From contig NZ_CP092431.1 in the NCBI RefSeq assembly GCF_022385335.1, positions 3,596,001 to 3,660,000 of the forward strand: a DNA stretch of 64,000 nucleotides. Reading direction: 5' to 3'. Under the pieces are notes generated by a model that saw only the letters and a list, made by a program, of their open reading frames with translations, did not search any database and was not told where the DNA came from. Source of the DNA: Streptomyces deccanensis. Its GTDB lineage: Bacteria; Actinomycetota; Actinomycetes; Streptomycetales; Streptomycetaceae. A program made the position numbers and the translations under genes. Of this stretch, positions 1 to 64,000 are shown in pieces. Each line of letters starts with the position of its first letter. Positions within the stretch are counted from its first letter, which is position 1.

Positions 1-273
1 GTCGCAACCAGCGTCGACCACGTCATCCCGCGCAGTCGCGGGGGCAAGCACGTCTGGGACAACGTCGTCGCGTCGTGCCGCCGCTGCAACCATGTCAAGG
101 CAGACCGTCATCTCGTCGAGATCGGCTGGCGGCTCCGCCACAAACCCGCTCCGCCCACCGGGCTGGCCTGGCGCATCATCGGCACGGGCCATAGGGACCC
201 GCGCTGGCTGCCCTACCTGCAGCCGTACGGCGCGGACGACGCGCTGGCCCGGATCGACGGCATCTCCGCCTGA
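1..273 (+). CDS. HNH endonuclease family protein, C-terminal part (5' truncated by window edge)
   Basis: The reading frame is open from base 1 to the stop at 271-273 and gives the last 90 residues. It begins VATSVDHVIPRSRGG, followed by W-D-N-V-V-A-S-C-R-R-C-N-H-V-K-A, the classic HNH arrangement: DHVIPRS supplies the first His, the Asn of WDN the middle residue and N-H-x-x-K the last His. The C-R-R-C pair probably belongs to a structural zinc site whose other two Cys lie upstream of the window. Members of this family are metal-dependent nicking or cleaving nucleases of about 160-190 residues, often single genes in Streptomyces with no proven role. The start is not visible. The family is clear; the biological role is unknown. 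Confidence 0.85.
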   Translation, partial: VATSVDHVIPRSRGGKHVWDNVVASCRRCNHVKADRHLVEIGWRLRHKPAPPTGLAWRIIGTGHRDPRWLPYLQPYGADDALARIDGISA

Positions 274-293
274 CGGTCCGGGTTTTTGCATGG

Positions 294-322
294 CCGGGTG
301 CCCTCGCCGCAGGGGCACCCGG
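294..322 (+). terminator. hairpin terminator after the HNH gene
   Basis: A perfect 10-bp stem (294-303 with 313-322) with a 9-nt loop lies 20 bp after the HNH stop codon. There is no T tract on the + side, as is common for Streptomyces terminators. Confidence 0.6.
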
Positions 323-496
323 TACGCGTCGCGGGTGCTTCTGGAACGCTCACATCCGCTTGACCTGCACCTTCGGAACCGTCTTCACAGGTACCCCGCA
401 TTCCCCTCGCACACATGATCGCCTAGTGTCACCCCCAACAGCGGGCCCTTGTTCTGGAGCGCAACGCCCAGGGGCCCGCCACGAATGTGGGGACTC

Positions 497-1330
497 ATGC
501 GCAAGCTCGCCATAGGCGCCGTCGTGTCCGGCGCTCTGGCTCTCACCGGCCTGGCCGCGCCCGCCGCGCTGGCCGACTCGCCGGATCTGACCTTCGGCAC
601 CATCACGGTCAACAACGGCAAGCCGATCGCGGTCGGCACCCGGGCCGCGGTGACCGTGCCGGTCACGTACAGCTTCACCCGGCCGGACGACTTCGTCATC
701 GACTACAAGAACAACTTCCTGGGCGTCGCCCTCTACCGGGGCCGGCTCGCGGAGCCCGACAACGCGGTCGAGAGCTCCTCCCGGAAGCCCACCTGCACGA
801 CGACGGCGACGACCGACACCACGGTGACCGAGTCCTGCTCGACGAAGCTCACCATCGACCCCCGCCAGCTCTACGCGGCCGCTGACGCCACCGACTGGAA
901 GGCCGCCGCCCTCTACGTCGAGGCCGCGATCGACGAGGACGACTCCGACGGGCACATCGGCTTCCACAGCGGCACCGATGTCTGGGGCAACCTCGGCACC
1001 GCCAAGCTCCAGCGGATCTCCAAGGTCACGGTGAACGCCACCCCGGAGCCGGTCGCCAAGGGCAAGACCCTGACGGTCAAGGGCGCGCTCACCCGGGCCG
1101 ACTGGAACACCGGCAAGTACGCGGGCTACAAGGGCCAGAAGGTCACCCTCCAGTTCAAGGCCAAGGGCGCCACCGCCTACACCGACGTGAAGACGGTGAC
1201 CTCCGGCACGGGCGGGGCCCTGTCCACCACCGTGAAGGCCGCGAAGGACGGCTCGTTCCGGTACAAGTTCGCCGGCACGTCCACCACCGCGGCGAAGACG
1301 TCGGCGGCGGACTTCGTCGACGTGAAGTAG
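497..1330 (+). CDS. secreted protein of unknown function
   Basis: 277 residues. The start at ATG 497 is chosen because it puts a normal signal peptide at the N-terminus (MRKLAIGAVVSGALAL, then a cleavage site near ALA-DS about residue 27) and has a GGGGA-type ribosome site just upstream; ATG 485 is the alternative. The mature part has a beta-rich look: an N-terminal domain with a Cys pair (PTC...ESC), then a C-terminal domain of about 110 residues beginning KVTVNATPEPVAKGKTLTVKG, which resembles the Ig-like repeats of Streptomyces exported proteins. It is monocistronic, between two terminators. I do not recognise an enzymatic domain. An adhesive or structural extracellular role is only a guess. 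Confidence 0.8.
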   Translation: MRKLAIGAVVSGALALTGLAAPAALADSPDLTFGTITVNNGKPIAVGTRAAVTVPVTYSFTRPDDFVIDYKNNFLGVALYRGRLAEPDNAVESSSRKPTCTTTATTDTTVTESCSTKLTIDPRQLYAAADATDWKAAALYVEAAIDEDDSDGHIGFHSGTDVWGNLGTAKLQRISKVTVNATPEPVAKGKTLTVKGALTRADWNTGKYAGYKGQKVTLQFKAKGATAYTDVKTVTSGTGGALSTTVKAAKDGSFRYKFAGTSTTAAKTSAADFVDVK

Positions 1331-1374
1331 CCACCACCGTCCGCGAGGCCGCGCCCGCGGTCTCGCGGGCACCG

Positions 1375-1414
1375 GCCCCCGGGAGACGACTCCTCGCCTC
1401 CCGGGGGCTTTTTT
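1375..1414 (+). terminator. strong rho-independent terminator
   Basis: An 11-bp perfect G/C stem (1375-1385 with 1398-1408) is followed by six T residues (1409-1414), a textbook intrinsic terminator. It separates the secreted-protein gene from the csn promoter. Confidence 0.9.
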
Positions 1415-1426
1415 CGTGGCCGGATA

Positions 1427-1455
1427 TTGACGGCGGTCTGGTCTAGTCCTATCGT
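1427..1455 (+). promoter_or_regulatory. predicted promoter of csnR and the csn operon
   Basis: TTGACG (1427-1432) and TATCGT (1450-1455) are separated by 17 bp, a good match to the vegetative sigma-HrdB type. The CsnR operator begins 12 bp downstream of the -10, so it would cover the start point and block transcription. Confidence 0.65.
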
Positions 1456-1467
1456 CCTGGCATCCGA

Positions 1468-1482
1468 TAGGAAACTTTCCTA
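1468..1482. promoter_or_regulatory. palindromic ROK/CsnR-type operator
   Basis: TAGGAAACTTTCCTA is a perfect 15-nt palindrome centred on C1475, 23 bp before the csnR start and just downstream of the predicted -10. It has the GGAAA..TTTCC form I recall for the CsnR box at chitosanase genes, so autoregulation of csnR plus control of the downstream operon is likely. Confidence 0.8.
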
Positions 1483-1505
1483 ACAGTTGGGCAGGTGGCG
1501 GACCC

Positions 1506-2762
1506 ATGGCAGGAACCCCGCGCGTACTGCGCGCCATGAACGACCGCGCCGCACTCGATCTGCTGCTGGAGCACGGCCCGCTCTCGCGGACCCGGCTCGG
1601 CAGGCTGACGGGGCTGTCCAAGCCGACCGCCTCCCAGCTCCTGGCCCGCCTCGAAGCGGCCGGACTCGTGGTCGCCACGGGCACCGGCGCGGACGGACCC
1701 CGCGACGGCGGTCCGGGCGAGGACGGGTCCGGCCGAAGAGGATCCGGTACGGGCCGACCCGGCCCCAACGCCCAGCTCTACGCGGTCGACCCGACCGCCG
1801 CGTACGCCGCCGGCCTCGACGTCACCCCCGAACGCGTCCTGGCCGCCGTCGCCGACATCACCGGCCGCACGGTAGGCGAGCACGCCGTCCCCACCCCCGG
1901 ACGCCGCCCCGCCGAACCCGTCGTACGGCAGGTCACCACCGCCCTCGACGGGGCGATCAAGGCCGCCGGGCTCACCCGGTCCGACGTGCGCCGGACGGTC
2001 ATCGGCACGCCGGGCGCCTTCGACCCCACCACCGGCCGGCTGCGGTACGCCTCGCACCTGCCCGGCTGGCACTCCCCCACCCTCCTCGACGAACTCGCCG
2101 CCGCGCTGCCGATGCCGGTGGAGTACGAGAACGACGTGAACCTCGCCGCGCTCGCCGAACAACGGCTGGGCGCGGCCAAGGGCCACGACGACTTCGTGCT
2201 GCTGTGGAACGAGGGCGGCCTCGGCGCCGCGGTCGTCCTCGGCGGTCGGCTGCACCGGGGGTTCACCGGGGGCGCCGGCGAGGTCGGCTTCCTGCCGGTC
2301 CCCGGCGTGCCGCTGGTCCGCCAGGTCACCAAGGCGAACAGCGGGGGCTTCCAGGAGCTCGCCGGTTCGCAGATCATTCCCCGGCTCGCCCGCGAGCTGG
2401 GGATCTCCCCGATCCCGGACGGGTCCTACACCGAGGTCGCGGCGGAGCTCGTCGCCCGGGCAGCCGCCGACATCGACGCCGCACCTCACCGTCAACTTCT
2501 GGCCACGTACGCCACGGGCGTCGCGACCGGTCTGGCCGCACTCGTGACCGTGCTCGATCCCGAGCTGATCGTTCTCAGCGGTTCGGCGCTGATCTCCGGC
2601 GGGGAGCCGTTGCGGGCTCTCGTGGAGGCCGAGCTGGGGGAACTGGCCGCGTCCCGACCGCGGCTGGTTCTCGGTGCCGTACTCGAACACCCCGTACTGC
2701 GGGGGGCGTTGGAGAGTGCGCTCGCGGCGACCCGTGACGAAGTCTTCGACACCTCGCGCTGA
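1506..2762 (+). CDS. csnR: ROK-family transcriptional repressor, CsnR-like
   Basis: 418 residues. The N-terminal winged helix-turn-helix (about residues 10-62, with LTGLSKPTASQLLARLEAAG) is followed by a low-complexity linker (about 63-85) and a ROK sugar-binding fold: GTPGAFDPTTG, EYENDVNLAALAEQ, GGLGAAVVLGG and the C-terminal LDPELIVLSGSALISGG. The Cys-rich zinc motif typical of ROK proteins (CxCGxxGC) is absent; there is no Cys in that segment. It heads an operon for oligosaccharide import and breakdown, and a perfect palindrome sits directly upstream. By analogy with S. coelicolor/lividans CsnR (known to repress chitosanase and its own operon until chitosan oligomers appear), it should act as the local repressor and possibly control a distant chitosanase gene. 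The family is certain; the symbol rests on operon order. Confidence 0.88.
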   Translation: MAGTPRVLRAMNDRAALDLLLEHGPLSRTRLGRLTGLSKPTASQLLARLEAAGLVVATGTGADGPRDGGPGEDGSGRRGSGTGRPGPNAQLYAVDPTAAYAAGLDVTPERVLAAVADITGRTVGEHAVPTPGRRPAEPVVRQVTTALDGAIKAAGLTRSDVRRTVIGTPGAFDPTTGRLRYASHLPGWHSPTLLDELAAALPMPVEYENDVNLAALAEQRLGAAKGHDDFVLLWNEGGLGAAVVLGGRLHRGFTGGAGEVGFLPVPGVPLVRQVTKANSGGFQELAGSQIIPRLARELGISPIPDGSYTEVAAELVARAAADIDAAPHRQLLATYATGVATGLAALVTVLDPELIVLSGSALISGGEPLRALVEAELGELAASRPRLVLGAVLEHPVLRGALESALAATRDEVFDTSR

Positions 2763-2884
2763 TTGATCGTTCAGAAGCTGCGGGCCGTCAGTGGCTGGTC
2801 GCGCAGTTCCCCGCGCCCCTCGGGTTTCCCGGGCGCGCCCCCTTCCTTCCAGATCACCTCTCCCCTCCCTCAGGAGACTCCGCC

Positions 2885-4222
2885 ATGTCCGGAATATCCA
2901 AGAACGCGGCAATCGCTCTCGCCGCCACCGCCTCCCTCGCCCTCCTCGCCACCGCCTGTACGGGGCAGTCCGAGTCCACCGCCTCCGACGACCCGAACGC
3001 CAGGACGACGATCACCTTCTGGCACGGGTGGAGCGCGCCCGGCGAGGTGAAGGCGATCCAGGCGAACGTGGACCGGTTCGAGAAGGAGCACCCGAACATC
3101 ACGGTGAAGGTCGTCGGGAACATCAACGACGACAAGCTCAACCAGGCGCTGCGGGCGGGCGGTTCGAACGGTCCGGACGTCGTGTCCTCGTTCACCACGT
3201 CCAACATCGGCAAGTTCTGCTCCTCCGGGGCCTTCGCCGATCTGAAGCCCTTCATCGAGAAGTCGAAGCTCGACCTCGACAAGATCATCCCGAAGCCGAT
3301 GCTGGACTACACCCAGTTCGAGGGCACCCGGTGCGCGCTGCCGCTGCTGGGGGACGCGTACGGGCTGTACTACAACAAGGACGCGTTCGAGGAGGCGGGC
3401 ATCAAGGCCCCGCCGAAGACGTGGTCGGAGTTCGCCGAGGTCGCGGAGAAGCTGACCAAGACCAAGGGCGACAGCTACTCCCAGCTGGGCTTCATGCCGA
3501 ACTACCACGGCTACGAGACGGTCGTGGACCACTACATGTCGCAGTGGGACCACGCGTACTTCGACGCGGACGGCAAGTCGAACATCGCCAAGGACCCGGC
3601 GTTCGCGGAGATGTTCACGTACCAGAAGAAGCTCGTGGACTCGCTCGGCGGCTTCGCGAAGCTGGAGAAGTACCGGAACACCTTCGGTGACGAGTGGGGC
3701 GCCAAGCACCCGTTCCAGACCGGGCAGGTGGCCATGCAGCTGGACGGCGAGTGGCGGCTCGGGATGGCCGAGGCGGCCGGGACGGACTTCAAGATCGGCA
3801 CCGCCCCGCTGCCCGTGGCCGACGACGAGGTGGACGAGTACGGCAAGGGCTTCCTCTCCGGCACGATCATCGGCATCGCCCCGCAGAGCGAGAAGCAGAA
3901 CGCGGCCTGGGAGCTGGTGAAGTACCTGACGACCGACACCGAGGCCGTCGTCTCCTTCGCCAACGCCATCCACAACGTGCCGTCCACGTTCGCGGCCCTG
4001 AAGTCGCCCGACCTGAAGGTGGACGAGGGCTTCCAGACCTTCCTGGACATCGCCCAGAACGAGCACTCCAACACCCCGCCGGCCTCCGTCAACGGCTCCA
4101 CGTACCAGACGACGCTGCAGGACTTCGGTTACCAGTACGAGTCCGGCAAGGTGACGGACCTCCACAAGGGCCTGGAGAAGACCGCGAAGCAGATCGACAC
4201 CGACATCGCGCAGGCGAAGTAG
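2885..4222 (+). CDS. csnE: extracellular sugar-binding lipoprotein of ABC importer (CsnE-like)
   Basis: 445 residues. A lipoprotein signal peptide has the lipobox LATAC at Cys25. The mature protein shows the SBP_bac_1 pattern: TITFWHGW near residue 41, FEKEHPNITVKVV, ALPLLGDAYGLYYNKDAF and later FQTGQVAMQLDGEW. It would be anchored outside the membrane and deliver amino-sugar oligomers (chito-oligosaccharides by context) to the CsnF/CsnG channel. An AGGAG ribosome site precedes ATG 2885. It is about 120 bp after csnR and 6 bp before csnF. No ATPase is encoded here; Streptomyces sugar importers of this type usually share the multipurpose ATPase MsiK encoded elsewhere. Confidence 0.88.
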   Translation: MSGISKNAAIALAATASLALLATACTGQSESTASDDPNARTTITFWHGWSAPGEVKAIQANVDRFEKEHPNITVKVVGNINDDKLNQALRAGGSNGPDVVSSFTTSNIGKFCSSGAFADLKPFIEKSKLDLDKIIPKPMLDYTQFEGTRCALPLLGDAYGLYYNKDAFEEAGIKAPPKTWSEFAEVAEKLTKTKGDSYSQLGFMPNYHGYETVVDHYMSQWDHAYFDADGKSNIAKDPAFAEMFTYQKKLVDSLGGFAKLEKYRNTFGDEWGAKHPFQTGQVAMQLDGEWRLGMAEAAGTDFKIGTAPLPVADDEVDEYGKGFLSGTIIGIAPQSEKQNAAWELVKYLTTDTEAVVSFANAIHNVPSTFAALKSPDLKVDEGFQTFLDIAQNEHSNTPPASVNGSTYQTTLQDFGYQYESGKVTDLHKGLEKTAKQIDTDIAQAK

Positions 4223-4228
4223 CGCCCG

Positions 4229-5170
4229 GTGTCCACGCTCACTCTCCGCACGAAGCGCCGCAGGTCGGCGCTTCGGACGGTGGCCTTCCTGTCACCGTGG
4301 CTCATCGGGTTCGGCGTCTTCTTCGCCTACCCCCTGGTGTCCACCGTCTACTTCTCGTTCATGAAGTACGACGGCTTCGGCGCCCCCCAGTTCCGCGGCC
4401 TCGGCAACTGGTCCTATGTCTTCCACGACTATCCGATGTTCTGGCCGGCCCTGCGCAACACGCTCTGGCTCGTGCTGGTCATGGTCACCTGCCGGGTGGT
4501 CTTCGGACTCGGCGTCGGTCTGCTGATCACCAGGATCAAGACCGGGACGGGTGTCTTCCGCACCCTGTTCTATCTGCCGTACCTCGCCCCGCCGGTCGCG
4601 GCGACGCTGGCCTTCGTCTTCCTCCTCAACCCCGGGACCGGGCCGGTCAACTCGGTCCTCGACGGACTGGGTCTGCCGACGCCCGGCTGGTTCACCGACC
4701 CCGCCTGGTCCAAGCCGGCGCTCACCGCGCTCGCGCTGTGGGGCGTGGGCGACCTGATGGTCATCTTCATGGCCGCGCTGCTCGACGTCCCGAAGGAGCA
4801 GTACGAGGCCGCCGAGCTGGACGGGGCGTCTGCCTGGCAGCGGTTCCGGTTCGTGACGCTGCCGAGCATCTCGCCGATCGTGATGTTCGCCGTGGTCACG
4901 GGCGTGATCCAGACCATGCAGTACTACACGCAGCCCCTGGTGGCCGGAAAGGTCGCCTCCGGCATCATCGGCGGCTCCGGGCAGCAGTTCGAGCCGGGCT
5001 ACCCGGACAAGTCGACCCTGACGCTGCCCCAGCTCGTCTACAACCTGGGCTTCCAGCGCTTCGACTACGGCTCCGCCTGTGTGGTCGCCCTCGTGCTGTT
5101 CGCCCTGTCGATGGTGTTCACCGCGCTGCTGATGCGGCGCCGGGGCGGACTGATCGGAGCGGGTGACTGA
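4229..5170 (+). CDS. csnF: ABC sugar transporter permease, MalF type (CsnF-like)
   Basis: 313 residues with a GTG start 6 bp after csnE. Six hydrophobic segments are visible, beginning TVAFLSPWLIGFGVFFAYPLV at about residue 18. The EAA loop that contacts the ATPase is present (EAAELDGASAWQRFRFVTLPSI near residue 190). The length and topology fit the MalF/UgpA group. It forms the transmembrane channel together with CsnG, and the two coding regions overlap by one base, indicating translational coupling. Confidence 0.9.
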   Translation: MSTLTLRTKRRRSALRTVAFLSPWLIGFGVFFAYPLVSTVYFSFMKYDGFGAPQFRGLGNWSYVFHDYPMFWPALRNTLWLVLVMVTCRVVFGLGVGLLITRIKTGTGVFRTLFYLPYLAPPVAATLAFVFLLNPGTGPVNSVLDGLGLPTPGWFTDPAWSKPALTALALWGVGDLMVIFMAALLDVPKEQYEAAELDGASAWQRFRFVTLPSISPIVMFAVVTGVIQTMQYYTQPLVAGKVASGIIGGSGQQFEPGYPDKSTLTLPQLVYNLGFQRFDYGSACVVALVLFALSMVFTALLMRRRGGLIGAGD

Positions 5171-6069
5171 TGACCCAACTACTCGACGCGCCCGACCGGG
5201 CCGTGGCGCCGGTCGCCGCCCCGGCGAGCGAGCGCACCGCCCGCCGCCGGGCCCTGCTGGAGTGGATCGCCGTCCACTCCCTGGGCGTGGCCGCCGCGCT
5301 CTTCTTCACCCTGCCCTTCGTCTTCGTCGTGCTCACCTCGCTGATGAGCGACCAGCAGGCGCTCACCCGCGATCTGCTCCCGGACACCTGGGAGTGGGGC
5401 AACTACCGGCAGGTGCTGGACACCCCCGGCTTCCTGACCTGGTGGCGGAACACCCTGGTCTACACGGGCCTCGGCACGCTCCTCACCGTCGTGTCGTCCG
5501 TGCCCGTGGCGTACGCGCTCGCCAAGTTCCGCTTCCGGGGCCGTGGTCTGGCGCTGATGCTGGTCATCTCGATGATGATGCTGCCGCCGCAGGTCGTGGT
5601 GATCCCGATGTACCTGTTCTGGGCCAAGCAGATGGACCTGTCCGGTTCGCTGTGGCCGCTGATCATCCCGATGGCGTTCGGGGACGCGTTCTCCATCTTC
5701 CTGCTGCGGCAGTTCCTGATGACCATCCCGAACGAGTACCTGGACGCGGCCCGGGTCGACGGCTGCGGCGAACTGCGCACCCTGCTGCGGGTCGTCCTGC
5801 CGATGGCGAAGCCGGGCATCGCGGCCGTCGCCCTGTTCCAGTTCTTCTACGCCTGGAACGACTACTTCGGACCGCAGATCTACGCCTCCGAGAACCCGGC
5901 CGCCTGGACGCTCAGTTACGGCCTGGAGTCCTTCAAGGGCGCCCACCACACAGACTGGAACCTGACCATGGCCGCGACCGTGCTGGTCATGGCCCCCGTG
6001 ATCCTCGTGTTCTTCTTCGCCCAGAAGGCGTTCGTCGAAGGCGTCACCCTGACCGGAGTTAAGGGTTGA
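5170..6069 (+). CDS. csnG: ABC sugar transporter permease, MalG type (CsnG-like)
   Basis: 299 residues; ATG 5170 overlaps the csnF stop (TGATG). The N-terminal cytoplasmic tail is followed by about six membrane helices. The EAA loop is visible as DAARVDGCGELRTLLRVVLP (residues about 195-215), and the conserved proline region MLPPQVVVIPMYLFW is typical of MalG/LacG permeases. It is the second half of the membrane channel and would dock with a shared ATPase such as MsiK. It ends 7 bp before the GH4 gene. Confidence 0.9.
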   Translation: MTQLLDAPDRAVAPVAAPASERTARRRALLEWIAVHSLGVAAALFFTLPFVFVVLTSLMSDQQALTRDLLPDTWEWGNYRQVLDTPGFLTWWRNTLVYTGLGTLLTVVSSVPVAYALAKFRFRGRGLALMLVISMMMLPPQVVVIPMYLFWAKQMDLSGSLWPLIIPMAFGDAFSIFLLRQFLMTIPNEYLDAARVDGCGELRTLLRVVLPMAKPGIAAVALFQFFYAWNDYFGPQIYASENPAAWTLSYGLESFKGAHHTDWNLTMAATVLVMAPVILVFFFAQKAFVEGVTLTGVKG

Positions 6070-6076
6070 TACAGCT

Positions 6077-7342
6077 ATGAAGCTCACCGTGGTCGGCGGA
6101 GGCTCGACCTACACGCCCGAACTCGTCGACGGGTTCGCCCGGCTCCGGGACACCCTGCCGATCGAGGAGCTGGTGCTCGTCGATCCGGCCGCCGACCGGC
6201 TGGAGCTGGTCGGCGGTCTGGCCCGCCGGATCTTCGCCCGGCAGGGGCACCCGGGCCGCATCGTCACCACCGGTGACCTGGACCGGGGCGTCGAGGGCGC
6301 CGACGCCGTGCTCCTGCAGCTCCGCGTCGGCGGCCAGGCAGCCCGGGAGCGGGATGAGACCTGGCCGCTGGAGTGCGGCTGTGTCGGTCAGGAGACCACC
6401 GGCGCGGGCGGCCTGGCGAAGGCGCTGCGCACGGTCCCGGTCGTCCTGGACATCGCCGAGCGGGTGCGCCGGACCAACCCGGACGCCTGGATCATCGACT
6501 TCACCAACCCGGTGGGGATCGTGACCCGCGCCCTGCTCGGGGCCGGCCACAAGGCGGTCGGCCTGTGCAACGTGGCGATCGGTCTGCAGCGGAAGTTCGC
6601 CGCCCATCTCGGCGTGGCCCCCGCCGAGGTCCACCTGGACCACGTGGGCCTCAACCACCTCACCTGGGAGACCGGGGTCCGCCTCGGTGGCCCCGCGGGC
6701 GAGGACGTCCTGCCGAAGCTGCTGGCCGACCACGGCGAGCGGATCGCGGCCGACCTGCGTCTGCCCCGCCCGGTGCTGGACCGCCTCGGCGCGGTCCCGT
6801 CCTACTACCTGCGCTACTACTACGCCCACGACGAGGTCGTGCGGGAGCTGGGGACCAAGCCGTCCCGGGCCGCCGAAGTCGCCGCGATGGAGCGGGAGTT
6901 GCTGGAGATGTACGCCGACCCCGCGCTCGACGAGAAGCCCGCGCTGCTCGCCAAGCGAGGTGGGGCCTTCTACTCGGAGGCGGCCGTCGACCTCGCCGCG
7001 TCGCTGCTGGGCGCCGGGGGCAGCCCGTACCAGGTGGTGAACACCCGCAACGGCGGCACGCTGCCGTTCCTGCCGGCCGACGCGGTGATCGAGGTGCAGG
7101 CGGCCGTGGGCCCGGACGGCGCGGCCCCGCTGCCGGTGCCGACCGTGGACCCGCTGTACGCGGGCCTGATGGCGAACGTGACCGCGTACGAGGACCTGGC
7201 CCTCGACGCGGCCCTGCGCGGCGGCCGGGACCGGGTCTTCCGGGCCCTGCTCTCCCATCCCCTGATCGGCCAGTACGCGTACGCCGAGGCCCTCACCGAC
7301 CGACTGCTCGCACACAACCGGGAGCACCTCGCGTGGGCATGA
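6077..7342 (+). CDS. csnH: glycoside hydrolase family 4 (6-phospho-beta-glucosidase family, CsnH-like)
   Basis: 421 residues. The N-terminus MKLTVVGGGSTYTPELV is the GH4 NAD-binding Rossmann motif; further family marks are the metal-ligand Cys in CNVAIG and the GLNHLTW motif. GH4 enzymes cleave by an NAD+- and metal-dependent oxidation-elimination route. Annotation pipelines call this 6-phospho-beta-glucosidase, but in a chitosan operon the substrate is more likely a glucosamine disaccharide or its phosphate. It is intracellular, 7 bp after csnG, and its stop overlaps the kinase start (ATGA). The family is sure; the substrate is inferred from operon context. Confidence 0.9.
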   Translation: MKLTVVGGGSTYTPELVDGFARLRDTLPIEELVLVDPAADRLELVGGLARRIFARQGHPGRIVTTGDLDRGVEGADAVLLQLRVGGQAARERDETWPLECGCVGQETTGAGGLAKALRTVPVVLDIAERVRRTNPDAWIIDFTNPVGIVTRALLGAGHKAVGLCNVAIGLQRKFAAHLGVAPAEVHLDHVGLNHLTWETGVRLGGPAGEDVLPKLLADHGERIAADLRLPRPVLDRLGAVPSYYLRYYYAHDEVVRELGTKPSRAAEVAAMERELLEMYADPALDEKPALLAKRGGAFYSEAAVDLAASLLGAGGSPYQVVNTRNGGTLPFLPADAVIEVQAAVGPDGAAPLPVPTVDPLYAGLMANVTAYEDLALDAALRGGRDRVFRALLSHPLIGQYAYAEALTDRLLAHNREHLAWA

Positions 7343-8430
7343 GCGACGGCGTGCGCGGGAGTTCACCGGCGGGCGCCCACGCCGATTCGGGCGCGGGCGT
7401 GCGCGGGAGTGCACTCGGCGGGGGCAGGAGTGCGCTCGGGGGCGGGCGCGGGCGTGAGGGCCTGCGCGGGAGTGTGCTCGCCGTCGACGCCGGCAACAGC
7501 AAGACCGACGTGGCCGTGATCGCGCCCGACGGGGAGGTGCTGGGCACGGCGCGCGGCGGCGGGTTCCAGCCGCCGACGGTCGGCGTGACCACGGCGGTCG
7601 ACGGCCTCGCGGAGGTCGTGGGCCGGGCCTTCGCCGAGGCCGGAGTCGGCTCGGTCGACCATGTCTCGGCGTGTCTGGCGAACGCCGACTTCCCCGTGGA
7701 GGAACAGGGGCTGGCGGCGGCGCTGCGCACGCGCGCGTGGGGCACGACCGTCGAGGTCCGCAACGACACCTTCGCGATCCTGCGAGCCGGCGTGGCCGAG
7801 CCCCGGGGCGTGGCGGTGGTGTGCGGTGCCGGCGTGAACTGCGTCGGCATGCGCCCCGACGGTCGCACCGCCCGCTTCCCCGCGCTGGGGCGCATCTCCG
7901 GCGACTGGGGCGGCGGTTGGGGCCTGGCCGAGGAGGCCATGTGGCACGCGGCCCGCGCCGAGGACGGCCGGGGCGGTCCCACCGCGCTCACCACGACGCT
8001 GCCCGGGCACTTCGGCCTGGACTCCGTGTACGCCCTGGTCGAGGCCCTGCACCTGGGGCACATCCCGGCCGTACGCCGCCATGAGCTGACCCCGGTCCTC
8101 TTCGCCACGGCGACCGGCGGCGACCCGGTGGCCCGCTCGCTGGTGGACCGTATGGCCGAGGAGGTGGTCGCCATGGCGACGGTGGCCCTGACCCGCCTGG
8201 ACCTCCTCGGCGAGGAGACCCCCGTCCTCCTCGGCGGCGGTGTCCTCGCCGCCCGGCACCCGCTCCTCGACGCCCGGATCCGCGAGGCGCTGGCCGCCGC
8301 CGCGCCCAAGGCCGTCCCCCGGGTGGTCACGGCCGCCCCGGTCCTGGGCGCGGCACTGCTCGGGCTCGACCACGTGGGCGCGCCGCGCGGCGTGCACGCG
8401 CGCGTGCGGGCGCACTACGAGAAGGGCTGA
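7339..8430 (+). CDS. csnK: BadF/BadG-type sugar kinase (N-acetylglucosamine/glucosamine kinase family, CsnK-like)
   Basis: 363 residues from ATG 7339, overlapping csnH by 4 bp. The ASKHA ATPase core is clear: phosphate-1 motif VLAVDAGNSKTDVAVI (about residue 46), CGAGVNCVGM and the SGDWGGGWGLAEEA segment typical of GlcNAc kinases. It would phosphorylate the monosaccharide released by CsnH before entry into amino-sugar catabolism. The first 44 residues are a Gly/Arg/Ser-rich extension encoded by DNA in which a 12-base unit recurs at 7351, 7399 and 7462. An internal GTG at 7474 would give a standard-length kinase, so the true start is uncertain. It is the last gene of the csn operon. Confidence 0.85.
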   Translation: MSDGVRGSSPAGAHADSGAGVRGSALGGGRSALGGGRGREGLRGSVLAVDAGNSKTDVAVIAPDGEVLGTARGGGFQPPTVGVTTAVDGLAEVVGRAFAEAGVGSVDHVSACLANADFPVEEQGLAAALRTRAWGTTVEVRNDTFAILRAGVAEPRGVAVVCGAGVNCVGMRPDGRTARFPALGRISGDWGGGWGLAEEAMWHAARAEDGRGGPTALTTTLPGHFGLDSVYALVEALHLGHIPAVRRHELTPVLFATATGGDPVARSLVDRMAEEVVAMATVALTRLDLLGEETPVLLGGGVLAARHPLLDARIREALAAAAPKAVPRVVTAAPVLGAALLGLDHVGAPRGVHARVRAHYEKG

Positions 8431-8705
8431 CCCGCTCCCCCGCCACCTCCGGATCTCCCCCGCGAACGCGTTCGAACCCCCAGGGAACCGAACCCGAACC
8501 AAGCGCGTATTCATGGGCAGGGGGTGGTGCGGGAAGCCTTGTGCTGCGCCGGAATCCGACAAGCACAGCGCCTACGGACACGATCGGGGAACAAGATCGA
8601 GTCAGGGTCTGTGCGTTGTCAGTCCCGACGGCGATACTTGCGGCCGTGCACCTCTGTCCGTGCGAGCGGGCGGAAGCGATGGACGGATGACCAGGGGGAG
8701 GTCAG

Positions 8706-10178
8706 GTGACATTCACGCCGGAGGGCAGCGCGGCACCGACGGCACCACCCACGGGCCCGGGCCCCGCCGTGCCGTCTCAGGCCGCACCCGTACCGAGGGC
8801 CCCCGCGCCACCCCCGGCCCCGGACGGCGGGCCGCCGCGCCGGACCGCGTTCGCCGAGGGCGTGGACCAGTTGCGTGCCGCGGCGACGACCGAGCCCGGC
8901 CGGCTGCGCATCATCGGCGCCGTCCTCGCCCTCCTGGTCGTCGCGTTCGGCTCCGTCACCGCCTGGCAGATGAACGACCGCGCGGCCGCCGCCGACGACG
9001 TCCTCCACGGCAGCCAGCCGCTCAGCTCGGCCGCCGCCGAGATCTACAGTTCGCTGGCCGCCGCCAACACGGCGGCCTCCAGCGGGTTCCTCGCGGGCGG
9101 GCAGGAGACGGAGGAGTCCCGCAAGAAGTACGAGGCGGAGATCAAGGAGGCCGCCGACAGACTGGCGTTCGCCGCGTCGGCCTCGGAGCCCGGCTCGGAC
9201 TCCGAGAAGCGCGTCTCCGACCTGAACGCCCTGTTGCCCGAGTACAAGGGCCTGGTCGAGCGGGCCCGCGCCAACAACCGGCTGGGCTACCCCCTGGGCG
9301 GCGCCTATCTGCGCTACGCGAACGACAAGATGCAGGGCATGCTCGAAGAGGCGCAGAGCATCTACGACAACGAGAACCAGCGGCTCCGTGACGACTACGC
9401 GGACGCCACGGCCTATCCGTGGGCCGCGCTCGGTCTCGGCGTCCTCGCCATCAGCGGCCTCGTCTGGGCCCAGCGGCGCAACTACCGGCGGACGAACCGG
9501 GTGTTGAACCACGGCCTGGTCGCCGCGACGGCCGCCTCCACCGTCGTCCTGCTGTGGCTGGCCGGCGGCCACACCGTCGCCCGCGCCGGGCTGAACGACT
9601 CGTACGACAACGGCGTACGGTCCCTGACCGTGCTGAACGACGCGCGTATCGCCTCCCTCACGGCACGGGGCAACGAGAACCTGACGCTGATCAGCCGGGG
9701 TGCGGAGACCGTCGAGAACGCCAAGGGCGACGTCGTGGACAAGTACGACCTCCGCTTCGACACGAGCATGGCCACGCTGAAGAAGCAGCTGGCGGCCGCC
9801 GAGGATCTCGCCGACGACGCCAGCGGCGAGAAGCCCCTGAAAGCCGCCGGCGCCGGCATGGCCGAGTGGCTGACTCGGCACGGGAGCGCCCGCGACGCCG
9901 ACGAGAAGGGCGAATACAAGTGCGCCCTCAGCCAGGTGATCGGCGGCACCGCGACGACCGAGTGCCCGCAGGGCGACCAACCGACGGGCGAGTGCTTCGA
10001 CGAGGTCGACCAGAACCTGAACGCCGCGAGCAAGCACGAGAAGAGAGAGTTCGAGCTGGCGGCCGAGGGCGGCCGTGACGCGATGCTCGGGCTCCCCGTG
10101 GGGGCGGCCGTCCTGGCGGTGCTGGGCGCGGCCGGCGCGGTGCTGGGCATCGGACGCAGGCTTTCGGAGTACCGGTGA
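8706..10178 (+). CDS. glnX: four-helix membrane sensor protein, GlnX-like
   Basis: 490 residues; GTG 8706 is preceded by a strong GGGGGAGG site. A Pro/Ala-rich cytoplasmic N-terminus (1-50) is followed by a TM helix near 72-90, an extracytoplasmic helical domain (95-230), two TM helices near 237-255 and 265-285, a second extracytoplasmic helical domain (290-455) and a last TM near 462-482. This duplicated TM/helical-bundle layout next to a glutamate-type binding protein and a PknG kinase matches mycobacterial GlnX, which passes amino-acid availability from GlnH to PknG. The second outer domain has a Cys pattern (C-A-L-S...T-E-C...G-E-C) that may be disulfide bonded. Its stop overlaps the upstream-most possible start of glnH. 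Topology is seen; the function is inferred from the module. Confidence 0.8.
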   Translation: MTFTPEGSAAPTAPPTGPGPAVPSQAAPVPRAPAPPPAPDGGPPRRTAFAEGVDQLRAAATTEPGRLRIIGAVLALLVVAFGSVTAWQMNDRAAAADDVLHGSQPLSSAAAEIYSSLAAANTAASSGFLAGGQETEESRKKYEAEIKEAADRLAFAASASEPGSDSEKRVSDLNALLPEYKGLVERARANNRLGYPLGGAYLRYANDKMQGMLEEAQSIYDNENQRLRDDYADATAYPWAALGLGVLAISGLVWAQRRNYRRTNRVLNHGLVAATAASTVVLLWLAGGHTVARAGLNDSYDNGVRSLTVLNDARIASLTARGNENLTLISRGAETVENAKGDVVDKYDLRFDTSMATLKKQLAAAEDLADDASGEKPLKAAGAGMAEWLTRHGSARDADEKGEYKCALSQVIGGTATTECPQGDQPTGECFDEVDQNLNAASKHEKREFELAAEGGRDAMLGLPVGAAVLAVLGAAGAVLGIGRRLSEYR

Positions 10179-10213
10179 CGACGGCGGGAGGAGACTCGGT
10201 GGAAGGAGGAGCG

Positions 10214-11242
10214 ATGAATGCGATGCGACGCCTGCGAGCCGGCCTCAGGGGCTGGGGCGGCGTGGGCGCCATGGCGGTCCTCTGCGCCCTGACCCTGGTT
10301 TTCGCCCTGGTGCTCCCGGTGAAGGGCACGCGCGGCGACGTCACCACGGGCGGCCCGGGGGTTGCCCGGGGCGTCCAGGCGCGGGCGGACGAGAAGTGTG
10401 ACGACGCCACCTCCCAGGACCAGAGCCTGCGCCCCTCCAGGGACATGTCCGGCAGGACGATCGCCGAGATCGAGAAGCGTGGTTATCTGCGGATCGGCGT
10501 CGATCAGAACAGCTTCCGCTGGGGCTACCGCGACCCGAACAACACGGACGCGGACGCCGAGTTGGAGGGCTTCGACATCGACCTCGCGCACCGGATCGCC
10601 GAGGAGATCCTGGGCGACCGGACGAAGGTCCGCTTCCGGGCGGTGCCCACGAACCAGCGCGTCCACGCGATCCAGGAGAAGCAGGTCGACATGGTGGTCC
10701 GCACCATGACGATCAACTGTGAGCGGATGGGGAGCGTCGCCTTCTCCCAGCCGTACTTCAGGACCGGCCAGCAGTTGTTGGCGCCCAAGTCCTCGACGAT
10801 CAAGGGCTATGACAAGACGCTGGCGGGCAAGAAGATCTGTACGGCGGCCACTTCCACCGCGTTGAAGCGGCTGAAGGCCGACAAGGAGAAGGGAACCTCC
10901 GTCTCGTCCGCCGTCATCTACCCCCCGGTCCCCAATCAACTCGACTGCCTGGTCAGGCTCCAGCTCGGCGAGGTCGACGCCGTGGTCACCGACGGCGCCC
11001 TCGCCGCGAGCCAGGCGGCGCAGGACCCGACGGTCGCTCTCAAGGGCGCGCCGTTCACGACCGAGTACTACGGCGTGGCGATGCACCTGGACGCGGAGGA
11101 TCTGGTACGCCGGGTCAACCAGGTACTGGTGGACTATCTCAAGGACGGCTGGCAGGAGTCGTACACCAAGTGGCTGTCCGCCACGATGCCGGGGACTCCG
11201 GCGGACTCCCGGCCCCGGTCCCCCCAGCAGTACAGGGACTGA
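10214..11242 (+). CDS. glnH: amino-acid-binding protein (SBP_bac_3), GlnH-like
   Basis: 342 residues from ATG 10214, chosen because it has an AAGGAGGA ribosome site; a GTG at 10175 overlapping the glnX stop is an alternative. One N-terminal hydrophobic segment (about 13-35) serves as signal or anchor, without an obvious lipobox, unlike mycobacterial GlnH, which is a lipoprotein. The periplasmic-type domain starts RGYLRIGVDQNSFRWG, then ELEGFDIDLAHRIAEEI and DMVVRTMTINCERMGSVAFSQPY, the usual polar amino-acid-binding signature. No permease or ATPase genes accompany it, so it most likely senses aspartate/glutamate for the GlnX-PknG pathway rather than serving transport. Confidence 0.82.
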   Translation: MNAMRRLRAGLRGWGGVGAMAVLCALTLVFALVLPVKGTRGDVTTGGPGVARGVQARADEKCDDATSQDQSLRPSRDMSGRTIAEIEKRGYLRIGVDQNSFRWGYRDPNNTDADAELEGFDIDLAHRIAEEILGDRTKVRFRAVPTNQRVHAIQEKQVDMVVRTMTINCERMGSVAFSQPYFRTGQQLLAPKSSTIKGYDKTLAGKKICTAATSTALKRLKADKEKGTSVSSAVIYPPVPNQLDCLVRLQLGEVDAVVTDGALAASQAAQDPTVALKGAPFTTEYYGVAMHLDAEDLVRRVNQVLVDYLKDGWQESYTKWLSATMPGTPADSRPRSPQQYRD

Positions 11243-11323
11243 CGCACCGGGACCGACGTACGAGGACCGCATACAGAGGACCGCATTCAACTGACGGACA
11301 CCGACAGCAGCGAGAGGTGATCG

Positions 11324-12649
11324 ATGGGCGTCGCGGGATCCACCGGGCCGGTGATGGACCGGGACGAGGTGGACCGTGCGCTCGCGCGGCTCGGCGCGGA
11401 GCACGAGGCCATCGAGACCTCGCTGCTCGCCCTGCAGGACCACGCGGGCCGCAGGCTGCTCGAAGGCGCCGAGCTGACCGGCGTCACCAAGGAGCGCTGG
11501 ACCGCCGCGGACGCGTCGATCACGCTGCTGTGGGCGTACTTCGACGCGTACACGGACGCGTTGCACAGCGCCCGGGAGATCCGTTCGCGGCGCCGCTGGT
11601 CCAGCCGTGAGGACCTGGTGGAGCTGACCGAACTGCTGCGCGGCGAGGCGGTCACGGTCGCCGGCTCCGCGACGGCGATGGCGAACGCTCCGACGCTGCA
11701 GGGCACGACCCGCCTCAGCGAACAGTTCTCGCTGGCCACGCTGGTGGACCGGATGAACGACCTGTACGCGTCCTCGCTGGACATGGTCGTGGCCGCCGAC
11801 GCGGTGTGGTCCGCGCTGCCCGCCAGGATCGATCTCCTGGCCGCCGAGCTCCAGCGCACCCGTCAGCTCGCGCACTCCGTGGGCGTACGCCCCGGCGAGC
11901 ACCCGGCAGGCGACGACCTGGAGCGGATCACCCGTACCCTCACCCGGCTCCGTGAGCAGGTCGTCTCGGACCCGCTGGCCTTCTGGGTGCCCACGCCGGG
12001 CAGTTCGGCGCCCGGTGGCGGCCGCCCGGACACCTCCACGTACGACCGTGAGGCACGGGCCCTGGAGGACGTGCGGCGGGAGATCGACGCCGTGCTGACG
12101 GTCCGGCAGGACGCGGAGTCCCGGCTGGTGAAGCTGCGGGACGTCCTCAGCCGCGCTGACCGCACGCTCGCCGAGGCGCGCAGCGCGCGCGGTGAGGTGC
12201 TGGCGAAGATCGCCGCCACGGAGGTGCCCGTGGTGAGCGGCCCGCCGACGGTGCTGCAGGAGCAGTTGGCGATGGCGGCGGAGTACCGCAGACACGCGCA
12301 GTGGCACCGGCTCTCCCCGCTCCTGGAGTCCCTGGAGCAGAAGGCCGACGACGAACTGCTGCGGGCCCGCGAGTCGTTGACGGCGGTCACCGCGCCGCTG
12401 GCGGTCCGCGCGGAGCTGCGCGGCCGGCTCGACGCCTACAAGGCGAAGGTCGCCCGGCACGGCTTCGCGGAGGACGCGCTGCTGGTCGAGCGGTACGACG
12501 CGGCGCGCCGCATGCTGTGGAGCGCCCCCTGTGATCTGCGCGTCGCGGAGATGGCGGTGCTGCGCTACCAGCAGGCGGCCGCCGAAGTGCTGGGCCAGTC
12601 GGTGCCGGCCCAGCGTGCGCCCCAGGACCGGAGGGAGGAGCAGTCGTGA
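11324..12649 (+). CDS. conserved helical protein of the PknG module, function unknown
   Basis: 441 residues; ATG 11324 has a GAGAGGTG site. No signal peptide or membrane segment is visible. The sequence is almost all helical, with long Ala/Leu/Arg/Glu stretches that look like coiled coils (for example residues about 240-300 and 320-400). I do not recognise a named domain. It sits between glnH and the kinase gene and overlaps the latter by 4 bp (GTGA), so it should be co-translated with the kinase. This position suggests a scaffold or a partner that links the membrane sensor to the kinase; that is inference only. Confidence 0.75.
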   Translation: MGVAGSTGPVMDRDEVDRALARLGAEHEAIETSLLALQDHAGRRLLEGAELTGVTKERWTAADASITLLWAYFDAYTDALHSAREIRSRRRWSSREDLVELTELLRGEAVTVAGSATAMANAPTLQGTTRLSEQFSLATLVDRMNDLYASSLDMVVAADAVWSALPARIDLLAAELQRTRQLAHSVGVRPGEHPAGDDLERITRTLTRLREQVVSDPLAFWVPTPGSSAPGGGRPDTSTYDREARALEDVRREIDAVLTVRQDAESRLVKLRDVLSRADRTLAEARSARGEVLAKIAATEVPVVSGPPTVLQEQLAMAAEYRRHAQWHRLSPLLESLEQKADDELLRARESLTAVTAPLAVRAELRGRLDAYKAKVARHGFAEDALLVERYDAARRMLWSAPCDLRVAEMAVLRYQQAAAEVLGQSVPAQRAPQDRREEQS

Positions 12650-15249
12650 GTCAGACGGAGGAGAGCCCGGCGGGCGAGGAGACGGCACGGCAGTCGTGCC
12701 AGCGGCCCGGTTGCTCGGGTTCGTACGAGGACGTGGGCGGCGGCGAGCTGTACTGCGACGAGTGCGGTCTGGCGCCGGTCGTCTCGGCGAGCGGCATGGT
12801 CAACTCGCCGCCCACCGGCATCACCGGGGGCGGGCGGGGCTCGCGCGGCTCCGGTTCCAGCAGTTCGCGCTCCTCGCGGACGTCCGGGCGCTCCTCGCAG
12901 TCCCGGCGTTCTGTCTCGGGCCGGCTCTCACGTGCCCTGTCGGGCCGGTCGACGGGCCGCTCGGTGTCGGTGCGCAGCTCCGGCAAGACCGCCAGTTCCT
13001 CGGGGCGGGCGCGGCTCGGTGTCGGGCTCGTCCAGGTCCCGGACGTGCCGCGCCCTGACCCGCGCTCGATGGTCCTGGAGACCGCCGAGGTGCCCGAGCG
13101 GAAGCGGTTCTGCTCGCGTTCCGACTGCGGGGCACCGGTCGGGCGGGCGCGCGGGGAGCGGCCGGGACGCACGGAGGGCTTCTGCACCAAGTGCGGCCAC
13201 CCGTACTCCTTCGTGCCGAAGCTGCACTCGGGCGACATCGTGCGCGGCCAGTACGAGGTCGTGGGCTGTCTGGCGCACGGCGGGCTGGGCTGGATCTACC
13301 TGGCGATAGACCGGGCGGTGTCGGACCGCTGGGTCGTGCTGAAGGGTCTGCTGGACACCGGCGACCAGGACGCGATGGCCGCCGCGATCTCCGAGCGCCG
13401 CTTCCTCGCCGAGATCGAGCACTCCAACATCGTCCGCATCTACAACTTCGTCGAGCACCTCGACCAGCGCACCGGTTCGCTGGACGGGTACATCGTCATG
13501 GAGTACGTGGGCGGCAAGTCGCTGAAGGAGATCGCCAACGGCCGCCGCACGCCGGACGGGCGCCGCGATCCGCTGCCGGTGGAGCAGGCGTGCGCGTACG
13601 GCATCGAGGCGCTGGAGGCGCTCGGTCACCTCCACAGCCGCAACCTGCTGTACTGCGACTTCAAGGTCGACAACGCGATCCAGACCGAGGACCAGCTCAA
13701 GCTGATCGACATGGGCGCGGTCCGCAGGATGGACGACGACGAGTCCGCCATCTACGGCACCGTCGGCTACCAGGCCCCCGAGGTCGCCGACGTGGGCCCG
13801 TCGGTCGCCTCCGACCTCTACACGGTCGCCCGGACGCTCGCGGTGCTCACCTTCGACTTCCAGGGCTACACGAACGTGTTCGTGGACTCCCTGCCCGACC
13901 CGGACAACATCGAGGTCTTCCGCCAGTACGAGTCCTTCTACCGGCTGCTGGTACGTGCCACCGACCCCGACCCGGCCCGACGGTTCGCCTCCGCGCAGGA
14001 GATGTCGGAGCAGTTGACGGGCGTGCTGCGGGAGGTCGTCTCGCTGCAGACGGGCCGGGCCCGTCCCGCCCTGTCGACGATCTTCGGGCCCGAGGTGAAG
14101 GTCACGGACACCGAGCTGTTCGCGAAGCTGGACGGGGACGTGTCCCGGCTGGGCACGCGCCGCGACAAGCCGGCCGCCAGGAACGGTGGTTCGCCTTCCG
14201 GTTCGCCTTCCGGTACGCCCGCCCTGCTGACCGCCGGCGCCGCCGTCCCCGCCCCCCGGCTCACCCGGCAGCTCGACACCGCCGCCGCGGCCCTCGCGCT
14301 GCCCGTGCCGCGCGTGGACCCGGGTGACCCCAACGCCGGATTCCTGGCGGGGCTGATGACCTCCGCGCCGACCGAGCTGATCACGGCGCTGCACGCGGCC
14401 CCCAGCGGCTCGCTGGAGCTGCGGCTGCGCGAGCTGCGGGCCCGCCTGGAGATGGCCGAGTTCACCATCGCCCTGGCCACCCTGGACGCCCTGGAACGGG
14501 ACCACCCCGACGACTGGCGGGTGGTCTGGTACCGGGGAGTGGCCGCGCTCGCCACCGGCGACCACGAGAACGCCGCGCTGTCCTTCGACGCGATCTACGA
14601 CGCCTTCCCGGGCGAGCCGGCCCCCAAGCTGGCCCTCGGCCTGTGCGCCGAGGTGCTGGGGCAGCTGGACAACGCCGCCGAGTACTACCGCCTGGTGTGG
14701 ACGACCGACCCCAGCTTCGTCAGCGCCGCGTTCGGGCTCGCCCGGGTGCGGCTGACCGCCGGGGACCGGCAGAACGCCGTCCGGACCCTGGAGTCCGTAC
14801 CGGAGGCGTCGATCCACTACACCGCCGCCCGGGTCGCCGCCGTACGGGCCCGGCTCAGACACCGTACGGAGGCGACGCTCGGAGCCGTGTCGGCGCCGCC
14901 CTCGACCGGGACCGCCGAAACCACGCCGGACGCCCCGTTCCTGGACGATCTGACCGCGGCCGCCGGGCAGATCGAGGCGCTCGGCGGGTACGGTCTGGAC
15001 GCGGTGCGCCGTGAGCAGTTGTCCACAGAGGTCCTCGGCTGCGCCCTGGACTGGGTACTCTCCGGGAGCCAGGGTGCCGCGCCCCCGGCCGGCGAGCGGG
15101 TGCTGCTCGGCAGCACGCTGGACGAGCGCGGCCTCCGCTTCGGACTGGAGCGGTCGTACCGCACACTGGCCCGGCTCGCCCAAGGCGGCGAGGAGAGGAT
15201 CGACCTGGTGGAACGTGCCAACCGTTACCGCCCCCGGACGTGGGTGTAG
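12646..15249 (+). CDS. pknG: PknG-like serine/threonine protein kinase
   Basis: 867 residues with a GTG start coupled to the upstream gene. Order: a first zinc ribbon (Cys 18, 23, 37, 40); a Ser/Arg-rich disordered stretch (60-125); a second, rubredoxin-like cluster (Cys 156, 161, 180, 183); kinase domain from about 203 with CLAHGGLGWIYLA, VVLK (Lys233), catalytic loop YCDFKVDN (Asp338) and DMG (Asp355); Pro/Ala linker; TPR region (about 560-760). This is the PknG architecture. The kinase has the same unusual features as M. tuberculosis PknG: no HRD arginine (YCD instead) and DMG for DFG. In mycobacteria PknG phosphorylates the FHA protein GarA/OdhI to adjust 2-oxoglutarate metabolism. Here a separate FHA protein and a PP2C lie downstream. 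The first zinc ribbon is an addition relative to the mycobacterial enzyme. Confidence 0.93.
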   Translation: MSQTEESPAGEETARQSCQRPGCSGSYEDVGGGELYCDECGLAPVVSASGMVNSPPTGITGGGRGSRGSGSSSSRSSRTSGRSSQSRRSVSGRLSRALSGRSTGRSVSVRSSGKTASSSGRARLGVGLVQVPDVPRPDPRSMVLETAEVPERKRFCSRSDCGAPVGRARGERPGRTEGFCTKCGHPYSFVPKLHSGDIVRGQYEVVGCLAHGGLGWIYLAIDRAVSDRWVVLKGLLDTGDQDAMAAAISERRFLAEIEHSNIVRIYNFVEHLDQRTGSLDGYIVMEYVGGKSLKEIANGRRTPDGRRDPLPVEQACAYGIEALEALGHLHSRNLLYCDFKVDNAIQTEDQLKLIDMGAVRRMDDDESAIYGTVGYQAPEVADVGPSVASDLYTVARTLAVLTFDFQGYTNVFVDSLPDPDNIEVFRQYESFYRLLVRATDPDPARRFASAQEMSEQLTGVLREVVSLQTGRARPALSTIFGPEVKVTDTELFAKLDGDVSRLGTRRDKPAARNGGSPSGSPSGTPALLTAGAAVPAPRLTRQLDTAAAALALPVPRVDPGDPNAGFLAGLMTSAPTELITALHAAPSGSLELRLRELRARLEMAEFTIALATLDALERDHPDDWRVVWYRGVAALATGDHENAALSFDAIYDAFPGEPAPKLALGLCAEVLGQLDNAAEYYRLVWTTDPSFVSAAFGLARVRLTAGDRQNAVRTLESVPEASIHYTAARVAAVRARLRHRTEATLGAVSAPPSTGTAETTPDAPFLDDLTAAAGQIEALGGYGLDAVRREQLSTEVLGCALDWVLSGSQGAAPPAGERVLLGSTLDERGLRFGLERSYRTLARLAQGGEERIDLVERANRYRPRTWV

Positions 15250-15252
15250 TTG

Positions 15253-16569
15253 ATGTCCCAGATGCCCCAGCCGACCGCGCTGACGAAGTGCCCGATCTGC
15301 GAGTGGCCCCTCGCCTCGGACGACCGCTTCTGCGGTGCGTGCGGCCATGACCTCTCGGCGGTCCCCGCACCGCCGGAGGACCACCCGACGCTCACCATGA
15401 ACGGGACGGCGGGCGACCCGCCCGACGCGGCGTCGCCCGTGGACTGGCCGCTCGCCTCCCCGCCCAGCTCCGACACGCCCCCGCCGGTGGTCCGCCCCAC
15501 CGACATCCCGGGCACCGACTCCGGCGGCGGCGAACTGCCCGGACCGGGGCGGGGCGTACGGTTCGACCGGCCCCGCGAGCCCGACGAGTACCCGCTGGCC
15601 GCGCCCCAGCCACCGGACCCGCGCACCACCGACCTCGCCACCCCTCCGGCCGGGACGAAGGTGTGCGTGGCCTGCCGCGCGGGCCATGTCGACCGGGACG
15701 GCTACTGCGAGAACTGCGGGCACGCCCAGCCCCGCGAACGCGACCACATGGAACTGGAGTTGGGCGCCGTCGCCGCCGTCAGCGACCGGGGCCTGCGCCA
15801 CCACCGCAACGAGGACGCGTTCGCGATCTCCTCGACCGCGCTGCCCGACGGCTCCCCCGCGGTCGTCGCGATCGTCTGCGACGGCGTGTCCTCCGCGACC
15901 CGCCCCGACGACGCCTCCCTCGCCGCGGCCCGCGCCGCCAACGAGACGGTCCTGGACTCGCTGCCGCGCGGCACCCACCCGCAGCAGGCCATGCACGACG
16001 CGATCATCGCCGCCGCGAGCGCCGTCAACGCCCTGGCGGAGGAGCCCGAGACGGCCCAGGAACACGCCCCGCACCAGAACGCGCCGGCGTGCACCATCGT
16101 CGGCTCGATCGTCACCCCGACCCTCCTCGTCGTCGGCTGGGTCGGCGACAGCCGCGCCTACTGGGTACCGGTGGACCGCGGCGCGCCCCCCGCCCGGCTC
16201 ACCGAGGACGACTCGTGGGCGGCACAGATGGTGTCCGCGGGACTGATGAACGAGGCCGAGGCCTACGCCGACGAGCGCGCCCACGCGATCACCGGCTGGC
16301 TCGGCGCGGACGCGTACGAACTGGAGCCGCACACCGCTTCCTTCAAGCCGGACCGGCCGGGTGTAGTGGTGGTGTGCACCGACGGACTGTGGAACTACGC
16401 GGAGGCCGCCGAGGACATGGCCGAGGCCGTGCCCCTGGACGCGGCCGAGCGACCGTTGCACTGCGCGCAGGTCCTGGTCGGCCACGCCCTCGACGGAGGT
16501 GGCCACGACAACGTAACAGTGGCGATCCTGCCGTTCCCGGCCCCGCCTCAGGGGGCAGGATCGGCCTGA
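15253..16569 (+). CDS. PP2C-type Ser/Thr phosphatase with two N-terminal zinc ribbons
   Basis: 438 residues from ATG 15253; TTG 15250 is a possible in-frame start that abuts the kinase stop. Residues 13-30 hold Cys 13, 16, 27, 30 and residues 138-155 hold Cys 138, 141, 152, 155, two double-CxxC ribbons joined by a Pro/Asp-rich linker. The catalytic PPM domain follows from about 165: VAAVSDRGLRHHRNEDAF (metal Asp188), VAIVCDGVSS (Asp210), VGDSRAYWV and HDNVTVAILP at the end. It is placed directly after the kinase and probably reverses PknG phosphorylation or acts on the FHA protein. The ribbon domains may tether it to the kinase or to a common partner. Confidence 0.9.
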   Translation: MSQMPQPTALTKCPICEWPLASDDRFCGACGHDLSAVPAPPEDHPTLTMNGTAGDPPDAASPVDWPLASPPSSDTPPPVVRPTDIPGTDSGGGELPGPGRGVRFDRPREPDEYPLAAPQPPDPRTTDLATPPAGTKVCVACRAGHVDRDGYCENCGHAQPRERDHMELELGAVAAVSDRGLRHHRNEDAFAISSTALPDGSPAVVAIVCDGVSSATRPDDASLAAARAANETVLDSLPRGTHPQQAMHDAIIAAASAVNALAEEPETAQEHAPHQNAPACTIVGSIVTPTLLVVGWVGDSRAYWVPVDRGAPPARLTEDDSWAAQMVSAGLMNEAEAYADERAHAITGWLGADAYELEPHTASFKPDRPGVVVVCTDGLWNYAEAAEDMAEAVPLDAAERPLHCAQVLVGHALDGGGHDNVTVAILPFPAPPQGAGSA

Positions 16570-16750
16570 GGATGCTCGCGGGCCGGGTGCTCACGAGCCA
16601 GGCGCTCGTGGGACGGGTGCACGCGGGCGCCTCGGCGGCCGGACGGGAAGGCCGACGGACCGGAGGGGACCGGTCCGGGACGGGCACGACAGTCATCACC
16701 CCACGTGCCGTGGGGCCATCAGTGGGGCTGCTAGGGGGATCTGAGTAGGC

Positions 16751-18097
16751 ATGGCCAATTTCTCGAAGTCGAACGTGCCGCAGTTCTCGGTCGAGGTGTA
16801 CCAGAACGAGTACCTGCCCGAGGGCGGCCGTGAGGTGAACGCCATCGTGACGGTCAGCGCGACCGGCGGAGGTACCATCGGCAGCGCGGTCGCCGCGCCG
16901 CACCTGTACTCGCCCGGTCAGGGCCCGTCCGCCGCCGTGGCGCTCATGGTCGACTGCTCGGGGTCGATGGACTACCCGCCGACCAAGATGCGCAACGCCC
17001 GCGACGCGACGGCCGCCGCGATCGACACCCTGCGCGACGGCGTCCACTTCGCCGTGATCGACGGCACCCACGTGGCCCGGGAGGTCTATCCCGGCGGGGG
17101 CCGGCTGGCGGTCGCCGACTCCGCCACCCGGGAGCAGGCCAAGCAGGCGCTGCGCAGGCTCAGCGCGGGCGGCGGCACCGCCATCGGCACCTGGCTGAAG
17201 CTCGCCGACCGGCTGCTCGCCTCGGCGGACGTCGCCATCCGCCACGGCATCCTGCTCACCGACGGCCGCAACGAGCACGAGTCCCCCGAGGACCTGAAGG
17301 CCGCGCTGGACGCCTGTGCCGGACGGTTCACGTGTGACGCGCGTGGAGTGGGCACCGACTGGGAGGTGAAGGAGGTCACGGGCATCGCCTCCGCGCTGCT
17401 CGGCACCGCCGACATCGTCGCCGACCCGGCCGCTCTGTCCGCCGACTTCACCCAGATGATGGAGACGGCCATGGGCAAGGAGGTCGCGGACGTCGCGCTG
17501 CGGCTGTGGACCCCGGTCGGCACGCGGATCAAGTTCGTGAAGCAAGTGGCGCCCACGGTCGAGGAGTTGACCGACCGTCGCACCGAGGCCGGACCGCGCG
17601 CCGGGGACTACCCGACCGGCTCGTGGGGGGACGAGTCCCGCGACTACCACGTGTGCGTCGAGGTCCCGGCCGCGAACCTCGGCCAGGAGATGTTGGCCGC
17701 CCGGGTCTCCCTCGTCATCCCGCAGCCCGACGGCACCGCGCAGAACCTCGGCGCCCAAGGTCTGGTGAAGGCCGTGTGGACCGACGACATGGTCGCGTCC
17801 ACGTCGATCAATCCCCAGGTCGCGCACTACACAGGTCAGGCCGAACTGGCACAAGTCATCCAGCAGGGTTTGGACGCCCGCAAATCCGGAGATTTCGACG
17901 GAGCAACGGCCAAGCTCGGCCGGGCCGTTCAGCTCGCCAGCGCCTCGGGGAACGCCGATACTGCGAAACTGCTTGCGAAGGTGGTGGACGTGGTCGACGC
18001 GGCGACAGGTACTGTGCGACTGAAGGCGAAGGTCACGGAGGCCGACGAGATGACTCTCGAGACTCGGTCGACAAAGACTGTTCGTGTAAAGAAGTAG
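16751..18097 (+). CDS. VWA-domain protein of the PknG module
   Basis: 448 residues, cytosolic, without a signal peptide. The VWA domain occupies about 60-240; the MIDAS motif is Asp68-Cys-Ser70-Gly-Ser72, with later metal-site residues in GGGTAIGTWL and the LLTDGRNEHE strand. The C-terminal half (about 250-448) contains a beta-rich part and a helical tail. VWA proteins encoded with FHA proteins, kinases and phosphatases commonly act as metal-dependent protein-interaction hubs. The separation from the phosphatase gene is 181 bp, so a separate promoter is possible. Target unknown. Confidence 0.87.
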   Translation: MANFSKSNVPQFSVEVYQNEYLPEGGREVNAIVTVSATGGGTIGSAVAAPHLYSPGQGPSAAVALMVDCSGSMDYPPTKMRNARDATAAAIDTLRDGVHFAVIDGTHVAREVYPGGGRLAVADSATREQAKQALRRLSAGGGTAIGTWLKLADRLLASADVAIRHGILLTDGRNEHESPEDLKAALDACAGRFTCDARGVGTDWEVKEVTGIASALLGTADIVADPAALSADFTQMMETAMGKEVADVALRLWTPVGTRIKFVKQVAPTVEELTDRRTEAGPRAGDYPTGSWGDESRDYHVCVEVPAANLGQEMLAARVSLVIPQPDGTAQNLGAQGLVKAVWTDDMVASTSINPQVAHYTGQAELAQVIQQGLDARKSGDFDGATAKLGRAVQLASASGNADTAKLLAKVVDVVDAATGTVRLKAKVTEADEMTLETRSTKTVRVKK

Positions 18098-18242
18098 CTG
18101 TAAGCAAACAGGAAACACCCGGAAACACCGCTGCACAGAGCCTGGCTCCCCCACCGGGGATCCGGACGGAAGCGGCCACACCGGCCCGTCGCGGCCACAG
18201 GAACCGGCCGTGAGGCCGGAAAGGAGAGGGGGAAGCGCCGAC

Positions 18243-20105
18243 ATGCCGACCTGCCCGAACGGACACCAGTCGGGTTCCGACGACTGGTGCGAGGTCTGCG
18301 GTCACCGTATGGCCGGTGCCGTACCCCCGCCGCCACCACCGCCGCCCCCGGGCGCCGGATACGGATACCCGCCGCCCGGCTCCCCTCCCCCGCCTCCCGG
18401 CGCGGGCGGTCCCGGGGGCCCCGGGGGACCTGGGGGTCCCGGTGGACGCCCGCACCTCGCCGCCGAGCCGGAGCTCTGCCCGCAGTGCCGCACGCCCCGC
18501 GAGGGCGGCGCGCCCTTCTGCGAGGAGTGCCGGTGGAACTTCCTGACCAACACGGCGACCACGTACACCCCGGCAGCGCCGCGGCCTCCGGCGCCCGGAC
18601 CGGGCCCGGGCCCGGGCCCGGGCCCGGGTGGCCCTGGTCCCGGCGGCCCCGGCCCGGGCGGCCCGGGCGGCCCCGGCGCCGGCGGCAACCCGGCGCTGCG
18701 CTTCCAGCAGCCGCCTCCGCCGTCCTACGGCGGCGGTGAGGGGTACGACTACCAGAGCTCCCGCCCCTCGCAGGTGAACCGTCCCGCCGAACCGATCCCG
18801 CCGGGACCGCCGTTCGGCGGCGAGCCCGGTCCGGGCGGCCCCGGAGGGCAGGGCGGCAACGGCGGCTTCGGCGGACCGGGCGGCCCCGGAGGACCTGGTG
18901 GCCCCGGCGGGCCCGGAGGCCACGGCGGTCAGGGTCCCGGTGGACCCGGACGTCCGGGTGGTCCCGGCGGTCCCGGCGGTCCCGGTGGCCCTTCGGGGCC
19001 GGGGGGTCCCGGTGGGTTCGGCGGCGGGCCTTCGGGTCAGCCGGGTCCGGGGCAGCCCGGGCCGGGCCAGCCCGGTCCGTCCGCGTTCGGCGGGGATCCG
19101 TCACGCCCCGGGGCCTCGGCCTTCGGTGGTGACCCTTCGCGTCCCGGCCCCTCGGGCTTCGGCGGCGACCCCTCACGCCCCGGTCCTTCCGGCTTCGGCG
19201 GCGACCCCTCACGACCGGTTCCGCCACCGCCCGGACCTACGCCCGGTGGGCCCGGCGGACCTGGTGGACCTGGTGGACCTGGCGGGTCGGGCTTCCCCGG
19301 CGGCTCCGGACCCGGCGGTCCCGGCGGCCCCGGTGGTCAGGGTCCCGGGAACGGTCAGGGCCCCGGTGGCGGTCCGGGCGGCCCCGGTGGGGCGCCGCAG
19401 GCGTTCCAGCAGGCGGGGACATCCGCCCCGCCCGGCTTCCCGCAGGAGACCCGACGACCGCAGCCCGGCGGTCAGGGCGGTCAGGGCGGTCCCGGAGGTC
19501 CTGGGGGCCCCGGCGGCAGCCCCTCGTTCGGCGGTGACGACGACTGGGTGATCTCCCCGCCGTCCACCGGCCCGGGCGGACCCGGTGGTCCCGCGGGTCC
19601 CGGCGGTCCCGGCGGCGCGGGTGGCCGTCCGGGTGGCTACGGCTACCCGCAGCCCGGTGCCACCCAGGCCCCGCCCGGCCCCGCGTACCCGCAGGCGCCG
19701 ACGACCTGGAGCGCGACCATCGGCCCCGACCGCGACTACTTCATGGCGATGATGCAGCGCTCGGGCCCCGAGGCCGCCGGCCTGAACCTGCCCGCGTACT
19801 CCCCGGAGCAGCGGCGCGCCCTCACCGGCAACCAGATCACCATCGGACGGCGCCGCCACTCCACCGGCGACACCCCCGACATCGATCTCTCGGTGCCGCC
19901 GGAGGACCCGGGCGTCTCCCACCAGCACGCGGTGCTGGTGCAGCAGCCCGACGGCAGCTGGGCGGTCGTCGACCAGAACTCCACCAACGGCACCACGGTC
20001 AACGGTTCCGAGGACCCCATCCAGCCCTTCGTCCCGATCCCCCTCCAGGACGGGGACCGGGTCCACGTGGGCGCGTGGACGACGATCACGATCCGCCGGG
20101 GCTGA
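18243..20105 (+). CDS. FHA-domain protein with zinc ribbons and a collagen-like Gly/Pro region
   Basis: 620 residues from ATG 18243, which has an AAGGAGAGGGG site; GTG 18210 is a weaker alternative. It contains N-terminal ribbon Cys4...Cys16-x2-Cys19, a poly-Pro run, a second ribbon (LCPQC...FCEEC), then about 370 residues dominated by GPGGPG and GGPGG triplets with five SAFGGDPSRPG-like units, and a C-terminal FHA domain (last 95 residues) with IGRRR, SHQHA and NSTNGT, the residues that read phosphothreonine. It is probably a phospho-dependent adaptor for the upstream kinase. The Gly at every third position over long stretches is collagen-like, unusual for a cytosolic adaptor; no signal peptide is visible. 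Confidence 0.9.
   Translation: MPTCPNGHQSGSDDWCEVCGHRMAGAVPPPPPPPPPGAGYGYPPPGSPPPPPGAGGPGGPGGPGGPGGRPHLAAEPELCPQCRTPREGGAPFCEECRWNFLTNTATTYTPAAPRPPAPGPGPGPGPGPGGPGPGGPGPGGPGGPGAGGNPALRFQQPPPPSYGGGEGYDYQSSRPSQVNRPAEPIPPGPPFGGEPGPGGPGGQGGNGGFGGPGGPGGPGGPGGPGGHGGQGPGGPGRPGGPGGPGGPGGPSGPGGPGGFGGGPSGQPGPGQPGPGQPGPSAFGGDPSRPGASAFGGDPSRPGPSGFGGDPSRPGPSGFGGDPSRPVPPPPGPTPGGPGGPGGPGGPGGSGFPGGSGPGGPGGPGGQGPGNGQGPGGGPGGPGGAPQAFQQAGTSAPPGFPQETRRPQPGGQGGQGGPGGPGGPGGSPSFGGDDDWVISPPSTGPGGPGGPAGPGGPGGAGGRPGGYGYPQPGATQAPPGPAYPQAPTTWSATIGPDRDYFMAMMQRSGPEAAGLNLPAYSPEQRRALTGNQITIGRRRHSTGDTPDIDLSVPPEDPGVSHQHAVLVQQPDGSWAVVDQNSTNGTTVNGSEDPIQPFVPIPLQDGDRVHVGAWTTITIRRG
18590..19640. repeat. GC-rich tandem repeats coding the Gly/Pro region
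   Basis: The DNA is built of repeated GGTCCCGGCGGY-like 9- and 12-mers, including a simple GGGCCC run near 18600-18630. Five 36-45-base units coding SAFGGDPSRPG-type peptides lie at about 19080-19215. Such DNA is prone to length change and to assembly error. Confidence 0.85.
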
Positions 20106-20125
20106 CCCGCCCCACGGCAGTGCAC

Positions 20126-20166
20126 CGGCTCAGGGCCGACCGAGCACATCGGTCGGCCCTGAGCCG
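20126..20166. terminator. bidirectional terminator between convergent genes
   Basis: An 18-bp perfect stem (20126-20143 with 20149-20166) with a 5-nt loop lies between the FHA gene (+) and the methyltransferase gene (-) and can serve both. Confidence 0.88.
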
Positions 20167-20191
20167 TCGGCGCGCCCTCCTGGGGCCCAGG

Positions 20192-21172
20192 TCACGGCAG
20201 CGGCCAGGCGTACGGGCCCTCCGGGTCGTCCAGCCAGGCCCAGGCGTGGTCGCCGCGGACCGTGATGCCATAGCGCTCACGGGACGGCATCCCCTCGCGC
20301 TGCCACAGCGCGAGCGCCTCGTGCGGGTCGAGACTGCCCGCCGTGAGGGCCAGCAGGAACCGGAACAGCTCGTGGTCCCTGGCCCGGTGCGGCAGCCCGC
20401 CCAGATGCGGATGGACCGCTTCCGGCTCACTGCCCCCGCGCAGGGGCACGAAGTACGCCGAGGTGTGCAGGAAGCGCCCCTCCGCGTGCTCGGCGTCCTC
20501 CACCCGCAGCCGCACCAGCCCCGTGGCCAGCGGCGTCAGGATGCGCGCACCGGGGGTGCACTGGGCGAGCCAGGCGTGCGGGATCGAGTGCAGTGTGCAG
20601 GTCGCGATGATCCGGTCGTACGGCGCCCGCTCGGGCACCCCGCGCGCCCCGTCCCCGGTGACCACGGTCGGGTGGTACCCGGCGGCGTCCAGATGCCTGC
20701 GGGCCGCCTCCGTGATGTCGGCGTCGAGATCGACGGTCGTGACCAGGTCGTCCCCCAGCCGGTGCGCGAGCAGGGCGGCGTTGTAACCGGTGCCGGCGCC
20801 GATCTCCAGCACCCGGTCGCCGTCCTCCACCTCCAGCTCGGCCAGCATCTTCGCCATCAGCGAGGGCTGACTGCTGGAGGAGATCAGCTCTCCGTCCCGC
20901 ACACGTGTGGCGAGCGGCGTGTCCGCGTACGCGCCCCGTACCCAGCGGGCCCGCCGCCGGGGGTCCCGTTCCTCGCCCCACAGCCGCTCGAAGCCGCCCA
21001 GGACACCCACGTAGTAGTACGGGACGAAGAGATGCCGGGGGACGCTCTCGAACGCCTTCCGCCACTCCGGGTCGGCGTCCCACGCCCCGCTCGCCTCGAT
21101 CTCACGCACCAGCGCCGCTCGGGCCTCGGCGGCGAGACGTTCCAAGTCGTGGTCCACAGTGTGCGTGCCCAT
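20192..21172 (-). CDS. protein-L-isoaspartate O-methyltransferase-like SAM methyltransferase
   Basis: 326 residues from ATG 21172. A GGAGG lies only 1 nt before this ATG, so the true start may be GTG 21160, a few codons in. Motif I of SAM methyltransferases is VLEIGAGTGYNAAL; the PCMT features are VPRHLFVP and SSSQPSLMAKMLAELEVEDGDRV, the acceptor-site loop. PCMT enzymes repair isoaspartyl damage, but the length (326 versus about 210) comes from an extra C-terminal domain of about 100 residues. Such long forms are frequent in actinomycetes and some act in peptide modification. No lanthipeptide or graspetide precursor is visible nearby, so a stand-alone repair role is the simplest reading. Confidence 0.82.
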   Translation of the reverse strand: MGTHTVDHDLERLAAEARAALVREIEASGAWDADPEWRKAFESVPRHLFVPYYYVGVLGGFERLWGEERDPRRRARWVRGAYADTPLATRVRDGELISSSSQPSLMAKMLAELEVEDGDRVLEIGAGTGYNAALLAHRLGDDLVTTVDLDADITEAARRHLDAAGYHPTVVTGDGARGVPERAPYDRIIATCTLHSIPHAWLAQCTPGARILTPLATGLVRLRVEDAEHAEGRFLHTSAYFVPLRGGSEPEAVHPHLGGLPHRARDHELFRFLLALTAGSLDPHEALALWQREGMPSRERYGITVRGDHAWAWLDDPEGPYAWPLP

Positions 21173-21296
21173 ACCTCCACTGTGCGGCCGGACGCCTCCA
21201 GAGGCGAGCACCCCGGCCCGACGGTCCGGAATCGACCTGTCCGCCTGTTACGCGGTGGTCCTAAGCCTCAAGTCCTCCGCCGCCGCGTCTGAGACC

Positions 21297-21710
21297 ATGG
21301 GGAACGTGAATGAGATTCGGCGCGGCACGCTTCAGGAGCAGTCCTTCTACGAGCAGGTCGGTGGCGAGGAGACCTTCCGGCGCCTCGTGCGCCGTTTCTA
21401 CGAGGGTGTCGCCGAGGACCCGATCCTGCGGCCCATGTACCCCGAGGAGGACCTGGGCCCGGCCGAGGACCGTCTCACCCTGTTCCTGATCCAGTACTGG
21501 GGCGGCCCCACCACCTACAGCGAGAACCGCGGCCACCCCCGCCTCCGCATGCGCCACGCCCCCTTCACCGTCGACCGCGCCGCCCACGACGCCTGGCTGA
21601 AGCACATGCGCGACGCCGTCGACGACCTCGGCCTCTCCGAGGAACACGAGCGCACCCTGTGGAACTACCTCACCTACGCGGCCGCCTCCATGGTGAACGC
21701 CCCGGGCTAG
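21297..21710 (+). CDS. truncated haemoglobin, group II (globin)
   Basis: 137 residues from ATG 21297; GTG 21306 is an equally possible start giving 134. The 2-over-2 globin pattern is clear: FYEQVGGEETFRRLVRRFYEGV, the LTLFLIQYWGGP segment with the group-II Tyr/Trp region, the haem-ligand His within HPRLRMRHAPF and the C-terminal LWNYLTYAAASMVN. Group II trHbs bind O2/NO and are implicated in NO detoxification or redox chemistry. It stands alone and is transcribed divergently from the methyltransferase gene. Confidence 0.92.
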   Translation: MGNVNEIRRGTLQEQSFYEQVGGEETFRRLVRRFYEGVAEDPILRPMYPEEDLGPAEDRLTLFLIQYWGGPTTYSENRGHPRLRMRHAPFTVDRAAHDAWLKHMRDAVDDLGLSEEHERTLWNYLTYAAASMVNAPG

Positions 21711-21735
21711 GCGGCGCCCCCTCCGGTCGGCGGGC

Positions 21736-22425
21736 TCAGCGGACGGTGACGCCCAGGGTCCCCAGGCCCGCCCTGCGGACGGCGATCGACCCGTACGGCG
21801 TGCGCAGCCGGAGCCACGCGCCCGACGAGAACAGTCCCGGTGTCGCCGTCCCGGGTGTGGACGCGCGTGGGGTGCGGAGGAAGCCCAGCGACTGCGCCGC
21901 GTGCACGGCACGCACCGGCAGCGGCGTGTCCCCGACCGTCCGGGACCAGATCTCCCGCCCGATCCGGTCCAGTTCGGCCCGTGTCCGGTTCTCCGGCGGC
22001 AACTCCTCGGTCCGGGAGCGGAATTCACGCACCGCGGCGGAGACCATCGCCCGGAGCGCGTCCGGCGCGGGCAGCCCCGCCTCCGGCCGCCAGCCGCCGC
22101 GCGGGGGAAGCACCCCGGCCCACGGCGGTCCGGTCACCGCCGCCGGGACGACCGCCGTGCCGGCGGACTCGTCGATGGACTCCAGGAGTTCACCGGCCGA
22201 CACGGTCTCGTCGAGCGTGACGTCGAGCCCGTTCTCGTACGGCTTGGCGAGGCGCACGGCCCGGATCGCCAGGACCTCGAAGGACGGCGGCCGTCCGAAG
22301 GCGGCGAGTGCGGTGCCGGCCCCCTGGAGGCGTACCGCGGCCCCACGGTCGTAGTGGAGCAGCCGGGAGAGGAAGGCCGCGAGATCCGCCGCCTCCCCCT
22401 CGTCGGCGAGGTGGAGCACCGTCAT
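21736..22425 (-). CDS. conserved hypothetical protein
   Basis: 229 residues. It begins MTVLHLADEGEAADLAAFLSRL, has no signal peptide or TM segment, and is rich in Ala/Arg/Gly. Its ATG overlaps the stop of the thioesterase gene by 4 bp, making it the last gene of the ettA-thioesterase operon. The repeated LHYDRGAAVRLQ and LRLRTPYGSIAVRR segments suggest an alpha/beta fold, but I recognise no family. It appears to be an actinomycete-type conserved protein linked to the thioesterase by translational coupling. Confidence 0.75.
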   Translation of the reverse strand: MTVLHLADEGEAADLAAFLSRLLHYDRGAAVRLQGAGTALAAFGRPPSFEVLAIRAVRLAKPYENGLDVTLDETVSAGELLESIDESAGTAVVPAAVTGPPWAGVLPPRGGWRPEAGLPAPDALRAMVSAAVREFRSRTEELPPENRTRAELDRIGREIWSRTVGDTPLPVRAVHAAQSLGFLRTPRASTPGTATPGLFSSGAWLRLRTPYGSIAVRRAGLGTLGVTVR

Positions 22426-22832
22426 GCGGCGACGGCCTCCGCCTCGTCGTCCCTGTACTCCTCCAGGAACTCACGTTCCTCGGAGGTGATCCGACGCGGC
22501 CGCTGCGTCGCGAAGTCGAACGGCACTATCACCGTCGAGGCCCGGACATAAACCTGGTCCGGGTCCTTGACCTCGTAGGTGATCGTGAACGACGCCGCTC
22601 TTATCTCCGTGACCCACAGCTCGATGTCCACCGGCTGGTGCCGGTGGACCAGCTGCCGCTTGTAGTCGATCTCATGGCGTGCCACCACGGACCCCTGCTT
22701 GAAGTCCTTCTCCGGGCGGAACAGGAAGTCGATACGGGCTTCCTCCAGGTAGCGGAGGAAGACCACGTTGTTGACGTGGCCGTAGGCGTCCATGTCCGCC
22801 CAGCGCAGTGGGCAGCGGTAGATGTGCCGCAA
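22422..22832 (-). CDS. acyl-CoA thioesterase, 4-hydroxybenzoyl-CoA thioesterase family
   Basis: 136 residues, a single hot-dog fold. The signature RWADMDAYGHVNNVVFLRYLEEAR near the N-terminus contains the catalytic Asp (ADMD) and the family His (GHVNN). Enzymes of this group hydrolyse medium or long acyl-CoA. It lies 6 bp after ettA and overlaps the next gene by 4 bp, so the three genes form one transcript. The acyl substrate cannot be told from sequence. Confidence 0.9.
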   Translation of the reverse strand: MRHIYRCPLRWADMDAYGHVNNVVFLRYLEEARIDFLFRPEKDFKQGSVVARHEIDYKRQLVHRHQPVDIELWVTEIRAASFTITYEVKDPDQVYVRASTVIVPFDFATQRPRRITSEEREFLEEYRDDEAEAVAA

Positions 22833-22838
22833 GATCGA

Positions 22839-24503
<1,665 letters not shown>

Positions 24504-24607
24504 GAGAAACCGTCCGGCGTTTTGAGATCTGGCAGTGGGCAGTACCACCCATCTTGCCGCACGGCCAGCCCTCGACGGAAACCGGATGGTGAAGCCCCCG
24601 CACGAGC

Positions 24608-24648
24608 GACGCGGCCCCGGTGCCTGGAAGGCGTGTCGGGGCCGCGTC
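24608..24648 (-). terminator. hairpin terminator of the thioester surface protein gene
   Basis: A 12-bp perfect stem (24608-24619 with 24637-24648) with a 17-nt loop lies about 100 bp after the stop of the 24752-26185 gene and upstream of ettA. Confidence 0.6.
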
Positions 24649-24751
24649 GAACGCACGTGTCACCGCGCGGTCACTCACTGTTGAGTTGCCAAGGAGCTGT
24701 TTCCCTGCCGTCCTGGCCGTCCTCGTCCGGCGTGCTCGTCCGCCGTTCTCG

Positions 24752-26185
24752 TCAGGGGTTCCGCTTGCGGAGGACGACCATCACCGCGCCGCCGATCACG
24801 ACCAGCCCGATGGCGATGCCGCCGATCACCGGGGTCGCCCCGGAGCTGCCGGTCTCGGCGAGGTCGGTTCCGGTGTCGGTCACCGCGCCGCCGCCGACCG
24901 TCGCCGGGCTCGGCTCGCTCAGCGTCTGGACCGAGTCGCCGCTCGCACCGGCCTCGGTCTCGGTCCGGCAGTCGAGCACGCCCCGGAACTGCTTCGCGTA
25001 GCCGTTGGGCCCCTTGATCGTGAAGTCGTACGCCTGGTCCTCCTGCAGCGGGATGGTCACCGTCCTGGTCCCGCCCGCCTCGATGGTGTACGTGATCCCC
25101 ATCAGCTCGAAGGTGAAGGGCTTGTCGCCCTCGTTCGCGGCCGTGATGTCCAGGCCGCCCTCGGCGCAGTTCTTCTCGGCGGACAGTGCGGGTATGGCGC
25201 CCTTCTCGGCCCAGTGCGCGGTCGCCGTCGCGGAGACCGTGGACTCGCTGGAGCCGGCGAGGATCTGGGTCTGGCTGCGCGTCTCGGAGGCGAAGGCGCG
25301 ACCGACCGGGACGGTCGTCGAGGCCTGCACGGTCAGGTCGGCCGTGCCGTCCGCGGCGTCCTCGGGCACCTCGAAGTACAGCTCGCTGCCGTCGCCGGCC
25401 GAGGTCACGGCCTCACCGTCGGCGTCGACGACCTTCACTCCGTCCGCCGCCACGTCCGAGGGCGGGGTCACGGTCACGCCGTCGGCGTTGGTGTGCACCG
25501 TGACCGGGCCGAGCCGCTCACCGGCACGGCCGGAGACCGCCGGCGGGTCGAGGGTGAGGGAGGCGGCCGGCTCGGCCAGATTCCGCGCGTTCTTCTCCAG
25601 GTAGTCCGCGAGCTTCTCCGCCTCGGGGTCGAGGGCCGTCACGTCGGCCCCGTCGGAGTACCGCCAGATCGCCACCTGCGTACCGGTCGCCGCGTCCTGC
25701 TCGGTGAGACCCGTGGCCCCGGCCTTGCCGGCGAGCGCCGCGAGGTCGTTCACCTGCGGGTAGGAGTTCTGCAGGATCCAGCGGATCCTGCCCGCGTCCT
25801 TGTTGGCGCCCAGCGAGGTGCCGCTCCAGGGGGTCTCCTGGTAGGTGGCGTCCTTCTGCGTCGGGTTCTGGACGTCGACGCAGTAGGTCTGCAGGGTGCC
25901 GCCGCCGTCGACGAACATCTCGAACAGCCCTGCGGGGAGCTGCTGTTCCTGCCCCTCGTCGGTGCGGAGCACGGCCGTCCCGTACGTCTTGAGGCCGCCC
26001 ATGGTGGCGGTCGCCCCGCCGGAGCTCTGCGGCGTCTCGTCGGCGGTGGCCGGGCTCGCGGTGACGATCGCCCCCGCGACGGCGAGGCCGGACGCCAGCG
26101 AGACGGCGGCGAGACGGCCGGCCTTTCGCCTGCGTGCGGCCCGCCCGGACCAACCGGAGAGCGACGCCGAGAACCAAGAAACCAC
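24752..26185 (-). CDS. Cys-Gln thioester-forming, sortase-anchored surface protein (TQXA type)
   Basis: 477 residues from GTG 26185 with a GAAGGGAAA site. A long signal peptide ends near SPATADE (residue about 49). The thioester domain has Cys102 in TYCVDVQ and Gln170 in TGTQVAIWRY, the pair that forms the internal thioester in Gram-positive adhesins. Two Ig-like or SpaA-like domains follow (about 200-430). The C-terminus has the sorting motif LAETG (442-446), a hydrophobic helix and RKRNP. LAxTG is the form used by class E sortases in Streptomyces. It is likely displayed on hyphae and able to bond covalently to host or environmental amines. Monocistronic. Confidence 0.92.
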   Translation of the reverse strand: MVSWFSASLSGWSGRAARRRKAGRLAAVSLASGLAVAGAIVTASPATADETPQSSGGATATMGGLKTYGTAVLRTDEGQEQQLPAGLFEMFVDGGGTLQTYCVDVQNPTQKDATYQETPWSGTSLGANKDAGRIRWILQNSYPQVNDLAALAGKAGATGLTEQDAATGTQVAIWRYSDGADVTALDPEAEKLADYLEKNARNLAEPAASLTLDPPAVSGRAGERLGPVTVHTNADGVTVTPPSDVAADGVKVVDADGEAVTSAGDGSELYFEVPEDAADGTADLTVQASTTVPVGRAFASETRSQTQILAGSSESTVSATATAHWAEKGAIPALSAEKNCAEGGLDITAANEGDKPFTFELMGITYTIEAGGTRTVTIPLQEDQAYDFTIKGPNGYAKQFRGVLDCRTETEAGASGDSVQTLSEPSPATVGGGAVTDTGTDLAETGSSGATPVIGGIAIGLVVIGGAVMVVLRKRNP

Positions 26186-26439
26186 AGAATTTCCCTTCGA
26201 GCAGGACCCGTTGGCGTGGGGGATGTGGTCCCACCAGCAGAATCAGAAGCCCCGTGAGCTATGCCCGGCATCCTAGGGATCCGGCGCACCGCTCTTCCCA
26301 GTCGTATCGTCGGACAACCGATCCGAATCGGAATCGTTATCGGCCGCACAGCCCACGAACAGCACTTATCGACAAATCGACGAGCCGTGCACACAGGGCC
26401 TTCACCGCATACGCGCCGATGGGCCACGAGAACCTGAGG

Positions 26440-26919
26440 TCATGTCACCCCGGCTGGTTGCGGGCCGAGTTCGGCCGTGGCGTCGAGCCGACCGCCGGGC
26501 GGCGGTGTCTCCCAGGCCGGCTCCGGCTGGGACGAGGTCTGAGCCGTGATCGACGCCTCACCCCTGGGCGTCCGCCGGAACGCCGAGGTCCCCCGCGACA
26601 GATCGTGGCCGACGGCGACCGCGTCGAGGTCCGCCGAGACCCGGCTCTGCCCGTCGCGTTGTTCGGCGCGCACCTTCAACCGCCCGTGCACCACGACCGG
26701 ATCCCCCAGCGCGACGGACGACGCCACGTTCGCGGCCAGCGCGCGCCTGGCCCACACCGTGAAGAAGTTGGTGTGCCCGTCGGTCCACTCGTTCTTCTCG
26801 CGGTCCCAGTACCGCGAGGTCACCGCCAGCCGGAACCGAGCCGACGAACCCGTCGACAACTCCCGGCAGACCGGCTGGGTCGCCACGTTCCCCACCACGC
26901 ACACCATCGTCTCGTTCAT
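26440..26919 (-). CDS. ssbB: single-stranded DNA-binding protein, SsbB paralogue
   Basis: 159 residues from ATG 26919, chosen for the AGAGGGG site 8 bp upstream; the frame runs further but lacks homologous sequence. The OB fold starts MNETMVCVVGNVATQPVCRE and continues with RFRLAVTSRYWDREKNEW and the GDPVVVHGRLKV strand. The C-terminal tail is Pro-rich and lacks the acidic DDDIPF end of the housekeeping SsbA. In S. coelicolor the paralogue SsbB (SCO2683) acts in chromosome segregation during sporulation. The adjoining dynamin genes, which also act in sporulation, support this assignment. Confidence 0.9.
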   Translation of the reverse strand: MNETMVCVVGNVATQPVCRELSTGSSARFRLAVTSRYWDREKNEWTDGHTNFFTVWARRALAANVASSVALGDPVVVHGRLKVRAEQRDGQSRVSADLDAVAVGHDLSRGTSAFRRTPRGEASITAQTSSQPEPAWETPPPGGRLDATAELGPQPAGVT

Positions 26920-27142
26920 CTCGCGAACCCCTCTTTCACGCCGGCGTCGGACGCCGACGGTCCCGGACACGCGCACGGGCTCGTCCCGTACGGCTGCCGT
27001 GTCCGTCGTGCGGCGGTGCTGTGATCGCCGCGTGTTCAGACTGCCGCCGTCGGGCCGAGCCCGCTGAGCCCTGTGTGCTACTCGCCGGTTGTGGAAAACT
27101 CCGTCACCCGAGGGGGTGAACCCACCCCGCGAAGGACACTGC

Positions 27143-29314
27143 TCACCTCACCGGCGTCGCACCCAACACCCGTCCGTACTGCTCCCGCACCTCCCGGTAC
27201 CGCAGCAGCTCGGCGGCCACCGGCTCCAGCACCCGGGCCCGTCCGCAGCCGGCGGCGGCCTCCCGCAGCCGCCGTTCCGCCTCGTGGCCGTACCGCCGTG
27301 CCGGGCCGCGCGCCGCAAGTCGGCAGCCCCACTCGACGGCCGGACCGCCGACGATGCCGATCACCATCAGCAGCACCGGCACGCCGAGGTTGGGTGCCAT
27401 GAAGCCGATGATCTGCCCCAACAGCCACAGACCGCCCACGACCTGAACCAGCGTCATGGCGGCCTGCGCGAGCACCGCCGCAGGCCACCAGCCCGGCCGG
27501 GGTGGCCGCCCCGTCGGCGCCCCGGCCCGCACCGCCAGCTCGTCCAGTGCCTCGGGCAGCCCCTGCGCCCCCCGTACGGCCGCCTCGCGCACCGCCTGGG
27601 CCCAGGGCAGGGGCAACCCCCTCGCCGCGCGCTCCGACAACGTACGCACGGCCTGCTCGACGCGCTGCCGGGCGGTGGCCTCCTCGTCCACGGGCGCCCT
27701 CAGGGCGAGCCGCCCCGTGGGAGGTTCGCTCCGGTCCTGGTACCAGCGCCACAGCCGCAGCCAGGGCGTCCCGCACGCGCGGTTGGCGTTGCGCAGCCAG
27801 GCGCGCTCGGCGGCCTCGCCCGCCGCGGTGGCGCCCACGGCGTCCGCGAGGCGCGCGGCGAACTCCTCGCGCGCCCGCTCACTGAGCCCCGCGCGCCGCT
27901 GATTGGCGTACACCGGCCACAGCCGCGCCGCCGCCGCGTCCAGATCGGCGCGGACCCGGCGGGCGGGCGCACCCCGCTCGGCCACGAACTGCTCCAGGGC
28001 GTCACGCAGTTCGCCCACGCCGTCCCCGGTGAGCGCGGACAGCGCGAGCACGGTGGCGCCGGGTTCACCGTGTTCCCCCAGGGCGACGCCGTCCTCGTCG
28101 AGCAGGCGCCGCAAGTCGTCGAGCACCTGGTGGGCGGCCTCCCCGGGAAGCCGGTCGACCTGGTTGAGGACGACGAACATGACCTCCGCGTGACCGGCCA
28201 GGGGCCGCAGATAGCGCTCGTGGAGGATCGCGTCGGCGTACTTCTCCGGATCGACGACCCAGATGACCGCGTCCACCAGCGCCAGGATCCGGTCGACCTG
28301 TTCGCGGTGCTGCACCGCCGCCGAGTCGTGATCGGGCAGATCCACCAGGACGAGGCCGCGCAGCTGCGCCTCCGCCTCCGCGCTCTGCAACGGCCGCCGC
28401 CGCAGCCGTCCCGGAATCCCCAGCCGGTCGATGAGGCTCGCCGCGCCGTCGCTCCAACTGCACGCGATGGGCGCGGCCGTGGTGGGCCGGCGTACGCCCG
28501 TCTCCGAGATCGCCACGCCCGCGAGCGCGTTGAACAGTGTCGACTTGCCGCTGCCGGTGGCGCCCGCGATGGCGACGACCGTGTGCTGACCGGAGAGCCT
28601 GCGCCGCGCCGCCGCCTCCTCCAGCACGCGCCCCGCCTCCGCGAGGGTCGTGCTGTCCAACCGGGTGCGGGACAGCCCCACCAGCTCGCGCAGCGCGTCG
28701 AGCCGCGACCGCAGTTGCCCGTCGTACGCGAGCGGGACGACCGACTGCGCGGCAGGGGCCCTGGTCTCCACGGCCGACACCCGCTCGGCGGGCCCCGACT
28801 CGGCGGCCCGCCGGGCGATGAGCCCGTCGTCCCAGGGATCACCGGACTCCGCCCCCGCGGCCCCCGATTCCGTAGACCCCCGTTCTCTTCGCGCGGCCAC
28901 ATCCGCCTTCATACGCGCGAACGCGTCACCGGAGGTGCCTCGGGACTCACGGCCGGCCGCGCCGGCGCCGGAACGGTCGTCCACGCGCGCGTGGACGCCG
29001 CTCTCGCCGCCGCCCCACGGCTGCGGCTCACGGCCCGGGCGGGCCGACGGACCGGCGGCGATCCTCTCCAGCCCTCCGATCGCCCCCCGTTCCTCGGCCC
29101 TCTCCGCACGATCGGCGCCCGCGCGATCGGCCCCGGCGGCGAGGCCGTTGCCCCGGCCCTCGCCCTTCTCATCGACCATCTTGGCGACCTTCTTGCCGAA
29201 CTCGTTGCCGAACTCCCTGCCGGGCTCCTGACGGGCCGGCCTGTCGTCACCCCTCTTGGGGATGTCGTCCCCGGTCTGATCCGTGTGGTCAGTGACGGCG
29301 GTCACGGCGGTCAC
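27143..29314 (-). CDS. dynB: bacterial dynamin-like GTPase with two TM helices, DynB
   Basis: 723 residues with a GTG start overlapping the dynA stop (GTGA). An N-terminal charged, low-complexity stretch of about 195 residues precedes the GTPase domain: P-loop GATGSGKS at 251-258, G3 DLPDHDS and G4 NQVD. Two hydrophobic helices lie near residues 610-660 ([19 protein letters not shown] and [13 protein letters not shown]), then a coiled tail. S. venezuelae DynA and DynB form a membrane complex that stabilises FtsZ ladders at sporulation septa. The two-TM layout and operon position point to DynB. Confidence 0.87.
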
Positions 29315-30945
29315 CTCTCCTTCTGCAGTACGGACAGGGCGGCGATGAGTCGGGCCTGCGGTTCGGGGTGTACGTCGAGGGCGTCGAGCGGGGCGAGTAG
29401 GCGCTCGCGCTCGGTGTCGAGGGCTCGTTCGAGGTAGTCGGTGAGCAGCCGTCCGCCGCGGTCGCGCAGCCGTAGCGCGCCGTGCGCGCCGATCCGTTCC
29501 GCGAGCCCCTCCCCGGCGGACCGGGCCCGTCGGCCGCCCAGCAGGGCCGTGGCGCCCAGGGCGGCCACCACCTCCGTGTCCGGAGCGGTGCTCCGGTCGA
29601 GGTCGCGCACCTCCTCCTCGGCGTACTCCTCCAGGACACGCCGCCAGCGCCGTACGGTCATCCCGATCCGGTGTTCGACGCTCTCCCCCGTCGTGTCACG
29701 TTCCGTCAGTCCGGCGGCCACGGCGGCCGGTTCGCGGTTCCAGGCCTCGCCGACGCGTTCGTCGGCGGCGGTGACCGCGCACAGCAGCAGGCTGCCGAGG
29801 CTCTCGACGAGGGCGTCGAGCAGTTCGCCGGCGGTGCAGTCGAGGGGGAAACTGCGCCACCGTTTGAGGGCGTCGCCCGCGAGCACGGCCCCCGCCTGCA
29901 GACGCCCCTTCACGCGCGCGTGCTCGCTGTCGTACGCCGCGTCGACGGCGGCGGTGAGCCGGAGGGCGGCCGAGTACTGCTGGGCCGCGGCGTTCGCCAG
30001 CTCGGGCATCCGGGAGCGCAGCGAGTCGAGGACCCCGTGTGCGGTGCGGGCCATCGCCTGGTGGCGGGCCTCGGGATCGGTCACCTGCTGGATGAGCCAG
30101 GTCCGCAGCGGTGCGACGGCGGTGCCCGGCAGCAGCCCGCCGCCCCAGGCGGACTCGGGGAGTTCGGGCACGGTGAAGCGGGGTACGTCGCCGAGTCCGG
30201 CCTTGGTCAGCAGCGCCCCGTACTGCCGGGAGACCTCGGAGACGACCTGGTGGGGCACCCGGTCGAGCACGGTGACCAGGGTCGCCCGGTGTTCCTTCGC
30301 GGACCGCAGCAGATGCCACGGCACGGCGTCGGCGTAGCGGGAAGCCGTGGTGACCATCACCCAGATGTCGGCGGCGCAGATGAGTTCGGCGGCGAGTACG
30401 CGGTTGTCGGCGTCCAGGGAGTCGATGTCGGGCGCGTCGAGGAGGGCGAGTCCGGGCGGGAGGTTGTCGGCGGTCTCGATGCGCAGGAAGCGCTCGCCGT
30501 TCTTGCCGCCGTTCCCGCCGTCGGGCGGGAAGGAGTCGTCGTCCGGGTCCTGTCCGGGCTCCTGCGGCGGCGTCCACGCGCGCGTGAGGTTGGGCAGGAC
30601 CCGCATGCCGCTGAACCAGTGGTGGTCCTCGGGATGGCAGATCAGTACGGGCGTACGGGTCGTCGGCCGCAGTACGCCGGCCTCGCTGACCCTTCGTCCG
30701 ACCAGGGAGTTGACGAGAGTGGACTTGCCGGCTCCGGTGGATCCGCCGACCACCGCGAGCAAGGGTGCTTCGGGTTGTCGCAACCGGGGCACCAAGTAGT
30801 CGTCGAGTTGCGCGAGCAGTTCGTCGCGGTTGGCACGCGCGCGCGGGGCCCCTGCCAGGGGCAGCGGGAAGCGCGCGGCGGCGACACGGTCGCGCAGGGC
30901 GGAGAGCGCGTCGAGCAACTGAGGCCGTACGTCCAAGGTCACCAC
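29311..30945 (-). CDS. dynA: bacterial dynamin-like GTPase, DynA
   Basis: 544 residues from GTG 30945, chosen because [20 protein letters not shown] is where the conserved sequence starts as I remember it; ATG 30984 in the same frame would add 13 residues. P-loop GGSTGAGKS is at 67-75, switch I TTRTPV about 95-100 and G3 DAPDIDSL at 170-177. There are no clear TM helices. DynA recruits with DynB to sporulation septa and supports cell division. The AT-rich stretch at 30955-30995 just upstream probably holds the promoter. Confidence 0.87.
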
Positions 30946-31255
30946 ATGCGAAGAATGCCCAATTTTGTGGACTTTCTGAAGCATATAAGTACGTCTGCGC
31001 GCCGACAGGACACAGGGGACGGAGGGGACGAGAGGGGCGCAGGCATAACGAGTGCACAACACCCGGGGTCCGAGGCGGCAAAAGAGGTGCACGATTCGTA
31101 CCTGCCTGCGATTATCAGGACCGCTTCACCGAACCTCCACATTGAGCCACGGAGGCGAAGCAACAGGGACACGGACTCGGGAGCCCTATCCTTGTCCCCG
31201 GCAACGTCACGGATCAGCCCACACCCGGGCACCACGACAGTGGCCACCACACCCG
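30946..31255. other. intergenic region upstream of dynA
   Basis: 310 bp without a gene. It carries an AT-rich stretch at 30955-30995, probably the dynA promoter, and a GACAC element (31009-31013) of the type recognised by WhiA. Open frames here lack any family resemblance. Confidence 0.5.
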
Positions 31256-31328
31256 GCCCCCGTAGCTCAGTGGATAGAGCAGGCGCCTTCTAAGCGCTTG
31301 GCCGCAGGTTCGAGTCCTGCCGGGGGCG
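31256..31328 (+). tRNA. tRNA-Arg (anticodon UCU)
   Basis: 73 nt cloverleaf. Acceptor stem GCCCCCG/CGGGGGC with discriminator G, D arm GCTC...GAGC, anticodon stem GGCGC/GCGCT with loop CTTCTAA (anticodon TCT), T arm GCAGG-TTCGAGT-CCTGC. The 3' CCA is not encoded. It would read the rare AGA/AGG codons. Its 3' half probably served as the attachment site for the adjacent integrase remnant. Confidence 0.95.
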
Positions 31329-31337
31329 CCCACACCC

Positions 31338-31362
31338 CGCCCTCCTCCGGGAGGGCGTTTTT
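31338..31362 (+). terminator. terminator after tRNA-Arg
   Basis: An 8-bp perfect stem (31338-31345 with 31350-31357), TCCG loop and five T residues, 9 bp after the tRNA. Confidence 0.9.
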
Positions 31363-31395
31363 GCTGGTCAGACGCCATACCGGGACCCGGCAGAA

Positions 31396-31439
31396 AGCCC
31401 CGGAACCCCCTCCACGGCCGAGGGTGGGATTCCGGGGCT
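31396..31439. other. second hairpin between tRNA and integrase remnant
   Basis: A 10-bp perfect inverted repeat (31396-31405 with 31430-31439) with a 24-nt loop. It may terminate the integrase remnant transcript or be a leftover of an element end. Confidence 0.5.
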
Positions 31440-31504
31440 GTACGGCCGTCAACGGGATTCCGCGGGTCGCCGTGTCGAATACGTGTCGAAGTTCTCGGCG
31501 CCGC

Positions 31505-31756
31505 TCAGGACGTTTTCCGGCGGGGACCGGGTGAATCAGCGCGCTGTTCTTCGACCGGGTCCGGCAGATCTCCAGCGGCTTCGAGTCGCCGTTTCAGGTC
31601 AGGCAGTTGCCCGTCGACGCACCGGGCGTAGGTGGCCAGCAGCACGGGCCCACTGTTGCCGGCCCACTCTGCGACCTGAGCGGGCGGTACGCCGTCATTG
31701 AGCCACTTGGTGAGGCGTGTGTGGCCGTTGTCGTAGACCCGCCTGCCGGTCGGCGA
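31505..31756 (-). pseudogene. tyrosine recombinase (integrase) remnant
   Basis: About 83 residues resembling the C-terminal end of actinomycete tyrosine integrases: RRVYDNGHTRLTKWLNDGVPPAQVAEWAGNSGPVLLATYARCVDGQ. The catalytic Tyr (in ATYARC) and box II His (GHTR) are present, but the usual Arg-His is Gly-His, and everything N-terminal to about residue 48 of the open frame looks unrelated. The full enzyme would be about 380-450 residues. It points away from the tRNA with its 3' end 177 bp from it, the arrangement seen in pSAM2/SLP1-like elements integrated in tRNA genes. It is a decayed leftover of such an element. Confidence 0.8.
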
Positions 31757-31874
31757 GTCGAAGACGTGCGGTGCCGGCACGGCTCGCCGGGCGCCGCGCG
31801 AGTGCTGTGACGTACAAGCAGTTGGAAACTGTGCAGGGCGGAGGCTGTCAGTGCGAGGGTCTACCGTCTGATTC

Positions 31875-32282
31875 ATGGCGAACAGACCCACTGACAACTG
31901 GCGCGCCTGGATGACCGAGACAGGCCGCGAAATAGCTGCCGGGACCTTGGCCCCGGAGTGCGCCGGCGAGGCGAATCTCTACCCTGAGTCGTTGCTGCGG
32001 GCGACGGACGCCGTCCTGAAGGCGTTCGAGGACGAGGTGCGCGCGCTACAGGAGGCGTCCGACGAAGTTGTCTTCGGGACTGTTGAAGGAGTGGTTCTCG
32101 CACTCAATGCAATCGACGGAGACGGCCAGCACGGCGGTGCTGGCTTCTGCACGGAGGAGCGGGAGCAGCTGTGCGAATACATCGACTCCACCCTGAGCGA
32201 GCATGGTGTGGACGTGGCCGCTTTGGCGGCGAGGCGGGGAATCGATCGGTCGGAGATCACGGATCGCTGGCGCGACTGCTGA
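31875..32282 (+). CDS. small hypothetical protein, 135 aa
   Basis: It begins MANRPTDNWRAWMTETGREIAAG and ends RSEITDRWRDC. It is soluble, acidic and mostly helical, with GTVEGVVLALNAIDGDGQHGGAGFCTEEREQLCEYI in the middle. No recognised domain; the ribosome site is weak. It lies in the accessory segment behind tRNA-Arg, just upstream of and divergent from the integrase remnant, and may be cargo of the lost element. The acidic, compact character would fit an immunity or regulatory protein, but nothing shows this. Confidence 0.65.
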   Translation: MANRPTDNWRAWMTETGREIAAGTLAPECAGEANLYPESLLRATDAVLKAFEDEVRALQEASDEVVFGTVEGVVLALNAIDGDGQHGGAGFCTEEREQLCEYIDSTLSEHGVDVAALAARRGIDRSEITDRWRDC

Positions 32283-32552
32283 TGCAACGTGCGCAGTCCC
32301 AGCAATCGACCCTGTCCGTTTCTGGGGCCTCGCGGCGGCTGGCAGGACCGCTGCTGACCAGTCTTAGCCGGGAACTAGAGATCAGACGAACCTCTGGCAT
32401 CCACCCCTGACATCAACGCCCCCGGACGGCGGCGCACACGAGCGCCTCTCTCCGGCGTCGCATCAGCCGCCGACGGCATCCGAAGCGAGCAGGTCATCCC
32501 GCCCATGAGTGAATGATCTTCCCGCAATGAGCCATCACCGCTCCCTCCCCCG

Positions 32553-33188
32553 CTACGCGACCGTACGGGTCGCCACGATTTCGCCGCAGATCGTCACCGC
32601 GAGGACCACATAAACGGCGCACGCGATGTAGTTCAGGACAGCCGTCGCCTTCGTCGAGCCGACGACGCGCGCCTGGAAGAATCCCGCCAGCACCCCAATT
32701 CCTCCGTAGAGAATGATCTCCATCAGAATGTCGATGGCACCGAGCATCGCCATCTGCACCTCAGGGTTGTCCGCGCTTCCTATGAACTGCGGGAGTATCG
32801 CGATGAAGAACAGGATGATCTTCGGGTTCGTCAGGCTGACGAGCATGCCCCGCACATACCATCGACCCGTCTCGATATCGCTGTTCCCTTGGAGCGCACG
32901 ACGCGCATTGCGCAGCGTGCCGTAGGCCACCCACAGCAGATACACGGCACCCAGGATGCGCACCGTATCGAATATCAACGGGTATGAGTCGGCGATCCTG
33001 CCGATTCCGGCGACAGCGGCCGCGGCGTAGACGCTCATGCCCGTTCCGATGCCGAGGATGGCCTTCAGCGCGGCCCGGCGGCCGCCTTCGAGACCCACGG
33101 CGAGCATGTAGGCCATATCAGGCCCGGGCGGGCCCAGGAAGAGCAGGATCACCGCGATGTAGCTCGGCAGTACCGTCAGATCCACCAT
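32553..33188 (-). CDS. LysE/RhtB family amino-acid exporter
   Basis: 211 residues from ATG 33188; GTG 33194 is an alternative, and both sit behind a GGAGG site. There are about six TM segments. The N-terminal family motif is GPPGPDMAYMLAVGLEGGRRAALKAILGIGTGMSVY; the usual GPNP reads GPPGPD. The later SLTNPKIILFFIAILPQF is the second LysE hallmark. It exports amino acids or related small compounds. The coding strand is less GC-extreme than the flanking chromosome, in keeping with an accessory segment. Substrate unknown. Confidence 0.88.
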   Translation of the reverse strand: MVDLTVLPSYIAVILLFLGPPGPDMAYMLAVGLEGGRRAALKAILGIGTGMSVYAAAAVAGIGRIADSYPLIFDTVRILGAVYLLWVAYGTLRNARRALQGNSDIETGRWYVRGMLVSLTNPKIILFFIAILPQFIGSADNPEVQMAMLGAIDILMEIILYGGIGVLAGFFQARVVGSTKATAVLNYIACAVYVVLAVTICGEIVATRTVA

Positions 33189-33479
33189 CGTCACCGACCT
33201 CCGGTCCAGGCGTGGTGCGGGAGTGCTTCGCAGGGCTGTTGGTGACCGCTCCCCGCTGGATCGCCGTGGCCGGCGGCCGGGCCACCCTGGCCTTGGTGGG
33301 TGTCCTGAAATCTCCGAGTCGACACAGAACCACCTATGACGGTTCTACCCTGCTTGCACTTCGTGAAGCAACCTGCTGAGGTGGTTCCACCTCGTCATGC
33401 AGTGTCCAGAAGTACGCGGAGCTCCAGATGAGCACGGGTGACCACGATCGGATACCCGTCCGCCAGGAGCTCCGTCGTT
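33189..33479. other. intergenic stretch without a convincing gene
   Basis: 291 bp between the lysE gene and the P450 pseudogene. A 3'-open fragment on the + strand (VVRECFAGLLVTAPRWIA...) has no start or homology I recognise. Probably gene debris. Confidence 0.4.
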
Positions 33480-34377
33480 TCAGTTCAGGGCCGCCGGGTG
33501 AAGGTGATCGGCAGCTTGTTCGCACCGGTGTTTTCCGGAATCAGGCAGCCATTCGGCACCCTCCCCCGCCCGCAGGTCGGTGAGGCGCGTGGACAGAGCC
33601 TCCAGAGCCACGGCGATGTCCGCCCTGGCGACGAAATGACCCAGGCAATGATGGATGCCGCCGCCGAACGCGAAATGAGGTGAGCGTTCTGCGTCGAGGT
33701 CGATACGGTCCGGGTTGTCGAATGCGGCGGGATCAGTGGCCGATGCGAGGGTGAACAGGTGGACTGTCGTACCCTTCTCGATCACGCGTTCCTTGTGCTG
33801 GAAAGTCTCCGCCGCTTCCCCCGAGATCCAACGGCCTATCGGATTCAGGCGCAGCACTTCCTCGGCCGTCCTGGCGGCGCAGCGGTCCGGGTCTGCGGCC
33901 AGCTTCTCCCACTGCTCCGGCTGCCTCGAGAACGATTCGACGCCCAGGGACAGTTGGTTCCGGGTCGTGTCTATCCCCGCGAAGATCAGCAGGATGATGA
34001 GATTGCTCAGTTCCTGATCCGAGAGTTTGCCGTTGTCCGCGTCCCTCGTTTCCACCAGCGTGCTCAGAAAGTCGTTCCGAGGCGACTCCCTCCTGCTCCG
34101 CACCAGGGACTCCGCGTCAGGTCAGTTCGACGACGGCCTCGTCGATCTGTGCGATGTTCTCCTGGATCGAAACGCCGAGACCCAGCCCGATCGTCGATGC
34201 GAGCTGGTGGATCTTCTTCCAGTCGCCCTCGTCGATGCCCAGCATCATGCACAGGATCCTGGTCGCGTACGGCGCCGCGAAACGCGTGGCGAAATCGGTC
34301 TGCCCCGCTCCGATCCGCTCGTCTATCAGGCTGTCCGCCAGGGCACGGAACCGGAGATGCCGCGGCGTACAAGGGAT
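33480..34377 (-). pseudogene. cytochrome P450, 5'-truncated and frameshifted
   Basis: Two frames together give the central and C-terminal P450 parts. Upstream frame (34377 to about 34118): PRHLRFRALADSLIDERI, then CMMLGIDEGDWKKIH, and a TGA after EAVVEL. Downstream frame (to 33480): RSRRESPRNDFLSTLVE, I-helix FAGIDTTRN, ExxR as EEVLR, haem loop FGGGIHHCLGHFVAR. A one-base shift near 34105-34118 separates them. About the first 90-100 residues of a normal 400-residue P450 are missing; the break lies 5-10 bp from the CGNR gene stop, so a rearrangement joined the two. The haem Cys and acid-alcohol pair (variant GIDTT) are intact, so the decay is recent, but no functional enzyme can be made unless the shift is a sequencing error. 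Confidence 0.85.
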
Positions 34378-34382
34378 GGTGG

Positions 34383-34958
34383 TCAGCCGGCAAGGCTGGA
34401 GTGCTTGCGCTTGTTGGCGAGGAAGCGCGCCTTCTTCTCACGATTGCCGCAGGTGTTCATGTCGCACCACTTGCGGGTGGAGCCCCGGCTGGTGTCGAAG
34501 AACGCGGCTCGGCACGTGGGTGATGCGCACAAGGAGATCTTTCCTTCTCGTTCTCCCGCAAGGAGACTGATCGCGTCCGCGGCGATCACGCTGAGTGCGT
34601 CCTCCACAGAGGCGGAACCCAGACACCACTCCCGGCCGCCCTCGGCCGTCAGGACCGCCGAGGCCAGGCCGTGAGCACTGCAGTCATTGATGACCTGTAC
34701 GGCCGAGGGGGGCAGCGGGTCCTGCTTCGCCACGGCGGTGGCGGCTGCGTGCATCGCTTCCCGCAGTTCTCGGGCGTGGTCGAGCTGGGACGGGGTGCAG
34801 GAATCGACCTCGAGCCCATGGATCGCCAGCCAGTCCACGAGCCGGGACGGCACGGGAATACGCTCCACCGCCTCGCCGTACCGCTCCGACAGGGTCCCCG
34901 TGAAGTTGGTCGCCAGCAACTTGCCGAGACGGAACTCAGGGGAATACACGACAACCAT
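34383..34958 (-). CDS. CGNR zinc-finger (ABATE-domain) regulator
   Basis: 191 residues. The N-terminal ABATE-type domain (about 10-135) starts FRLGKLLATNFTGTLSERYGE; the C-terminal zinc finger reads LCASPTCRAAFFDTSRGS followed by KWCDMNTCGNREKKARF, giving four Cys and the diagnostic CGNR. This family is thought to be stress-responsive DNA-binding regulators that bind a ligand with the N-terminal part. An inverted repeat AACCA-N7-TGGTT at 34961-34977 lies 3 bp upstream of its ATG and could be an autoregulatory site. No good ribosome site is visible, so translation may be leaderless. Confidence 0.88.
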   Translation of the reverse strand: MVVVYSPEFRLGKLLATNFTGTLSERYGEAVERIPVPSRLVDWLAIHGLEVDSCTPSQLDHARELREAMHAAATAVAKQDPLPPSAVQVINDCSAHGLASAVLTAEGGREWCLGSASVEDALSVIAADAISLLAGEREGKISLCASPTCRAAFFDTSRGSTRKWCDMNTCGNREKKARFLANKRKHSSLAG

Positions 34959-35609
34959 GGAACCAGCTTAGATGGTTACGACCTCCGACACAGCATGATG
35001 GAACCTGCCCAACCGGTTCTTTGCGAGTCAGCGACCTCATGGCACCCTCCAAAGCGGACATCGGGTACCCGGCCCCCGTTGCGGCAACCCGGCTCGGCAT
35101 GATCCTTGGCCGGCACACGCCGCGGCTTGAACAGGCCAGGACCGATTCAGGCCACCCGTCGCTTCTTCCTCGGCCACGCCCAGGCTCATGGGCTCGTGAT
35201 CAATCGAGACGATCCAGCGAAATCGACGAGCGCGATGAAGGAGCAGGCGATCCCCCTGGACCGCGAGACCGCGGATGGGCAGTGTGGCGGTCGGGGCCGC
35301 CTATATGGACAAGGGCGCTCGTTTCAACGGCATCTACATCAAGCTTCTGCAGTCGCTGAAATCGCGCTGAAGCGACTCGGCTGGAGGCTCGACGGAACCC
35401 CGCGGGAATGCGCGGTGACCCTCGGAACCGTGCTCAGCCAGCCGTGGCCCACCTGTGGACTCGTGCAGGCTCAAGACAGGGGCAGGCGTGCGCTCATCTC
35501 CATGTCGCCAGCAAGGCGGGGAGGGCGTGTCGCGGGCGCAAGAAGCGTGGCGTCATCGGGGGTGAGGAGTAGGCCCCCGATTCGCTGTGACCTCGTCAGG
35601 TTGTCGGGG
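34959..35609. other. 650-bp region without a supported gene
   Basis: Short open frames occur on both strands, but none has a domain I recognise or a convincing ribosome site. One fragment, 35275-35370 (+), codes MGSVAVGAAYMDKG then ARFNGIYIKLLQSLKSR and a stop; its codon use and AT-rich end look like the 3' tail of a lost gene. I take the whole stretch as debris at the right edge of the accessory segment. Confidence 0.5.
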
Positions 35610-35954
35610 TCAGTGTGCGAGGGCTGTCTCAGGGACCCAGTAGGAGCCGTGCTGCCGGTGGAGGTGGCCCAGGTCCACCAGGTGGCGGCGGAGGGTCACA
35701 TGGTCCACCGGGGCGTCCTCGCACCAGGCGCGCAGCTTCTCGTTCACGGTGCGCTCGGGGTACTCGACGCCCGGCTCGAAGGTCCGCTCCGCCACGTACC
35801 GCAGCACGACCAGCTTCCGCTGCCACCGGGCCGGCAGCCGGACGAGACGCCCGTCGCGCACGAAGGTCCGCAGTACGGGATCGGTCCGGTCCGTCGCCTC
35901 GGCTTGCGCGGCCGTCTCCGCGCTCAAGCCCCGTGCTGACGCCTGCTTCTCCAC
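35610..35954 (-). CDS. DUF2087-domain protein
   Basis: 114 residues from GTG 35954, chosen because GAGGAG sits 8 bp upstream; GTG 35963 and an upstream ATG are in frame. The DUF2087 core is DPVLRTFVRDGRLVRLPARWQRKLVVLRYVAE, then YPERTVNEKLRAWCEDAPVDHVTLRRHLVDLGHLHR, a winged-helix-like unit that occurs alone or fused to helix-turn-helix domains. It is probably a small regulator, with an unknown target. It is the first gene of the conserved chromosome to the right of the accessory segment. Confidence 0.82.
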   Translation of the reverse strand: MEKQASARGLSAETAAQAEATDRTDPVLRTFVRDGRLVRLPARWQRKLVVLRYVAERTFEPGVEYPERTVNEKLRAWCEDAPVDHVTLRRHLVDLGHLHRQHGSYWVPETALAH

Positions 35955-36113
35955 GCCGTTCACTCCTCTGCCCCACTGTTCGACTGCCACCCCGTCGCGC
36001 CGGAGGCTAGCCGCCCGGCGTTCCTCAGCGCACCCGAATTCCGGTCGCCGCCGGGCAGCCGGAGACGTCGTTCCCACACTCGCGTTCGGAATGGGTGATC
36101 CCCAGATGCACGC

Positions 36114-36141
36114 CGTGACCCTCGGTGCGCGGGCGCGTTGA
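36114..36141 (+). promoter_or_regulatory. sigma-BldN-like promoter of the chaplin gene
   Basis: CGTGAC (36114-36119), 16 bp, CGTTGA (36136-36141). This is one base off the CGTAAC-N16-CGTTGA form I recall for sigma-BldN promoters, and it lies 57 bp before the chaplin start. Confidence 0.65.
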
Positions 36142-36197
36142 AGGGGCGTGCGGCCACGAAGAAGCGGTCGTGCTCACCGATCAAGAAGGAGAACGTG

Positions 36198-36494
36198 ATG
36201 TCTCGCATCGCGAAGGCAGCCGTCGTCACGCTCGGCACGTCCGCCGTCGTGCTCGGCGGTGCCGGCCTGGCCTCTGCGGACGCGGGCGCCGAGGCCAAGG
36301 CCGTCGGCTCCCCGGGTGTCCTGTCGGGCAACGTCGTCCAGGTCCCCGTCAACGTGCCGGTCAACCTGTGCGGGAACACGATCGACATCGTCGGCCTGCT
36401 GAACCCGGCCTTCGGCAACGTCTGCGTCAACAACGGCGGCGACCACCACAAGGGCAACGCCGGCAGCCCCGGCCCGTCCGGCTACGGCCACTGA
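36198..36494 (+). CDS. chpG: short chaplin (ChpG-like)
   Basis: 98 residues from ATG 36198 (AAGGAG site). The signal peptide ends near LASADAGAE. One chaplin domain follows: GSPGVLSGNVVQVPVNVPVNLCGNTIDIVGLLNPAFGNVCVNN, with the two conserved Cys that form an intramolecular disulfide. Short chaplins are secreted, assemble into amyloid fibrils at the air-water interface and coat aerial hyphae and spores. This one carries an extra 17-residue hydrophilic tail (GGDHHKGNAGSPGPSGYGH) absent from most short chaplins. The letter is assigned only from the expected gene order beside the tyrosinase genes. Confidence 0.93.
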   Translation: MSRIAKAAVVTLGTSAVVLGGAGLASADAGAEAKAVGSPGVLSGNVVQVPVNVPVNLCGNTIDIVGLLNPAFGNVCVNNGGDHHKGNAGSPGPSGYGH

Positions 36495-36520
36495 CGGGGC
36501 CGACACCCCGAGCGCCACGG

Positions 36521-36576
36521 CGATACGCGAGAAGCCCCCGACGGTGTCACCACCGTCGGGGGCTTCTCGCGTATCG
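36521..36576. terminator. 26-bp perfect hairpin, bidirectional terminator
   Basis: 36521-36546 pairs perfectly with 36551-36576 around a TCAC loop, an unusually long stem. It lies between the convergent chaplin and melC2 genes and can end both transcripts. Confidence 0.92.
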
Positions 36577-36665
36577 GTCACGGACATCGGTGACTCCAAT
36601 CGGTCACGGACATCCGTCACGCGCATCCGTCACGCGCATCCGTCACGTACATCCGTCACGCGTAC
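36575..36665. repeat. seven tandem 13-bp repeats downstream of melC2
   Basis: Seven consecutive 13-mers (units start at 36575, 36588, 36601, 36614, 36627, 36640, 36653), consensus CCGTCACGCGCAT; units 4 and 5 are identical and unit 2 is the most diverged. The array begins in the last bases of the terminator stem and ends over the melC2 stop codon. Confidence 0.88.
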
Positions 36666-37522
36666 CGGTACACGCTCCCGATCTCCTCCATCTGCCCCGG
36701 CGTCACGTTCCACGGCGGCATCCGCTCGTCGCGCGCCAGGATCCGCCCCCGCTGGGAGTCGCCCCGGGCCGGCGGCTCGGCCGGGAGGTAGCGCGCGCCC
36801 CGGTGCCGTCGCTGCCAGCGCGTCCACTGGAGGTCGATGAAGGCGTGGTGCAGCCAGAAGACGGGGTCGTTGACGGAGGCGCCGCCGACCATGTGCCCGC
36901 CCACCCACCGGTGCACCCGGTTGTGGTTGAGCCAGGAGCCGTTGCCGGTCCCCTGGCCCCACCCTTCGAGCCGGTTGCGAAATCCCCCGCGGCTGACCGA
37001 GTTCCAGGGGGCCTTGTCGTAGACCGGCTCGGCGAGGGCCGCGTCCAGGTCACGGGCGGTGGGCAGACCGACGGGGTTGCGGGGGTAACCGAAGTCCCGG
37101 GTGAGGTACTCGATGTCCGTGAGCCCCTCCGTGATGGTCCACCTCCCCGTCCCGTACGCGAAGGGGCCGGTCATCACCCGCTTGTCGGAGCGTCGGCCGT
37201 TGCCGCCGAGCAGATCGGCCGTCCACGGCACCGACGTGGTCGTACGGTCCCGGGTCCAGTCCCAGTAGGGCACGGTCACCGAGTCGTCGATCCGGCGCAG
37301 CGCCTTCTCCAGCTCCAGCACGAACCGGCGGTGCCAGGGCAGGAAGGAGGGCGCCATGTGGGCCGTACGCAGGCCGCCGTCGCCGTCGGAGACGTAGTGG
37401 TCGATGTGCATCCGCACGAACTCGTCGTACTCACCGCGCTGTTTGAGCTGCAGCAGGGCTCCGACGAACCGCCGCCGCTCGCTACGGGTGAGGGTGCTGA
37501 CGTCCTTACGCGTGTAGGCCAT
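36656..37522 (-). CDS. melC2: tyrosinase MelC2
   Basis: 288 residues. CuA ligands are His39 (MHIDHY), His55 (RTAHMAP) and His64 (PWHRRF); CuB ligands are His200 and His204 (HNRVH) and His225/226 (FWLHHAFID). It is a type-3 copper enzyme that oxidises tyrosine to DOPA and o-quinones, giving melanin. There is no signal peptide; it is exported by the Tat route in complex with MelC1. Its ATG lies inside the 3' end of melC1 (17-bp overlap), so production is coupled. Length is normal for Streptomyces (about 273-290). Confidence 0.96.
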   Translation of the reverse strand: MAYTRKDVSTLTRSERRRFVGALLQLKQRGEYDEFVRMHIDHYVSDGDGGLRTAHMAPSFLPWHRRFVLELEKALRRIDDSVTVPYWDWTRDRTTTSVPWTADLLGGNGRRSDKRVMTGPFAYGTGRWTITEGLTDIEYLTRDFGYPRNPVGLPTARDLDAALAEPVYDKAPWNSVSRGGFRNRLEGWGQGTGNGSWLNHNRVHRWVGGHMVGGASVNDPVFWLHHAFIDLQWTRWQRRHRGARYLPAEPPARGDSQRGRILARDERMPPWNVTPGQMEEIGSVYRYA

Positions 37523-37988
37523 GGCCGACCGCCCCCTCCACCATGGCCGCCACGCGCAGGCGCTGGGCCGTGCCCAGTTCGTCGACGGCGGCGCGGGTCG
37601 CCTCCAGGGCCGTCGGGTACGAGCGGTAGTGGTCGATCATGCTCAGATACGTGCCGTCGGCCCGCCGCATCAGGTGCAGCGGGCGTCCGTCGACGGTGAC
37701 GTCCCAGGTGTCGACACCGGGCGTCCGGGCGCCCAGATAGGCGGCCTGGCCCGTGTCGGTCCTGGAGCCGCGGATACGGTGGCCCCGGTACGACTCGTCG
37801 AACTCGGCCTCCTCCGGGCGCGCCGACCCGCGTGGCCACGCGGCGGCGACGACGGGGGCCACGGCCAGGGCGAGGGCCGACACGCCCAGGGCGCGCAGCG
37901 CGTTGCGGCGCGTTCTGCTCCGGCCGGCGGCGGGGTCCACCGTCACTCTGCTCGTCGCTCTGCTCGTCATTCTGCCGACGAACAACAC
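37506..37988 (-). CDS. melC1: tyrosinase co-factor/copper chaperone MelC1
   Basis: 160 residues from GTG 37988 (GGAGAGA site). A twin-arginine type leader (RSRTRRNALRALGVSALALAVAPVVAAAW) is followed by the caddie domain: ESYRGHRIRGS, DVTVDGRPLHLMRRADGTYLSMIDHY and TALEATRAAVDELG. MelC1 inserts copper into apo-tyrosinase and carries it through the Tat pore. It is the first gene of the melC operon. Confidence 0.94.
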   Translation of the reverse strand: MLFVGRMTSRATSRVTVDPAAGRSRTRRNALRALGVSALALAVAPVVAAAWPRGSARPEEAEFDESYRGHRIRGSRTDTGQAAYLGARTPGVDTWDVTVDGRPLHLMRRADGTYLSMIDHYRSYPTALEATRAAVDELGTAQRLRVAAMVEGAVGHGLHA

Positions 37989-38077
37989 TCTCTCCTCGTC
38001 GTGTTCGGTAGCGGTGACCCCCGGGCGGCCGGCCCGGGCGCGTACGGCCCGGGCCTCGTCTCCGTGTCGCCGCGGGC

Positions 38078-38584
38078 TCAGACGAGCCCGAGGTTCGCGG
38101 TCGGCGCCGTCCGCAGCACCGGGGTGAGGACGGCCGCCTGGGGGTCCTTGAGGCTGGGCAGGCCCAGCGCGTCGGGGTTGGGCGCGGTCAGCGGGGTGTC
38201 CACGTTCAGCCCGGGGGTGAGGGTCCGCAGGTCGGCGGCGGGGGCGTCGACGCCGACCCGCTCGAAGCCCTCCCCGACGATCCGGGGCAGCGGGGTCTCC
38301 GCCTGGAGCCCCGGCAGCGCGGCGCCGAGCGGCACCTGCGGCAGGGTGCTGGCGGGCAGCAGCCGGCCCTCGACGTACGTCGGACCCTCGGGGGCTCCCG
38401 GCCTCAGCAGCGGCAGTTCCCCGCCCAGCCTGGGCATCTTCACGTTCAGGGAGTGCTCCACCCCTTCGAGCGGTAGGGGGACGGGGACCGTCTCGGCCGC
38501 GACGGCGGGGGCTGCGGAGGCGCCCACCGCGGCCACCACACCGGTGACGACGGCGGCAAGGGTTCCTCGGGTGGTCGGCTTCAT
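38078..38584 (-). CDS. secreted protein of unknown function
   Basis: 168 residues; signal peptide MKPTTRGTLAAVVTGVVAAVGASAAPAVAAE, cut near residue 30. The mature part is rich in Pro, Leu and Gly, with short similar segments (GGELPLLRPG, LPQVPLGAALPGLQ, LTPGLNVDTPL). No Cys and no catalytic motif. It is a single gene between melC1 and the VKOR gene. The repeated PLxGL/PLLRP pattern recalls low-complexity cell-wall or sheath proteins. Confidence 0.8.
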   Translation of the reverse strand: MKPTTRGTLAAVVTGVVAAVGASAAPAVAAETVPVPLPLEGVEHSLNVKMPRLGGELPLLRPGAPEGPTYVEGRLLPASTLPQVPLGAALPGLQAETPLPRIVGEGFERVGVDAPAADLRTLTPGLNVDTPLTAPNPDALGLPSLKDPQAAVLTPVLRTAPTANLGLV

Positions 38585-38781
38585 CTCGGTACGGTCCCTT
38601 TCAGGAATGGGCGGATCCGGGGCTCGGCGTCCGTACTCGGTGAACGATCCGGAGATCTCCCTCAGCCGAAGATTCGCCCGAGTGCCGCAATAGTCCGAGA
38701 GGCCTATCGGCCCACTGGTGGTTGGTGGGCTGATCTGCTCGTGGGCTGATCTGCTGGTCGGGCGAGCAGGTTGTCAGCTGG

Positions 38782-39396
38782 TCAGCTGGTCCAGAAATCC
38801 CACCAGCGGGTCAGGATGAGCATGCCGATCACTCCCAGGTGCACCACCGGGAACACCCAGGTGAACTCGCCCAGGAAGCTGCGCAGTCCGGTCGGCGCGG
38901 GCAGGAATCCGTTGCGGACGACGAACGAGGTCACGTACCAGAAGAGGACGATCGTGGCGATCCAGGCCAGGCAGCACCACAGACAGAGCGAGTTGATCCG
39001 GTACAGCGACTCGAACTGGAGCCAGGTCACGAAGCCGACCCCGAACAGCGTGCCCGCGTCGAAGGTCAGCCAGTACCAGCGCGGGAAGGCCGCACCGGCC
39101 AGCAGACTCGTGCCGACGCAGATGACGATGCCGTAGGCCACCAGACCGATCATCGGATTGGGGAAGCCGAAGGCGGAGGCCTGGTCGCTCGTCATGATGT
39201 TGCCGCAGGAGACGACCGGGTTGAGGCTGCACCCGGGGGTGAAGTTCGGGTCCTCCAGCAGCTTGAACTTGTCGAGCGTGATGACCCAGGAGGCGAGCAG
39301 CCCGGCCGCGCCGCTGATCAGCAGCAGGATCGCGAAGGCACGACTGGCGCCCGCCGTACCCGCCCGACCCGCCGATCGCCCTGCCGGGGCGGTCAT
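38782..39396 (-). CDS. vitamin K epoxide reductase (VKOR) family membrane protein
   Basis: 204 residues from ATG 39396, overlapping the stop of the upstream gene (ATGA). About five TM helices. The loop Cys pair CSLNPVVSC (residues about 57-65) and the active-site pair in NSLCLWCCLAW identify VKOR. Bacterial VKOR re-oxidises a DsbA-like partner using quinone and so drives disulfide formation outside the cell. Chaplins and rodlins encoded close by carry conserved Cys pairs and are possible end users. No DsbA gene is seen in the window. Confidence 0.92.
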   Translation of the reverse strand: MTAPAGRSAGRAGTAGASRAFAILLLISGAAGLLASWVITLDKFKLLEDPNFTPGCSLNPVVSCGNIMTSDQASAFGFPNPMIGLVAYGIVICVGTSLLAGAAFPRWYWLTFDAGTLFGVGFVTWLQFESLYRINSLCLWCCLAWIATIVLFWYVTSFVVRNGFLPAPTGLRSFLGEFTWVFPVVHLGVIGMLILTRWWDFWTS

Positions 39397-39893
39397 CAGC
39401 CGCGCAGGGTGCGGGCGGGCAGGAGGACGTGTGCCGCGCTGGTCAGCGTCTCGGTGTCGCCGGCGAAGGCGGCGAGGGCCTCGGGCTCGACGGGCGTGCC
39501 GGGCCGGGCCTCGGGCCAGGGGCGGGTCGCGAAGAGCAGATAGGCGAAGCCGCGTCGGCCGACGGCGGCGAGCCACTCCGGCGGAGCGGGGCACTGGGCG
39601 TTGAGCTGCGGCATCGTGACGACGGCCTGGCCCGCCTCGACGAGCAGGGTGACCGGCAGGCTGGGGTGGGCGGCGCCGTCGACGACCTTCTCGCCGATGG
39701 ACAGACCGAGGCTCGTCAGCAGATCGGCGACGGCGGCCGTGGAACCCTCGGGACCGCTCTGCCCGTCGCCCAGGGTGTAGGCGAGCAGGTAGGGCATGTC
39801 CCCGTCGGGGGCTTCACCGCTCCACGCCATGACGACGAGCGTGCCGAGGTCTGCGGGGCGGAAAGGGCGGGTTTCAGCGGAAGTTGAAGTCAC
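39396..39893 (-). CDS. conserved hypothetical protein (DUF5949-like)
   Basis: 165 residues, soluble. LGTLVVMAWSGEAPDGDMPYLLAYTLGDG at the N-terminus and FAYLLFATRPWPEA in the second half suggest a single alpha/beta domain; I believe it belongs to the Streptomyces DUF5949 family but could not check this. It is translationally coupled to the VKOR gene. Function unknown. Confidence 0.78.
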   Translation of the reverse strand: MTSTSAETRPFRPADLGTLVVMAWSGEAPDGDMPYLLAYTLGDGQSGPEGSTAAVADLLTSLGLSIGEKVVDGAAHPSLPVTLLVEAGQAVVTMPQLNAQCPAPPEWLAAVGRRGFAYLLFATRPWPEARPGTPVEPEALAAFAGDTETLTSAAHVLLPARTLRG

Positions 39894-40084
39894 CGCGGAA
39901 CCCTATCCACGCCCGCCAAACGACCCGGCCGCCTTTTCACCCGACCGGGCGACAGCCGACGACCGACCACACGAACGAGGGACACGCCTCGAACACCGTG
40001 GAATTCCCTCCGGGGAGGGGCGAGGAAACGACCCAGGGGCGCGGGAGAACAACCGGAGGGACCACGACCGGGGGCGGGAGAACG

Positions 40085-40124
40085 CCCGGGGCCGGTTCCG
40101 CGAACGTGCGGAACCGGCCCCGGG
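40085..40124 (-). terminator. 17-bp hairpin terminator
   Basis: A perfect stem, 40085-40101 with 40108-40124, with a 6-nt loop, 19 bp after the stop of the small secreted protein gene on the - strand. Confidence 0.85.
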
Positions 40125-40142
40125 GGACCGCGAGGGGATCGG

Positions 40143-40433
40143 TCAGCCCTGGAGGGGCAGACCGCCGAGGAGCTGGCTCGGGCCGCCGGGAGAGTTGAGG
40201 GTCTTGGTCGCGCCGCTCACCGTGTGGAGCACGGAGTCCTTGTTCTCGGTGTCGAGCGCGTTCGACTGCTGCTGCAGGGGGGCGGGTGAGATGGGCTCCT
40301 TGAAGAGCGTGTTCACCGCGCCGTTGAGGCTGGTGGGCGTGACGTCCGTGGCGTCGTAGGCAAAGGCCGGCGCGGCGGCGCCAGCGATGGCCATGGACCC
40401 GGCAACGACAGCGGCGGCCTTCAGGGACTTCAT
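40143..40433 (-). CDS. small secreted protein of unknown function
   Basis: 96 residues from ATG 40433 (GAGGAGAGG site). The signal peptide MKSLKAAAVVAGSMAIAGAAAPAFA is cut near residue 25. The mature part of 71 residues begins YDATDVTPTSLNGAVNTLF and is rich in Asn, Gln, Ser and Pro, with no Cys. Size and leader style match rodlin and chaplin proteins nearby, but neither signature is present. A developmental surface protein is a reasonable guess. Confidence 0.82.
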   Translation of the reverse strand: MKSLKAAAVVAGSMAIAGAAAPAFAYDATDVTPTSLNGAVNTLFKEPISPAPLQQQSNALDTENKDSVLHTVSGATKTLNSPGGPSQLLGGLPLQG

Positions 40434-40604
40434 CGTGTTCCTCTCCTCGGAATACTGGAAGCACTGCGCCGTGTCCAACGAGCCCTGACGTCGACGGAAA
40501 CCCCGTACCGGACAGGTCATATCTGACGCCGAACGACAGGTCATACGAAAGAGCCGTCGCACCGACCGGGATGGCGGTCGGCCCGACGGCTCTCTTGGCG
40601 GTGC

Positions 40605-41456
40605 CTACCGAACCGGCGGCACGACCGCGGGCGGCGCCACGGGCAGCTCCGCGGGCGGCGCCACGGGCAGTTCGGCCGGCGGCTGTACGGGCGGCAGGTC
40701 GGCCGGGACGGGGAGGCCGCTGCCGACCAGGATGGCGGCGATGACCTTGAGGAGTGCGGTCACCACCCCGGTGACGGCGGGCACGACCTGGGCGAGGTCA
40801 CCGGAGGTGACCGCCTTGAGCAGGGCGTCGACGGCGGACTGCAGAGCGGCCAGCGCGTCGGTCACCGGGTTCGCCGCGAGTCTGCCGGCCGGCTGCGCCG
40901 GGCCCCGGTCGTACGCGGGCAGCGTGACGGGCAGCTGCGGCGCGGCCGGCACCGACGGCGCCGCCGGGACGGCGGGCGTGTTCACGGCAGGCGGCGCCGG
41001 GGGTACGGCGGGCGCGGGCGGCGGGGCGGGGACGGCCGGAGCGACCGGCACGTCGGGCGCGGGCGGTACGGCCGGGGCGGGCGGTACGACGGGCGTGGCC
41101 GGGTCGGCGGGCAGGGCGGCCGGCGGGGTCGCGGGGGCCGCCGCCTTGGCCTTGTCGATGGCGTCCCGCACGGCCTTGCCCAGCTCGGCCGCCTGTTCGG
41201 CGGAGAGCTGACCGTTGTCCGCCTTGAGCACGGCGTCGAGCAGATCGGTCACCGGCTTCAGTACGCCACCGAGGTCGCCCAGACCCTTGAGCTGCACGAG
41301 GAGCGCGTCCGCGCCGGGGACGGGGGCGGCCGCCGACCGGGCGCGGTCACGCGTCGTCCCGGCGTCGGCCGCCAGGGCGGCGGGGGCGGTGACGCCGAGC
41401 AGGAGCGTGGCGCAGAGGGCGGGGACCGCGAGACGCCGTGCGGACAGAGCACGCAT
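40605..41456 (-). CDS. secreted Ala/Pro-rich protein
   Basis: 283 residues from ATG 41456 (GAAAGGAA site). Signal peptide MRALSARRLAVPALCATLLLGVTAPAALA. A helical segment (about 45-100, GADALLVQLKGLGDLGGVLKPVTDLLDAVLKADNGQ) is followed by about 90 residues of Ala-Pro-Val repeats (PPAPAVPPAPDVPVAP), a second, similar helical segment (ALAALQSAVDALLKAVTSG) and a repeated PPAELPVAP tail. It probably spans or coats the cell wall. The purine-rich 5' leader is made of degenerate repeats (see 41488-41580). Function unknown. Confidence 0.82.
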   Translation of the reverse strand: MRALSARRLAVPALCATLLLGVTAPAALAADAGTTRDRARSAAAPVPGADALLVQLKGLGDLGGVLKPVTDLLDAVLKADNGQLSAEQAAELGKAVRDAIDKAKAAAPATPPAALPADPATPVVPPAPAVPPAPDVPVAPAVPAPPPAPAVPPAPPAVNTPAVPAAPSVPAAPQLPVTLPAYDRGPAQPAGRLAANPVTDALAALQSAVDALLKAVTSGDLAQVVPAVTGVVTALLKVIAAILVGSGLPVPADLPPVQPPAELPVAPPAELPVAPPAVVPPVR

Positions 41457-41487
41457 GAATGTTCCTTTCAACGGTGCGACGATCGGC

Positions 41488-41580
41488 TTTTCGCCTCGTC
41501 CTTGACCTTGACTTCCGGCCTCGACTTTCAGCCTCGGCCTTCGGCCTTGGCTTTCAGGTCTGGCTTCGGACCTTGTCTTT
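41488..41580 (-). repeat. degenerate purine-rich repeats in the 5' leader
   Basis: Read on the - strand, the leader is a chain of AAGGCCGAGGC/GAAAGTCGAGG-like 9-12-mers, about 30-120 nt before the ATG of the Ala/Pro-rich protein. It may be an mRNA leader element. Confidence 0.5.
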
Positions 41581-41637
41581 TCACCGTGAAATCGGCGTTC
41601 TCCGTCTGCAACCGAGGGACCCCATTCGGGGCAACAC

Positions 41638-41675
41638 GAACCGGCCGCCCTCCCTGCGGGGAGGACGGCCGGTTC
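41638..41675 (-). terminator. hairpin terminator of the ChpF-like gene
   Basis: A long inverted repeat, GAACCGGCCG...CGGCCGGTTC extended by CCTCC/GGAGG, 48 bp after the chaplin stop on the - strand. Confidence 0.8.
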
Positions 41676-41722
41676 ATGTGTCAACGTGCGAACGTCAGTC
41701 CGGGGACGTCAGTTTTCGAACG

Positions 41723-41962
41723 TCAGTCGTTGAAGCACTTGTTGCCGAACGACGGGTTCAGCAGACCGATGATGTTGACGGTGTTCCCGCACACGTTGAT
41801 CGGCACGTGAACCGGAACCTGCACGACGTTGCCCGACAGCACGCCCGGGGAGTGGGCGGCGAAGCCCTTCGCCTCGCTGTCGGCGGTGGCGACGCCGGCG
41901 GTGCCCGCCACGGCCGCGGCAGCAACGGAGGTCAGGGCCAGGCCCTTCGCGATACGCGACAT
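41723..41962 (-). CDS. chpF: short chaplin (ChpF-like)
   Basis: 79 residues. Signal peptide MSRIAKGLALTSVAAAAVAGTAGVATA, then a single chaplin domain GVLSGNVVQVPVHVPINVCGNTVNIIGLLNPSFGNKCFND with both Cys. A ribosome site AAGGAG lies 9 bp before the ATG. It is a secreted amyloid-forming protein of the aerial hypha sheath. It lies at the left border of the polysaccharide locus and is transcribed away from it. The letter is from expected gene order. Confidence 0.93.
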   Translation of the reverse strand: MSRIAKGLALTSVAAAAVAGTAGVATADSEAKGFAAHSPGVLSGNVVQVPVHVPINVCGNTVNIIGLLNPSFGNKCFND

Positions 41963-42022
41963 GGAGAGGTGCTCCTTGGAGTTGATGCAAAAACACTCGG
42001 GCGGGGATGCCCGGCGCTGGAG

Positions 42023-42051
42023 TCAACGCGCGGCATGCGCCGGGGGTTGTG
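42023..42051 (-). promoter_or_regulatory. possible sigma-BldN-like promoter of the ChpF-like gene
   Basis: On the - strand CACAAC (42046-42051), then 17 bp, then CGTTGA (42028-42023), about 60 bp before the ATG. The -10 is perfect; the -35 is weaker. Confidence 0.45.
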
Positions 42052-42261
42052 CCTCCAAAGGGGTGATCTCCCGAATCGCTCGCTTCACCGTTCCGACACA
42101 GTTGGCATGTTCCGCGAATACATACACATAGCGGGCTAGAGTTGCGCACCTCCCCAGGCCGCCGCGGCCTTTATCAGATCCGCAGATATTCGACACCTCG
42201 ACGGTCTGCGGAATCGCCCCGACAAGCACCCGAACGAGCTCCCGAAAGGGCACCGCCGGTC

Positions 42262-43425
42262 ATGCGAATTCACCCGGGTCCTCTGCTGCGCCGCGCATGG
42301 GTGGGCTGCTGCGCCCTCGCCGTCCTCTGGGGGCCCGGCGCTCCCGCGACGGCCGCCCCACCCGCTCCCTCCCCCGAGGCCGAGCGCGTGGCCTTCACCC
42401 AGCGCTACCGGGCGCTGCAGCACGGCGGGATCGTCCGCGCGGCCAACTCCTCCATCACCTGCCGTACCCAGGCGGCGGCCCCCCAGCCCTCGGCGTCCGC
42501 CCAGCCCTCGGCGTCCCCGCCGACCGCGCCGTCGTGCGCCGACGCGCGCGGGGGGCGTACCGCCGTGAACGACGACTTCGACATGTTCTACGTCGACGTC
42601 GACCGGGACCCGAACACCTACAACTCCAGCCGGGGCGAGGTCCGGCTGCCGCCGGGCGCGCGGGTGTCGTACGCGCGGCTGTACTGGGGCGGGAACCTGC
42701 GGGTGGGCGAGCAGAAGCCCCAGAAGGACAACGGGCGGGTGCTGATCGCGGAGCCCGGCGGCGCGTACAAGGAGGTGCTCGCGGACTCGATGGTGGGGCA
42801 CCGGGTGACGCGGGACGCGGACGCGTTCCAGGCCTCGGCGGACGTCACGGACCTGGTGCGGTCGAGCGGTTCGGGGCTCTACACGGTCGCGCAGGTCAAT
42901 GTGGCGATGGGCCGTTCGGCAGCCGGGGCGTGGGGCGGCTGGACGCTGACGGTGGCCTACGAGAACCCGGCGGAACCGCTGCGGCACCTGGCCATGTGGG
43001 ACGGGTTCGACACGCTCTCGACGGGCTTCGACGCGCTCCTGACGGACGGTGGGCAGCGGGTCCTGCTCAGTGGAGCGGCGCTGCCGGAACGGGCGCGCGG
43101 GACCGTGGGGCTGGTCGCCTACGACGGGGATCGCGGGAGCGCGGGCGACTCGCTCACCGTTTCGACCGGGCGGGGTCCGGCCGTCGCGCTCGGGGACGCG
43201 GCCAACCCCGTCGACGACGTCCTCAATTCGACGATCAGCCAGCAAGGGGCGGTCGTCACGGGGCGTACGCCGGCGTACGCGAACACCCTCGGATACGACT
43301 CGGACGTTCTCGAACTGGACGACGAAATCCAGCGCGGCGGTGACCAGTTGGCCTTCCGTCTCGTTTCGCAGCGGGACGCGGCTTGGGTCGGGGCGCTCTT
43401 CGTCGCCGTCGACGCCAAGCCGTGA
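42262..43425 (+). CDS. secreted DUF3344-type protein
   Basis: 387 residues from ATG 42262. Signal peptide to about residue 32 (LAVLWGPGAPATAAP). The mature part is a large beta domain: YVDVDRDPNTYNSSRGEVRLPPGARVSYARLYWGGNL, WGGWTLTVAYENPAEPLRHLAMWDGFDTL and YDSDVLELDD at the end, matching the DUF3344 pattern of surface proteins with beta-sandwich folds. It is the first gene of the + strand surface-polysaccharide locus, 39 bp before the first glycosyltransferase gene. It may be a structural partner of the polymer; there is no catalytic motif. Confidence 0.8.
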   Translation: MRIHPGPLLRRAWVGCCALAVLWGPGAPATAAPPAPSPEAERVAFTQRYRALQHGGIVRAANSSITCRTQAAAPQPSASAQPSASPPTAPSCADARGGRTAVNDDFDMFYVDVDRDPNTYNSSRGEVRLPPGARVSYARLYWGGNLRVGEQKPQKDNGRVLIAEPGGAYKEVLADSMVGHRVTRDADAFQASADVTDLVRSSGSGLYTVAQVNVAMGRSAAGAWGGWTLTVAYENPAEPLRHLAMWDGFDTLSTGFDALLTDGGQRVLLSGAALPERARGTVGLVAYDGDRGSAGDSLTVSTGRGPAVALGDAANPVDDVLNSTISQQGAVVTGRTPAYANTLGYDSDVLELDDEIQRGGDQLAFRLVSQRDAAWVGALFVAVDAKP

Positions 43426-43464
43426 CGCGCGCCGCCCGGCGCCGCCCTTGAGCGAGGAACCCGC

Positions 43465-44637
43465 ATGCAACTGTCACCATCCGACCCTCCGTCGCGGGTC
43501 CTGCACCTCACCCAGCCCGTCGACGGCGGCGTGGCCCGTGTCGTGACGGACCTGGTGCGGGCCCAGCTCGCCGACGGCCTGTGCGTCGCGGTGGCCTGCC
43601 CCGACGGTCCGCTCGCCCCGGAACTGCGCGCGCTCGGCGCCGATGTACGGCACTGGGCGGCCACCCGGTCGCCGGGGCCCACGCTCCTGTCCGAGGTCCG
43701 CGGGGTACGGCGGATCCTCGACGACGTACGGCCCGACCTGGTGCACGCGCACAGCGCGAAGGCCGGGCTCGCGGGCCGACTCGCCGTACGGGGGCGCGTG
43801 CCGACCGTGTTCCAGCCGCACGCCTGGTCGTTCGAGGCCGTGGACGGCGCGATGGCGGCGCTGGCGCTCGGATGGGAGCGAACGGGGGCGCGTTGGGCCT
43901 CGCGTGTGGTGTGCGTCAGTGCGGCGGAGCGCGTCACCGGGGAGCGGGCCGGGGTGCGGGCGCGCTGGACGGTGATCCCGAACGGGGTCGACGCCGGGCG
44001 CTTCCACCCCGCCGCCGTCGACACCGTGCGCGCCCAGATCCCGCTGCTGTCCGGGGTCGATCCGGCGGCGCCGCTGGTGGTGTGCGTGGGACGGCTGTGC
44101 CGGCAGAAGGGGCAGGACGTGCTCCTCGCGGCCTGGGACGAGGTGCTGCGGCGGGTGCCGGGGGCGCGGCTGGTGCTGGTCGGGGACGGGCCGGAGGGCG
44201 AGCGGCTGCGGGCGCTGGCGCCCGAGGGCGTGCTGTTCGCCGGAGCCGTCGCGAACGCGGTGCCCTGGTACCAGGCGGCCGATCTGGTCGTCCTGCCGTC
44301 GCGGTGGGAGGGCATGGCGCTGGCGCCGCTGGAGGCCATGGCGTGCGGGCGGCCGGTCGTGCTCACCGAGGTGGACGGAGCCCGCGAGAGTCTGCCGCCC
44401 GGCCAGGAGCCGGTGCCCGTCGAGGACCCCGCGGCGCTCGCCGGGGCCGTCGCCCGTCTGCTGCTCGACCCGCTGCTGCGGGAGTCGCTCGGCCACCAGG
44501 GGCGCCAACACGTACTGACCACGCACGACGTACGGCACACCAACGAGGCCGTCGCGGGCGTGTACCGCGAACTGCTCGGCGGTGCGGACGGCCGGCGCGG
44601 GAAAGCCACCGAGTGCAGGGAGTCCATCCACACGTGA
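43465..44637 (+). CDS. GT4-family glycosyltransferase
   Basis: 390 residues. GT-B fold: N-terminal VLHLTQPVDGGVARVVTDLVRAQLADG, C-terminal donor domain from about 205 with LVVCVGRLCRQKGQDVLLAAW, and the EX7E-type motif PSRWEGMALAPLEAMACGRPVV. It is cytosolic or membrane-associated and transfers a nucleotide-activated sugar to the growing lipid-linked glycan. It overlaps the next gene by 4 bp (GTGA). Confidence 0.92.
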   Translation: MQLSPSDPPSRVLHLTQPVDGGVARVVTDLVRAQLADGLCVAVACPDGPLAPELRALGADVRHWAATRSPGPTLLSEVRGVRRILDDVRPDLVHAHSAKAGLAGRLAVRGRVPTVFQPHAWSFEAVDGAMAALALGWERTGARWASRVVCVSAAERVTGERAGVRARWTVIPNGVDAGRFHPAAVDTVRAQIPLLSGVDPAAPLVVCVGRLCRQKGQDVLLAAWDEVLRRVPGARLVLVGDGPEGERLRALAPEGVLFAGAVANAVPWYQAADLVVLPSRWEGMALAPLEAMACGRPVVLTEVDGARESLPPGQEPVPVEDPAALAGAVARLLLDPLLRESLGHQGRQHVLTTHDVRHTNEAVAGVYRELLGGADGRRGKATECRESIHT

Positions 44638-46088
44638 CCGCGGAACGTACGGAAAGCACCGTCCCCTCCTCCGGTGGACAGCAACGCGAGTTCGGCGGCG
44701 CGTCCGTCTCGGTGGCCCCGCCGCGCGAGACCGTCGGCGGCCTGACCTTCCCGGCCGGCCGGCGCCCCGTCGCCCGGCCTCCCTCAGGGCTGCCGCTGCT
44801 CGCCGTGGACAGCGGCGCGGCCCTGCTGGCGGTGCTGGTCCTCACCGGTGACACCACCCCCGGGCGCCCCCTGATGGCGGCCGCCCTGGCGCTGGCCGTG
44901 GCGTGGCTGAACACCAGGGCTCGCCTCTACCGGCCGCCGGCCGTGCCCGCCGTGCTCGACGAACTGCCCGCCGTGTGCGCGCGGATCGTGCTCGGCTGGT
45001 GCGTCCTCGGCGCCGGTGTGGCCGCGCACTCCCCCGATCACGCGCTCGCCGCCCATGAGCTGGCCCTCGGCTGCGCCCTGCAGTCCGCGGCGGCCTGTGT
45101 CGGCCGGGGCACGGTCCACTGGCAGCGGCGCCGGGCCCTGGTCCGGCGCCCCGGCGCGGCCCTGGTGGTGGGCCCGGCGGCGACCGCGCAGCGCGTGGCC
45201 GCCGCCTTCCTGCGCCACCCGGGGTGCGGCATCCGGCCCGTCGGTGTCGTCGCCGACCAGGGCGGCGGGGCCGACGGCCTGCCCGTGCTGACCACCGCCG
45301 AGGAGGTGCGGAGAGCCGCCCTCCAGAACGGCGTGCGGGCCGTGCTCGTCGTCGGCTCGCGCATCGAACGCGCCCCGCTGTTGCGGACGTTGGAGGACGC
45401 CGGCTGCGCGCTGTGGGAGGTGGACGCCGAGTCCCCCTCGTACGACCCGGACGGCTCGACCGAACTGCTCGCCGGGTTCGCCTGCCGACGACTGGAGCTG
45501 ACGCGCAGTCATGAGACCGTCGGCAAGCGGCTGGTGGACATCGTGGTGTCCGGGGCGCTGCTGCTGATGGTGAGCCCGCTGCTGCTGGTCTGCGCGGTGG
45601 TGCTGCGGTTGGGCGACGGGCCCGGTGTGGTGTTCCGGCAGGAGCGGATCGGGCGGGACGGGCTGCCGTTCACCCTGCTGAAGTTCCGCACGCACCGGCC
45701 GGCCGACGCGCACGAGGCGGCGACCCGGTGGAGCGTGGCGAACGAGCAGGAGATGAGCTGGTTCTGCCGCTTCCTGCGGCGCACCTCGCTCGACGAGCTG
45801 CTCCAGCTGTGGAACGTGCTGCGCGGCGACATGAGCCTGGTCGGCCCGCGCCCCGAACGGCCCTACTTCGTGGCCAAGTTCGGACAGACCTACCCGGGCT
45901 ACGCTGCCCGGCACCGGATGCGGACCGGCATCACCGGCCTGGCCCAGGTCACCGGACTGCGCGGGGACACCTCCATCGAGGACCGCGCCCGCTTCGACAA
46001 CGCGTACATCGACAACTGGTCGCTGTGGCAGGACTTCTGCATCCTGGTCCGCACGGCCGCCGCGCTCGTCCGTCCGACGGGGAGCTGA
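44634..46088 (+). CDS. polyprenyl-phosphate sugar phosphotransferase (initiating transferase)
   Basis: 484 residues. The N-terminal half has about four TM helices and a CoA-binding-like nucleotide domain (GAALVVGPAATAQRVAAAFL). The C-terminal bacterial sugar transferase domain starts SHETVGKRLVDIVVSGALLL, with FRQERIGRDGLPFTLLKFRT, the catalytic RTSLDELLQLWNVLRGDMSLVGPRP, and MRTGITGLAQVTG. It belongs to the WbaP/WcaJ group that transfers sugar-1-phosphate to undecaprenyl phosphate, so it begins the repeat unit. Confidence 0.94.
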   Translation: MTAERTESTVPSSGGQQREFGGASVSVAPPRETVGGLTFPAGRRPVARPPSGLPLLAVDSGAALLAVLVLTGDTTPGRPLMAAALALAVAWLNTRARLYRPPAVPAVLDELPAVCARIVLGWCVLGAGVAAHSPDHALAAHELALGCALQSAAACVGRGTVHWQRRRALVRRPGAALVVGPAATAQRVAAAFLRHPGCGIRPVGVVADQGGGADGLPVLTTAEEVRRAALQNGVRAVLVVGSRIERAPLLRTLEDAGCALWEVDAESPSYDPDGSTELLAGFACRRLELTRSHETVGKRLVDIVVSGALLLMVSPLLLVCAVVLRLGDGPGVVFRQERIGRDGLPFTLLKFRTHRPADAHEAATRWSVANEQEMSWFCRFLRRTSLDELLQLWNVLRGDMSLVGPRPERPYFVAKFGQTYPGYAARHRMRTGITGLAQVTGLRGDTSIEDRARFDNAYIDNWSLWQDFCILVRTAAALVRPTGS

Positions 46089-46090
46089 CC

Positions 46091-47542
46091 GTGACGTCTG
46101 TGCGCGCTGCGGCGCCCGTCCTGCCCGTGGTCGCCGTGGTCGCCGCGCTCGCGCTGCCGATCACGTCGGACGCCGAGGGCGGGGCGACCCCGGCCGACGC
46201 CGTCTCCGGCCTCCTCGTGCTGTGGTGCGCCGCACGGCTGCTGCGGGACCGGCGGCGCCCCCTGACCCGTACGGCGACGGTGGTCCTCGGGCTGCCGGTC
46301 GTCGGGCTCGCGCTGGCCGCGGCCGGGGCGGGCGACCCGGGGGCCGGGATCGCCGGGCTCGGCCGGTACCTCCAGGTGTTCGTGCTGGTGCCGATGGCGG
46401 TCCTGCTCTGTGTACGGCACCGGTCCGACTTCCGGGTGGTGGCCTGGTCGTTCGTGGGGCTCGCGCTGTGGCAGGGCGCGGTCGGGGTGCACCAGTACGC
46501 CACCGGGACCGGGGCCAGCTACGCCGGTGAGGACATCCGGGCCGTGGGGACCTTCGGGGCCGGCGACGTGATGGGGATGGCGACCGTGGTGTCGTTCGGG
46601 CTGGTGTGCGCGGTGGGTCTCGCGCTGGCGCCCGCGACGGCGAAGCAGCGGGCCTGGGCGCTGGTCTGCTCGGCGCTGCTGGTGCTGCCGCTCGCGGTGT
46701 CGTTCAGCCGGGGCGCGTGGATCGCCGCGGCGGCGGCGTGCGGGATCCAGGTGGTGCTGGCCGGGCTGCGGCGGGCGGTGGTCGTCTTCGCGGCCGTGGC
46801 CGCCGTGGGTGTGGTCCTCGTCGGCGGGCTCGGCATCGGGTCCACGATGCTCCAGGACCGGATCAGCAGCATCACCCGGGTCACCGACGCGCCGGACCAG
46901 TCCGTCACCGACCGGTACACCATGTGGGCCGCGGCGGTCGGCATGTGGCGCGAACAGCCGCTGACCGGCGTCGGGTTGAAGGGCTTCCCCGAGCACCGCG
47001 ACAGCAACGCCTCGCTGGCGCTCTCCTCCGGCAGCGACATCGCCGGCGCGGGCACGGCCTACCAGAAGCAGCCGCTGCTCTCCCCGCACAACATGTACCT
47101 CCTGGTCCTGAGCGAGCAGGGCCTGATCGGCCTGCTCGCCCTCGGGGGCAGCTGGCTGGCCCTGGCGGTGTGCGGGGCGCGCGGGCTGGTACGGGCGCGA
47201 CGTGAAGCCGGGAACGGCGCGTGTGCCGGGGACGACCGTGGTTCCGACGGGCCCGGATGCGGCGTCGGTGGGATCGCGCCCGGGTCAGGTGGTGTCGACC
47301 GTCAGTCAGGGGGTGTCGACCGCCGCGCCGGTGGGGTCGACTGCGGGCTCGTCGCCTGCGGGCTGGTCGCGTGGGTGCTGGTCGACTTCGTGTACGCGGA
47401 CATCGGGGGACCGACGACCGTGCTGACCGCCGTGTGCTTCGGGCTGGTGGCGTGGTGGGCCCTGGCGGACCGGACGGCCACGGGCGCCGCTCCGGTCGGA
47501 GCCGCCAGGGTCCCCGTCCCGGAGGAGGCCGGCACACGATGA
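46091..47542 (+). CDS. O-antigen ligase/polymerase family membrane protein (Wzy-like)
   Basis: 483 residues from GTG 46091, 2 bp after the previous stop. About 10-11 TM helices. The Wzy_C pattern appears with FSRGAWIAAAAA and the large outer loop containing YTMWAAAVGMWREQPLTGVGLKGFPEHRD, then SPHNMYLLVLSEQGLIGLLAL. It polymerises or ligates repeat units on the outer face. A low-complexity insert of Gly/Asp (about residues 375-415) sits between the last helices. Overlaps the flippase gene by 4 bp. Confidence 0.9.
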   Translation: MTSVRAAAPVLPVVAVVAALALPITSDAEGGATPADAVSGLLVLWCAARLLRDRRRPLTRTATVVLGLPVVGLALAAAGAGDPGAGIAGLGRYLQVFVLVPMAVLLCVRHRSDFRVVAWSFVGLALWQGAVGVHQYATGTGASYAGEDIRAVGTFGAGDVMGMATVVSFGLVCAVGLALAPATAKQRAWALVCSALLVLPLAVSFSRGAWIAAAAACGIQVVLAGLRRAVVVFAAVAAVGVVLVGGLGIGSTMLQDRISSITRVTDAPDQSVTDRYTMWAAAVGMWREQPLTGVGLKGFPEHRDSNASLALSSGSDIAGAGTAYQKQPLLSPHNMYLLVLSEQGLIGLLALGGSWLALAVCGARGLVRARREAGNGACAGDDRGSDGPGCGVGGIAPGSGGVDRQSGGVDRRAGGVDCGLVACGLVAWVLVDFVYADIGGPTTVLTAVCFGLVAWWALADRTATGAAPVGAARVPVPEEAGTR

Positions 47543-49596
47543 CGACGCCTCCTCGCACCCCGCACGGAACACCGCCGGGGCCACCCCACCGGACGCCTAC
47601 GGCGGCCGACACCGCAGACCTCGTGCCGACGGCTGCGGACCCCGCCGACCCGGTCCACACGGCGTCCGATCTCACCGGCCCCACACCCGGTGCCTCCGGC
47701 TCCACAGGCCGCGTTTCCAGGGCTTCGGGCGCCACTGATCGCGCGCACGCGGCAGACACCCCCGCGCACGCCGTCCCCGGCCCGACGGGCCTCCTCTCCA
47801 CGGACTCGGGCCCCGCAGATCCCAAGCCCGCAGTCCACACCCCCACCGCCCCCAGACCCGCTACCTCCGGCCCCGACGACGCCGCGCCCGCATTCGCCGG
47901 CCCCACCCCCGGGCCGTCGGCCTCCCCCGTCGTCGAGCCCTTGGTACCCGGTGCCCGGGAGGCCGATCTGTCGGAGGTCGCGCCTCCCACGGGGCGGTTT
48001 CTCGCCAAGGCCACGCTTGTCACGGCTGCGCTCACGGCGGCGGCGGCCCTGCTGGGGCTGGGCCGCGACCAGGCGTTGTCGTATCTGTTCGGGGCCGGCA
48101 GCGAGACGGACGCCTTCCTGGTGGCCTGGACGGTGCCGGAGTTCGCGGCGACGCTGCTGATCGAGGACGGCATGGCGTTCGTGCTGGTGCCGGCCTTCAG
48201 CGTGGCCGTGGCCCGCCGCGCCCGGGGCGGCGTGGGCGACCCGGTCCGCTCGCTGGTCGCCTCGACGCTCCCCCGGCTGACGCTAGCCTTCGTCGCCGCG
48301 GCCCTGCTGCTGATCGTCGGCGCGCCCTATCTCGTCGAGGCGCTCGCCCCCGGTCTCCCGAACCCCCGACTGGCCGTCGACTGCACCCGGTTGACCGGCA
48401 CCTGCGCCCTCTCCTTCGGTCTCGCCGGCTACTGCAGCGCCGCCCTGCGCGCCCACCGCCGGTTCGTGGCCCCCGCGGCGATCTACGTCGCCTACAACGT
48501 CGGCATCATCACGGCGATGTTCGTGCTCGGCGGACGCTGGGGCGTGCGGGCGGCGGCCGTGGGCGTCGCGGTGGGCGGCGTGCTGATGATCCTCACCCAG
48601 CTGCCGTCGCTGCTGCGCCAGTTGCGCCGCAAGGGCCCCGCGTCCGCACCGTACGAGGCGTCCGAACCGTACGAGCCACCCCACGCGCCCGGGTCGGCCC
48701 AGCCCTCCGAATCCGTCGCCTCCGCCGCCCGCCCCGTCGAGTTCGCCCTCTTCGGCACCGTCCTGCTCTTCGCGCTCTGCCGTCAGTCCCAGGTCCTCAT
48801 CGAGCGTTTCCTCGGCTCGACGCTGCCCGCCGGGGCCATCTCGCACCTCAACTACGCGCAGAAGGTGGCCCAGATCCCGATGACGTTCTCGCTGATGCTG
48901 TGCACCGTCACCCTCCCGGTGGTGGCGCAGGCGATGGCGGAGGGCGACACCGAGCGGGCCCGCAACCGGGTGGAGAAGGACCTCGCGCTGGTGTCGTGCA
49001 TCGTGCTGCTGGGCGCGGCGGCGATCTTCGCGTGCGGCCCGCAGATCATCGAACTGCTCTTCCAGCGTGGTGCGTTCACCGCGCGGGACACGGCCGCCAC
49101 CGCCGCCGTGATGCGGGTGTACGCCCTCGGGCTGCTCGGTCACGCCCTGGTGAGCGCGCTGGTCCGCTCCTACTTCTCGGCGGGCCGGCCCACGTGGTAC
49201 CCGCTGGTCGCCATGGTCGCCGGGATCGTCGCGACCTCGTGGATCGGCGCGGCCACCGTCGGTTCCTGGGGCGTCCTCGGCATCGCCGCCGCCAACGCCG
49301 TCGGCATCACCCTGACCGCCCTGCTCCTGCTGTACGGCATGGGCGGCCGGGCGGTGCCGATCCGCACCCGGCAGGTGGTGACCGAGATGAGCCGGCCCGT
49401 GCGGGCGGCCGTGGCCGCGGGCGTGGCGGGGATGTACTGCGCCGACCGGTTCGACTCACCCGTCCTCGGTCTCGCCGTCGGCGGCGCGGTCGTCGCCTTC
49501 GTCTTCGTCCTGCTGGCCTGGGCCATGGACGCCTCCGGTGTCACGCCCGCACTCCGTTCCGTCACACGAAGGCTCGCCGATGTCCGTATCCGCTGA
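47539..49596 (+). CDS. MurJ/MVF-type lipid-linked glycan flippase with long N-terminal extension
   Basis: 685 residues. The first about 150 residues are a Pro/Thr/Ala-rich cytoplasmic tail; the MVF core then starts TGRFLAKATLVTAALTAAAALLGLGRDQALSYLFGAGSETDAFLVAW, with about 14 TM segments and FQRGAFTARDTAATAAVMRVYALGLLGHALV. Core motifs are those of MurJ, but the place in an exopolysaccharide operon, the lone extension and the lack of other murein genes suggest a Wzx role for the locus polymer. The extension also reaches the length range of actinobacterial MviN but carries no kinase-like or FHA-binding segment that I can see. Confidence 0.9.
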   Translation: MTTPPRTPHGTPPGPPHRTPTAADTADLVPTAADPADPVHTASDLTGPTPGASGSTGRVSRASGATDRAHAADTPAHAVPGPTGLLSTDSGPADPKPAVHTPTAPRPATSGPDDAAPAFAGPTPGPSASPVVEPLVPGAREADLSEVAPPTGRFLAKATLVTAALTAAAALLGLGRDQALSYLFGAGSETDAFLVAWTVPEFAATLLIEDGMAFVLVPAFSVAVARRARGGVGDPVRSLVASTLPRLTLAFVAAALLLIVGAPYLVEALAPGLPNPRLAVDCTRLTGTCALSFGLAGYCSAALRAHRRFVAPAAIYVAYNVGIITAMFVLGGRWGVRAAAVGVAVGGVLMILTQLPSLLRQLRRKGPASAPYEASEPYEPPHAPGSAQPSESVASAARPVEFALFGTVLLFALCRQSQVLIERFLGSTLPAGAISHLNYAQKVAQIPMTFSLMLCTVTLPVVAQAMAEGDTERARNRVEKDLALVSCIVLLGAAAIFACGPQIIELLFQRGAFTARDTAATAAVMRVYALGLLGHALVSALVRSYFSAGRPTWYPLVAMVAGIVATSWIGAATVGSWGVLGIAAANAVGITLTALLLLYGMGGRAVPIRTRQVVTEMSRPVRAAVAAGVAGMYCADRFDSPVLGLAVGGAVVAFVFVLLAWAMDASGVTPALRSVTRRLADVRIR

Positions 49597-50395
49597 TCGC
49601 CCGCCCGTCCCCGCCGGCCGCTCGTCCGCGTCCGCCGGTCGCCCGTCCGTCCCCGCCGGCCGCAGACCGGCGGGGACCGCCGCCGCGCACCTCTGGGTGG
49701 CCATGTACCACTCGGTCGGCGACTGCTCCGACGACCCGTACCGCGTCACGGTCTCGCCCGACCGCCTCGACGCGCAGCTCAGCTGGCTGCGGCGGCGGGG
49801 GCTGCGCGGGGTCGGCATGGCCGAGCTGCTCGCCGCCCGCGCCCGGGGCGAGGCCCGGGACCTGGTGGGGCTCACCTTCGACGACGGGTACGCCGACTTC
49901 GTCGACCACGCGCTGCCGCGCCTGCGGGCGCACGGCTGCGGGGCCACGCTCTTCGTGCTGCCGGGACGGCTCGGCGGCGAGAACGCCTGGGATCCGCTGG
50001 GCCCGCGCAAACCGCTCCTCGACAAACAGGGCATCCGGGTGGCCGCCGGGACCGAGGGCATCGAGATCGGCTCGCACGGCCTGACCCATGTCGACCTGAC
50101 CGAGGCGGACGACGAGACGCTGCGCGCGGAGACCGCCGACAGCAGGACCCTGCTCGCCGAGCTGATCGGCGCTCCGGTCCAGGGCTTCTGCTATCCGTAC
50201 GGCACCCTCGACCAGCGCGCCGCCGACGCCGTGCGGGACGCCGGGTACGCCTACGCCTGCGCCATCGACCCCGGCCCGTTGAACGGCCCGTACGCGCTGC
50301 CCCGGGTGCACATCGGCGAGGAGGACACGGCCCTGCGGCTGCTGCTGAAGCGGAAGCTGCACCGGCTGCGCCGGCGTCCCGTCGAGGGGGTCTGA
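49580..50395 (+). CDS. polysaccharide deacetylase (NodB/CE4 family)
   Basis: 271 residues; ATG 49580 lies inside the 3' end of the flippase gene (17-bp overlap). A short Ala/Pro-rich N-terminus precedes the NodB domain: motif 1 LTFDDGYADF (catalytic Asp and metal Asp), motif 2 EIGSHGLTHVDLTE (metal His pair S-H-x4-H) and later FCYPYGTLDQRA. It removes N-acetyl groups from amino sugars. There is no signal peptide, so the substrate may be a lipid-linked precursor inside the cell. It indicates an N-acetylhexosamine in the polymer. Confidence 0.92.
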   Translation: MSVSADRPPVPAGRSSASAGRPSVPAGRRPAGTAAAHLWVAMYHSVGDCSDDPYRVTVSPDRLDAQLSWLRRRGLRGVGMAELLAARARGEARDLVGLTFDDGYADFVDHALPRLRAHGCGATLFVLPGRLGGENAWDPLGPRKPLLDKQGIRVAAGTEGIEIGSHGLTHVDLTEADDETLRAETADSRTLLAELIGAPVQGFCYPYGTLDQRAADAVRDAGYAYACAIDPGPLNGPYALPRVHIGEEDTALRLLLKRKLHRLRRRPVEGV

Positions 50396-50401
50396 GCCGA
50401 C

Positions 50402-51550
50402 GTGAAGGCGCTGCACATCATCACCGGCCTCGGCGTCGGCGGCGCGGAACAGCAACTGCGGCTGCTGCTGCGGCACCTGCCGGTCGACTGCGACGTGGTG
50501 ACGCTGACCAACCCGGGCCCGGTCGCCGACGGCCTCACCGCCGACGGCGTCCGCGTGACCCACCTCGGCATGGCGGGGAACCGCGATCTCGCCGCGCTCC
50601 CCCGGCTGGTGCGGTTGATCCGCGCGGGCGGCTACGACCTCGTCCACACCCATCTCTACCGGGCCTGCGTCTACGGCCGGATCGCCGCCCGGCTGGCGGG
50701 GGTCCGCGCGGTCGTCGCCACCGAGCACTCCCTCGGCGACTCGCAGATGGAGGGCAGACGACTCTCCGCCGGCGTGCGCGCCCTCTACCTCGCCAGCGAG
50801 CGGCTCGGCCGGTCCACGGTCGCCGTCTCGCCGACCGTCGCCGACCGGCTGAAGCGCTGGGGCGTGCCGGCCCCCCGGATCGAGGTCGTGCCCAACGGCA
50901 TCGACCTCGCGGGCTTCCGCTTCGACGCGGACCTGCGGGAGCTGACGCGGCGGCGGCTCGGGCTACCGGAGGACGCGTACGTCGTCGGGGGCGTCGGCCG
51001 GCTCGCGGCGAGCAAGCGGTTCGACGTATTGATCCGCGCCCTGGCCCAACTGCCGGACGACTGCTGGCTGTTGGTGGTCGGCGGCGGAGCCGAGGAGAGC
51101 GTGCTGCGGCGGGCCGCCCAGCGCGCCGGGGTCGCCGACCGGGTCCTGCTCACCGGGGAACGCCCGGCGGCCGGGGCCCCCGGCGCCGATCTCCCCTCCC
51201 TGATGAACGCCATGGACGTCCTCGCCTCACCCAGCGCCGAGGAGGCCTTCGGGCTCGCGGTGGTGGAGGCGATGGCATCCGGGCTGCCCGTGCTCTATGT
51301 CTCCTGCCCGGCGATCGAGGACCTGCCCCCGGAATCGACCGTGGGCGCCCGACGCGTCCAGGGGGGCGCGGAGTCGTTCGTACGCGCCCTGCTGGACGTC
51401 CGCGCGCAGGGCACGCGCTCTCGCGCGGTCCCCGCCGCCGCCCAGCACTACTGCATCACCCGCAGCGCCGCCCAGCTCATGGACGTGTACGCGGCCGCCG
51501 TCTCCAGCACGCCCTCGCCGACCCCGCCCTTGGGAGTGAGTTCCGTATGA
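50402..51550 (+). CDS. GT4-family glycosyltransferase
   Basis: 382 residues from GTG 50402. N-terminal MKALHIITGLGVGGAEQQLRLLLRHL is the GT4 signature; donor domain with VGGVGRLAASKRFDVLIRAL and ASPSAEEAFGLAVVEAMASGLPV (EX7E). It is the second sugar-adding enzyme of the locus. Its stop overlaps the Wzz-like gene start (ATGA). Confidence 0.92.
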   Translation: MKALHIITGLGVGGAEQQLRLLLRHLPVDCDVVTLTNPGPVADGLTADGVRVTHLGMAGNRDLAALPRLVRLIRAGGYDLVHTHLYRACVYGRIAARLAGVRAVVATEHSLGDSQMEGRRLSAGVRALYLASERLGRSTVAVSPTVADRLKRWGVPAPRIEVVPNGIDLAGFRFDADLRELTRRRLGLPEDAYVVGGVGRLAASKRFDVLIRALAQLPDDCWLLVVGGGAEESVLRRAAQRAGVADRVLLTGERPAAGAPGADLPSLMNAMDVLASPSAEEAFGLAVVEAMASGLPVLYVSCPAIEDLPPESTVGARRVQGGAESFVRALLDVRAQGTRSRAVPAAAQHYCITRSAAQLMDVYAAAVSSTPSPTPPLGVSSV

Positions 51551-52215
51551 CCGACCGTACGTCCGAACACCCGACCGACAGCCCGACCCGTGGGTCGGCT
51601 CCCCTCTCCCGCGTCAGGTCCCTGCCCTCCTGGTCCCTGCTCGCCGCCGGCGCGCTGCTCGGGGGGCTGGCCGGGGGCGCGTACGGCGTGGTGAAGGCGC
51701 CCGTGTACACCGCCACGAGCTATGTCGTCGCCGTGCCCGCCGAGGGGTCGGACCCCCAGACGGCGCTCGGTTTCGCCCAGGCGTACGGGCGGGTCGCGAC
51801 CCAGGTCGCGGTGCTCGGGGACGCCCAGGTGTGGGCGGGGGTGCCGATCGGGACGCTGCGGAAGAACGTGCGGACGGCGACGTCGCCGGACGCGCCGATG
51901 GTCGCCGTGTCGGCCACCTCCGCACGGCCGGACCTCGCCGCCGACATGGCCAACGCCGTCTCACGCGCGCTGACCCGGCACGCGAACGACTCCGAACGGT
52001 CCACGCGCGTCGAGCTGCGGGAGTTCGCCCGCGCGACCAGGCCGACCGAGGCGTCCTCGGCGTCGTCGACGGTGACCGGTCTGGTGGGCACCGCCGCCGG
52101 CGGGCTGCTCGGCGGGCTCGCCCTGCTGGTCCGGCCCCGACGCACCCCACAGACACCACCCGCCGCCTCCGTACCGGGCCCCGCTCTCGCCGCAGACACC
52201 CACGGTCAGCTGTGA
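51547..52215 (+). CDS. Wzz-like chain-length/polysaccharide co-polymerase
   Basis: 222 residues. Two TM helices (about residues 28-48 and 170-190) enclose an outer domain starting VVKAPVYTATSYVVAVPAEGSDPQTALGFAQAYGRV; the helix pair and the Pro-rich region near the second TM fit the Wzz/PCP family, though shorter than E. coli Wzz. It probably sets chain length with the Wzy-like protein. No tyrosine-kinase domain is fused, and none is encoded nearby. Confidence 0.85.
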   Translation: MTDRTSEHPTDSPTRGSAPLSRVRSLPSWSLLAAGALLGGLAGGAYGVVKAPVYTATSYVVAVPAEGSDPQTALGFAQAYGRVATQVAVLGDAQVWAGVPIGTLRKNVRTATSPDAPMVAVSATSARPDLAADMANAVSRALTRHANDSERSTRVELREFARATRPTEASSASSTVTGLVGTAAGGLLGGLALLVRPRRTPQTPPAASVPGPALAADTHGQL

Positions 52216-53390
52216 CCAGCACCCTGCAGACGGGGTCGAGCACCACCCTGCGCGCCGAACTCTGCACCGACGAGGCCGAGTTCGGCGAGCTGACCGAGGC
52301 CTGGGACCGGCTGTACCGGCGGTGCGGCGCGGCCACCCCGTTCCAGAACCACGCCTGGCTGCACTCCTGGTGGCTGTCGTACGGCACCCCCGGCAGACTC
52401 CGTCTGGTCCTGGTCCGCGACGGTGCCGAGCTGCGCGCGGCCGCCCCGCTGATGCTCGTACGGCGTCCGCTGCCCACCCTCGTCCCGCTCGGCTGCCCCA
52501 TCTCCGACTTCGCGGACGTCCTCCTCGACGACGAGCACACCGAGCAGGCCTCGGCGGCGCTCGCCGAAGGGCTGTCGGCCGTCGCCCGGACGGCGTTGAT
52601 CGACTTCCGCGAGGTACGGCCGGGCGCCGCCGTCGAACGGATCTACGACCGCTGGCCGGGTCCGCGTCGCAAGGTGGCGGACTCGGTCTGTCTGGAGCTG
52701 CCCGCCGAGCCCATGGACGAACTGCTCAAGCGGCTGCCCAACTCCCGGGCCCAGCGGGTGCGTGCCAAGCTCCGCAAGCTCGGCGACCTCGGTATCGAGC
52801 CGCGTGCCGTGCGCGCCGACGAGGTGGACGCGGCGCTGCGGACCATGCTGGACCTGCACCGGCTCCAGTGGCAGGACCGCAAGGTGACCACCGAGCACAT
52901 GCGGCCCCGATTCTCCGAACACCTGGTCCGCTCGGTCGGGCCGATGGTGCGCTCGGGGGACGCCGTGGTGACCGAGTTCCGGCTGGGCGGCGACGTCCTG
53001 GCCGTCGACGTCACCCTGCTGTCGCGCCGGCTGGCGGGCGGCTACCTCTACGGCGCCCACCCCCGGCTGCGCGAACGCAAGGCGGACGTCGCCACCATGC
53101 TGCTCGACGCCTGCGCCGGGCACGTCGGCTCCGGCGCCCAGCAGGTGCTGAGCCTGCTGCGGGGCGCCGAGCCGTACAAGCTGCGTTGGCGCCCGGACAC
53201 CGTGGTCAACCAGCGGCTGCTGCTGGCCCGCCGCCGCACCGCACCGCTGCTGTCGGCGGCGGTCTGCGACGCGGCGGCCCGCGGCCAGGGCAAGGAGCTG
53301 GTCCGCCGCTGGCGCGCCCGCAAGGACGCGAAGAACCCGAAGAACCCGGAGACCACGAAGAAGGACCGTGGTGACGGCGGCGGGCGGTGA
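52212..53390 (+). CDS. GNAT/FemAB-like acyltransferase (BioF2/CelD type)
   Basis: 392 residues, GTG overlapping the previous stop. It has a tandem GNAT fold: TPFQNHAWLHSWWLSYG in the first half, and LLKRLPNSRAQRVRAKLRKL, then VTEFRLGGDVLAVDVTLLSRRLAGGYLYGAHPRLRERKADVATMLL in the second. Similar proteins are called CelD/BcsL or FemAB-like in cellulose and exopolysaccharide loci and attach acyl or aminoacyl groups. The highly basic C-terminus (RARKDAKNPKNPETTKK) is probably disordered. Confidence 0.85.
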   Translation: MTSTLQTGSSTTLRAELCTDEAEFGELTEAWDRLYRRCGAATPFQNHAWLHSWWLSYGTPGRLRLVLVRDGAELRAAAPLMLVRRPLPTLVPLGCPISDFADVLLDDEHTEQASAALAEGLSAVARTALIDFREVRPGAAVERIYDRWPGPRRKVADSVCLELPAEPMDELLKRLPNSRAQRVRAKLRKLGDLGIEPRAVRADEVDAALRTMLDLHRLQWQDRKVTTEHMRPRFSEHLVRSVGPMVRSGDAVVTEFRLGGDVLAVDVTLLSRRLAGGYLYGAHPRLRERKADVATMLLDACAGHVGSGAQQVLSLLRGAEPYKLRWRPDTVVNQRLLLARRRTAPLLSAAVCDAAARGQGKELVRRWRARKDAKNPKNPETTKKDRGDGGGR

Positions 53391-53412
53391 GCCGCCCGCC
53401 GCCGTCCGCGGG

Positions 53413-54795
53413 TCACCGGTAGCGCGCCCACCAGTCCGTGCGGATGCAGAGCTTCCCGCCGATCCAGTACTCCACCCAGTCGCCCAGCTCCAGCGGCGAG
53501 CAGTTCGGCGGGCGTACGGGCGTGGTGGGAGCCGGCTTCGGCGTGGGGGTCGGCGTCGGGGTGGGCGTGGGTGTGGGCGTCGGCTTCGGGGTGGCGGACG
53601 CGTCCGTGTCACGGCCGAAGAGCATCGACCGGTACACCTGGGCCGCCTTCGGGTTGGCTGCGCACTGCCAGACACCGTGCGGGCAGTAGTCCGTGAGCGT
53701 GTTGTAGAGCGGCTTGTGCTCGTCCATCCAGGCGAGCATGCGCCGCATGTACTCCGGGTTGTCGCCGTTGCGGAAGAGTCCCCATTCCGCATAGGAGATG
53801 GGCTTCTTGTGCGCCTTCGCGAAATCGACGTGTGCCTGCAGACCGTACGGTTCCTTCACCTGCTCGTCGAAGGTGATTCCGCGCGGCTGGTCGTAGGAGT
53901 CCATGCCGATGATGTCGACCGTGTCGTCCCCCGGATAGCACTGCGTCCAGGGAATGGCGTCCCGGCCGCGGTTCGGGGTCCAGTCGAACTTGAACTTCTG
54001 GCCCGGCACCGCGCGCATCGTGGTGACGATCCTGTTCCAGTACTTCTTCCAGCTCTCCGGGTCGGGCCCGCAGCGATGGGTGTACGTGATGCCGTTCATC
54101 TCCCAGCCGAGCACGATCACCGTGTCCGGGATCTTCAACTCGACCAGCCGCTGCGCGAGTCGGCGGTAGTGGTGGTCGAACTGACCGGCGGCTGCGCGGC
54201 GCAGCAGCGCGCGGACCTCCCAGTCGGAGACGCCCTCCTCGTTGCGCTCCATCATGGGCACGTTGAGGACGAACATCCGGTCGTCCTCGTCGCGCCGCCA
54301 CTCCGCCCAGGAGTCCAGGAAGCCGGGCAGCCCCTCGATGTTGGACCAGCGGTCGCCCGGCAGATAGGTGTGCGCCACCCGCAGGTCGGAGCCGCCGAGC
54401 CAGTCGCTCAGCTCGGCGATCCGGGCGACGCCACGGGGCCCGTAGTGCAGATAGGCGCCCATGGCCGGCAGCTGCTCCGGAGGCTTCGGGGTCTGGGAGG
54501 GAGTGGCCGGCAGGGGCGAGGTGCCCTGCGGCGCGACGGACGCGTTCGGGACGAGGGGTGCCGTCGGAGCGGCCGGGACCGTGGGGGCCGGAGACACCGT
54601 GGGAGTGGCCGGGGTCGTGGAAGTGGCCGGGGTCGCCGGAGCCGGTGGGTCGGTCACCCGGACCACCAGCTGCGTGCCCCCGGCGTACACCGGGACCGAC
54701 GCGAGGGCGAACGACGCGACCACGCCGGCCGCGACGAGCGCCAGCCGTCTGCCGCGGGACCGCCTGTGCCGATGCCGCCGCTGTTGTGGAGCCAT
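53413..54795 (-). CDS. secreted glycoside hydrolase, family 26-like
   Basis: 460 residues from ATG 54795 (GAGAGGGG site). An N-terminal membrane or signal segment (about 20-40) and a Thr/Pro linker (about 55-105) precede the catalytic domain (about 112-390): GWEMNG with the acid/base Glu and ISYAEWGLF with the nucleophile Glu, the GH26 beta-mannanase pattern. A (PT)n linker and a small Cys-containing C-terminal domain follow (NCSPLELGDWVEYWIGGKLCIR). It faces the opposite way to the polysaccharide operon and may trim or release the polymer. Confidence 0.88.
   Translation of the reverse strand: MAPQQRRHRHRRSRGRRLALVAAGVVASFALASVPVYAGGTQLVVRVTDPPAPATPATSTTPATPTVSPAPTVPAAPTAPLVPNASVAPQGTSPLPATPSQTPKPPEQLPAMGAYLHYGPRGVARIAELSDWLGGSDLRVAHTYLPGDRWSNIEGLPGFLDSWAEWRRDEDDRMFVLNVPMMERNEEGVSDWEVRALLRRAAAGQFDHHYRRLAQRLVELKIPDTVIVLGWEMNGITYTHRCGPDPESWKKYWNRIVTTMRAVPGQKFKFDWTPNRGRDAIPWTQCYPGDDTVDIIGMDSYDQPRGITFDEQVKEPYGLQAHVDFAKAHKKPISYAEWGLFRNGDNPEYMRRMLAWMDEHKPLYNTLTDYCPHGVWQCAANPKAAQVYRSMLFGRDTDASATPKPTPTPTPTPTPTPTPKPAPTTPVRPPNCSPLELGDWVEYWIGGKLCIRTDWWARYR
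53530..53600. repeat. repeats coding the (Pro-Thr)n linker
   Basis: GGTGTG/GGCGTC-type 6-mers code about ten Pro-Thr pairs between the catalytic and C-terminal domains of the GH26 protein. Confidence 0.8.
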
Positions 54796-54968
54796 GTCCG
54801 CCCCTCTCTCCGCTTTCTTCACTTCACTGCTTTCCGCCGCCGATTTCCACCTACTGACAATCAGTCATACGAATACGAATTCCGCCAACTGGGGCTCCGG
54901 CCTTCGGGTGCCCGAATCGCCCGCACGGGTGACCCGACGTCAAAGAAATGTGCGAGGACCCCGACGAA

Positions 54969-56321
54969 ATGAATGTGTCGCCGCTCGACACCCGCGTTCC
55001 GGCCGTACTGCTGCGGACGGACCGCAATCCCTTCCACCACGGAACCCTGGGAGCCGTACGGTCCTTGGGGCGGGCCGGGGTGGAGGTGCATCTGGTCGCC
55101 GACTGCGCGGCGAGCCCCGTGCGCAGCTCCCGGTTCATCCGCGCGACCCACACCCCACCCCGCCCGGGGGCCGGTCTCGACGAGTTCGCGCGCGTCCTGC
55201 GCCAGGTGGCGAACCGGGTCGGCCGCCCGGCCGTGCTGGTCGCCCTGGACGACGCGAGCGCGGTGGCCGCCGCCCGACTGCGCGCGGAGCTGACGGACCG
55301 TTTCCTGCTGCCAGCCGGGCCGCCCGACCTCGCCGAGCAGGTGGCCGACAAGGCCGAACTCGCCGTGCTGTGCGGGCGGCTGGGCCTCCCGCACCCCGCG
55401 ACCGCCGTCCCCGACAGCGCGGCGGAGGCGGAGGCCGCCGCCCGTGAGCTGGGCCTGCCGGTGGTGGCCAAGTGGAGCCGTCCGTGGCTGCTGCCCGCCG
55501 GATCGGGACTGCGCAGCACGGTGGTGCTGCGCTCGGCCGGGGAGGCGGCGGCCCTGTATCGGCGTACGGAGCGGGCGGGCAGCCGGCTGCTGCTCCAGGC
55601 CTTCCTGCCGCCGGGGCTGGACCGCGACTGGTTCTTCCACGGCTACGTGGACCGTGCCGGAGTCGTGCGCTGCGGCGGGCCCGGCCGGAAGTTGGGCGCC
55701 TGGCCGCCCGGCGCGGGCCTGACCACGGTCGGCCGCTGGACGCCGAACCCCCAGGTGCAGGCCCTGGCGGAGCGGTTGACCGGCGCGCTCGGCTACCGGG
55801 GCGTGTTCGACCTCGACTTCCGCCGCGAGGGCCGGACCGACGTCTACCACCTGCTCGACTTCAACCCCCGTCCCGGCGCCCAGTTCCGGCTGTTCACGGA
55901 CACCGCCGGTATCGACGTCGTACGCGCCCTGCACCTGGACCTGACCGGCCGTCGGGTGCCGGACGGGGCGCCGGTGCCGGGCCGGACCTTCGTCGTGGAG
56001 AACTACGCCCCGCTGACCGCGCTGCGCCCCCATCCGCTCCCCTGCCCGCCGTCCCGGCCGGGTGCGCGCGAGCTGGCCTGGTACGCGCGGGACGACCGCG
56101 CCCCCGGCCTCGCGCTGTGGTCCATGTGGCCGCGCCACGCGCTCGGCCGACTGCTGGCGCCCCGCGCGCCCGCTCCCGACCGGCACGTACGCGCCCCCGC
56201 CGAGCGCGCTCCCGACCATCACCGCGCCCCCGACGGCCACCGGGCGGAGAACAGCGCCCAGAACCGAGCCGGCAACCGCGCCGAGAAGCGTGCCGAGAAC
56301 GAGAAAGCGAGCAGTGCCTGA
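54969..56321 (+). CDS. ATP-grasp enzyme, carboxylate-amine ligase-like
   Basis: 450 residues from ATG 54969; GTG 54948 is in frame. N-terminal domain VPAVLLRTDRNPFHHGTLGAVRSLGRAGVEVHLV, then the ATP-grasp fold: LAEQVADKAELAVLCGRLGLPHPAT, LGLPVVAKWSRPW and the metal-site segment GVFDLDFRREGRTDVYHLLDFNPRPGAQF (Asp...Asn-x-Arg). The C-terminal 60 residues are Ala/Arg-rich and probably disordered. Such stand-alone ATP-grasp proteins join a carboxylate to an amine, or act in non-ribosomal peptide or polymer decoration. It overlaps the following flavoprotein gene by one base. Substrate not known. Confidence 0.85.
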   Translation: MNVSPLDTRVPAVLLRTDRNPFHHGTLGAVRSLGRAGVEVHLVADCAASPVRSSRFIRATHTPPRPGAGLDEFARVLRQVANRVGRPAVLVALDDASAVAAARLRAELTDRFLLPAGPPDLAEQVADKAELAVLCGRLGLPHPATAVPDSAAEAEAAARELGLPVVAKWSRPWLLPAGSGLRSTVVLRSAGEAAALYRRTERAGSRLLLQAFLPPGLDRDWFFHGYVDRAGVVRCGGPGRKLGAWPPGAGLTTVGRWTPNPQVQALAERLTGALGYRGVFDLDFRREGRTDVYHLLDFNPRPGAQFRLFTDTAGIDVVRALHLDLTGRRVPDGAPVPGRTFVVENYAPLTALRPHPLPCPPSRPGARELAWYARDDRAPGLALWSMWPRHALGRLLAPRAPAPDRHVRAPAERAPDHHRAPDGHRAENSAQNRAGNRAEKRAENEKASSA

Positions 56322-57580
56322 TGTACGACCTGCTGGTGGTGGGCGCCGGCCCGTACGGCCTGTCCATCGCGTCCCACGCCGCGGCCGCCGGGCTGAGCCT
56401 GCGCGTCCTCGGCCGGCCCATGGCGTCCTGGCGGGACCACATGCCGCCCGGCATGTTCCTCAAGTCCGAGCCGTGGGCCTCCAACCTCTCCGATCCCGAG
56501 GGGCGTTGGCGCCTCGACGTGTACTGCGCGCAGCGTGGCGTCGAGGCCCGCCACGGGCTGCCGATCCCGGTCGGCACCTTCGCCTCCTACGGGCTGTGGT
56601 TCGCCCGGAACGCCGTTCCCCCCGTCGACGAACGGACGGTGGCATGCGTCCGGCGCCGCTGCGGCGGCTTCGAGGCGGTCCTGACCGACGGCGACGTGGT
56701 CCGCGCCCGTACGGTGGTCCTCGCCGTCGGTGTGATCCCCTTCGTCGAAGTCCCGCCCGTGTTCCGCGAGTTGTCCGCCGACCGGGTCTCCCACAGCAGC
56801 CACCACCACGACCTCGGCCGGTTCCGCGGCAGGGACGTCACGGTGATCGGCGGTGGCCAGGCGGCACTGGAGACGGCCGCGCTCCTCGCCGAACAGGGCA
56901 CCAGGGCCCGGGTGTTGGCCCGCTCCCCCCACCTCCGCTGGAACGACGTGCCACCCCCGCTGGTGCGCCCCGCGCTGCACTCGGTCCGCTCCCCGCACAG
57001 CGGCCTGGGCTGCGGCTGGCGCAACTGGTTCTATGCCGAGCGGCCCGGCTGGTACCGCCGTCTGCCTGAGGCGCGACGGGTGCGAGTGGCCGCCGAGGCG
57101 CTCGGACCCGCGGGTGCCTGGTGGCTGCGCGACCGCGTCGAGCGCACCGTCGAGGTACGGCTCGGCCAGGAGGTCGCCGTGGCGTACGAGACGGGCGACG
57201 GCGTGCGCCTGGAGACGGTCGACCGGAGCGGCGAGCTGACCTCGCTGGACACCGAACACGTCATCGCGGCCACGGGGTTCAGGGCCGGGTGCGACCGGCT
57301 GGATCTGCTCTCGCCGGAGGTGCGCGCGGACCTCGTGCCCCTGTCCGACGGCTCGCCCGCCGTCGGGCGGGACTTCGAGTCCACGGTCCCCGGCCTGTTC
57401 CTCGCGGGCCTGACCACGGCCGCCGGCTTCGGCCCCGCGATGCGCTTCGTGCACGGCGCGTCGTTCACGGCGCCCACCCTCGTACGAGGCGTGCGGCGGC
57501 GGCTGCGCTCAGGGGTGCCCGGCGGCCGGATCCCGGTGCCGGGGGCACGAGCCGACCTGGCGTCCACCGCCGGGTCGTGA
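56321..57580 (+). CDS. FAD-dependent oxidoreductase/monooxygenase-like flavoprotein
   Basis: 419 residues. FAD motif VVGAGPYGLSIASHAAAAG at the N-terminus; second dinucleotide motif VIGGGQAALETAALLAEQG (about residue 175) for NAD(P)H; ATGF motif HVIAATGFRAGCDRLD and the C-terminal FAD contact GLFLAGLTTAAGFGPAMRFVHG. The layout fits N-hydroxylating or Baeyer-Villiger-like monooxygenases and TrkA/CzcO-type proteins. It is translationally coupled to the ATP-grasp gene, so the two probably act on one small molecule or on the same polymer substituent. Confidence 0.87.
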   Translation: MYDLLVVGAGPYGLSIASHAAAAGLSLRVLGRPMASWRDHMPPGMFLKSEPWASNLSDPEGRWRLDVYCAQRGVEARHGLPIPVGTFASYGLWFARNAVPPVDERTVACVRRRCGGFEAVLTDGDVVRARTVVLAVGVIPFVEVPPVFRELSADRVSHSSHHHDLGRFRGRDVTVIGGGQAALETAALLAEQGTRARVLARSPHLRWNDVPPPLVRPALHSVRSPHSGLGCGWRNWFYAERPGWYRRLPEARRVRVAAEALGPAGAWWLRDRVERTVEVRLGQEVAVAYETGDGVRLETVDRSGELTSLDTEHVIAATGFRAGCDRLDLLSPEVRADLVPLSDGSPAVGRDFESTVPGLFLAGLTTAAGFGPAMRFVHGASFTAPTLVRGVRRRLRSGVPGGRIPVPGARADLASTAGS

Positions 57581-57587
57581 CGGGCCC

Positions 57588-57621
57588 GGGTGCCGGGCGG
57601 CGCGACGCGCCCCCGGCACCC
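57588..57621. terminator. bidirectional hairpin terminator
   Basis: A 10-bp perfect stem (57588-57597 with 57612-57621) lies between the convergent flavoprotein and stalked-chaplin genes. Confidence 0.8.
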
Positions 57622-57641
57622 ATGGAGCGACTACCGTCCGG

Positions 57642-58721
57642 TCATCGGCCGGCTGCGGCCCGGCCCCGCCGGTAGACGATGGCCCCGCCCGCGATCAGCG
57701 CGAAGCTGGCGACCCCGGCGCCGATCAGCGCCTCACGGTCGCTGCCGGTCTCGGGGAGCGTGGGCGGCTTGGTGGGCGGCGTCGTCGGCGGGTGGGTCGG
57801 GGGGTGCGTCGGCGGCTTCGTGGGCGGGTGCGTCGAGTGCGGGGGCTTCGTCGGCGGAGTCGTCGGCGGTTTCGTCGTGTGCGGAGGCTTCGTCGGCGGA
57901 TTCGTCGGCGGCTTCGTGGGATGCGGCGACTGCGTCGGGGGGTGCGTCGGCGGCTTCGTGGGCGGGTGCGTCGAGTGCGGGGGCTTCGTCGGCGGAGTCG
58001 TCGGCGGTTTCGTGGGGTGCGGGGGCTTCGTCGGCGGGTTGGTCGGCGGCTTGGTCGGGTGCGGGGTCTCGGTGGGCGGGTTGGTCGGCGGGTGGTCGCC
58101 GTAACCGCCTTCGGTCTCCTCGTCGTTCGGCTGGTCGCCGTAGCCGCTCGACGAGTCGTCGTGGTGTCCGTAGCCGCCGTCGTCCCAGTCCTGCGTGAAC
58201 TCCTCGTACGCCGCGCCCTCGTCGTACGCCCCGTGCTGGTCGGGCGCCTGGTGAGCGTCGGGCTCCGTGTACTCCTCGTACGACGACGGCGCCCAGGGGT
58301 CCTCGGGTTCCGGCGCCGAGGAGACCGACTCGTCGGGCCCGGACGCGGGGGCCGGGGTGTACACGGGCTCCGCGACCGGAGCGGCACGCTCCGGGACGTT
58401 CTTGCTGCTCTTGGCGCTCTCGGTCTTCTCGGCCTGCTCGACTTTCTCGGCTTTCTCGGCTTTCTCCGAGGTGTGGTCGCCGGTGTTGCCGCACGCGTTG
58501 CCGACGGACGGATTGCCGAGGGCGGCCGCGTCGACGGTGTTGCCGCAGACGTTGACCGGGACGGTGACCGGCACCTCGACCGCGTTGCCCGAAGCCACGC
58601 CGGGCGAGTTCGCGGCGGCCCCGTGCGCGCCCGTGTCCGCGAGGACCGGCGTGCCGTAGAGGGACAGCAGGCCTGTCGTCGCGGCGGCCACGACCATTCT
58701 CTTGCGCAGGGTCTGTCGCAT
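57642..58721 (-). CDS. sortase-anchored chaplin with one chaplin domain and a long Pro/Thr stalk
   Basis: 359 residues. Signal peptide to about residue 29 (VLADTGAHG). One chaplin domain (37-80: NSPGVASGNAVEVPVTVPVNVCGNTVDAAALGNPSVGNACGN). Lys/Glu repeat region (84-100), acidic Tyr/Asp-rich segment (110-210), Pro/Thr/His/Lys stalk (about 210-320) of TKPPTNPPTKPPH-type repeats, LPETG sorting motif, TM helix and RRGRAAAGR tail. Classical long chaplins (ChpA-C) have two chaplin domains and a shorter linker; this one has a single, diverged domain. It occupies the expected chpA position. It would be linked to peptidoglycan and present a chaplin head away from the wall. It is probably read with the short chaplin gene upstream. 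Confidence 0.9.
   Translation of the reverse strand: MRQTLRKRMVVAAATTGLLSLYGTPVLADTGAHGAAANSPGVASGNAVEVPVTVPVNVCGNTVDAAALGNPSVGNACGNTGDHTSEKAEKAEKVEQAEKTESAKSSKNVPERAAPVAEPVYTPAPASGPDESVSSAPEPEDPWAPSSYEEYTEPDAHQAPDQHGAYDEGAAYEEFTQDWDDGGYGHHDDSSSGYGDQPNDEETEGGYGDHPPTNPPTETPHPTKPPTNPPTKPPHPTKPPTTPPTKPPHSTHPPTKPPTHPPTQSPHPTKPPTNPPTKPPHTTKPPTTPPTKPPHSTHPPTKPPTHPPTHPPTTPPTKPPTLPETGSDREALIGAGVASFALIAGGAIVYRRGRAAAGR
57796..58013. repeat. two identical 80-bp direct repeats in the chaplin stalk
   Basis: 57796-57875 and 57934-58013 are identical base for base over 80 bp (period 138 bp), within a longer field of 12-15-bp units. Recent duplication or frequent slippage is likely. Confidence 0.88.
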
Positions 58722-58749
58722 CTCGTGTTCTTCCTGCTCGCAGAAGTGG

Positions 58750-58793
58750 GAAAAGCCGGCCTTGGAGCCGTTGAGGACACTCCAAGACCGGCT
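58750..58793 (-). terminator. terminator after the short chaplin gene
   Basis: A 14-bp stem (58754-58767 with 58780-58793, one G-T pair) followed on the - strand by a T run (58751-58754), 39 bp after the chaplin stop. Read-through would reach the stalked chaplin gene, whose own promoter is not obvious. Confidence 0.8.
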
Positions 58794-58831
58794 GAGGCAC
58801 AGCCGAGCGGCTGGTGCGAGGCGTTACGACG

Positions 58832-59065
58832 TCAGTCGTTGACGCACACGTTGCCGGCTGCCGGGTTGAGCAGCCCGATGATGTTGATGGAGTTGCCGCA
58901 CACGTTGACCGGGATGTGGATCGGAACCTGAACCACGTTGCCCGAGAGGACACCCGGGGACCCGATGGCGGCACCCTTGGCCTCGGCGTCGGCGAAGGCC
59001 GGGGTGGCGATGCTCAGGGCCATGATCGCGCCGGCGACGACGGCAGCGCTCTTCTTGAGCTTCAC
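58832..59065 (-). CDS. chpD: short chaplin (ChpD-like)
   Basis: 77 residues from GTG 59065, chosen for the AAAGGA site and for the signal peptide (M)KLKKSAAVVAGAIMALSIATPAFA; the frame is open 8 codons further. Chaplin domain GVLSGNVVQVPIHIPVNVCGNSINIIGLLNPAAGNVCVND with two Cys. Secreted, amyloid-forming sheath protein. It lies between the stalked chaplin and the rodlins, the place of ChpD in S. coelicolor as I recall. Confidence 0.92.
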   Translation of the reverse strand: MKLKKSAAVVAGAIMALSIATPAFADAEAKGAAIGSPGVLSGNVVQVPIHIPVNVCGNSINIIGLLNPAAGNVCVND

Positions 59066-59338
59066 GTCATTTCCTTTCTCTGCGGTCATGCCCGAATTGA
59101 CGGCCGAAACCGAGCGAGCACAGCATGGACGGCTCGCATCATGACCTGCAGCCTGTGAAACGAGGCATAGACATCGGAAGAAACTTCCGAACGCGGAGGG
59201 TAGGGTAATTCACCCGATCGCCCCGCGAGATTGTCGGAAAGGCATATCGATGCCACCCGAATGGCGCGTCCGGGGGCAGACGAACGACTCGGGCCGAACG
59301 CCACCGCGCGCGACCCGAGTCGTTCGATGATTTTCCGA

Positions 59339-59752
59339 TCAGTGCTTTCCGTCGCCGTTGCCGTTGTCCGAGAGAATCGGAATGTCGGACAGGATGTGCG
59401 ACAGCGGCTCGTCACCCTTGGCCTGGGTGGAGTTCTCGGTGCACTGCTGGTTCTGCGGCGCCGACAGGATCGGGACGTCCTGCAGCACGGAGACTCCGGC
59501 GAGGAGGCCGAGGCCACCGAGGTTGCCCTTGACCGGCAGACCGACACAGGGCTTGTTCAGCGAGCCCTGGACCAGCGAGAGCTGCGGGCTCATGTCGCCC
59601 TTGGTCACCGAGTTGCCGAACGCCTGGCTGGCACCGTTGCCGCTGAACGAGGTGGTCCCACCGTCGTCGGCGAGCGCCTGGGGGGCGGCGGCGGCCGCGA
59701 GGCCGGTGATGGAAGCGGCGACCGTGACCGCGGCCATTGCCTTCTTGAGCAT
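59339..59752 (-). CDS. rdlA: rodlin protein (first of three)
   Basis: 137 residues from ATG 59752 (AAAGGAA site). Signal peptide [28 protein letters not shown]. The mature part of about 109 residues shows the rodlin pattern: [48 protein letters not shown] and the end [17 protein letters not shown]. Rodlins organise chaplin fibrils into the paired-rodlet layer on aerial hyphae and spores. It is divergent from the other two rodlin genes. It differs from them by a [15 protein letters not shown] segment and a GDGKH end. The letter is positional. Confidence 0.93.
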
Positions 59753-59796
59753 TTCGCGTTCCTTTCCTGGCGGACCCGCAGGTCCCTGCTCAGGCA

Positions 59797-59824
59797 GCAA
59801 CGGTGACCCGCCTCCACCGGTTTC
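59797..59824 (-). promoter_or_regulatory. possible sigma-BldN-like promoter of the first rodlin gene
   Basis: On the - strand GAAACC (59824-59819), 16 bp, CGTTGC (59802-59797), 44 bp before the ATG. The -10 matches the other rodlin promoters with a one-base offset. Confidence 0.45.
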
Positions 59825-59930
59825 GACACATCACCCGTTCGGCCCGCTCGCACCGGCGAATTCCGGAGCACCGGCCAAACCTCGCACGCCCCGCTTTCAC
59901 TCCGCCGCGTGGGCCGACGGAGTGAATCGG

Positions 59931-59958
59931 AGCAACCGGAAAGTCCTGCGGAAGTTGT
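59931..59958 (+). promoter_or_regulatory. sigma-BldN-like promoter of the second rodlin gene
   Basis: AGCAAC (59931-59936), 16 bp, AGTTGT (59953-59958), 47 bp before the GTG. It has the same spacing as the third rodlin promoter. Confidence 0.55.
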
Positions 59959-60005
59959 CCATGGCGCTCCGGTGGAAACGGGGTTCTTCCAGAAGGGAAT
60001 CGCAA

Positions 60006-60419
60006 GTGATCAAGAAGATGATGACCGCAGCGACGATCGCCGCCTCCGTCGTCGGAGCCTCGGCCGCCGCAGCGCCCCAGGCGCTCGCCGACGACGCCGG
60101 CACCACCACCTTCAGCGGGAACGACGCCCATCAGGTCTACGGCAACTCGGCCACGTACGGGAACATGAGCCCGCAGATGGCGCTGATCCAGGGCTCGTTC
60201 AACAAGCCCTGCATCGGCCTGCCCGCGAAGCTCAACCTCGGCGGCATCGGACTCATCGGGATCTCCGCGCTGCAGGACGTCCCGATCCTGTCGGCCCCGC
60301 AGAACCAGCAGTGCACCGAGAACTCCACCCAGGCCAAGGGTGACGAGCCGCTCTCGCACATCCTGTCCGACATCCCGATCCTCTCGGACAACGGCAACGG
60401 CAAGGACGGCGGCAAGTAA
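60006..60419 (+). CDS. rdlB: rodlin protein (second of three)
   Basis: 137 residues from GTG 60006 (AGAAGGGAA site). Signal peptide (M)[27 protein letters not shown]; mature part [61 protein letters not shown] and an end identical to the third rodlin (NGNGKDGGK). The N-terminal third of the mature part is the most diverged of the three (DAHQVYGNSATYG). One conserved Cys in each half. Confidence 0.93.
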   Translation: MIKKMMTAATIAASVVGASAAAAPQALADDAGTTTFSGNDAHQVYGNSATYGNMSPQMALIQGSFNKPCIGLPAKLNLGGIGLIGISALQDVPILSAPQNQQCTENSTQAKGDEPLSHILSDIPILSDNGNGKDGGK

Positions 60420-60459
60420 CACCCGATAAGCCTCCTAATGCGCCAATAGGGGCAAACCG

Positions 60460-60487
60460 CGCAACTGTTGGCCGGACGTCAGGTTGA
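60460..60487 (+). promoter_or_regulatory. sigma-BldN-like promoter of the third rodlin gene
   Basis: CGCAAC (60460-60465), 16 bp, GGTTGA (60482-60487), 47 bp before the ATG. One mismatch in each box from CGTAAC-N16-CGTTGA. Confidence 0.6.
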
Positions 60488-60534
60488 TCAGAGCGCAACT
60501 CCGCAACGGAGTCCGCTTTCCGAAGGGATCCAAC

Positions 60535-60945
60535 ATGAACAAGCTGTGGGCCACCGCGGCTGTTGCTGCTTCCATTGCCGGCCTCGGTGCCGCGACCGCG
60601 CCCCAGGCGCTCGCGGACGACGGTGGGACCACCTCGTTCAGCGGCAACGGTGCCAGCCAGGCGTTCGGCAACTCGGTGACCAAGGGCGACATGAGCCCGC
60701 AGCTCTCGCTGGTCCAAGGCTCGCTCAACAAGCCCTGCATCGGTCTGCCTGCCAAGCTCAACGTCGGGGGCATCGGAGCCCTCGGGATCTCCGCGCTGCA
60801 GGACGTCCCGATCCTCTCCGCCCCGCAGAACCAGCAGTGCACCGAGAACTCCACCCAGGCCAAGGGTGACGAGCCCCTGTCGCACATCCTGTCCGACATC
60901 CCGATCCTCTCGGACAACGGCAACGGCAAGGACGGCGGCAAGTAA
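60535..60945 (+). CDS. rodlin protein (third of three)
   Basis: 136 residues from ATG 60535 (GAAGGGA site). Signal peptide MNKLWATAAVAASIAGLGAATAPQALA. The mature part combines the N-terminal half of the first rodlin ([25 protein letters not shown]) with the C-terminal half of the second (GLPAKLN, IGALGISALQD, NGNGKDGGK), as if made by gene conversion or recombination between the two. Tandem with the second rodlin gene, each with its own promoter. S. coelicolor has two rodlins as I recall, so this is an extra copy. Confidence 0.92.
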   Translation: MNKLWATAAVAASIAGLGAATAPQALADDGGTTSFSGNGASQAFGNSVTKGDMSPQLSLVQGSLNKPCIGLPAKLNVGGIGALGISALQDVPILSAPQNQQCTENSTQAKGDEPLSHILSDIPILSDNGNGKDGGK

Positions 60946-60964
60946 CACCGACGCCACCACCGGA

Positions 60965-61016
60965 CGGACACGAGCGGGTCGCCGAGTTCATCGGCGGCCC
61001 GTTCTTCGTGTGTCCG
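60965..61016. terminator. imperfect bidirectional hairpin
   Basis: CGGACACG...CGTGTGTCCG with inner CGGGTCGCCGA/TCGGCGGCCCG arms, between the convergent third rodlin and acyl-CoA ligase genes. The stem has bulges. Confidence 0.6.
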
Positions 61017-61034
61017 AACACCGTCGCCCCCGGC

Positions 61035-62960
61035 TCACTTCCTGGCGTACAGCGACTCGATCGCCGCCGCGTACGCCGTCGTGACCGCGTGGCGTTTGAC
61101 CTTCATGGAGGGGGTGAGCAGGCCGTTGTCCTCGGTGAACTCGCCTTCCACCAGCTTGAACTCGCGGATGGACTCGGCGCGGGAGACGGCTTGGTTCGCG
61201 TAGTCGACGGCCTGTTGGACGTCGGCGCGCATCCGGGGGTCGGTGACGATCTCGGAGAGCGGGGTGTCCGGGGGCATGCCGCGGACGTGCAGCCAGTGGG
61301 TGACGTCCTCGGGGTCGAGGGTGATGAGGGCGGCGACGAAGGGGCGGTTGTCGCCGACGACGATGCACTGCCCGACCGGGGGACGGCTGCGCAGCCGGTC
61401 CTCCAGGACGGCCGGGGAGACGTTCTTGCCGCCGGAGGTGACGAGGATGTCCTTCTTGCGGCCGGTGATGGTGAGGTAGCCGTCCTCGTCGAGCGCGCCG
61501 AGGTCGCCGGTGGCGAACCAGTCGTCGGTGAGGGCGGCGTCGGTGGCGACCGGGTTGTTCCAGTAGGTGCCGAAGACGATGGCGCCCTTGATGAGGACCT
61601 CGCCGTCGTCGGCGATGCGGACGGCGGTGCCGGGAACGGGCTGGCCCACTGTGCCGGGGCGGGGCTTCAGCGGCGGGACGATGGTGGCGGCGGCGGTGGT
61701 CTCGGTCAGGCCGTAGCCCTCGTAGACGATGATCCCGGCGGCGTAGAAGAAGAGGTTGAGGTCGCGGTCGAGGGGGGAGCCGCCGCTGATGGCGTAGCGC
61801 ATGCGGCCGCCGAGCTCCTTGCGGACGCGGCGGTAGACCAGCAGGTCGTACAGGGCCCAGGCGGCGTACAGGCCGGGGGTCGGGCCGGGGCCCCGGTCCA
61901 GGAACTTGTCGAGGTAGGCGCGGGCGAAGCGGACGCCGAGGCGGTGGGCTCGGTCGAAGGAGGCGCCGCGGCCGAGGCGTTCGGCGGTGGCGCGGCCGGT
62001 GGCGTGGATCCGCTCGAACAGGTACGGGACGCCGACCAGGAAGGTGGGGCGGAACCTCTTGAGCGCGGGCCGGAGTTCGTCGGGCTTGATGCTCGGGCAG
62101 TGGCCGATCTCGATGCGGGCCAGGAGACAGGCGATCTGGATCGTGCGGCCGAGGATGTGGGCGAGGGGGAGGAAGAGGAGGGTGGAGGCGACCTGGCCGG
62201 AGATCTCCTTGAAGATCGGGTGGAGCAGTTCGACCGTGTTGGCGGCCTCCGCGTGGAGGTTGGCGTGGGTGAGGACGCAGCCCTTGGGGCGGCCGGTGGT
62301 GCCGGAGGTGTAGCAGATGGTCGCGGCCGTGTCGGGGGTGAGGGCGGCGCGGCGCTTGGTGACCTCGTCGTCGAGGACGCCCCGGCCCAGGTCGGCGAGG
62401 TGGGCGAGGGCCTGCCGGTCGATCTGCCAGACGTGCGGGGGCTGGGAGTGGCGGGCGGTGGCGGTGGCGACGGCCTCCGCGTTCTCGGGGGTCTCCACGA
62501 CCACGAAGCGGCAGCCGGAGTCGCGGACGATCCACTCGATCTGGTCGGGCGAGGACGTGGCGTAGACGGGGACGGACTGACCGCCGGCGGCCCAGACGGC
62601 GAAGTCGAGGACGGTCCACTCGTAGCGGGTGCGGGACATCACCGCGACCCGGCCGCCGGGTTCGAGCCCGGCGGCGATCAACCCCTTGGCGGTGGCGGTG
62701 ACTTCGCGGACGAAGTCGGTGGCGGTGACGGGGTGGTAGGCGCCGTGGTGGTCGGCACGGCGCAGCACCACCGCGTCGGGGGCCTCGGTCGCGTTGACGT
62801 ACGGCAGGTCGGCGATGCTGCCGCCGCTCAGGCGGGGCGCGAGGGCCGGGGTGCGTGCCTCACGGACGACGCCCCGCTCGTCCCGGACGACCTCGACCTT
62901 GACGCGGTCGGTGAGGCCGCCTCGCTGTTTCGCCTTGTTCAAGTCCTTGCGTACGCCCAT
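61035..62960 (-). CDS. long-chain fatty acid-CoA ligase (AMP-forming)
   Basis: 641 residues from ATG 62960 (GGGGAG site; ATG 62981 is in frame). ANL superfamily motifs: P-loop CYTSGTTGRPKGCVLTH, A5 YGLTETTAA, A7 WFATGDLGALDEDGYLTITGRKKDI and the C-terminal Lys region NGLLTPSMKVKRH. Length and the L-motif with the FLPLAHILGR segment fit the FadD15/long-chain group. It activates fatty acids with ATP and CoA at the membrane. Monocistronic, convergent with the rodlin genes. Confidence 0.93.
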   Translation of the reverse strand: MGVRKDLNKAKQRGGLTDRVKVEVVRDERGVVREARTPALAPRLSGGSIADLPYVNATEAPDAVVLRRADHHGAYHPVTATDFVREVTATAKGLIAAGLEPGGRVAVMSRTRYEWTVLDFAVWAAGGQSVPVYATSSPDQIEWIVRDSGCRFVVVETPENAEAVATATARHSQPPHVWQIDRQALAHLADLGRGVLDDEVTKRRAALTPDTAATICYTSGTTGRPKGCVLTHANLHAEAANTVELLHPIFKEISGQVASTLLFLPLAHILGRTIQIACLLARIEIGHCPSIKPDELRPALKRFRPTFLVGVPYLFERIHATGRATAERLGRGASFDRAHRLGVRFARAYLDKFLDRGPGPTPGLYAAWALYDLLVYRRVRKELGGRMRYAISGGSPLDRDLNLFFYAAGIIVYEGYGLTETTAAATIVPPLKPRPGTVGQPVPGTAVRIADDGEVLIKGAIVFGTYWNNPVATDAALTDDWFATGDLGALDEDGYLTITGRKKDILVTSGGKNVSPAVLEDRLRSRPPVGQCIVVGDNRPFVAALITLDPEDVTHWLHVRGMPPDTPLSEIVTDPRMRADVQQAVDYANQAVSRAESIREFKLVEGEFTEDNGLLTPSMKVKRHAVTTAYAAAIESLYARK

Positions 62961-63083
62961 CACCACTCCCCGAGGCCCCATGACCGGTTCATTACCGACG
63001 AGTCAACTTACCGGTGCGTAAGGAATTTTCAATGGTTTCGGCGACTCCGGGCGGCCGGGGCGGGGCGGCCCGGGTCCGGCGAG

Positions 63084-64000
63084 CTAGCCGAGCAGGGTGT
63101 CCGCCGTCCTGATCGCCTCGGCCAGGTCGTAGAGGTCCTTGTCCTCGCGGTCCCGGGCCAAGTCGTCGGCTCGGTGGCCCAGTTGGCGGAGGGTGGGGCG
63201 GGCGGGGAGGTGGGTCCAGCGGGTGTCCTGGCGGCGGAGGGAGTCGGCGAAGTACGCGGCCACGGCGGCGACGCGGAGGCCGTGCGGTGAAGAGCCCCAC
63301 AGGTCGCCGTGGAGCGCCGAGGCCTCCAGGCCGGCGGATTCCTCGTGCGGGGTGCGGGAGTCGGGGTCGAGCCAGCGGACGGTGGCGGTGGCGAGGTGGC
63401 CGTCCTCGGTGCCCTCCTCGGTGCGGACGGCGTAGAGGGCGGTGACGGTGTGGCCGGGGCCGACCTCGCCGCCGTCGACACGGTCGTCGCGGAAGTCCTC
63501 GTCGGCGACCTGCCGGTTGTCGTAGCCGATCAGGCGGAACTCCTCGACCGTCGCCGGGTCGAAGGAGACCTGGACCTTGGCGTCGCGGGCGGTGAGGTCG
63601 ACGTGGCGCGGGAGTTCCTCGCAGAAGACCTTCTCGGCCTCCTCCTCGGTGGAGACGTAGGTGGTGTGGCCGTCGCCCCGGTCGGCGAGCTGTTCCATGA
63701 GCTCGTCGCCGTAGTCGCTGCCGACACCGACGCCGAAGAGGGTGATGCCGTGCTCGCGGCGTTCGCTCGCGATGCGTTCGAGGATGGTGTCGGCGTCGGT
63801 GGCGCCGGTGTTGGCGAGGGCGTCGGACAGCAGCACGACCCGGTTGGTGGCGCCCTTGCGCAGGCCGTCGACGGCGGTCTCGTAGCCGGTCTCGACGCCC
63901 GCCGCGAGGTTGGTGGAGGCGGTGGGTTCCAGGCTGTCGACCGCGTCCAGTACCTGGTCCCGGTCGTCGTCGAGGCGGGTCATCGGCAGGACGGTCTCGG
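63084..64000 (-). CDS. VWA-domain protein, YfbK-like (5' truncated by window edge)
   Basis: 305 residues of the C-terminal part; the frame is open to the window end, so the start lies beyond 64000. Visible: the rear half of a VWA domain (STNLAAGVETGYE with the third MIDAS Thr region, RVVLLSDALANTG, ITLFGVGVGSDYGDELMEQLAD), then the DUF3520-type C-terminal domain (VDLTARDAKVQVSFDPATVEEFRLIGYDNRQVADEDF...). This matches YfbK-family proteins, lipoproteins or exported proteins with metal-dependent adhesion folds. The DxSxS part of MIDAS is outside the window. Function not established. Confidence 0.9.
   Translation of the reverse strand, partial: ETVLPMTRLDDDRDQVLDAVDSLEPTASTNLAAGVETGYETAVDGLRKGATNRVVLLSDALANTGATDADTILERIASERREHGITLFGVGVGSDYGDELMEQLADRGDGHTTYVSTEEEAEKVFCEELPRHVDLTARDAKVQVSFDPATVEEFRLIGYDNRQVADEDFRDDRVDGGEVGPGHTVTALYAVRTEEGTEDGHLATATVRWLDPDSRTPHEESAGLEASALHGDLWGSSPHGLRVAAVAAYFADSLRRQDTRWTHLPARPTLRQLGHRADDLARDREDKDLYDLAEAIRTADTLLG

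Follow-up and report, generated by a model that had tools for sequence, protein, structure and literature searches.

A putative Wzy-type polysaccharide pathway encoded among the chaplin and rodlin genes of Streptomyces

Introduction

Chaplins and rodlins are established textbook components of the Streptomyces coat. For the genes that separate chpF from chpA in the model species, however, the literature that we searched describes no role. What do these genes encode, and does their product belong with the coat proteins on either side? We addressed this for the locus at 42262..57580 of a 64,000-nt stretch of the Streptomyces deccanensis genome (GCF_022385335.1, NZ_CP092431.1), which was analysed as a whole and is called the window here. 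The original prediction knew of no described product for this locus, and our search agreed: in the literature covered (supplementary files lay outside it) no published function was found for the core genes, including by the numbers SCO2706-2715, which we take to be the S. coelicolor orthologues. SCO2713 appears there as a qPCR control, the literature on SCO2716 and SCO2705 concerns them as chaplin genes, and the chaplin numbers on either side of SCO2706-2715 were confirmed.

Results

Coordinates and profile searches indicated that the twelve genes at 42262-57580 make up a nearly complete set for a putative Wzy-type polysaccharide pathway (Table 1). A chaplin gene borders the locus on the left, and a long LPETG chaplin, a short chaplin and three rodlins border it on the right, as had been predicted. 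The nine-gene core comprises, in order, a GT4 enzyme, the initiating transferase, Wzy_C, a MurJ-family flippase, a deacetylase, a second GT4 enzyme, a Wzz-like protein, a CelD-like GNAT and GH26. The predicted 4-bp couplings were seen at four junctions (gt4a/pgt, wzy/murJ, gt4b/wzz and wzz/gnat), overlaps of 17 bp and 1 bp occur at murJ/deac and atpg/fad, and gaps of 39, 2 and 6 bp separate DUF3344/gt4a, pgt/wzy and deac/gt4b. The neighbourhood reaches beyond this span: a tyrosinase (36656-37522) with its helper MelC1 (37506-37988) belongs to it, as does another chaplin (36138-36494), which is among ten chaplin-domain matches in the whole S. deccanensis genome. A Pfam search with the rodlin-1 gene gave no match, and rodlin 1 as a query retrieved the other two window rodlins at 86% and 74% identity.

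Table 1. Genes of the polysaccharide locus and its flanks, in window positions
Feature	Position	Strand	Evidence
Chaplin of wider island	36138..36494	+	PF03777 96 bits; BldN-like motif absent (-1.4 bits)
Tyrosinase, MelC2/MelD2 type	36656..37522	-	PF00264 151 bits
Tyrosinase helper MelC1/MelD1	37506..37988	-	PF06236 108 bits
Short chaplin, divergent from polysaccharide operon	41723..41962	-	PF03777 103 bits; BldN-like promoter motif 21.8 bits
DUF3344 protein, signal-peptide-like start, first gene of putative operon	42262..43425	+	PF11824 29.3 bits, cut-off 27.2
gt4a, GT4 glycosyltransferase	43465..44637	+	PF13692, PF13439
pgt, polyprenyl-phosphate sugar-1-phosphate transferase	44634..46088	+	TIGR03025 322 bits, PF02397
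wzy, Wzy_C polymerase (putative), 10 predicted helices	46091..47542	+	PF04932 74 bits
murJ-like lipid-linked oligosaccharide flippase (putative), 12 predicted helices	47539..49596	+	PF03023 204 bits
Polysaccharide deacetylase (deac), without membrane segment	49580..50395	+	PF01522 84 bits; TFDD and HGxxH motifs kept
gt4b, GT4 glycosyltransferase	50402..51550	+	PF13439 95 bits
Wzz-like co-polymerase (putative), two membrane segments	51547..52215	+	PF02706 17.8 bits, cut-off 25.5
CelD-like GNAT acyltransferase	52212..53390	+	PF13480 73 bits
GH26-family hydrolase, N-terminal hydrophobic segment (secreted or anchored)	53413..54822	-	PF02156 30.7 bits, cut-off 20.2
ATP-grasp-like ligase (atpg), accessory	54948..56321	+	PF13549 20.5 bits, below cut-off 27.6
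Flavoprotein oxidoreductase or monooxygenase (fad), accessory	56321..57580	+	PF13738, PF13434 over cut-off
Long chaplin, one ChpA-C domain, repeat stalk, LPETG sortase signal and helix	57642..58721	-	PF03777 74 bits; BldN-like motif 13.1 bits
Short chaplin	58832..59089	-	PF03777 99 bits; BldN-like motif absent (2.4 bits)
Rodlin 1	59339..59752	-	BldN-like motif 17.6 bits
Rodlin 2	60006..60419	+	BldN-like motif 18.6 bits
Rodlin 3	60535..60945	+	BldN-like motif 19.8 bits

All twelve predicted genes are present, and most of their families were recovered over the Pfam cut-off: Bac_transf (pgt), Glyco_transf_4 and Glycos_transf_1 (both GT4 enzymes), Wzy_C, MurJ, Polysacc_deac_1, Acetyltransf_6, Glyco_hydro_26, DUF3344 and, in the flavoprotein, Pyr_redox_2/3 and Lys_Orn_oxgnase. 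Two labels are weak, namely that of the ATP-grasp protein, with weak matches to pyruvate carboxylase, RimK and LysX, and that of the Wzz-like protein, which scores under its cut-off and has the two-segment topology of that family. The pgt product exceeds the TIGR03025 cut-off of 296 bits, as expected of the initiating transferase of a Wzx/Wzy pathway, and its solved relatives are WbaP and a bacillosaminyl-phosphate transferase. MurJ and Wzx belong to the same superfamily. The predicted Wzx/Wzy route is supported as a Wzy-type gene set for a surface glycan; its putative flippase is of the MurJ family rather than a classical Wzx (TIGR01695 207 bits, under its 235.6 cut-off; 18.9 bits of 300 with the NCBIfam Wzx-like model). 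In the deacetylase, the candidate catalytic residues D101, D102, H166 and H170 are invariant in 28/28 alignment rows, and its solved relatives include PNAG deacetylases; this enzyme still suggests, as was predicted, an amino sugar in the product. GH26 likewise keeps E241 and E346, at GWEMNG and EWG, in 28/28 rows, presumably the two catalytic glutamates.

The Wzy_C protein allows a second reading, in which it is a ligase and the pathway attaches an oligosaccharide to a wall polymer or to a protein at the surface, for which the DUF3344 protein would be a candidate, with no long polymer made. PF04932 bears the name O-antigen ligase and includes ligases as well as polymerases, and the best sub-threshold NCBIfam match is a putative O-glycosylation ligase. 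However, the Wzz-like gene and the GH26 gene are co-kept in 71/71 and 69/71 Streptomyces regions, which fits a long polymer, and we regard the ligase reading as improbable.

For conservation and linkage we compared 71 Streptomyces regions of at least 17 kb each, 10 regions of the related genus g7 and 30 of four other genera (g3, g10, g11 and g14). The nine-gene order recurs with few exceptions in six genera of one family, in the other genera at about 50-65% identity, which is more than chance would give. Within Streptomyces, gt4a is found in all 71 regions, GNAT was undetected in two (and in 16/64 named regions), and DUF3344, ATP-grasp-like and flavoprotein relatives occur in 38, 41 and 34, respectively. 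In a tree of the 115 loci, out of 125, with all four genes, g3, g7, g11 and g14 each form one clade, which fits vertical descent.

A chaplin lies within 57/71 Streptomyces and 10/10 g7 regions, where we estimate a chance expectation of roughly 1%, given some five chaplin sites in 9-10 Mb. None was found near the locus in the 30 regions of the other four genera, nor in 14/71 Streptomyces regions. The outcome that would speak against the original prediction, a locus equally often far from chaplins, was thus half borne out. Since the 17 scanned genomes of the four genera have chaplins elsewhere, we conclude from this comparison that the polysaccharide pathway is older than its chaplin neighbourhood. 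The link itself looks like one gain followed by about seven losses, so the many linked genomes are not independent. In six rodlin-less Streptomyces both chaplins and rodlins are gone and the locus remains beside the same right-hand neighbour, showing that it persists without them.

Such a history could mean that polysaccharide and chaplins are functionally unrelated and adjoin each other by shared inheritance, in a chromosomal part that rearranges slowly. That the link arose once on the tree would agree with this, as would a locus that predates the link and is kept without it in four genera; in 19 of the 31 genomes having both, the right-hand AMP-ligase neighbour is also no more than 20 kb away. 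On the other hand, in four genomes (G027, G093, G098 and G103) this next non-coat neighbour is 1.5-2.0 Mb away and chaplins still flank the locus; the link is kept in 38/45 regions of genomes without a ligase orthologue of at least 65% identity; and 12 of 13 relocated copies keep a chaplin, each with its own promoter motif. Moreover, chaplins, tyrosinase and pathway are found side by side on two linear plasmids, one of 220 kb and one of 175 kb. Shared descent without shared function therefore seems to us somewhat unlikely, and it appears that pathway and coat genes, once joined, mostly stayed together, even on plasmids.

A common promoter was sought with a BldN-like motif learned from the upstream regions of chaplins and rodlins (threshold 11 bits), many of which it precedes. 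In the window, the operon scores 4.9 bits versus 17.6-21.8 bits for the left chaplin and the rodlins, and two of the four window chaplins likewise lack the motif. Operon upstream regions passed in 6/81 Streptomyces cases, not above background; 2/42 and 12/79 exceeded 11 bits, with 4 and 1 in shuffled controls, and 7 of the 12 belong to g7. A shared BldN promoter for the pathway genes was thus rejected in Streptomyces, which again suits neighbours by descent; in g7 the count is 7/10, with two of these matches falling on the start codon as assumed. In an alignment of 34 chaplin-DUF3344 intergenic sequences, one stretch flanked by the chaplin promoter and DUF3344 is conserved.

The predicted co-retention with coat genes held for chaplins and failed for rodlins. 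Among 121 genomes, with rodlin detection resting on two of the three window queries (rodlins 1 and 3), 65 have both rodlin and pathway, 20 the pathway only, 28 rodlin only and 8 neither (Fisher p = 1.0); with the pathway defined by the deacetylase the counts are 69/23/24/5 (p = 0.46).

MelC1 relatives lie within 20 kb of wzy in 55/71 Streptomyces regions and in 13/13 relocated copies, and 67/71 regions have MelC1 or a chaplin. The tyrosinase operon might accordingly be the true partner, in an island for life with plant phenolics where the glycan is a barrier and chaplins are passengers: MelC1 is near in 10/14 chaplin-less regions, and melD deletion is described as sensitising S. coelicolor to phenolics (PMC2758597). 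Yet MelC1 is not near in 16/71 regions, 8 of them of the left-flank type that keeps chaplins, and S. coelicolor MelD2 is described as intracellular. We give this explanation little credence. A melanin coat was rejected, the linked tyrosinase resembling, by position and score rank, melD, whose product is reported as intracellular in S. coelicolor, although a Tat-like TRRNALR stretch in the window's helper may point the other way.

Discussion

Our favoured explanation, which we hold to be rather probable from the gene content and its distribution, is a family-wide Wzy-type pathway whose product would be an N-deacetylated heteropolysaccharide of the cell surface and which, in Streptomyces, was drawn into an island of aerial-coat genes. 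The likelihoods given to its rivals exclude neither one another nor the pathway part of this explanation. The product, the direction of each step, the timing and the contact with chaplins are what we infer here. Pgt would load the first sugar-phosphate onto undecaprenyl phosphate, the two GT4 enzymes would lengthen a short repeat, N-deacetylation would be the task of the cytoplasmic deacetylase, and the GNAT may add an acyl group. The lipid-linked unit would be flipped by the MurJ-family protein and polymerised by Wzy_C to a length set by the Wzz-like protein, and exported GH26 would trim or release the polymer. In the Streptomyces lineage, the older operon would have joined the island of chaplins, rodlins and tyrosinase operon and mostly remained there.

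Known systems resemble the locus in part. Caulobacter holdfast (Hfs) and XrtA/PEP-CTERM exopolysaccharide loci have an initiating transferase, a deacetylase, a GNAT or FemAB-like enzyme, GT4s and Wzy_C. The locus shares these gene types and gives sub-threshold NCBIfam matches to HfsE, HfsH and XrtA-system models, but every match to the curated Hfs and XrtA/PEP-CTERM models is far below cut-off, placing it in neither family, and unlike in those loci no outer-membrane export parts were found among the twelve genes. Streptomyces MatAB and CslA/GlxA use synthase-type polymerisation. They also make surface glycans (PNAG and cellulose-like), which are described as affecting wall and aggregation, from other loci, SCO2962-2963 and SCO2836 (PMC7300013, PMC5972031, PMC11022532). 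The ebosin ste cluster of Streptomyces sp. 139, likened here by its description, also has a sugar-phosphate transferase, glycosyltransferases and export genes, but its roughly 27 ste genes include ones for sugar precursors and for regulation (PMC11078827). In Actinoplanes missouriensis, the sporangium-matrix clusters wps-1 and imp are Wzx/Wzy-type exopolysaccharide clusters, the type predicted for our locus, and are described as required by this actinomycete to form a surface structure during development (PMC13390465, PMC12691653). By its described gene content, wps-1 has a GH26 gene (wpsE) like our locus, and its authors knew no characterised Wzx/Wzy cluster with GH26; it differs in its GT2 and GT26 transferases, sulfotransferases and other flippase family, and the part of its description available to us does not mention chaplins (PMC13390465). 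From the same source, wps-3 has deacetylase, GT4, Wzx, Wzy, Wzz and a BioF2-like acyltransferase in one cluster, a set that our locus would parallel, but also has aminotransferase and ring-cleavage genes with GH26 not listed, and its deletion is given as without phenotype (PMC13390465).

Encoded in this Streptomyces island, the glycan is probably a constituent of the aerial surface or of the matrix where chaplins assemble. More speculatively, and in our estimation rather doubtful, the Streptomyces aerial coat would combine amyloid with a dedicated polysaccharide, the glycan serving as scaffold or anchor for chaplins and being tuned by GH26, the accessory ligase and the flavoprotein, while the coat genes would be inherited and moved together as one island, linear plasmids included. 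If a glycan layer underlies chaplin assembly, the anchoring of short chaplins to hyphae becomes a directly testable question, and with the island present on linear plasmids, parts of the aerial coat would become transferable.

Layout of the locus

Within positions 3596001-3660000 of the 10.1-Mb Streptomyces chromosome, twelve genes follow one another in the order DUF3344 protein, GT4 glycosyltransferase, initiating transferase (pgt), Wzy_C polymerase, MurJ-family flippase, deacetylase, second GT4, Wzz-like protein, CelD-like GNAT, GH26 hydrolase, ATP-grasp-like protein and flavoprotein, with the GH26 gene on the strand opposite to the others. A strict third-position G+C filter picked 10 of the 12 frames, and the two that it missed, pgt and the flavoprotein, were identified from their domains. 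Four gene junctions in the pathway are 4-bp overlaps. The Wzz-like and ATP-grasp-like proteins scored under the Pfam cut-offs, and these two labels of the original prediction are weak. The deacetylase found its best named match, at 92%, in Streptomyces caniscabiei. Rightward, beyond the long chaplin, lie a short chaplin and three rodlins; leftward, beyond the short chaplin bordering the set, lie a tyrosinase, its helper MelC1 and another chaplin. A polysaccharide gene set between chaplins and rodlins, as originally predicted, was correctly recognized, if drawn slightly too narrowly; the tyrosinase, MelC1 and the further chaplin are part of the same island. Adjoining the left chaplin, two more proteins looked secreted by eye, the longer of which gave no match in a Pfam search.

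Coordinates of features within the window
Feature	Position	Strand	Remark
Chaplin, tyrosinase, helper MelC1	36138-37988		left end of the island
Secreted-looking protein	~40143-40433	minus	adjoins left chaplin
Secreted-looking protein	40605-41684	minus	adjoins left chaplin
Short chaplin	41723-41962	minus	left border of the twelve-gene set
Upstream region	41963-42261		common to left chaplin and operon
Long chaplin	57642-58721	minus	right border of the twelve-gene set
AMP-binding ligase	61035-62981		right of rodlins

Distribution and conserved core of the pathway

The Wzy protein was matched in 85 of 121 Streptomyces genomes (E 1e-10 or better), and the deacetylase in 92 (1e-35), including all 85 Wzy-positive ones. 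In a draw of 150 genomes from the family 114 matched, representing 6 of 17 genera, while a draw of 246 genomes from the class (1e-20) yielded 24 matches, of which 20 were in Streptomyces and the other 4 in a second family, spread over three of its genera. The pathway is thus for the most part a trait of the Streptomyces family.

To compare gene order, regions of up to 20 kb were taken for all 85 Streptomyces hits, of which the 71 of at least 17 kb were counted and the 14 shorter ones dropped, together with 40 hits in five other genera of the family (g3, g7, g10, g11 and g14), picked from the family-draw matches with long contigs favoured. In Streptomyces and in these five genera the core order GT4-pgt-wzy-murJ-deacetylase-GT4-wzz-GNAT-GH26 was conserved with few exceptions. 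Both GT4 genes, wzy, murJ, the deacetylase and wzz were each present in 71/71 Streptomyces regions, pgt in 70, GNAT in 69 and GH26 in 69. No pgt was found in the region of genome G045, and the sole pgt-like gene found in G022 (42% identity) lay behind GNAT; GNAT was not found in the regions of G026 and G027, nor GH26 in those of G067 and G045 and in 5 of the 10 g3 regions. The DUF3344 (38/71), ATP-grasp (41/71) and flavoprotein (34/71) genes were patchy across the Streptomyces regions and are therefore accessory. A second set, of 64 named regions that reach at least 17 kb, was drawn from the 80 best deacetylase matches and hence consists of close relatives; 57 of these regions contained a chaplin. 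Sixteen of these 64 loci, and likewise loci L067 and L068, keep the remaining core genes with no GNAT found, which makes acylation look dispensable in one lineage or more.

Predicted chemistry

The initiating transferase passed TIGR03025 with the WcaJ and WbaP models under their cut-offs; among solved structures it is related to WbaP and a bacillosaminyl-phosphate transferase. In the deacetylase, which has no membrane segment and matched solved structures including, among others, PNAG deacetylases, residues D101, D102, H166 and H170 were invariant in 28/28 rows. Likewise, E241 (GWEMNG) and E346 (EWG) of the GH26 protein were invariant in 28/28 rows; this protein carries an N-terminal hydrophobic segment, and its nearest solved relatives, at weak scores, are GH26 enzymes, mostly beta-mannanases. 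Together, the features of the deacetylase and the GH26 protein suggest a polymer with a deacetylated N-acetylamino sugar, which the hydrolase would cut as the pathway's own product. With no deacetylase match at 1e-35 in 29 of the 121 genomes, it is unlikely that the MurJ-family protein acts as the essential lipid II flippase.

Linkage to chaplins and rodlins

Using a model built on the ten matches to the chaplin domain in the window's genome, we found a chaplin in 57/71 Streptomyces regions (59/71 by tblastn), in 6 of the 14 dropped short regions and in 10/10 regions of g7, where rodlins were likewise present in 10/10. The same model detected none in g14 (0/17), g3 (0/10), g11 (0/2) or g10 (0/1), and although 17 scanned genomes of these four genera carry chaplins, none lay within 40 kb of wzy among the matches listed. 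Co-retention with chaplins, the expectation of the original prediction, was thus borne out in Streptomyces and g7 but not in these four genera (0/30 regions). Fourteen Streptomyces regions lacked a chaplin, and 12 of these genomes were scanned together with the short-region genomes G097 and G061; a chaplin was about 8 kb away in G058, about 19 kb in G031 and about 110 kb in G088, and far away or on other contigs in the remaining scanned genomes. In a midpoint-rooted tree, built with FastTree on four core proteins of 115 loci, g3, g7, g11 and g14 each formed one clade with a support of 1.0. As we read this tree, the chaplin-linked loci fall together with g7 in a single large clade, within which the link was lost about seven times independently. 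The earliest branches of this clade are weak (0.28 and 0.66; 0.96 once the first two loci are left out), as are some other branches.

As a control for shared neighbourhood we used the AMP-ligase right of the rodlins, requiring at least 65% identity for an orthologue. Among 31 genomes with both wzy and the ligase orthologue, the ligase was within 20 kb of wzy in 19 and on another contig in 7. In G027, G093, G098 and G103 it lay 1.5-2.0 Mb off with the pathway still flanked by chaplins, and in G088 it lay 83 kb off with no chaplins. Conversely, in the six rodlin-less genomes G007, G049, G063, G067, G104 and G108 the ligase stood about 8-14 kb from the pathway with no chaplin in the region; here the pathway has been kept and the coat genes are gone. 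The chaplin link therefore survives rearrangements, yet the pathway does not depend on it, and both directions matter.

Across the 121 genomes, 65 had both pathway and rodlins, 20 the pathway only, 28 rodlins only and 8 neither (Fisher p = 1.0). A chaplin was present in 53 of 55 regions from rodlin-bearing genomes versus 4 of 16 from rodlin-less ones, as expected if chaplins and rodlins are lost jointly. Of the proposed tie between the glycan pathway and the spore coat genes, the chaplin part stands within Streptomyces and g7, while rodlins as a requirement for the pathway are not supported.

Relocated copies and the tyrosinase operon

Thirteen loci showed a second arrangement, in which GH26 is on the plus strand past GNAT with other genes preceding it; in G012, too, GH26 is on the plus strand. 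A same-strand chaplin stood directly behind GNAT in 12 of the 13, the exception being G100, and in each of these 12 the gap ahead of the chaplin gene held a BldN-like motif scoring 13-20 bits. Seven of the 13 were on long chromosome contigs, at most 0.6 Mb from the contig end in G005, G052, G065, G066 and G100 and 1.3-1.5 Mb from it in G057 and G082, five were on short contigs, and that of G019 was on a 1.6-Mb contig. The one relocated locus that we read, L092, contained a chaplin, tyrosinase, MelC1, P450 and GH26. Chaplin, tyrosinase, helper, two chaplins, core and GH26 also occurred on two linear plasmids, one of 220 kb from Streptomyces sp. NBC_00150 and one of 175 kb from S. melanogenes (loci L171 and L172; NZ_CP130717.1 and NZ_CP109020.1), the deacetylase being absent from an incomplete annotation table that has a gap at its position. 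The S. melanogenes copy carries a transposase within the operon.

MelC1 was found within 20 kb of wzy in 13/13 relocated loci and in at least 55 of the 71 Streptomyces regions, including at least 10 of the 14 without a chaplin; MelC1 or a chaplin was near the pathway in at least 67/71. The tyrosinase operon concerned resembles melD, reported from all Streptomyces sequenced at that time and described in S. coelicolor as intracellular and protecting against phenolics (Yang and Chen, PMC2758597). MelC1 of the window has a Tat-like TRRNALR stretch; S. coelicolor MelD1 was reported without a Tat signal.

Promoter motif

Upstream of chaplin and rodlin genes we found a motif of two boxes, GCACAAC and CGTTGA, spaced by about 17 bases, which presumably matches the BldN consensus and looks like a sigma BldN promoter. 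It exceeded 11 bits in 71/163 chaplin and 63/82 rodlin upstream regions. For comparison, shuffled copies gave 3 and 5 hits and the opposite strand 19 and 41, the latter partly from divergent neighbours. The chaplin and rodlin counts are favourable by construction because the motif was learned from those very regions, and many gene starts were guessed. Sigma BldN is reported to drive the chp and rdl genes (PMC4255298). In the window the left chaplin scored 21.8, the long chaplin 13.1 and the rodlins 17.6-19.8 bits, and the motif was weak at the right short chaplin (2.4) and the chaplin at 36138 (-1.4). Pathway genes scored 4.9 (DUF3344), 2.6 (GH26) and -1.1 bits (ATP-grasp). Upstream of operons beginning with DUF3344 the motif passed 11 bits in 2/42 versus 4 in shuffled copies; upstream of those beginning with GT4 it did so in 12/79 versus 1 (opposite strand, 7), where 7 of the 12 hits were g7 loci (7/10), two of these seven sitting at the assumed start codon. 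In Streptomyces alone, 6/81 operon upstream regions passed. The region common to the left chaplin and the operon contains, on the operon side, a conserved stretch, approximately CTTCACC..TTCCGACACA and GAGTTGCGCA, which is not BldN-like. In 6 of the 10 g7 loci (L131-L140), an element like GGGATTACC-N15-TCGTTGA, which may be an ECF-type promoter, precedes the pathway.

Relation to known systems

Searches by SCO number and by topic, mostly of literature outside subscription papers, found no published description of the pathway locus. Among characterised developmental systems, the imp and wps-1 clusters of Actinoplanes missouriensis come closest to it in kind, and the wps-1 authors point out that a GH26 was without precedent among characterised Wzx/Wzy clusters (PMC13390465). 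The product of the pathway is most likely a surface heteropolysaccharide, and within Streptomyces and g7 the tie of the pathway to chaplins is real but secondary.
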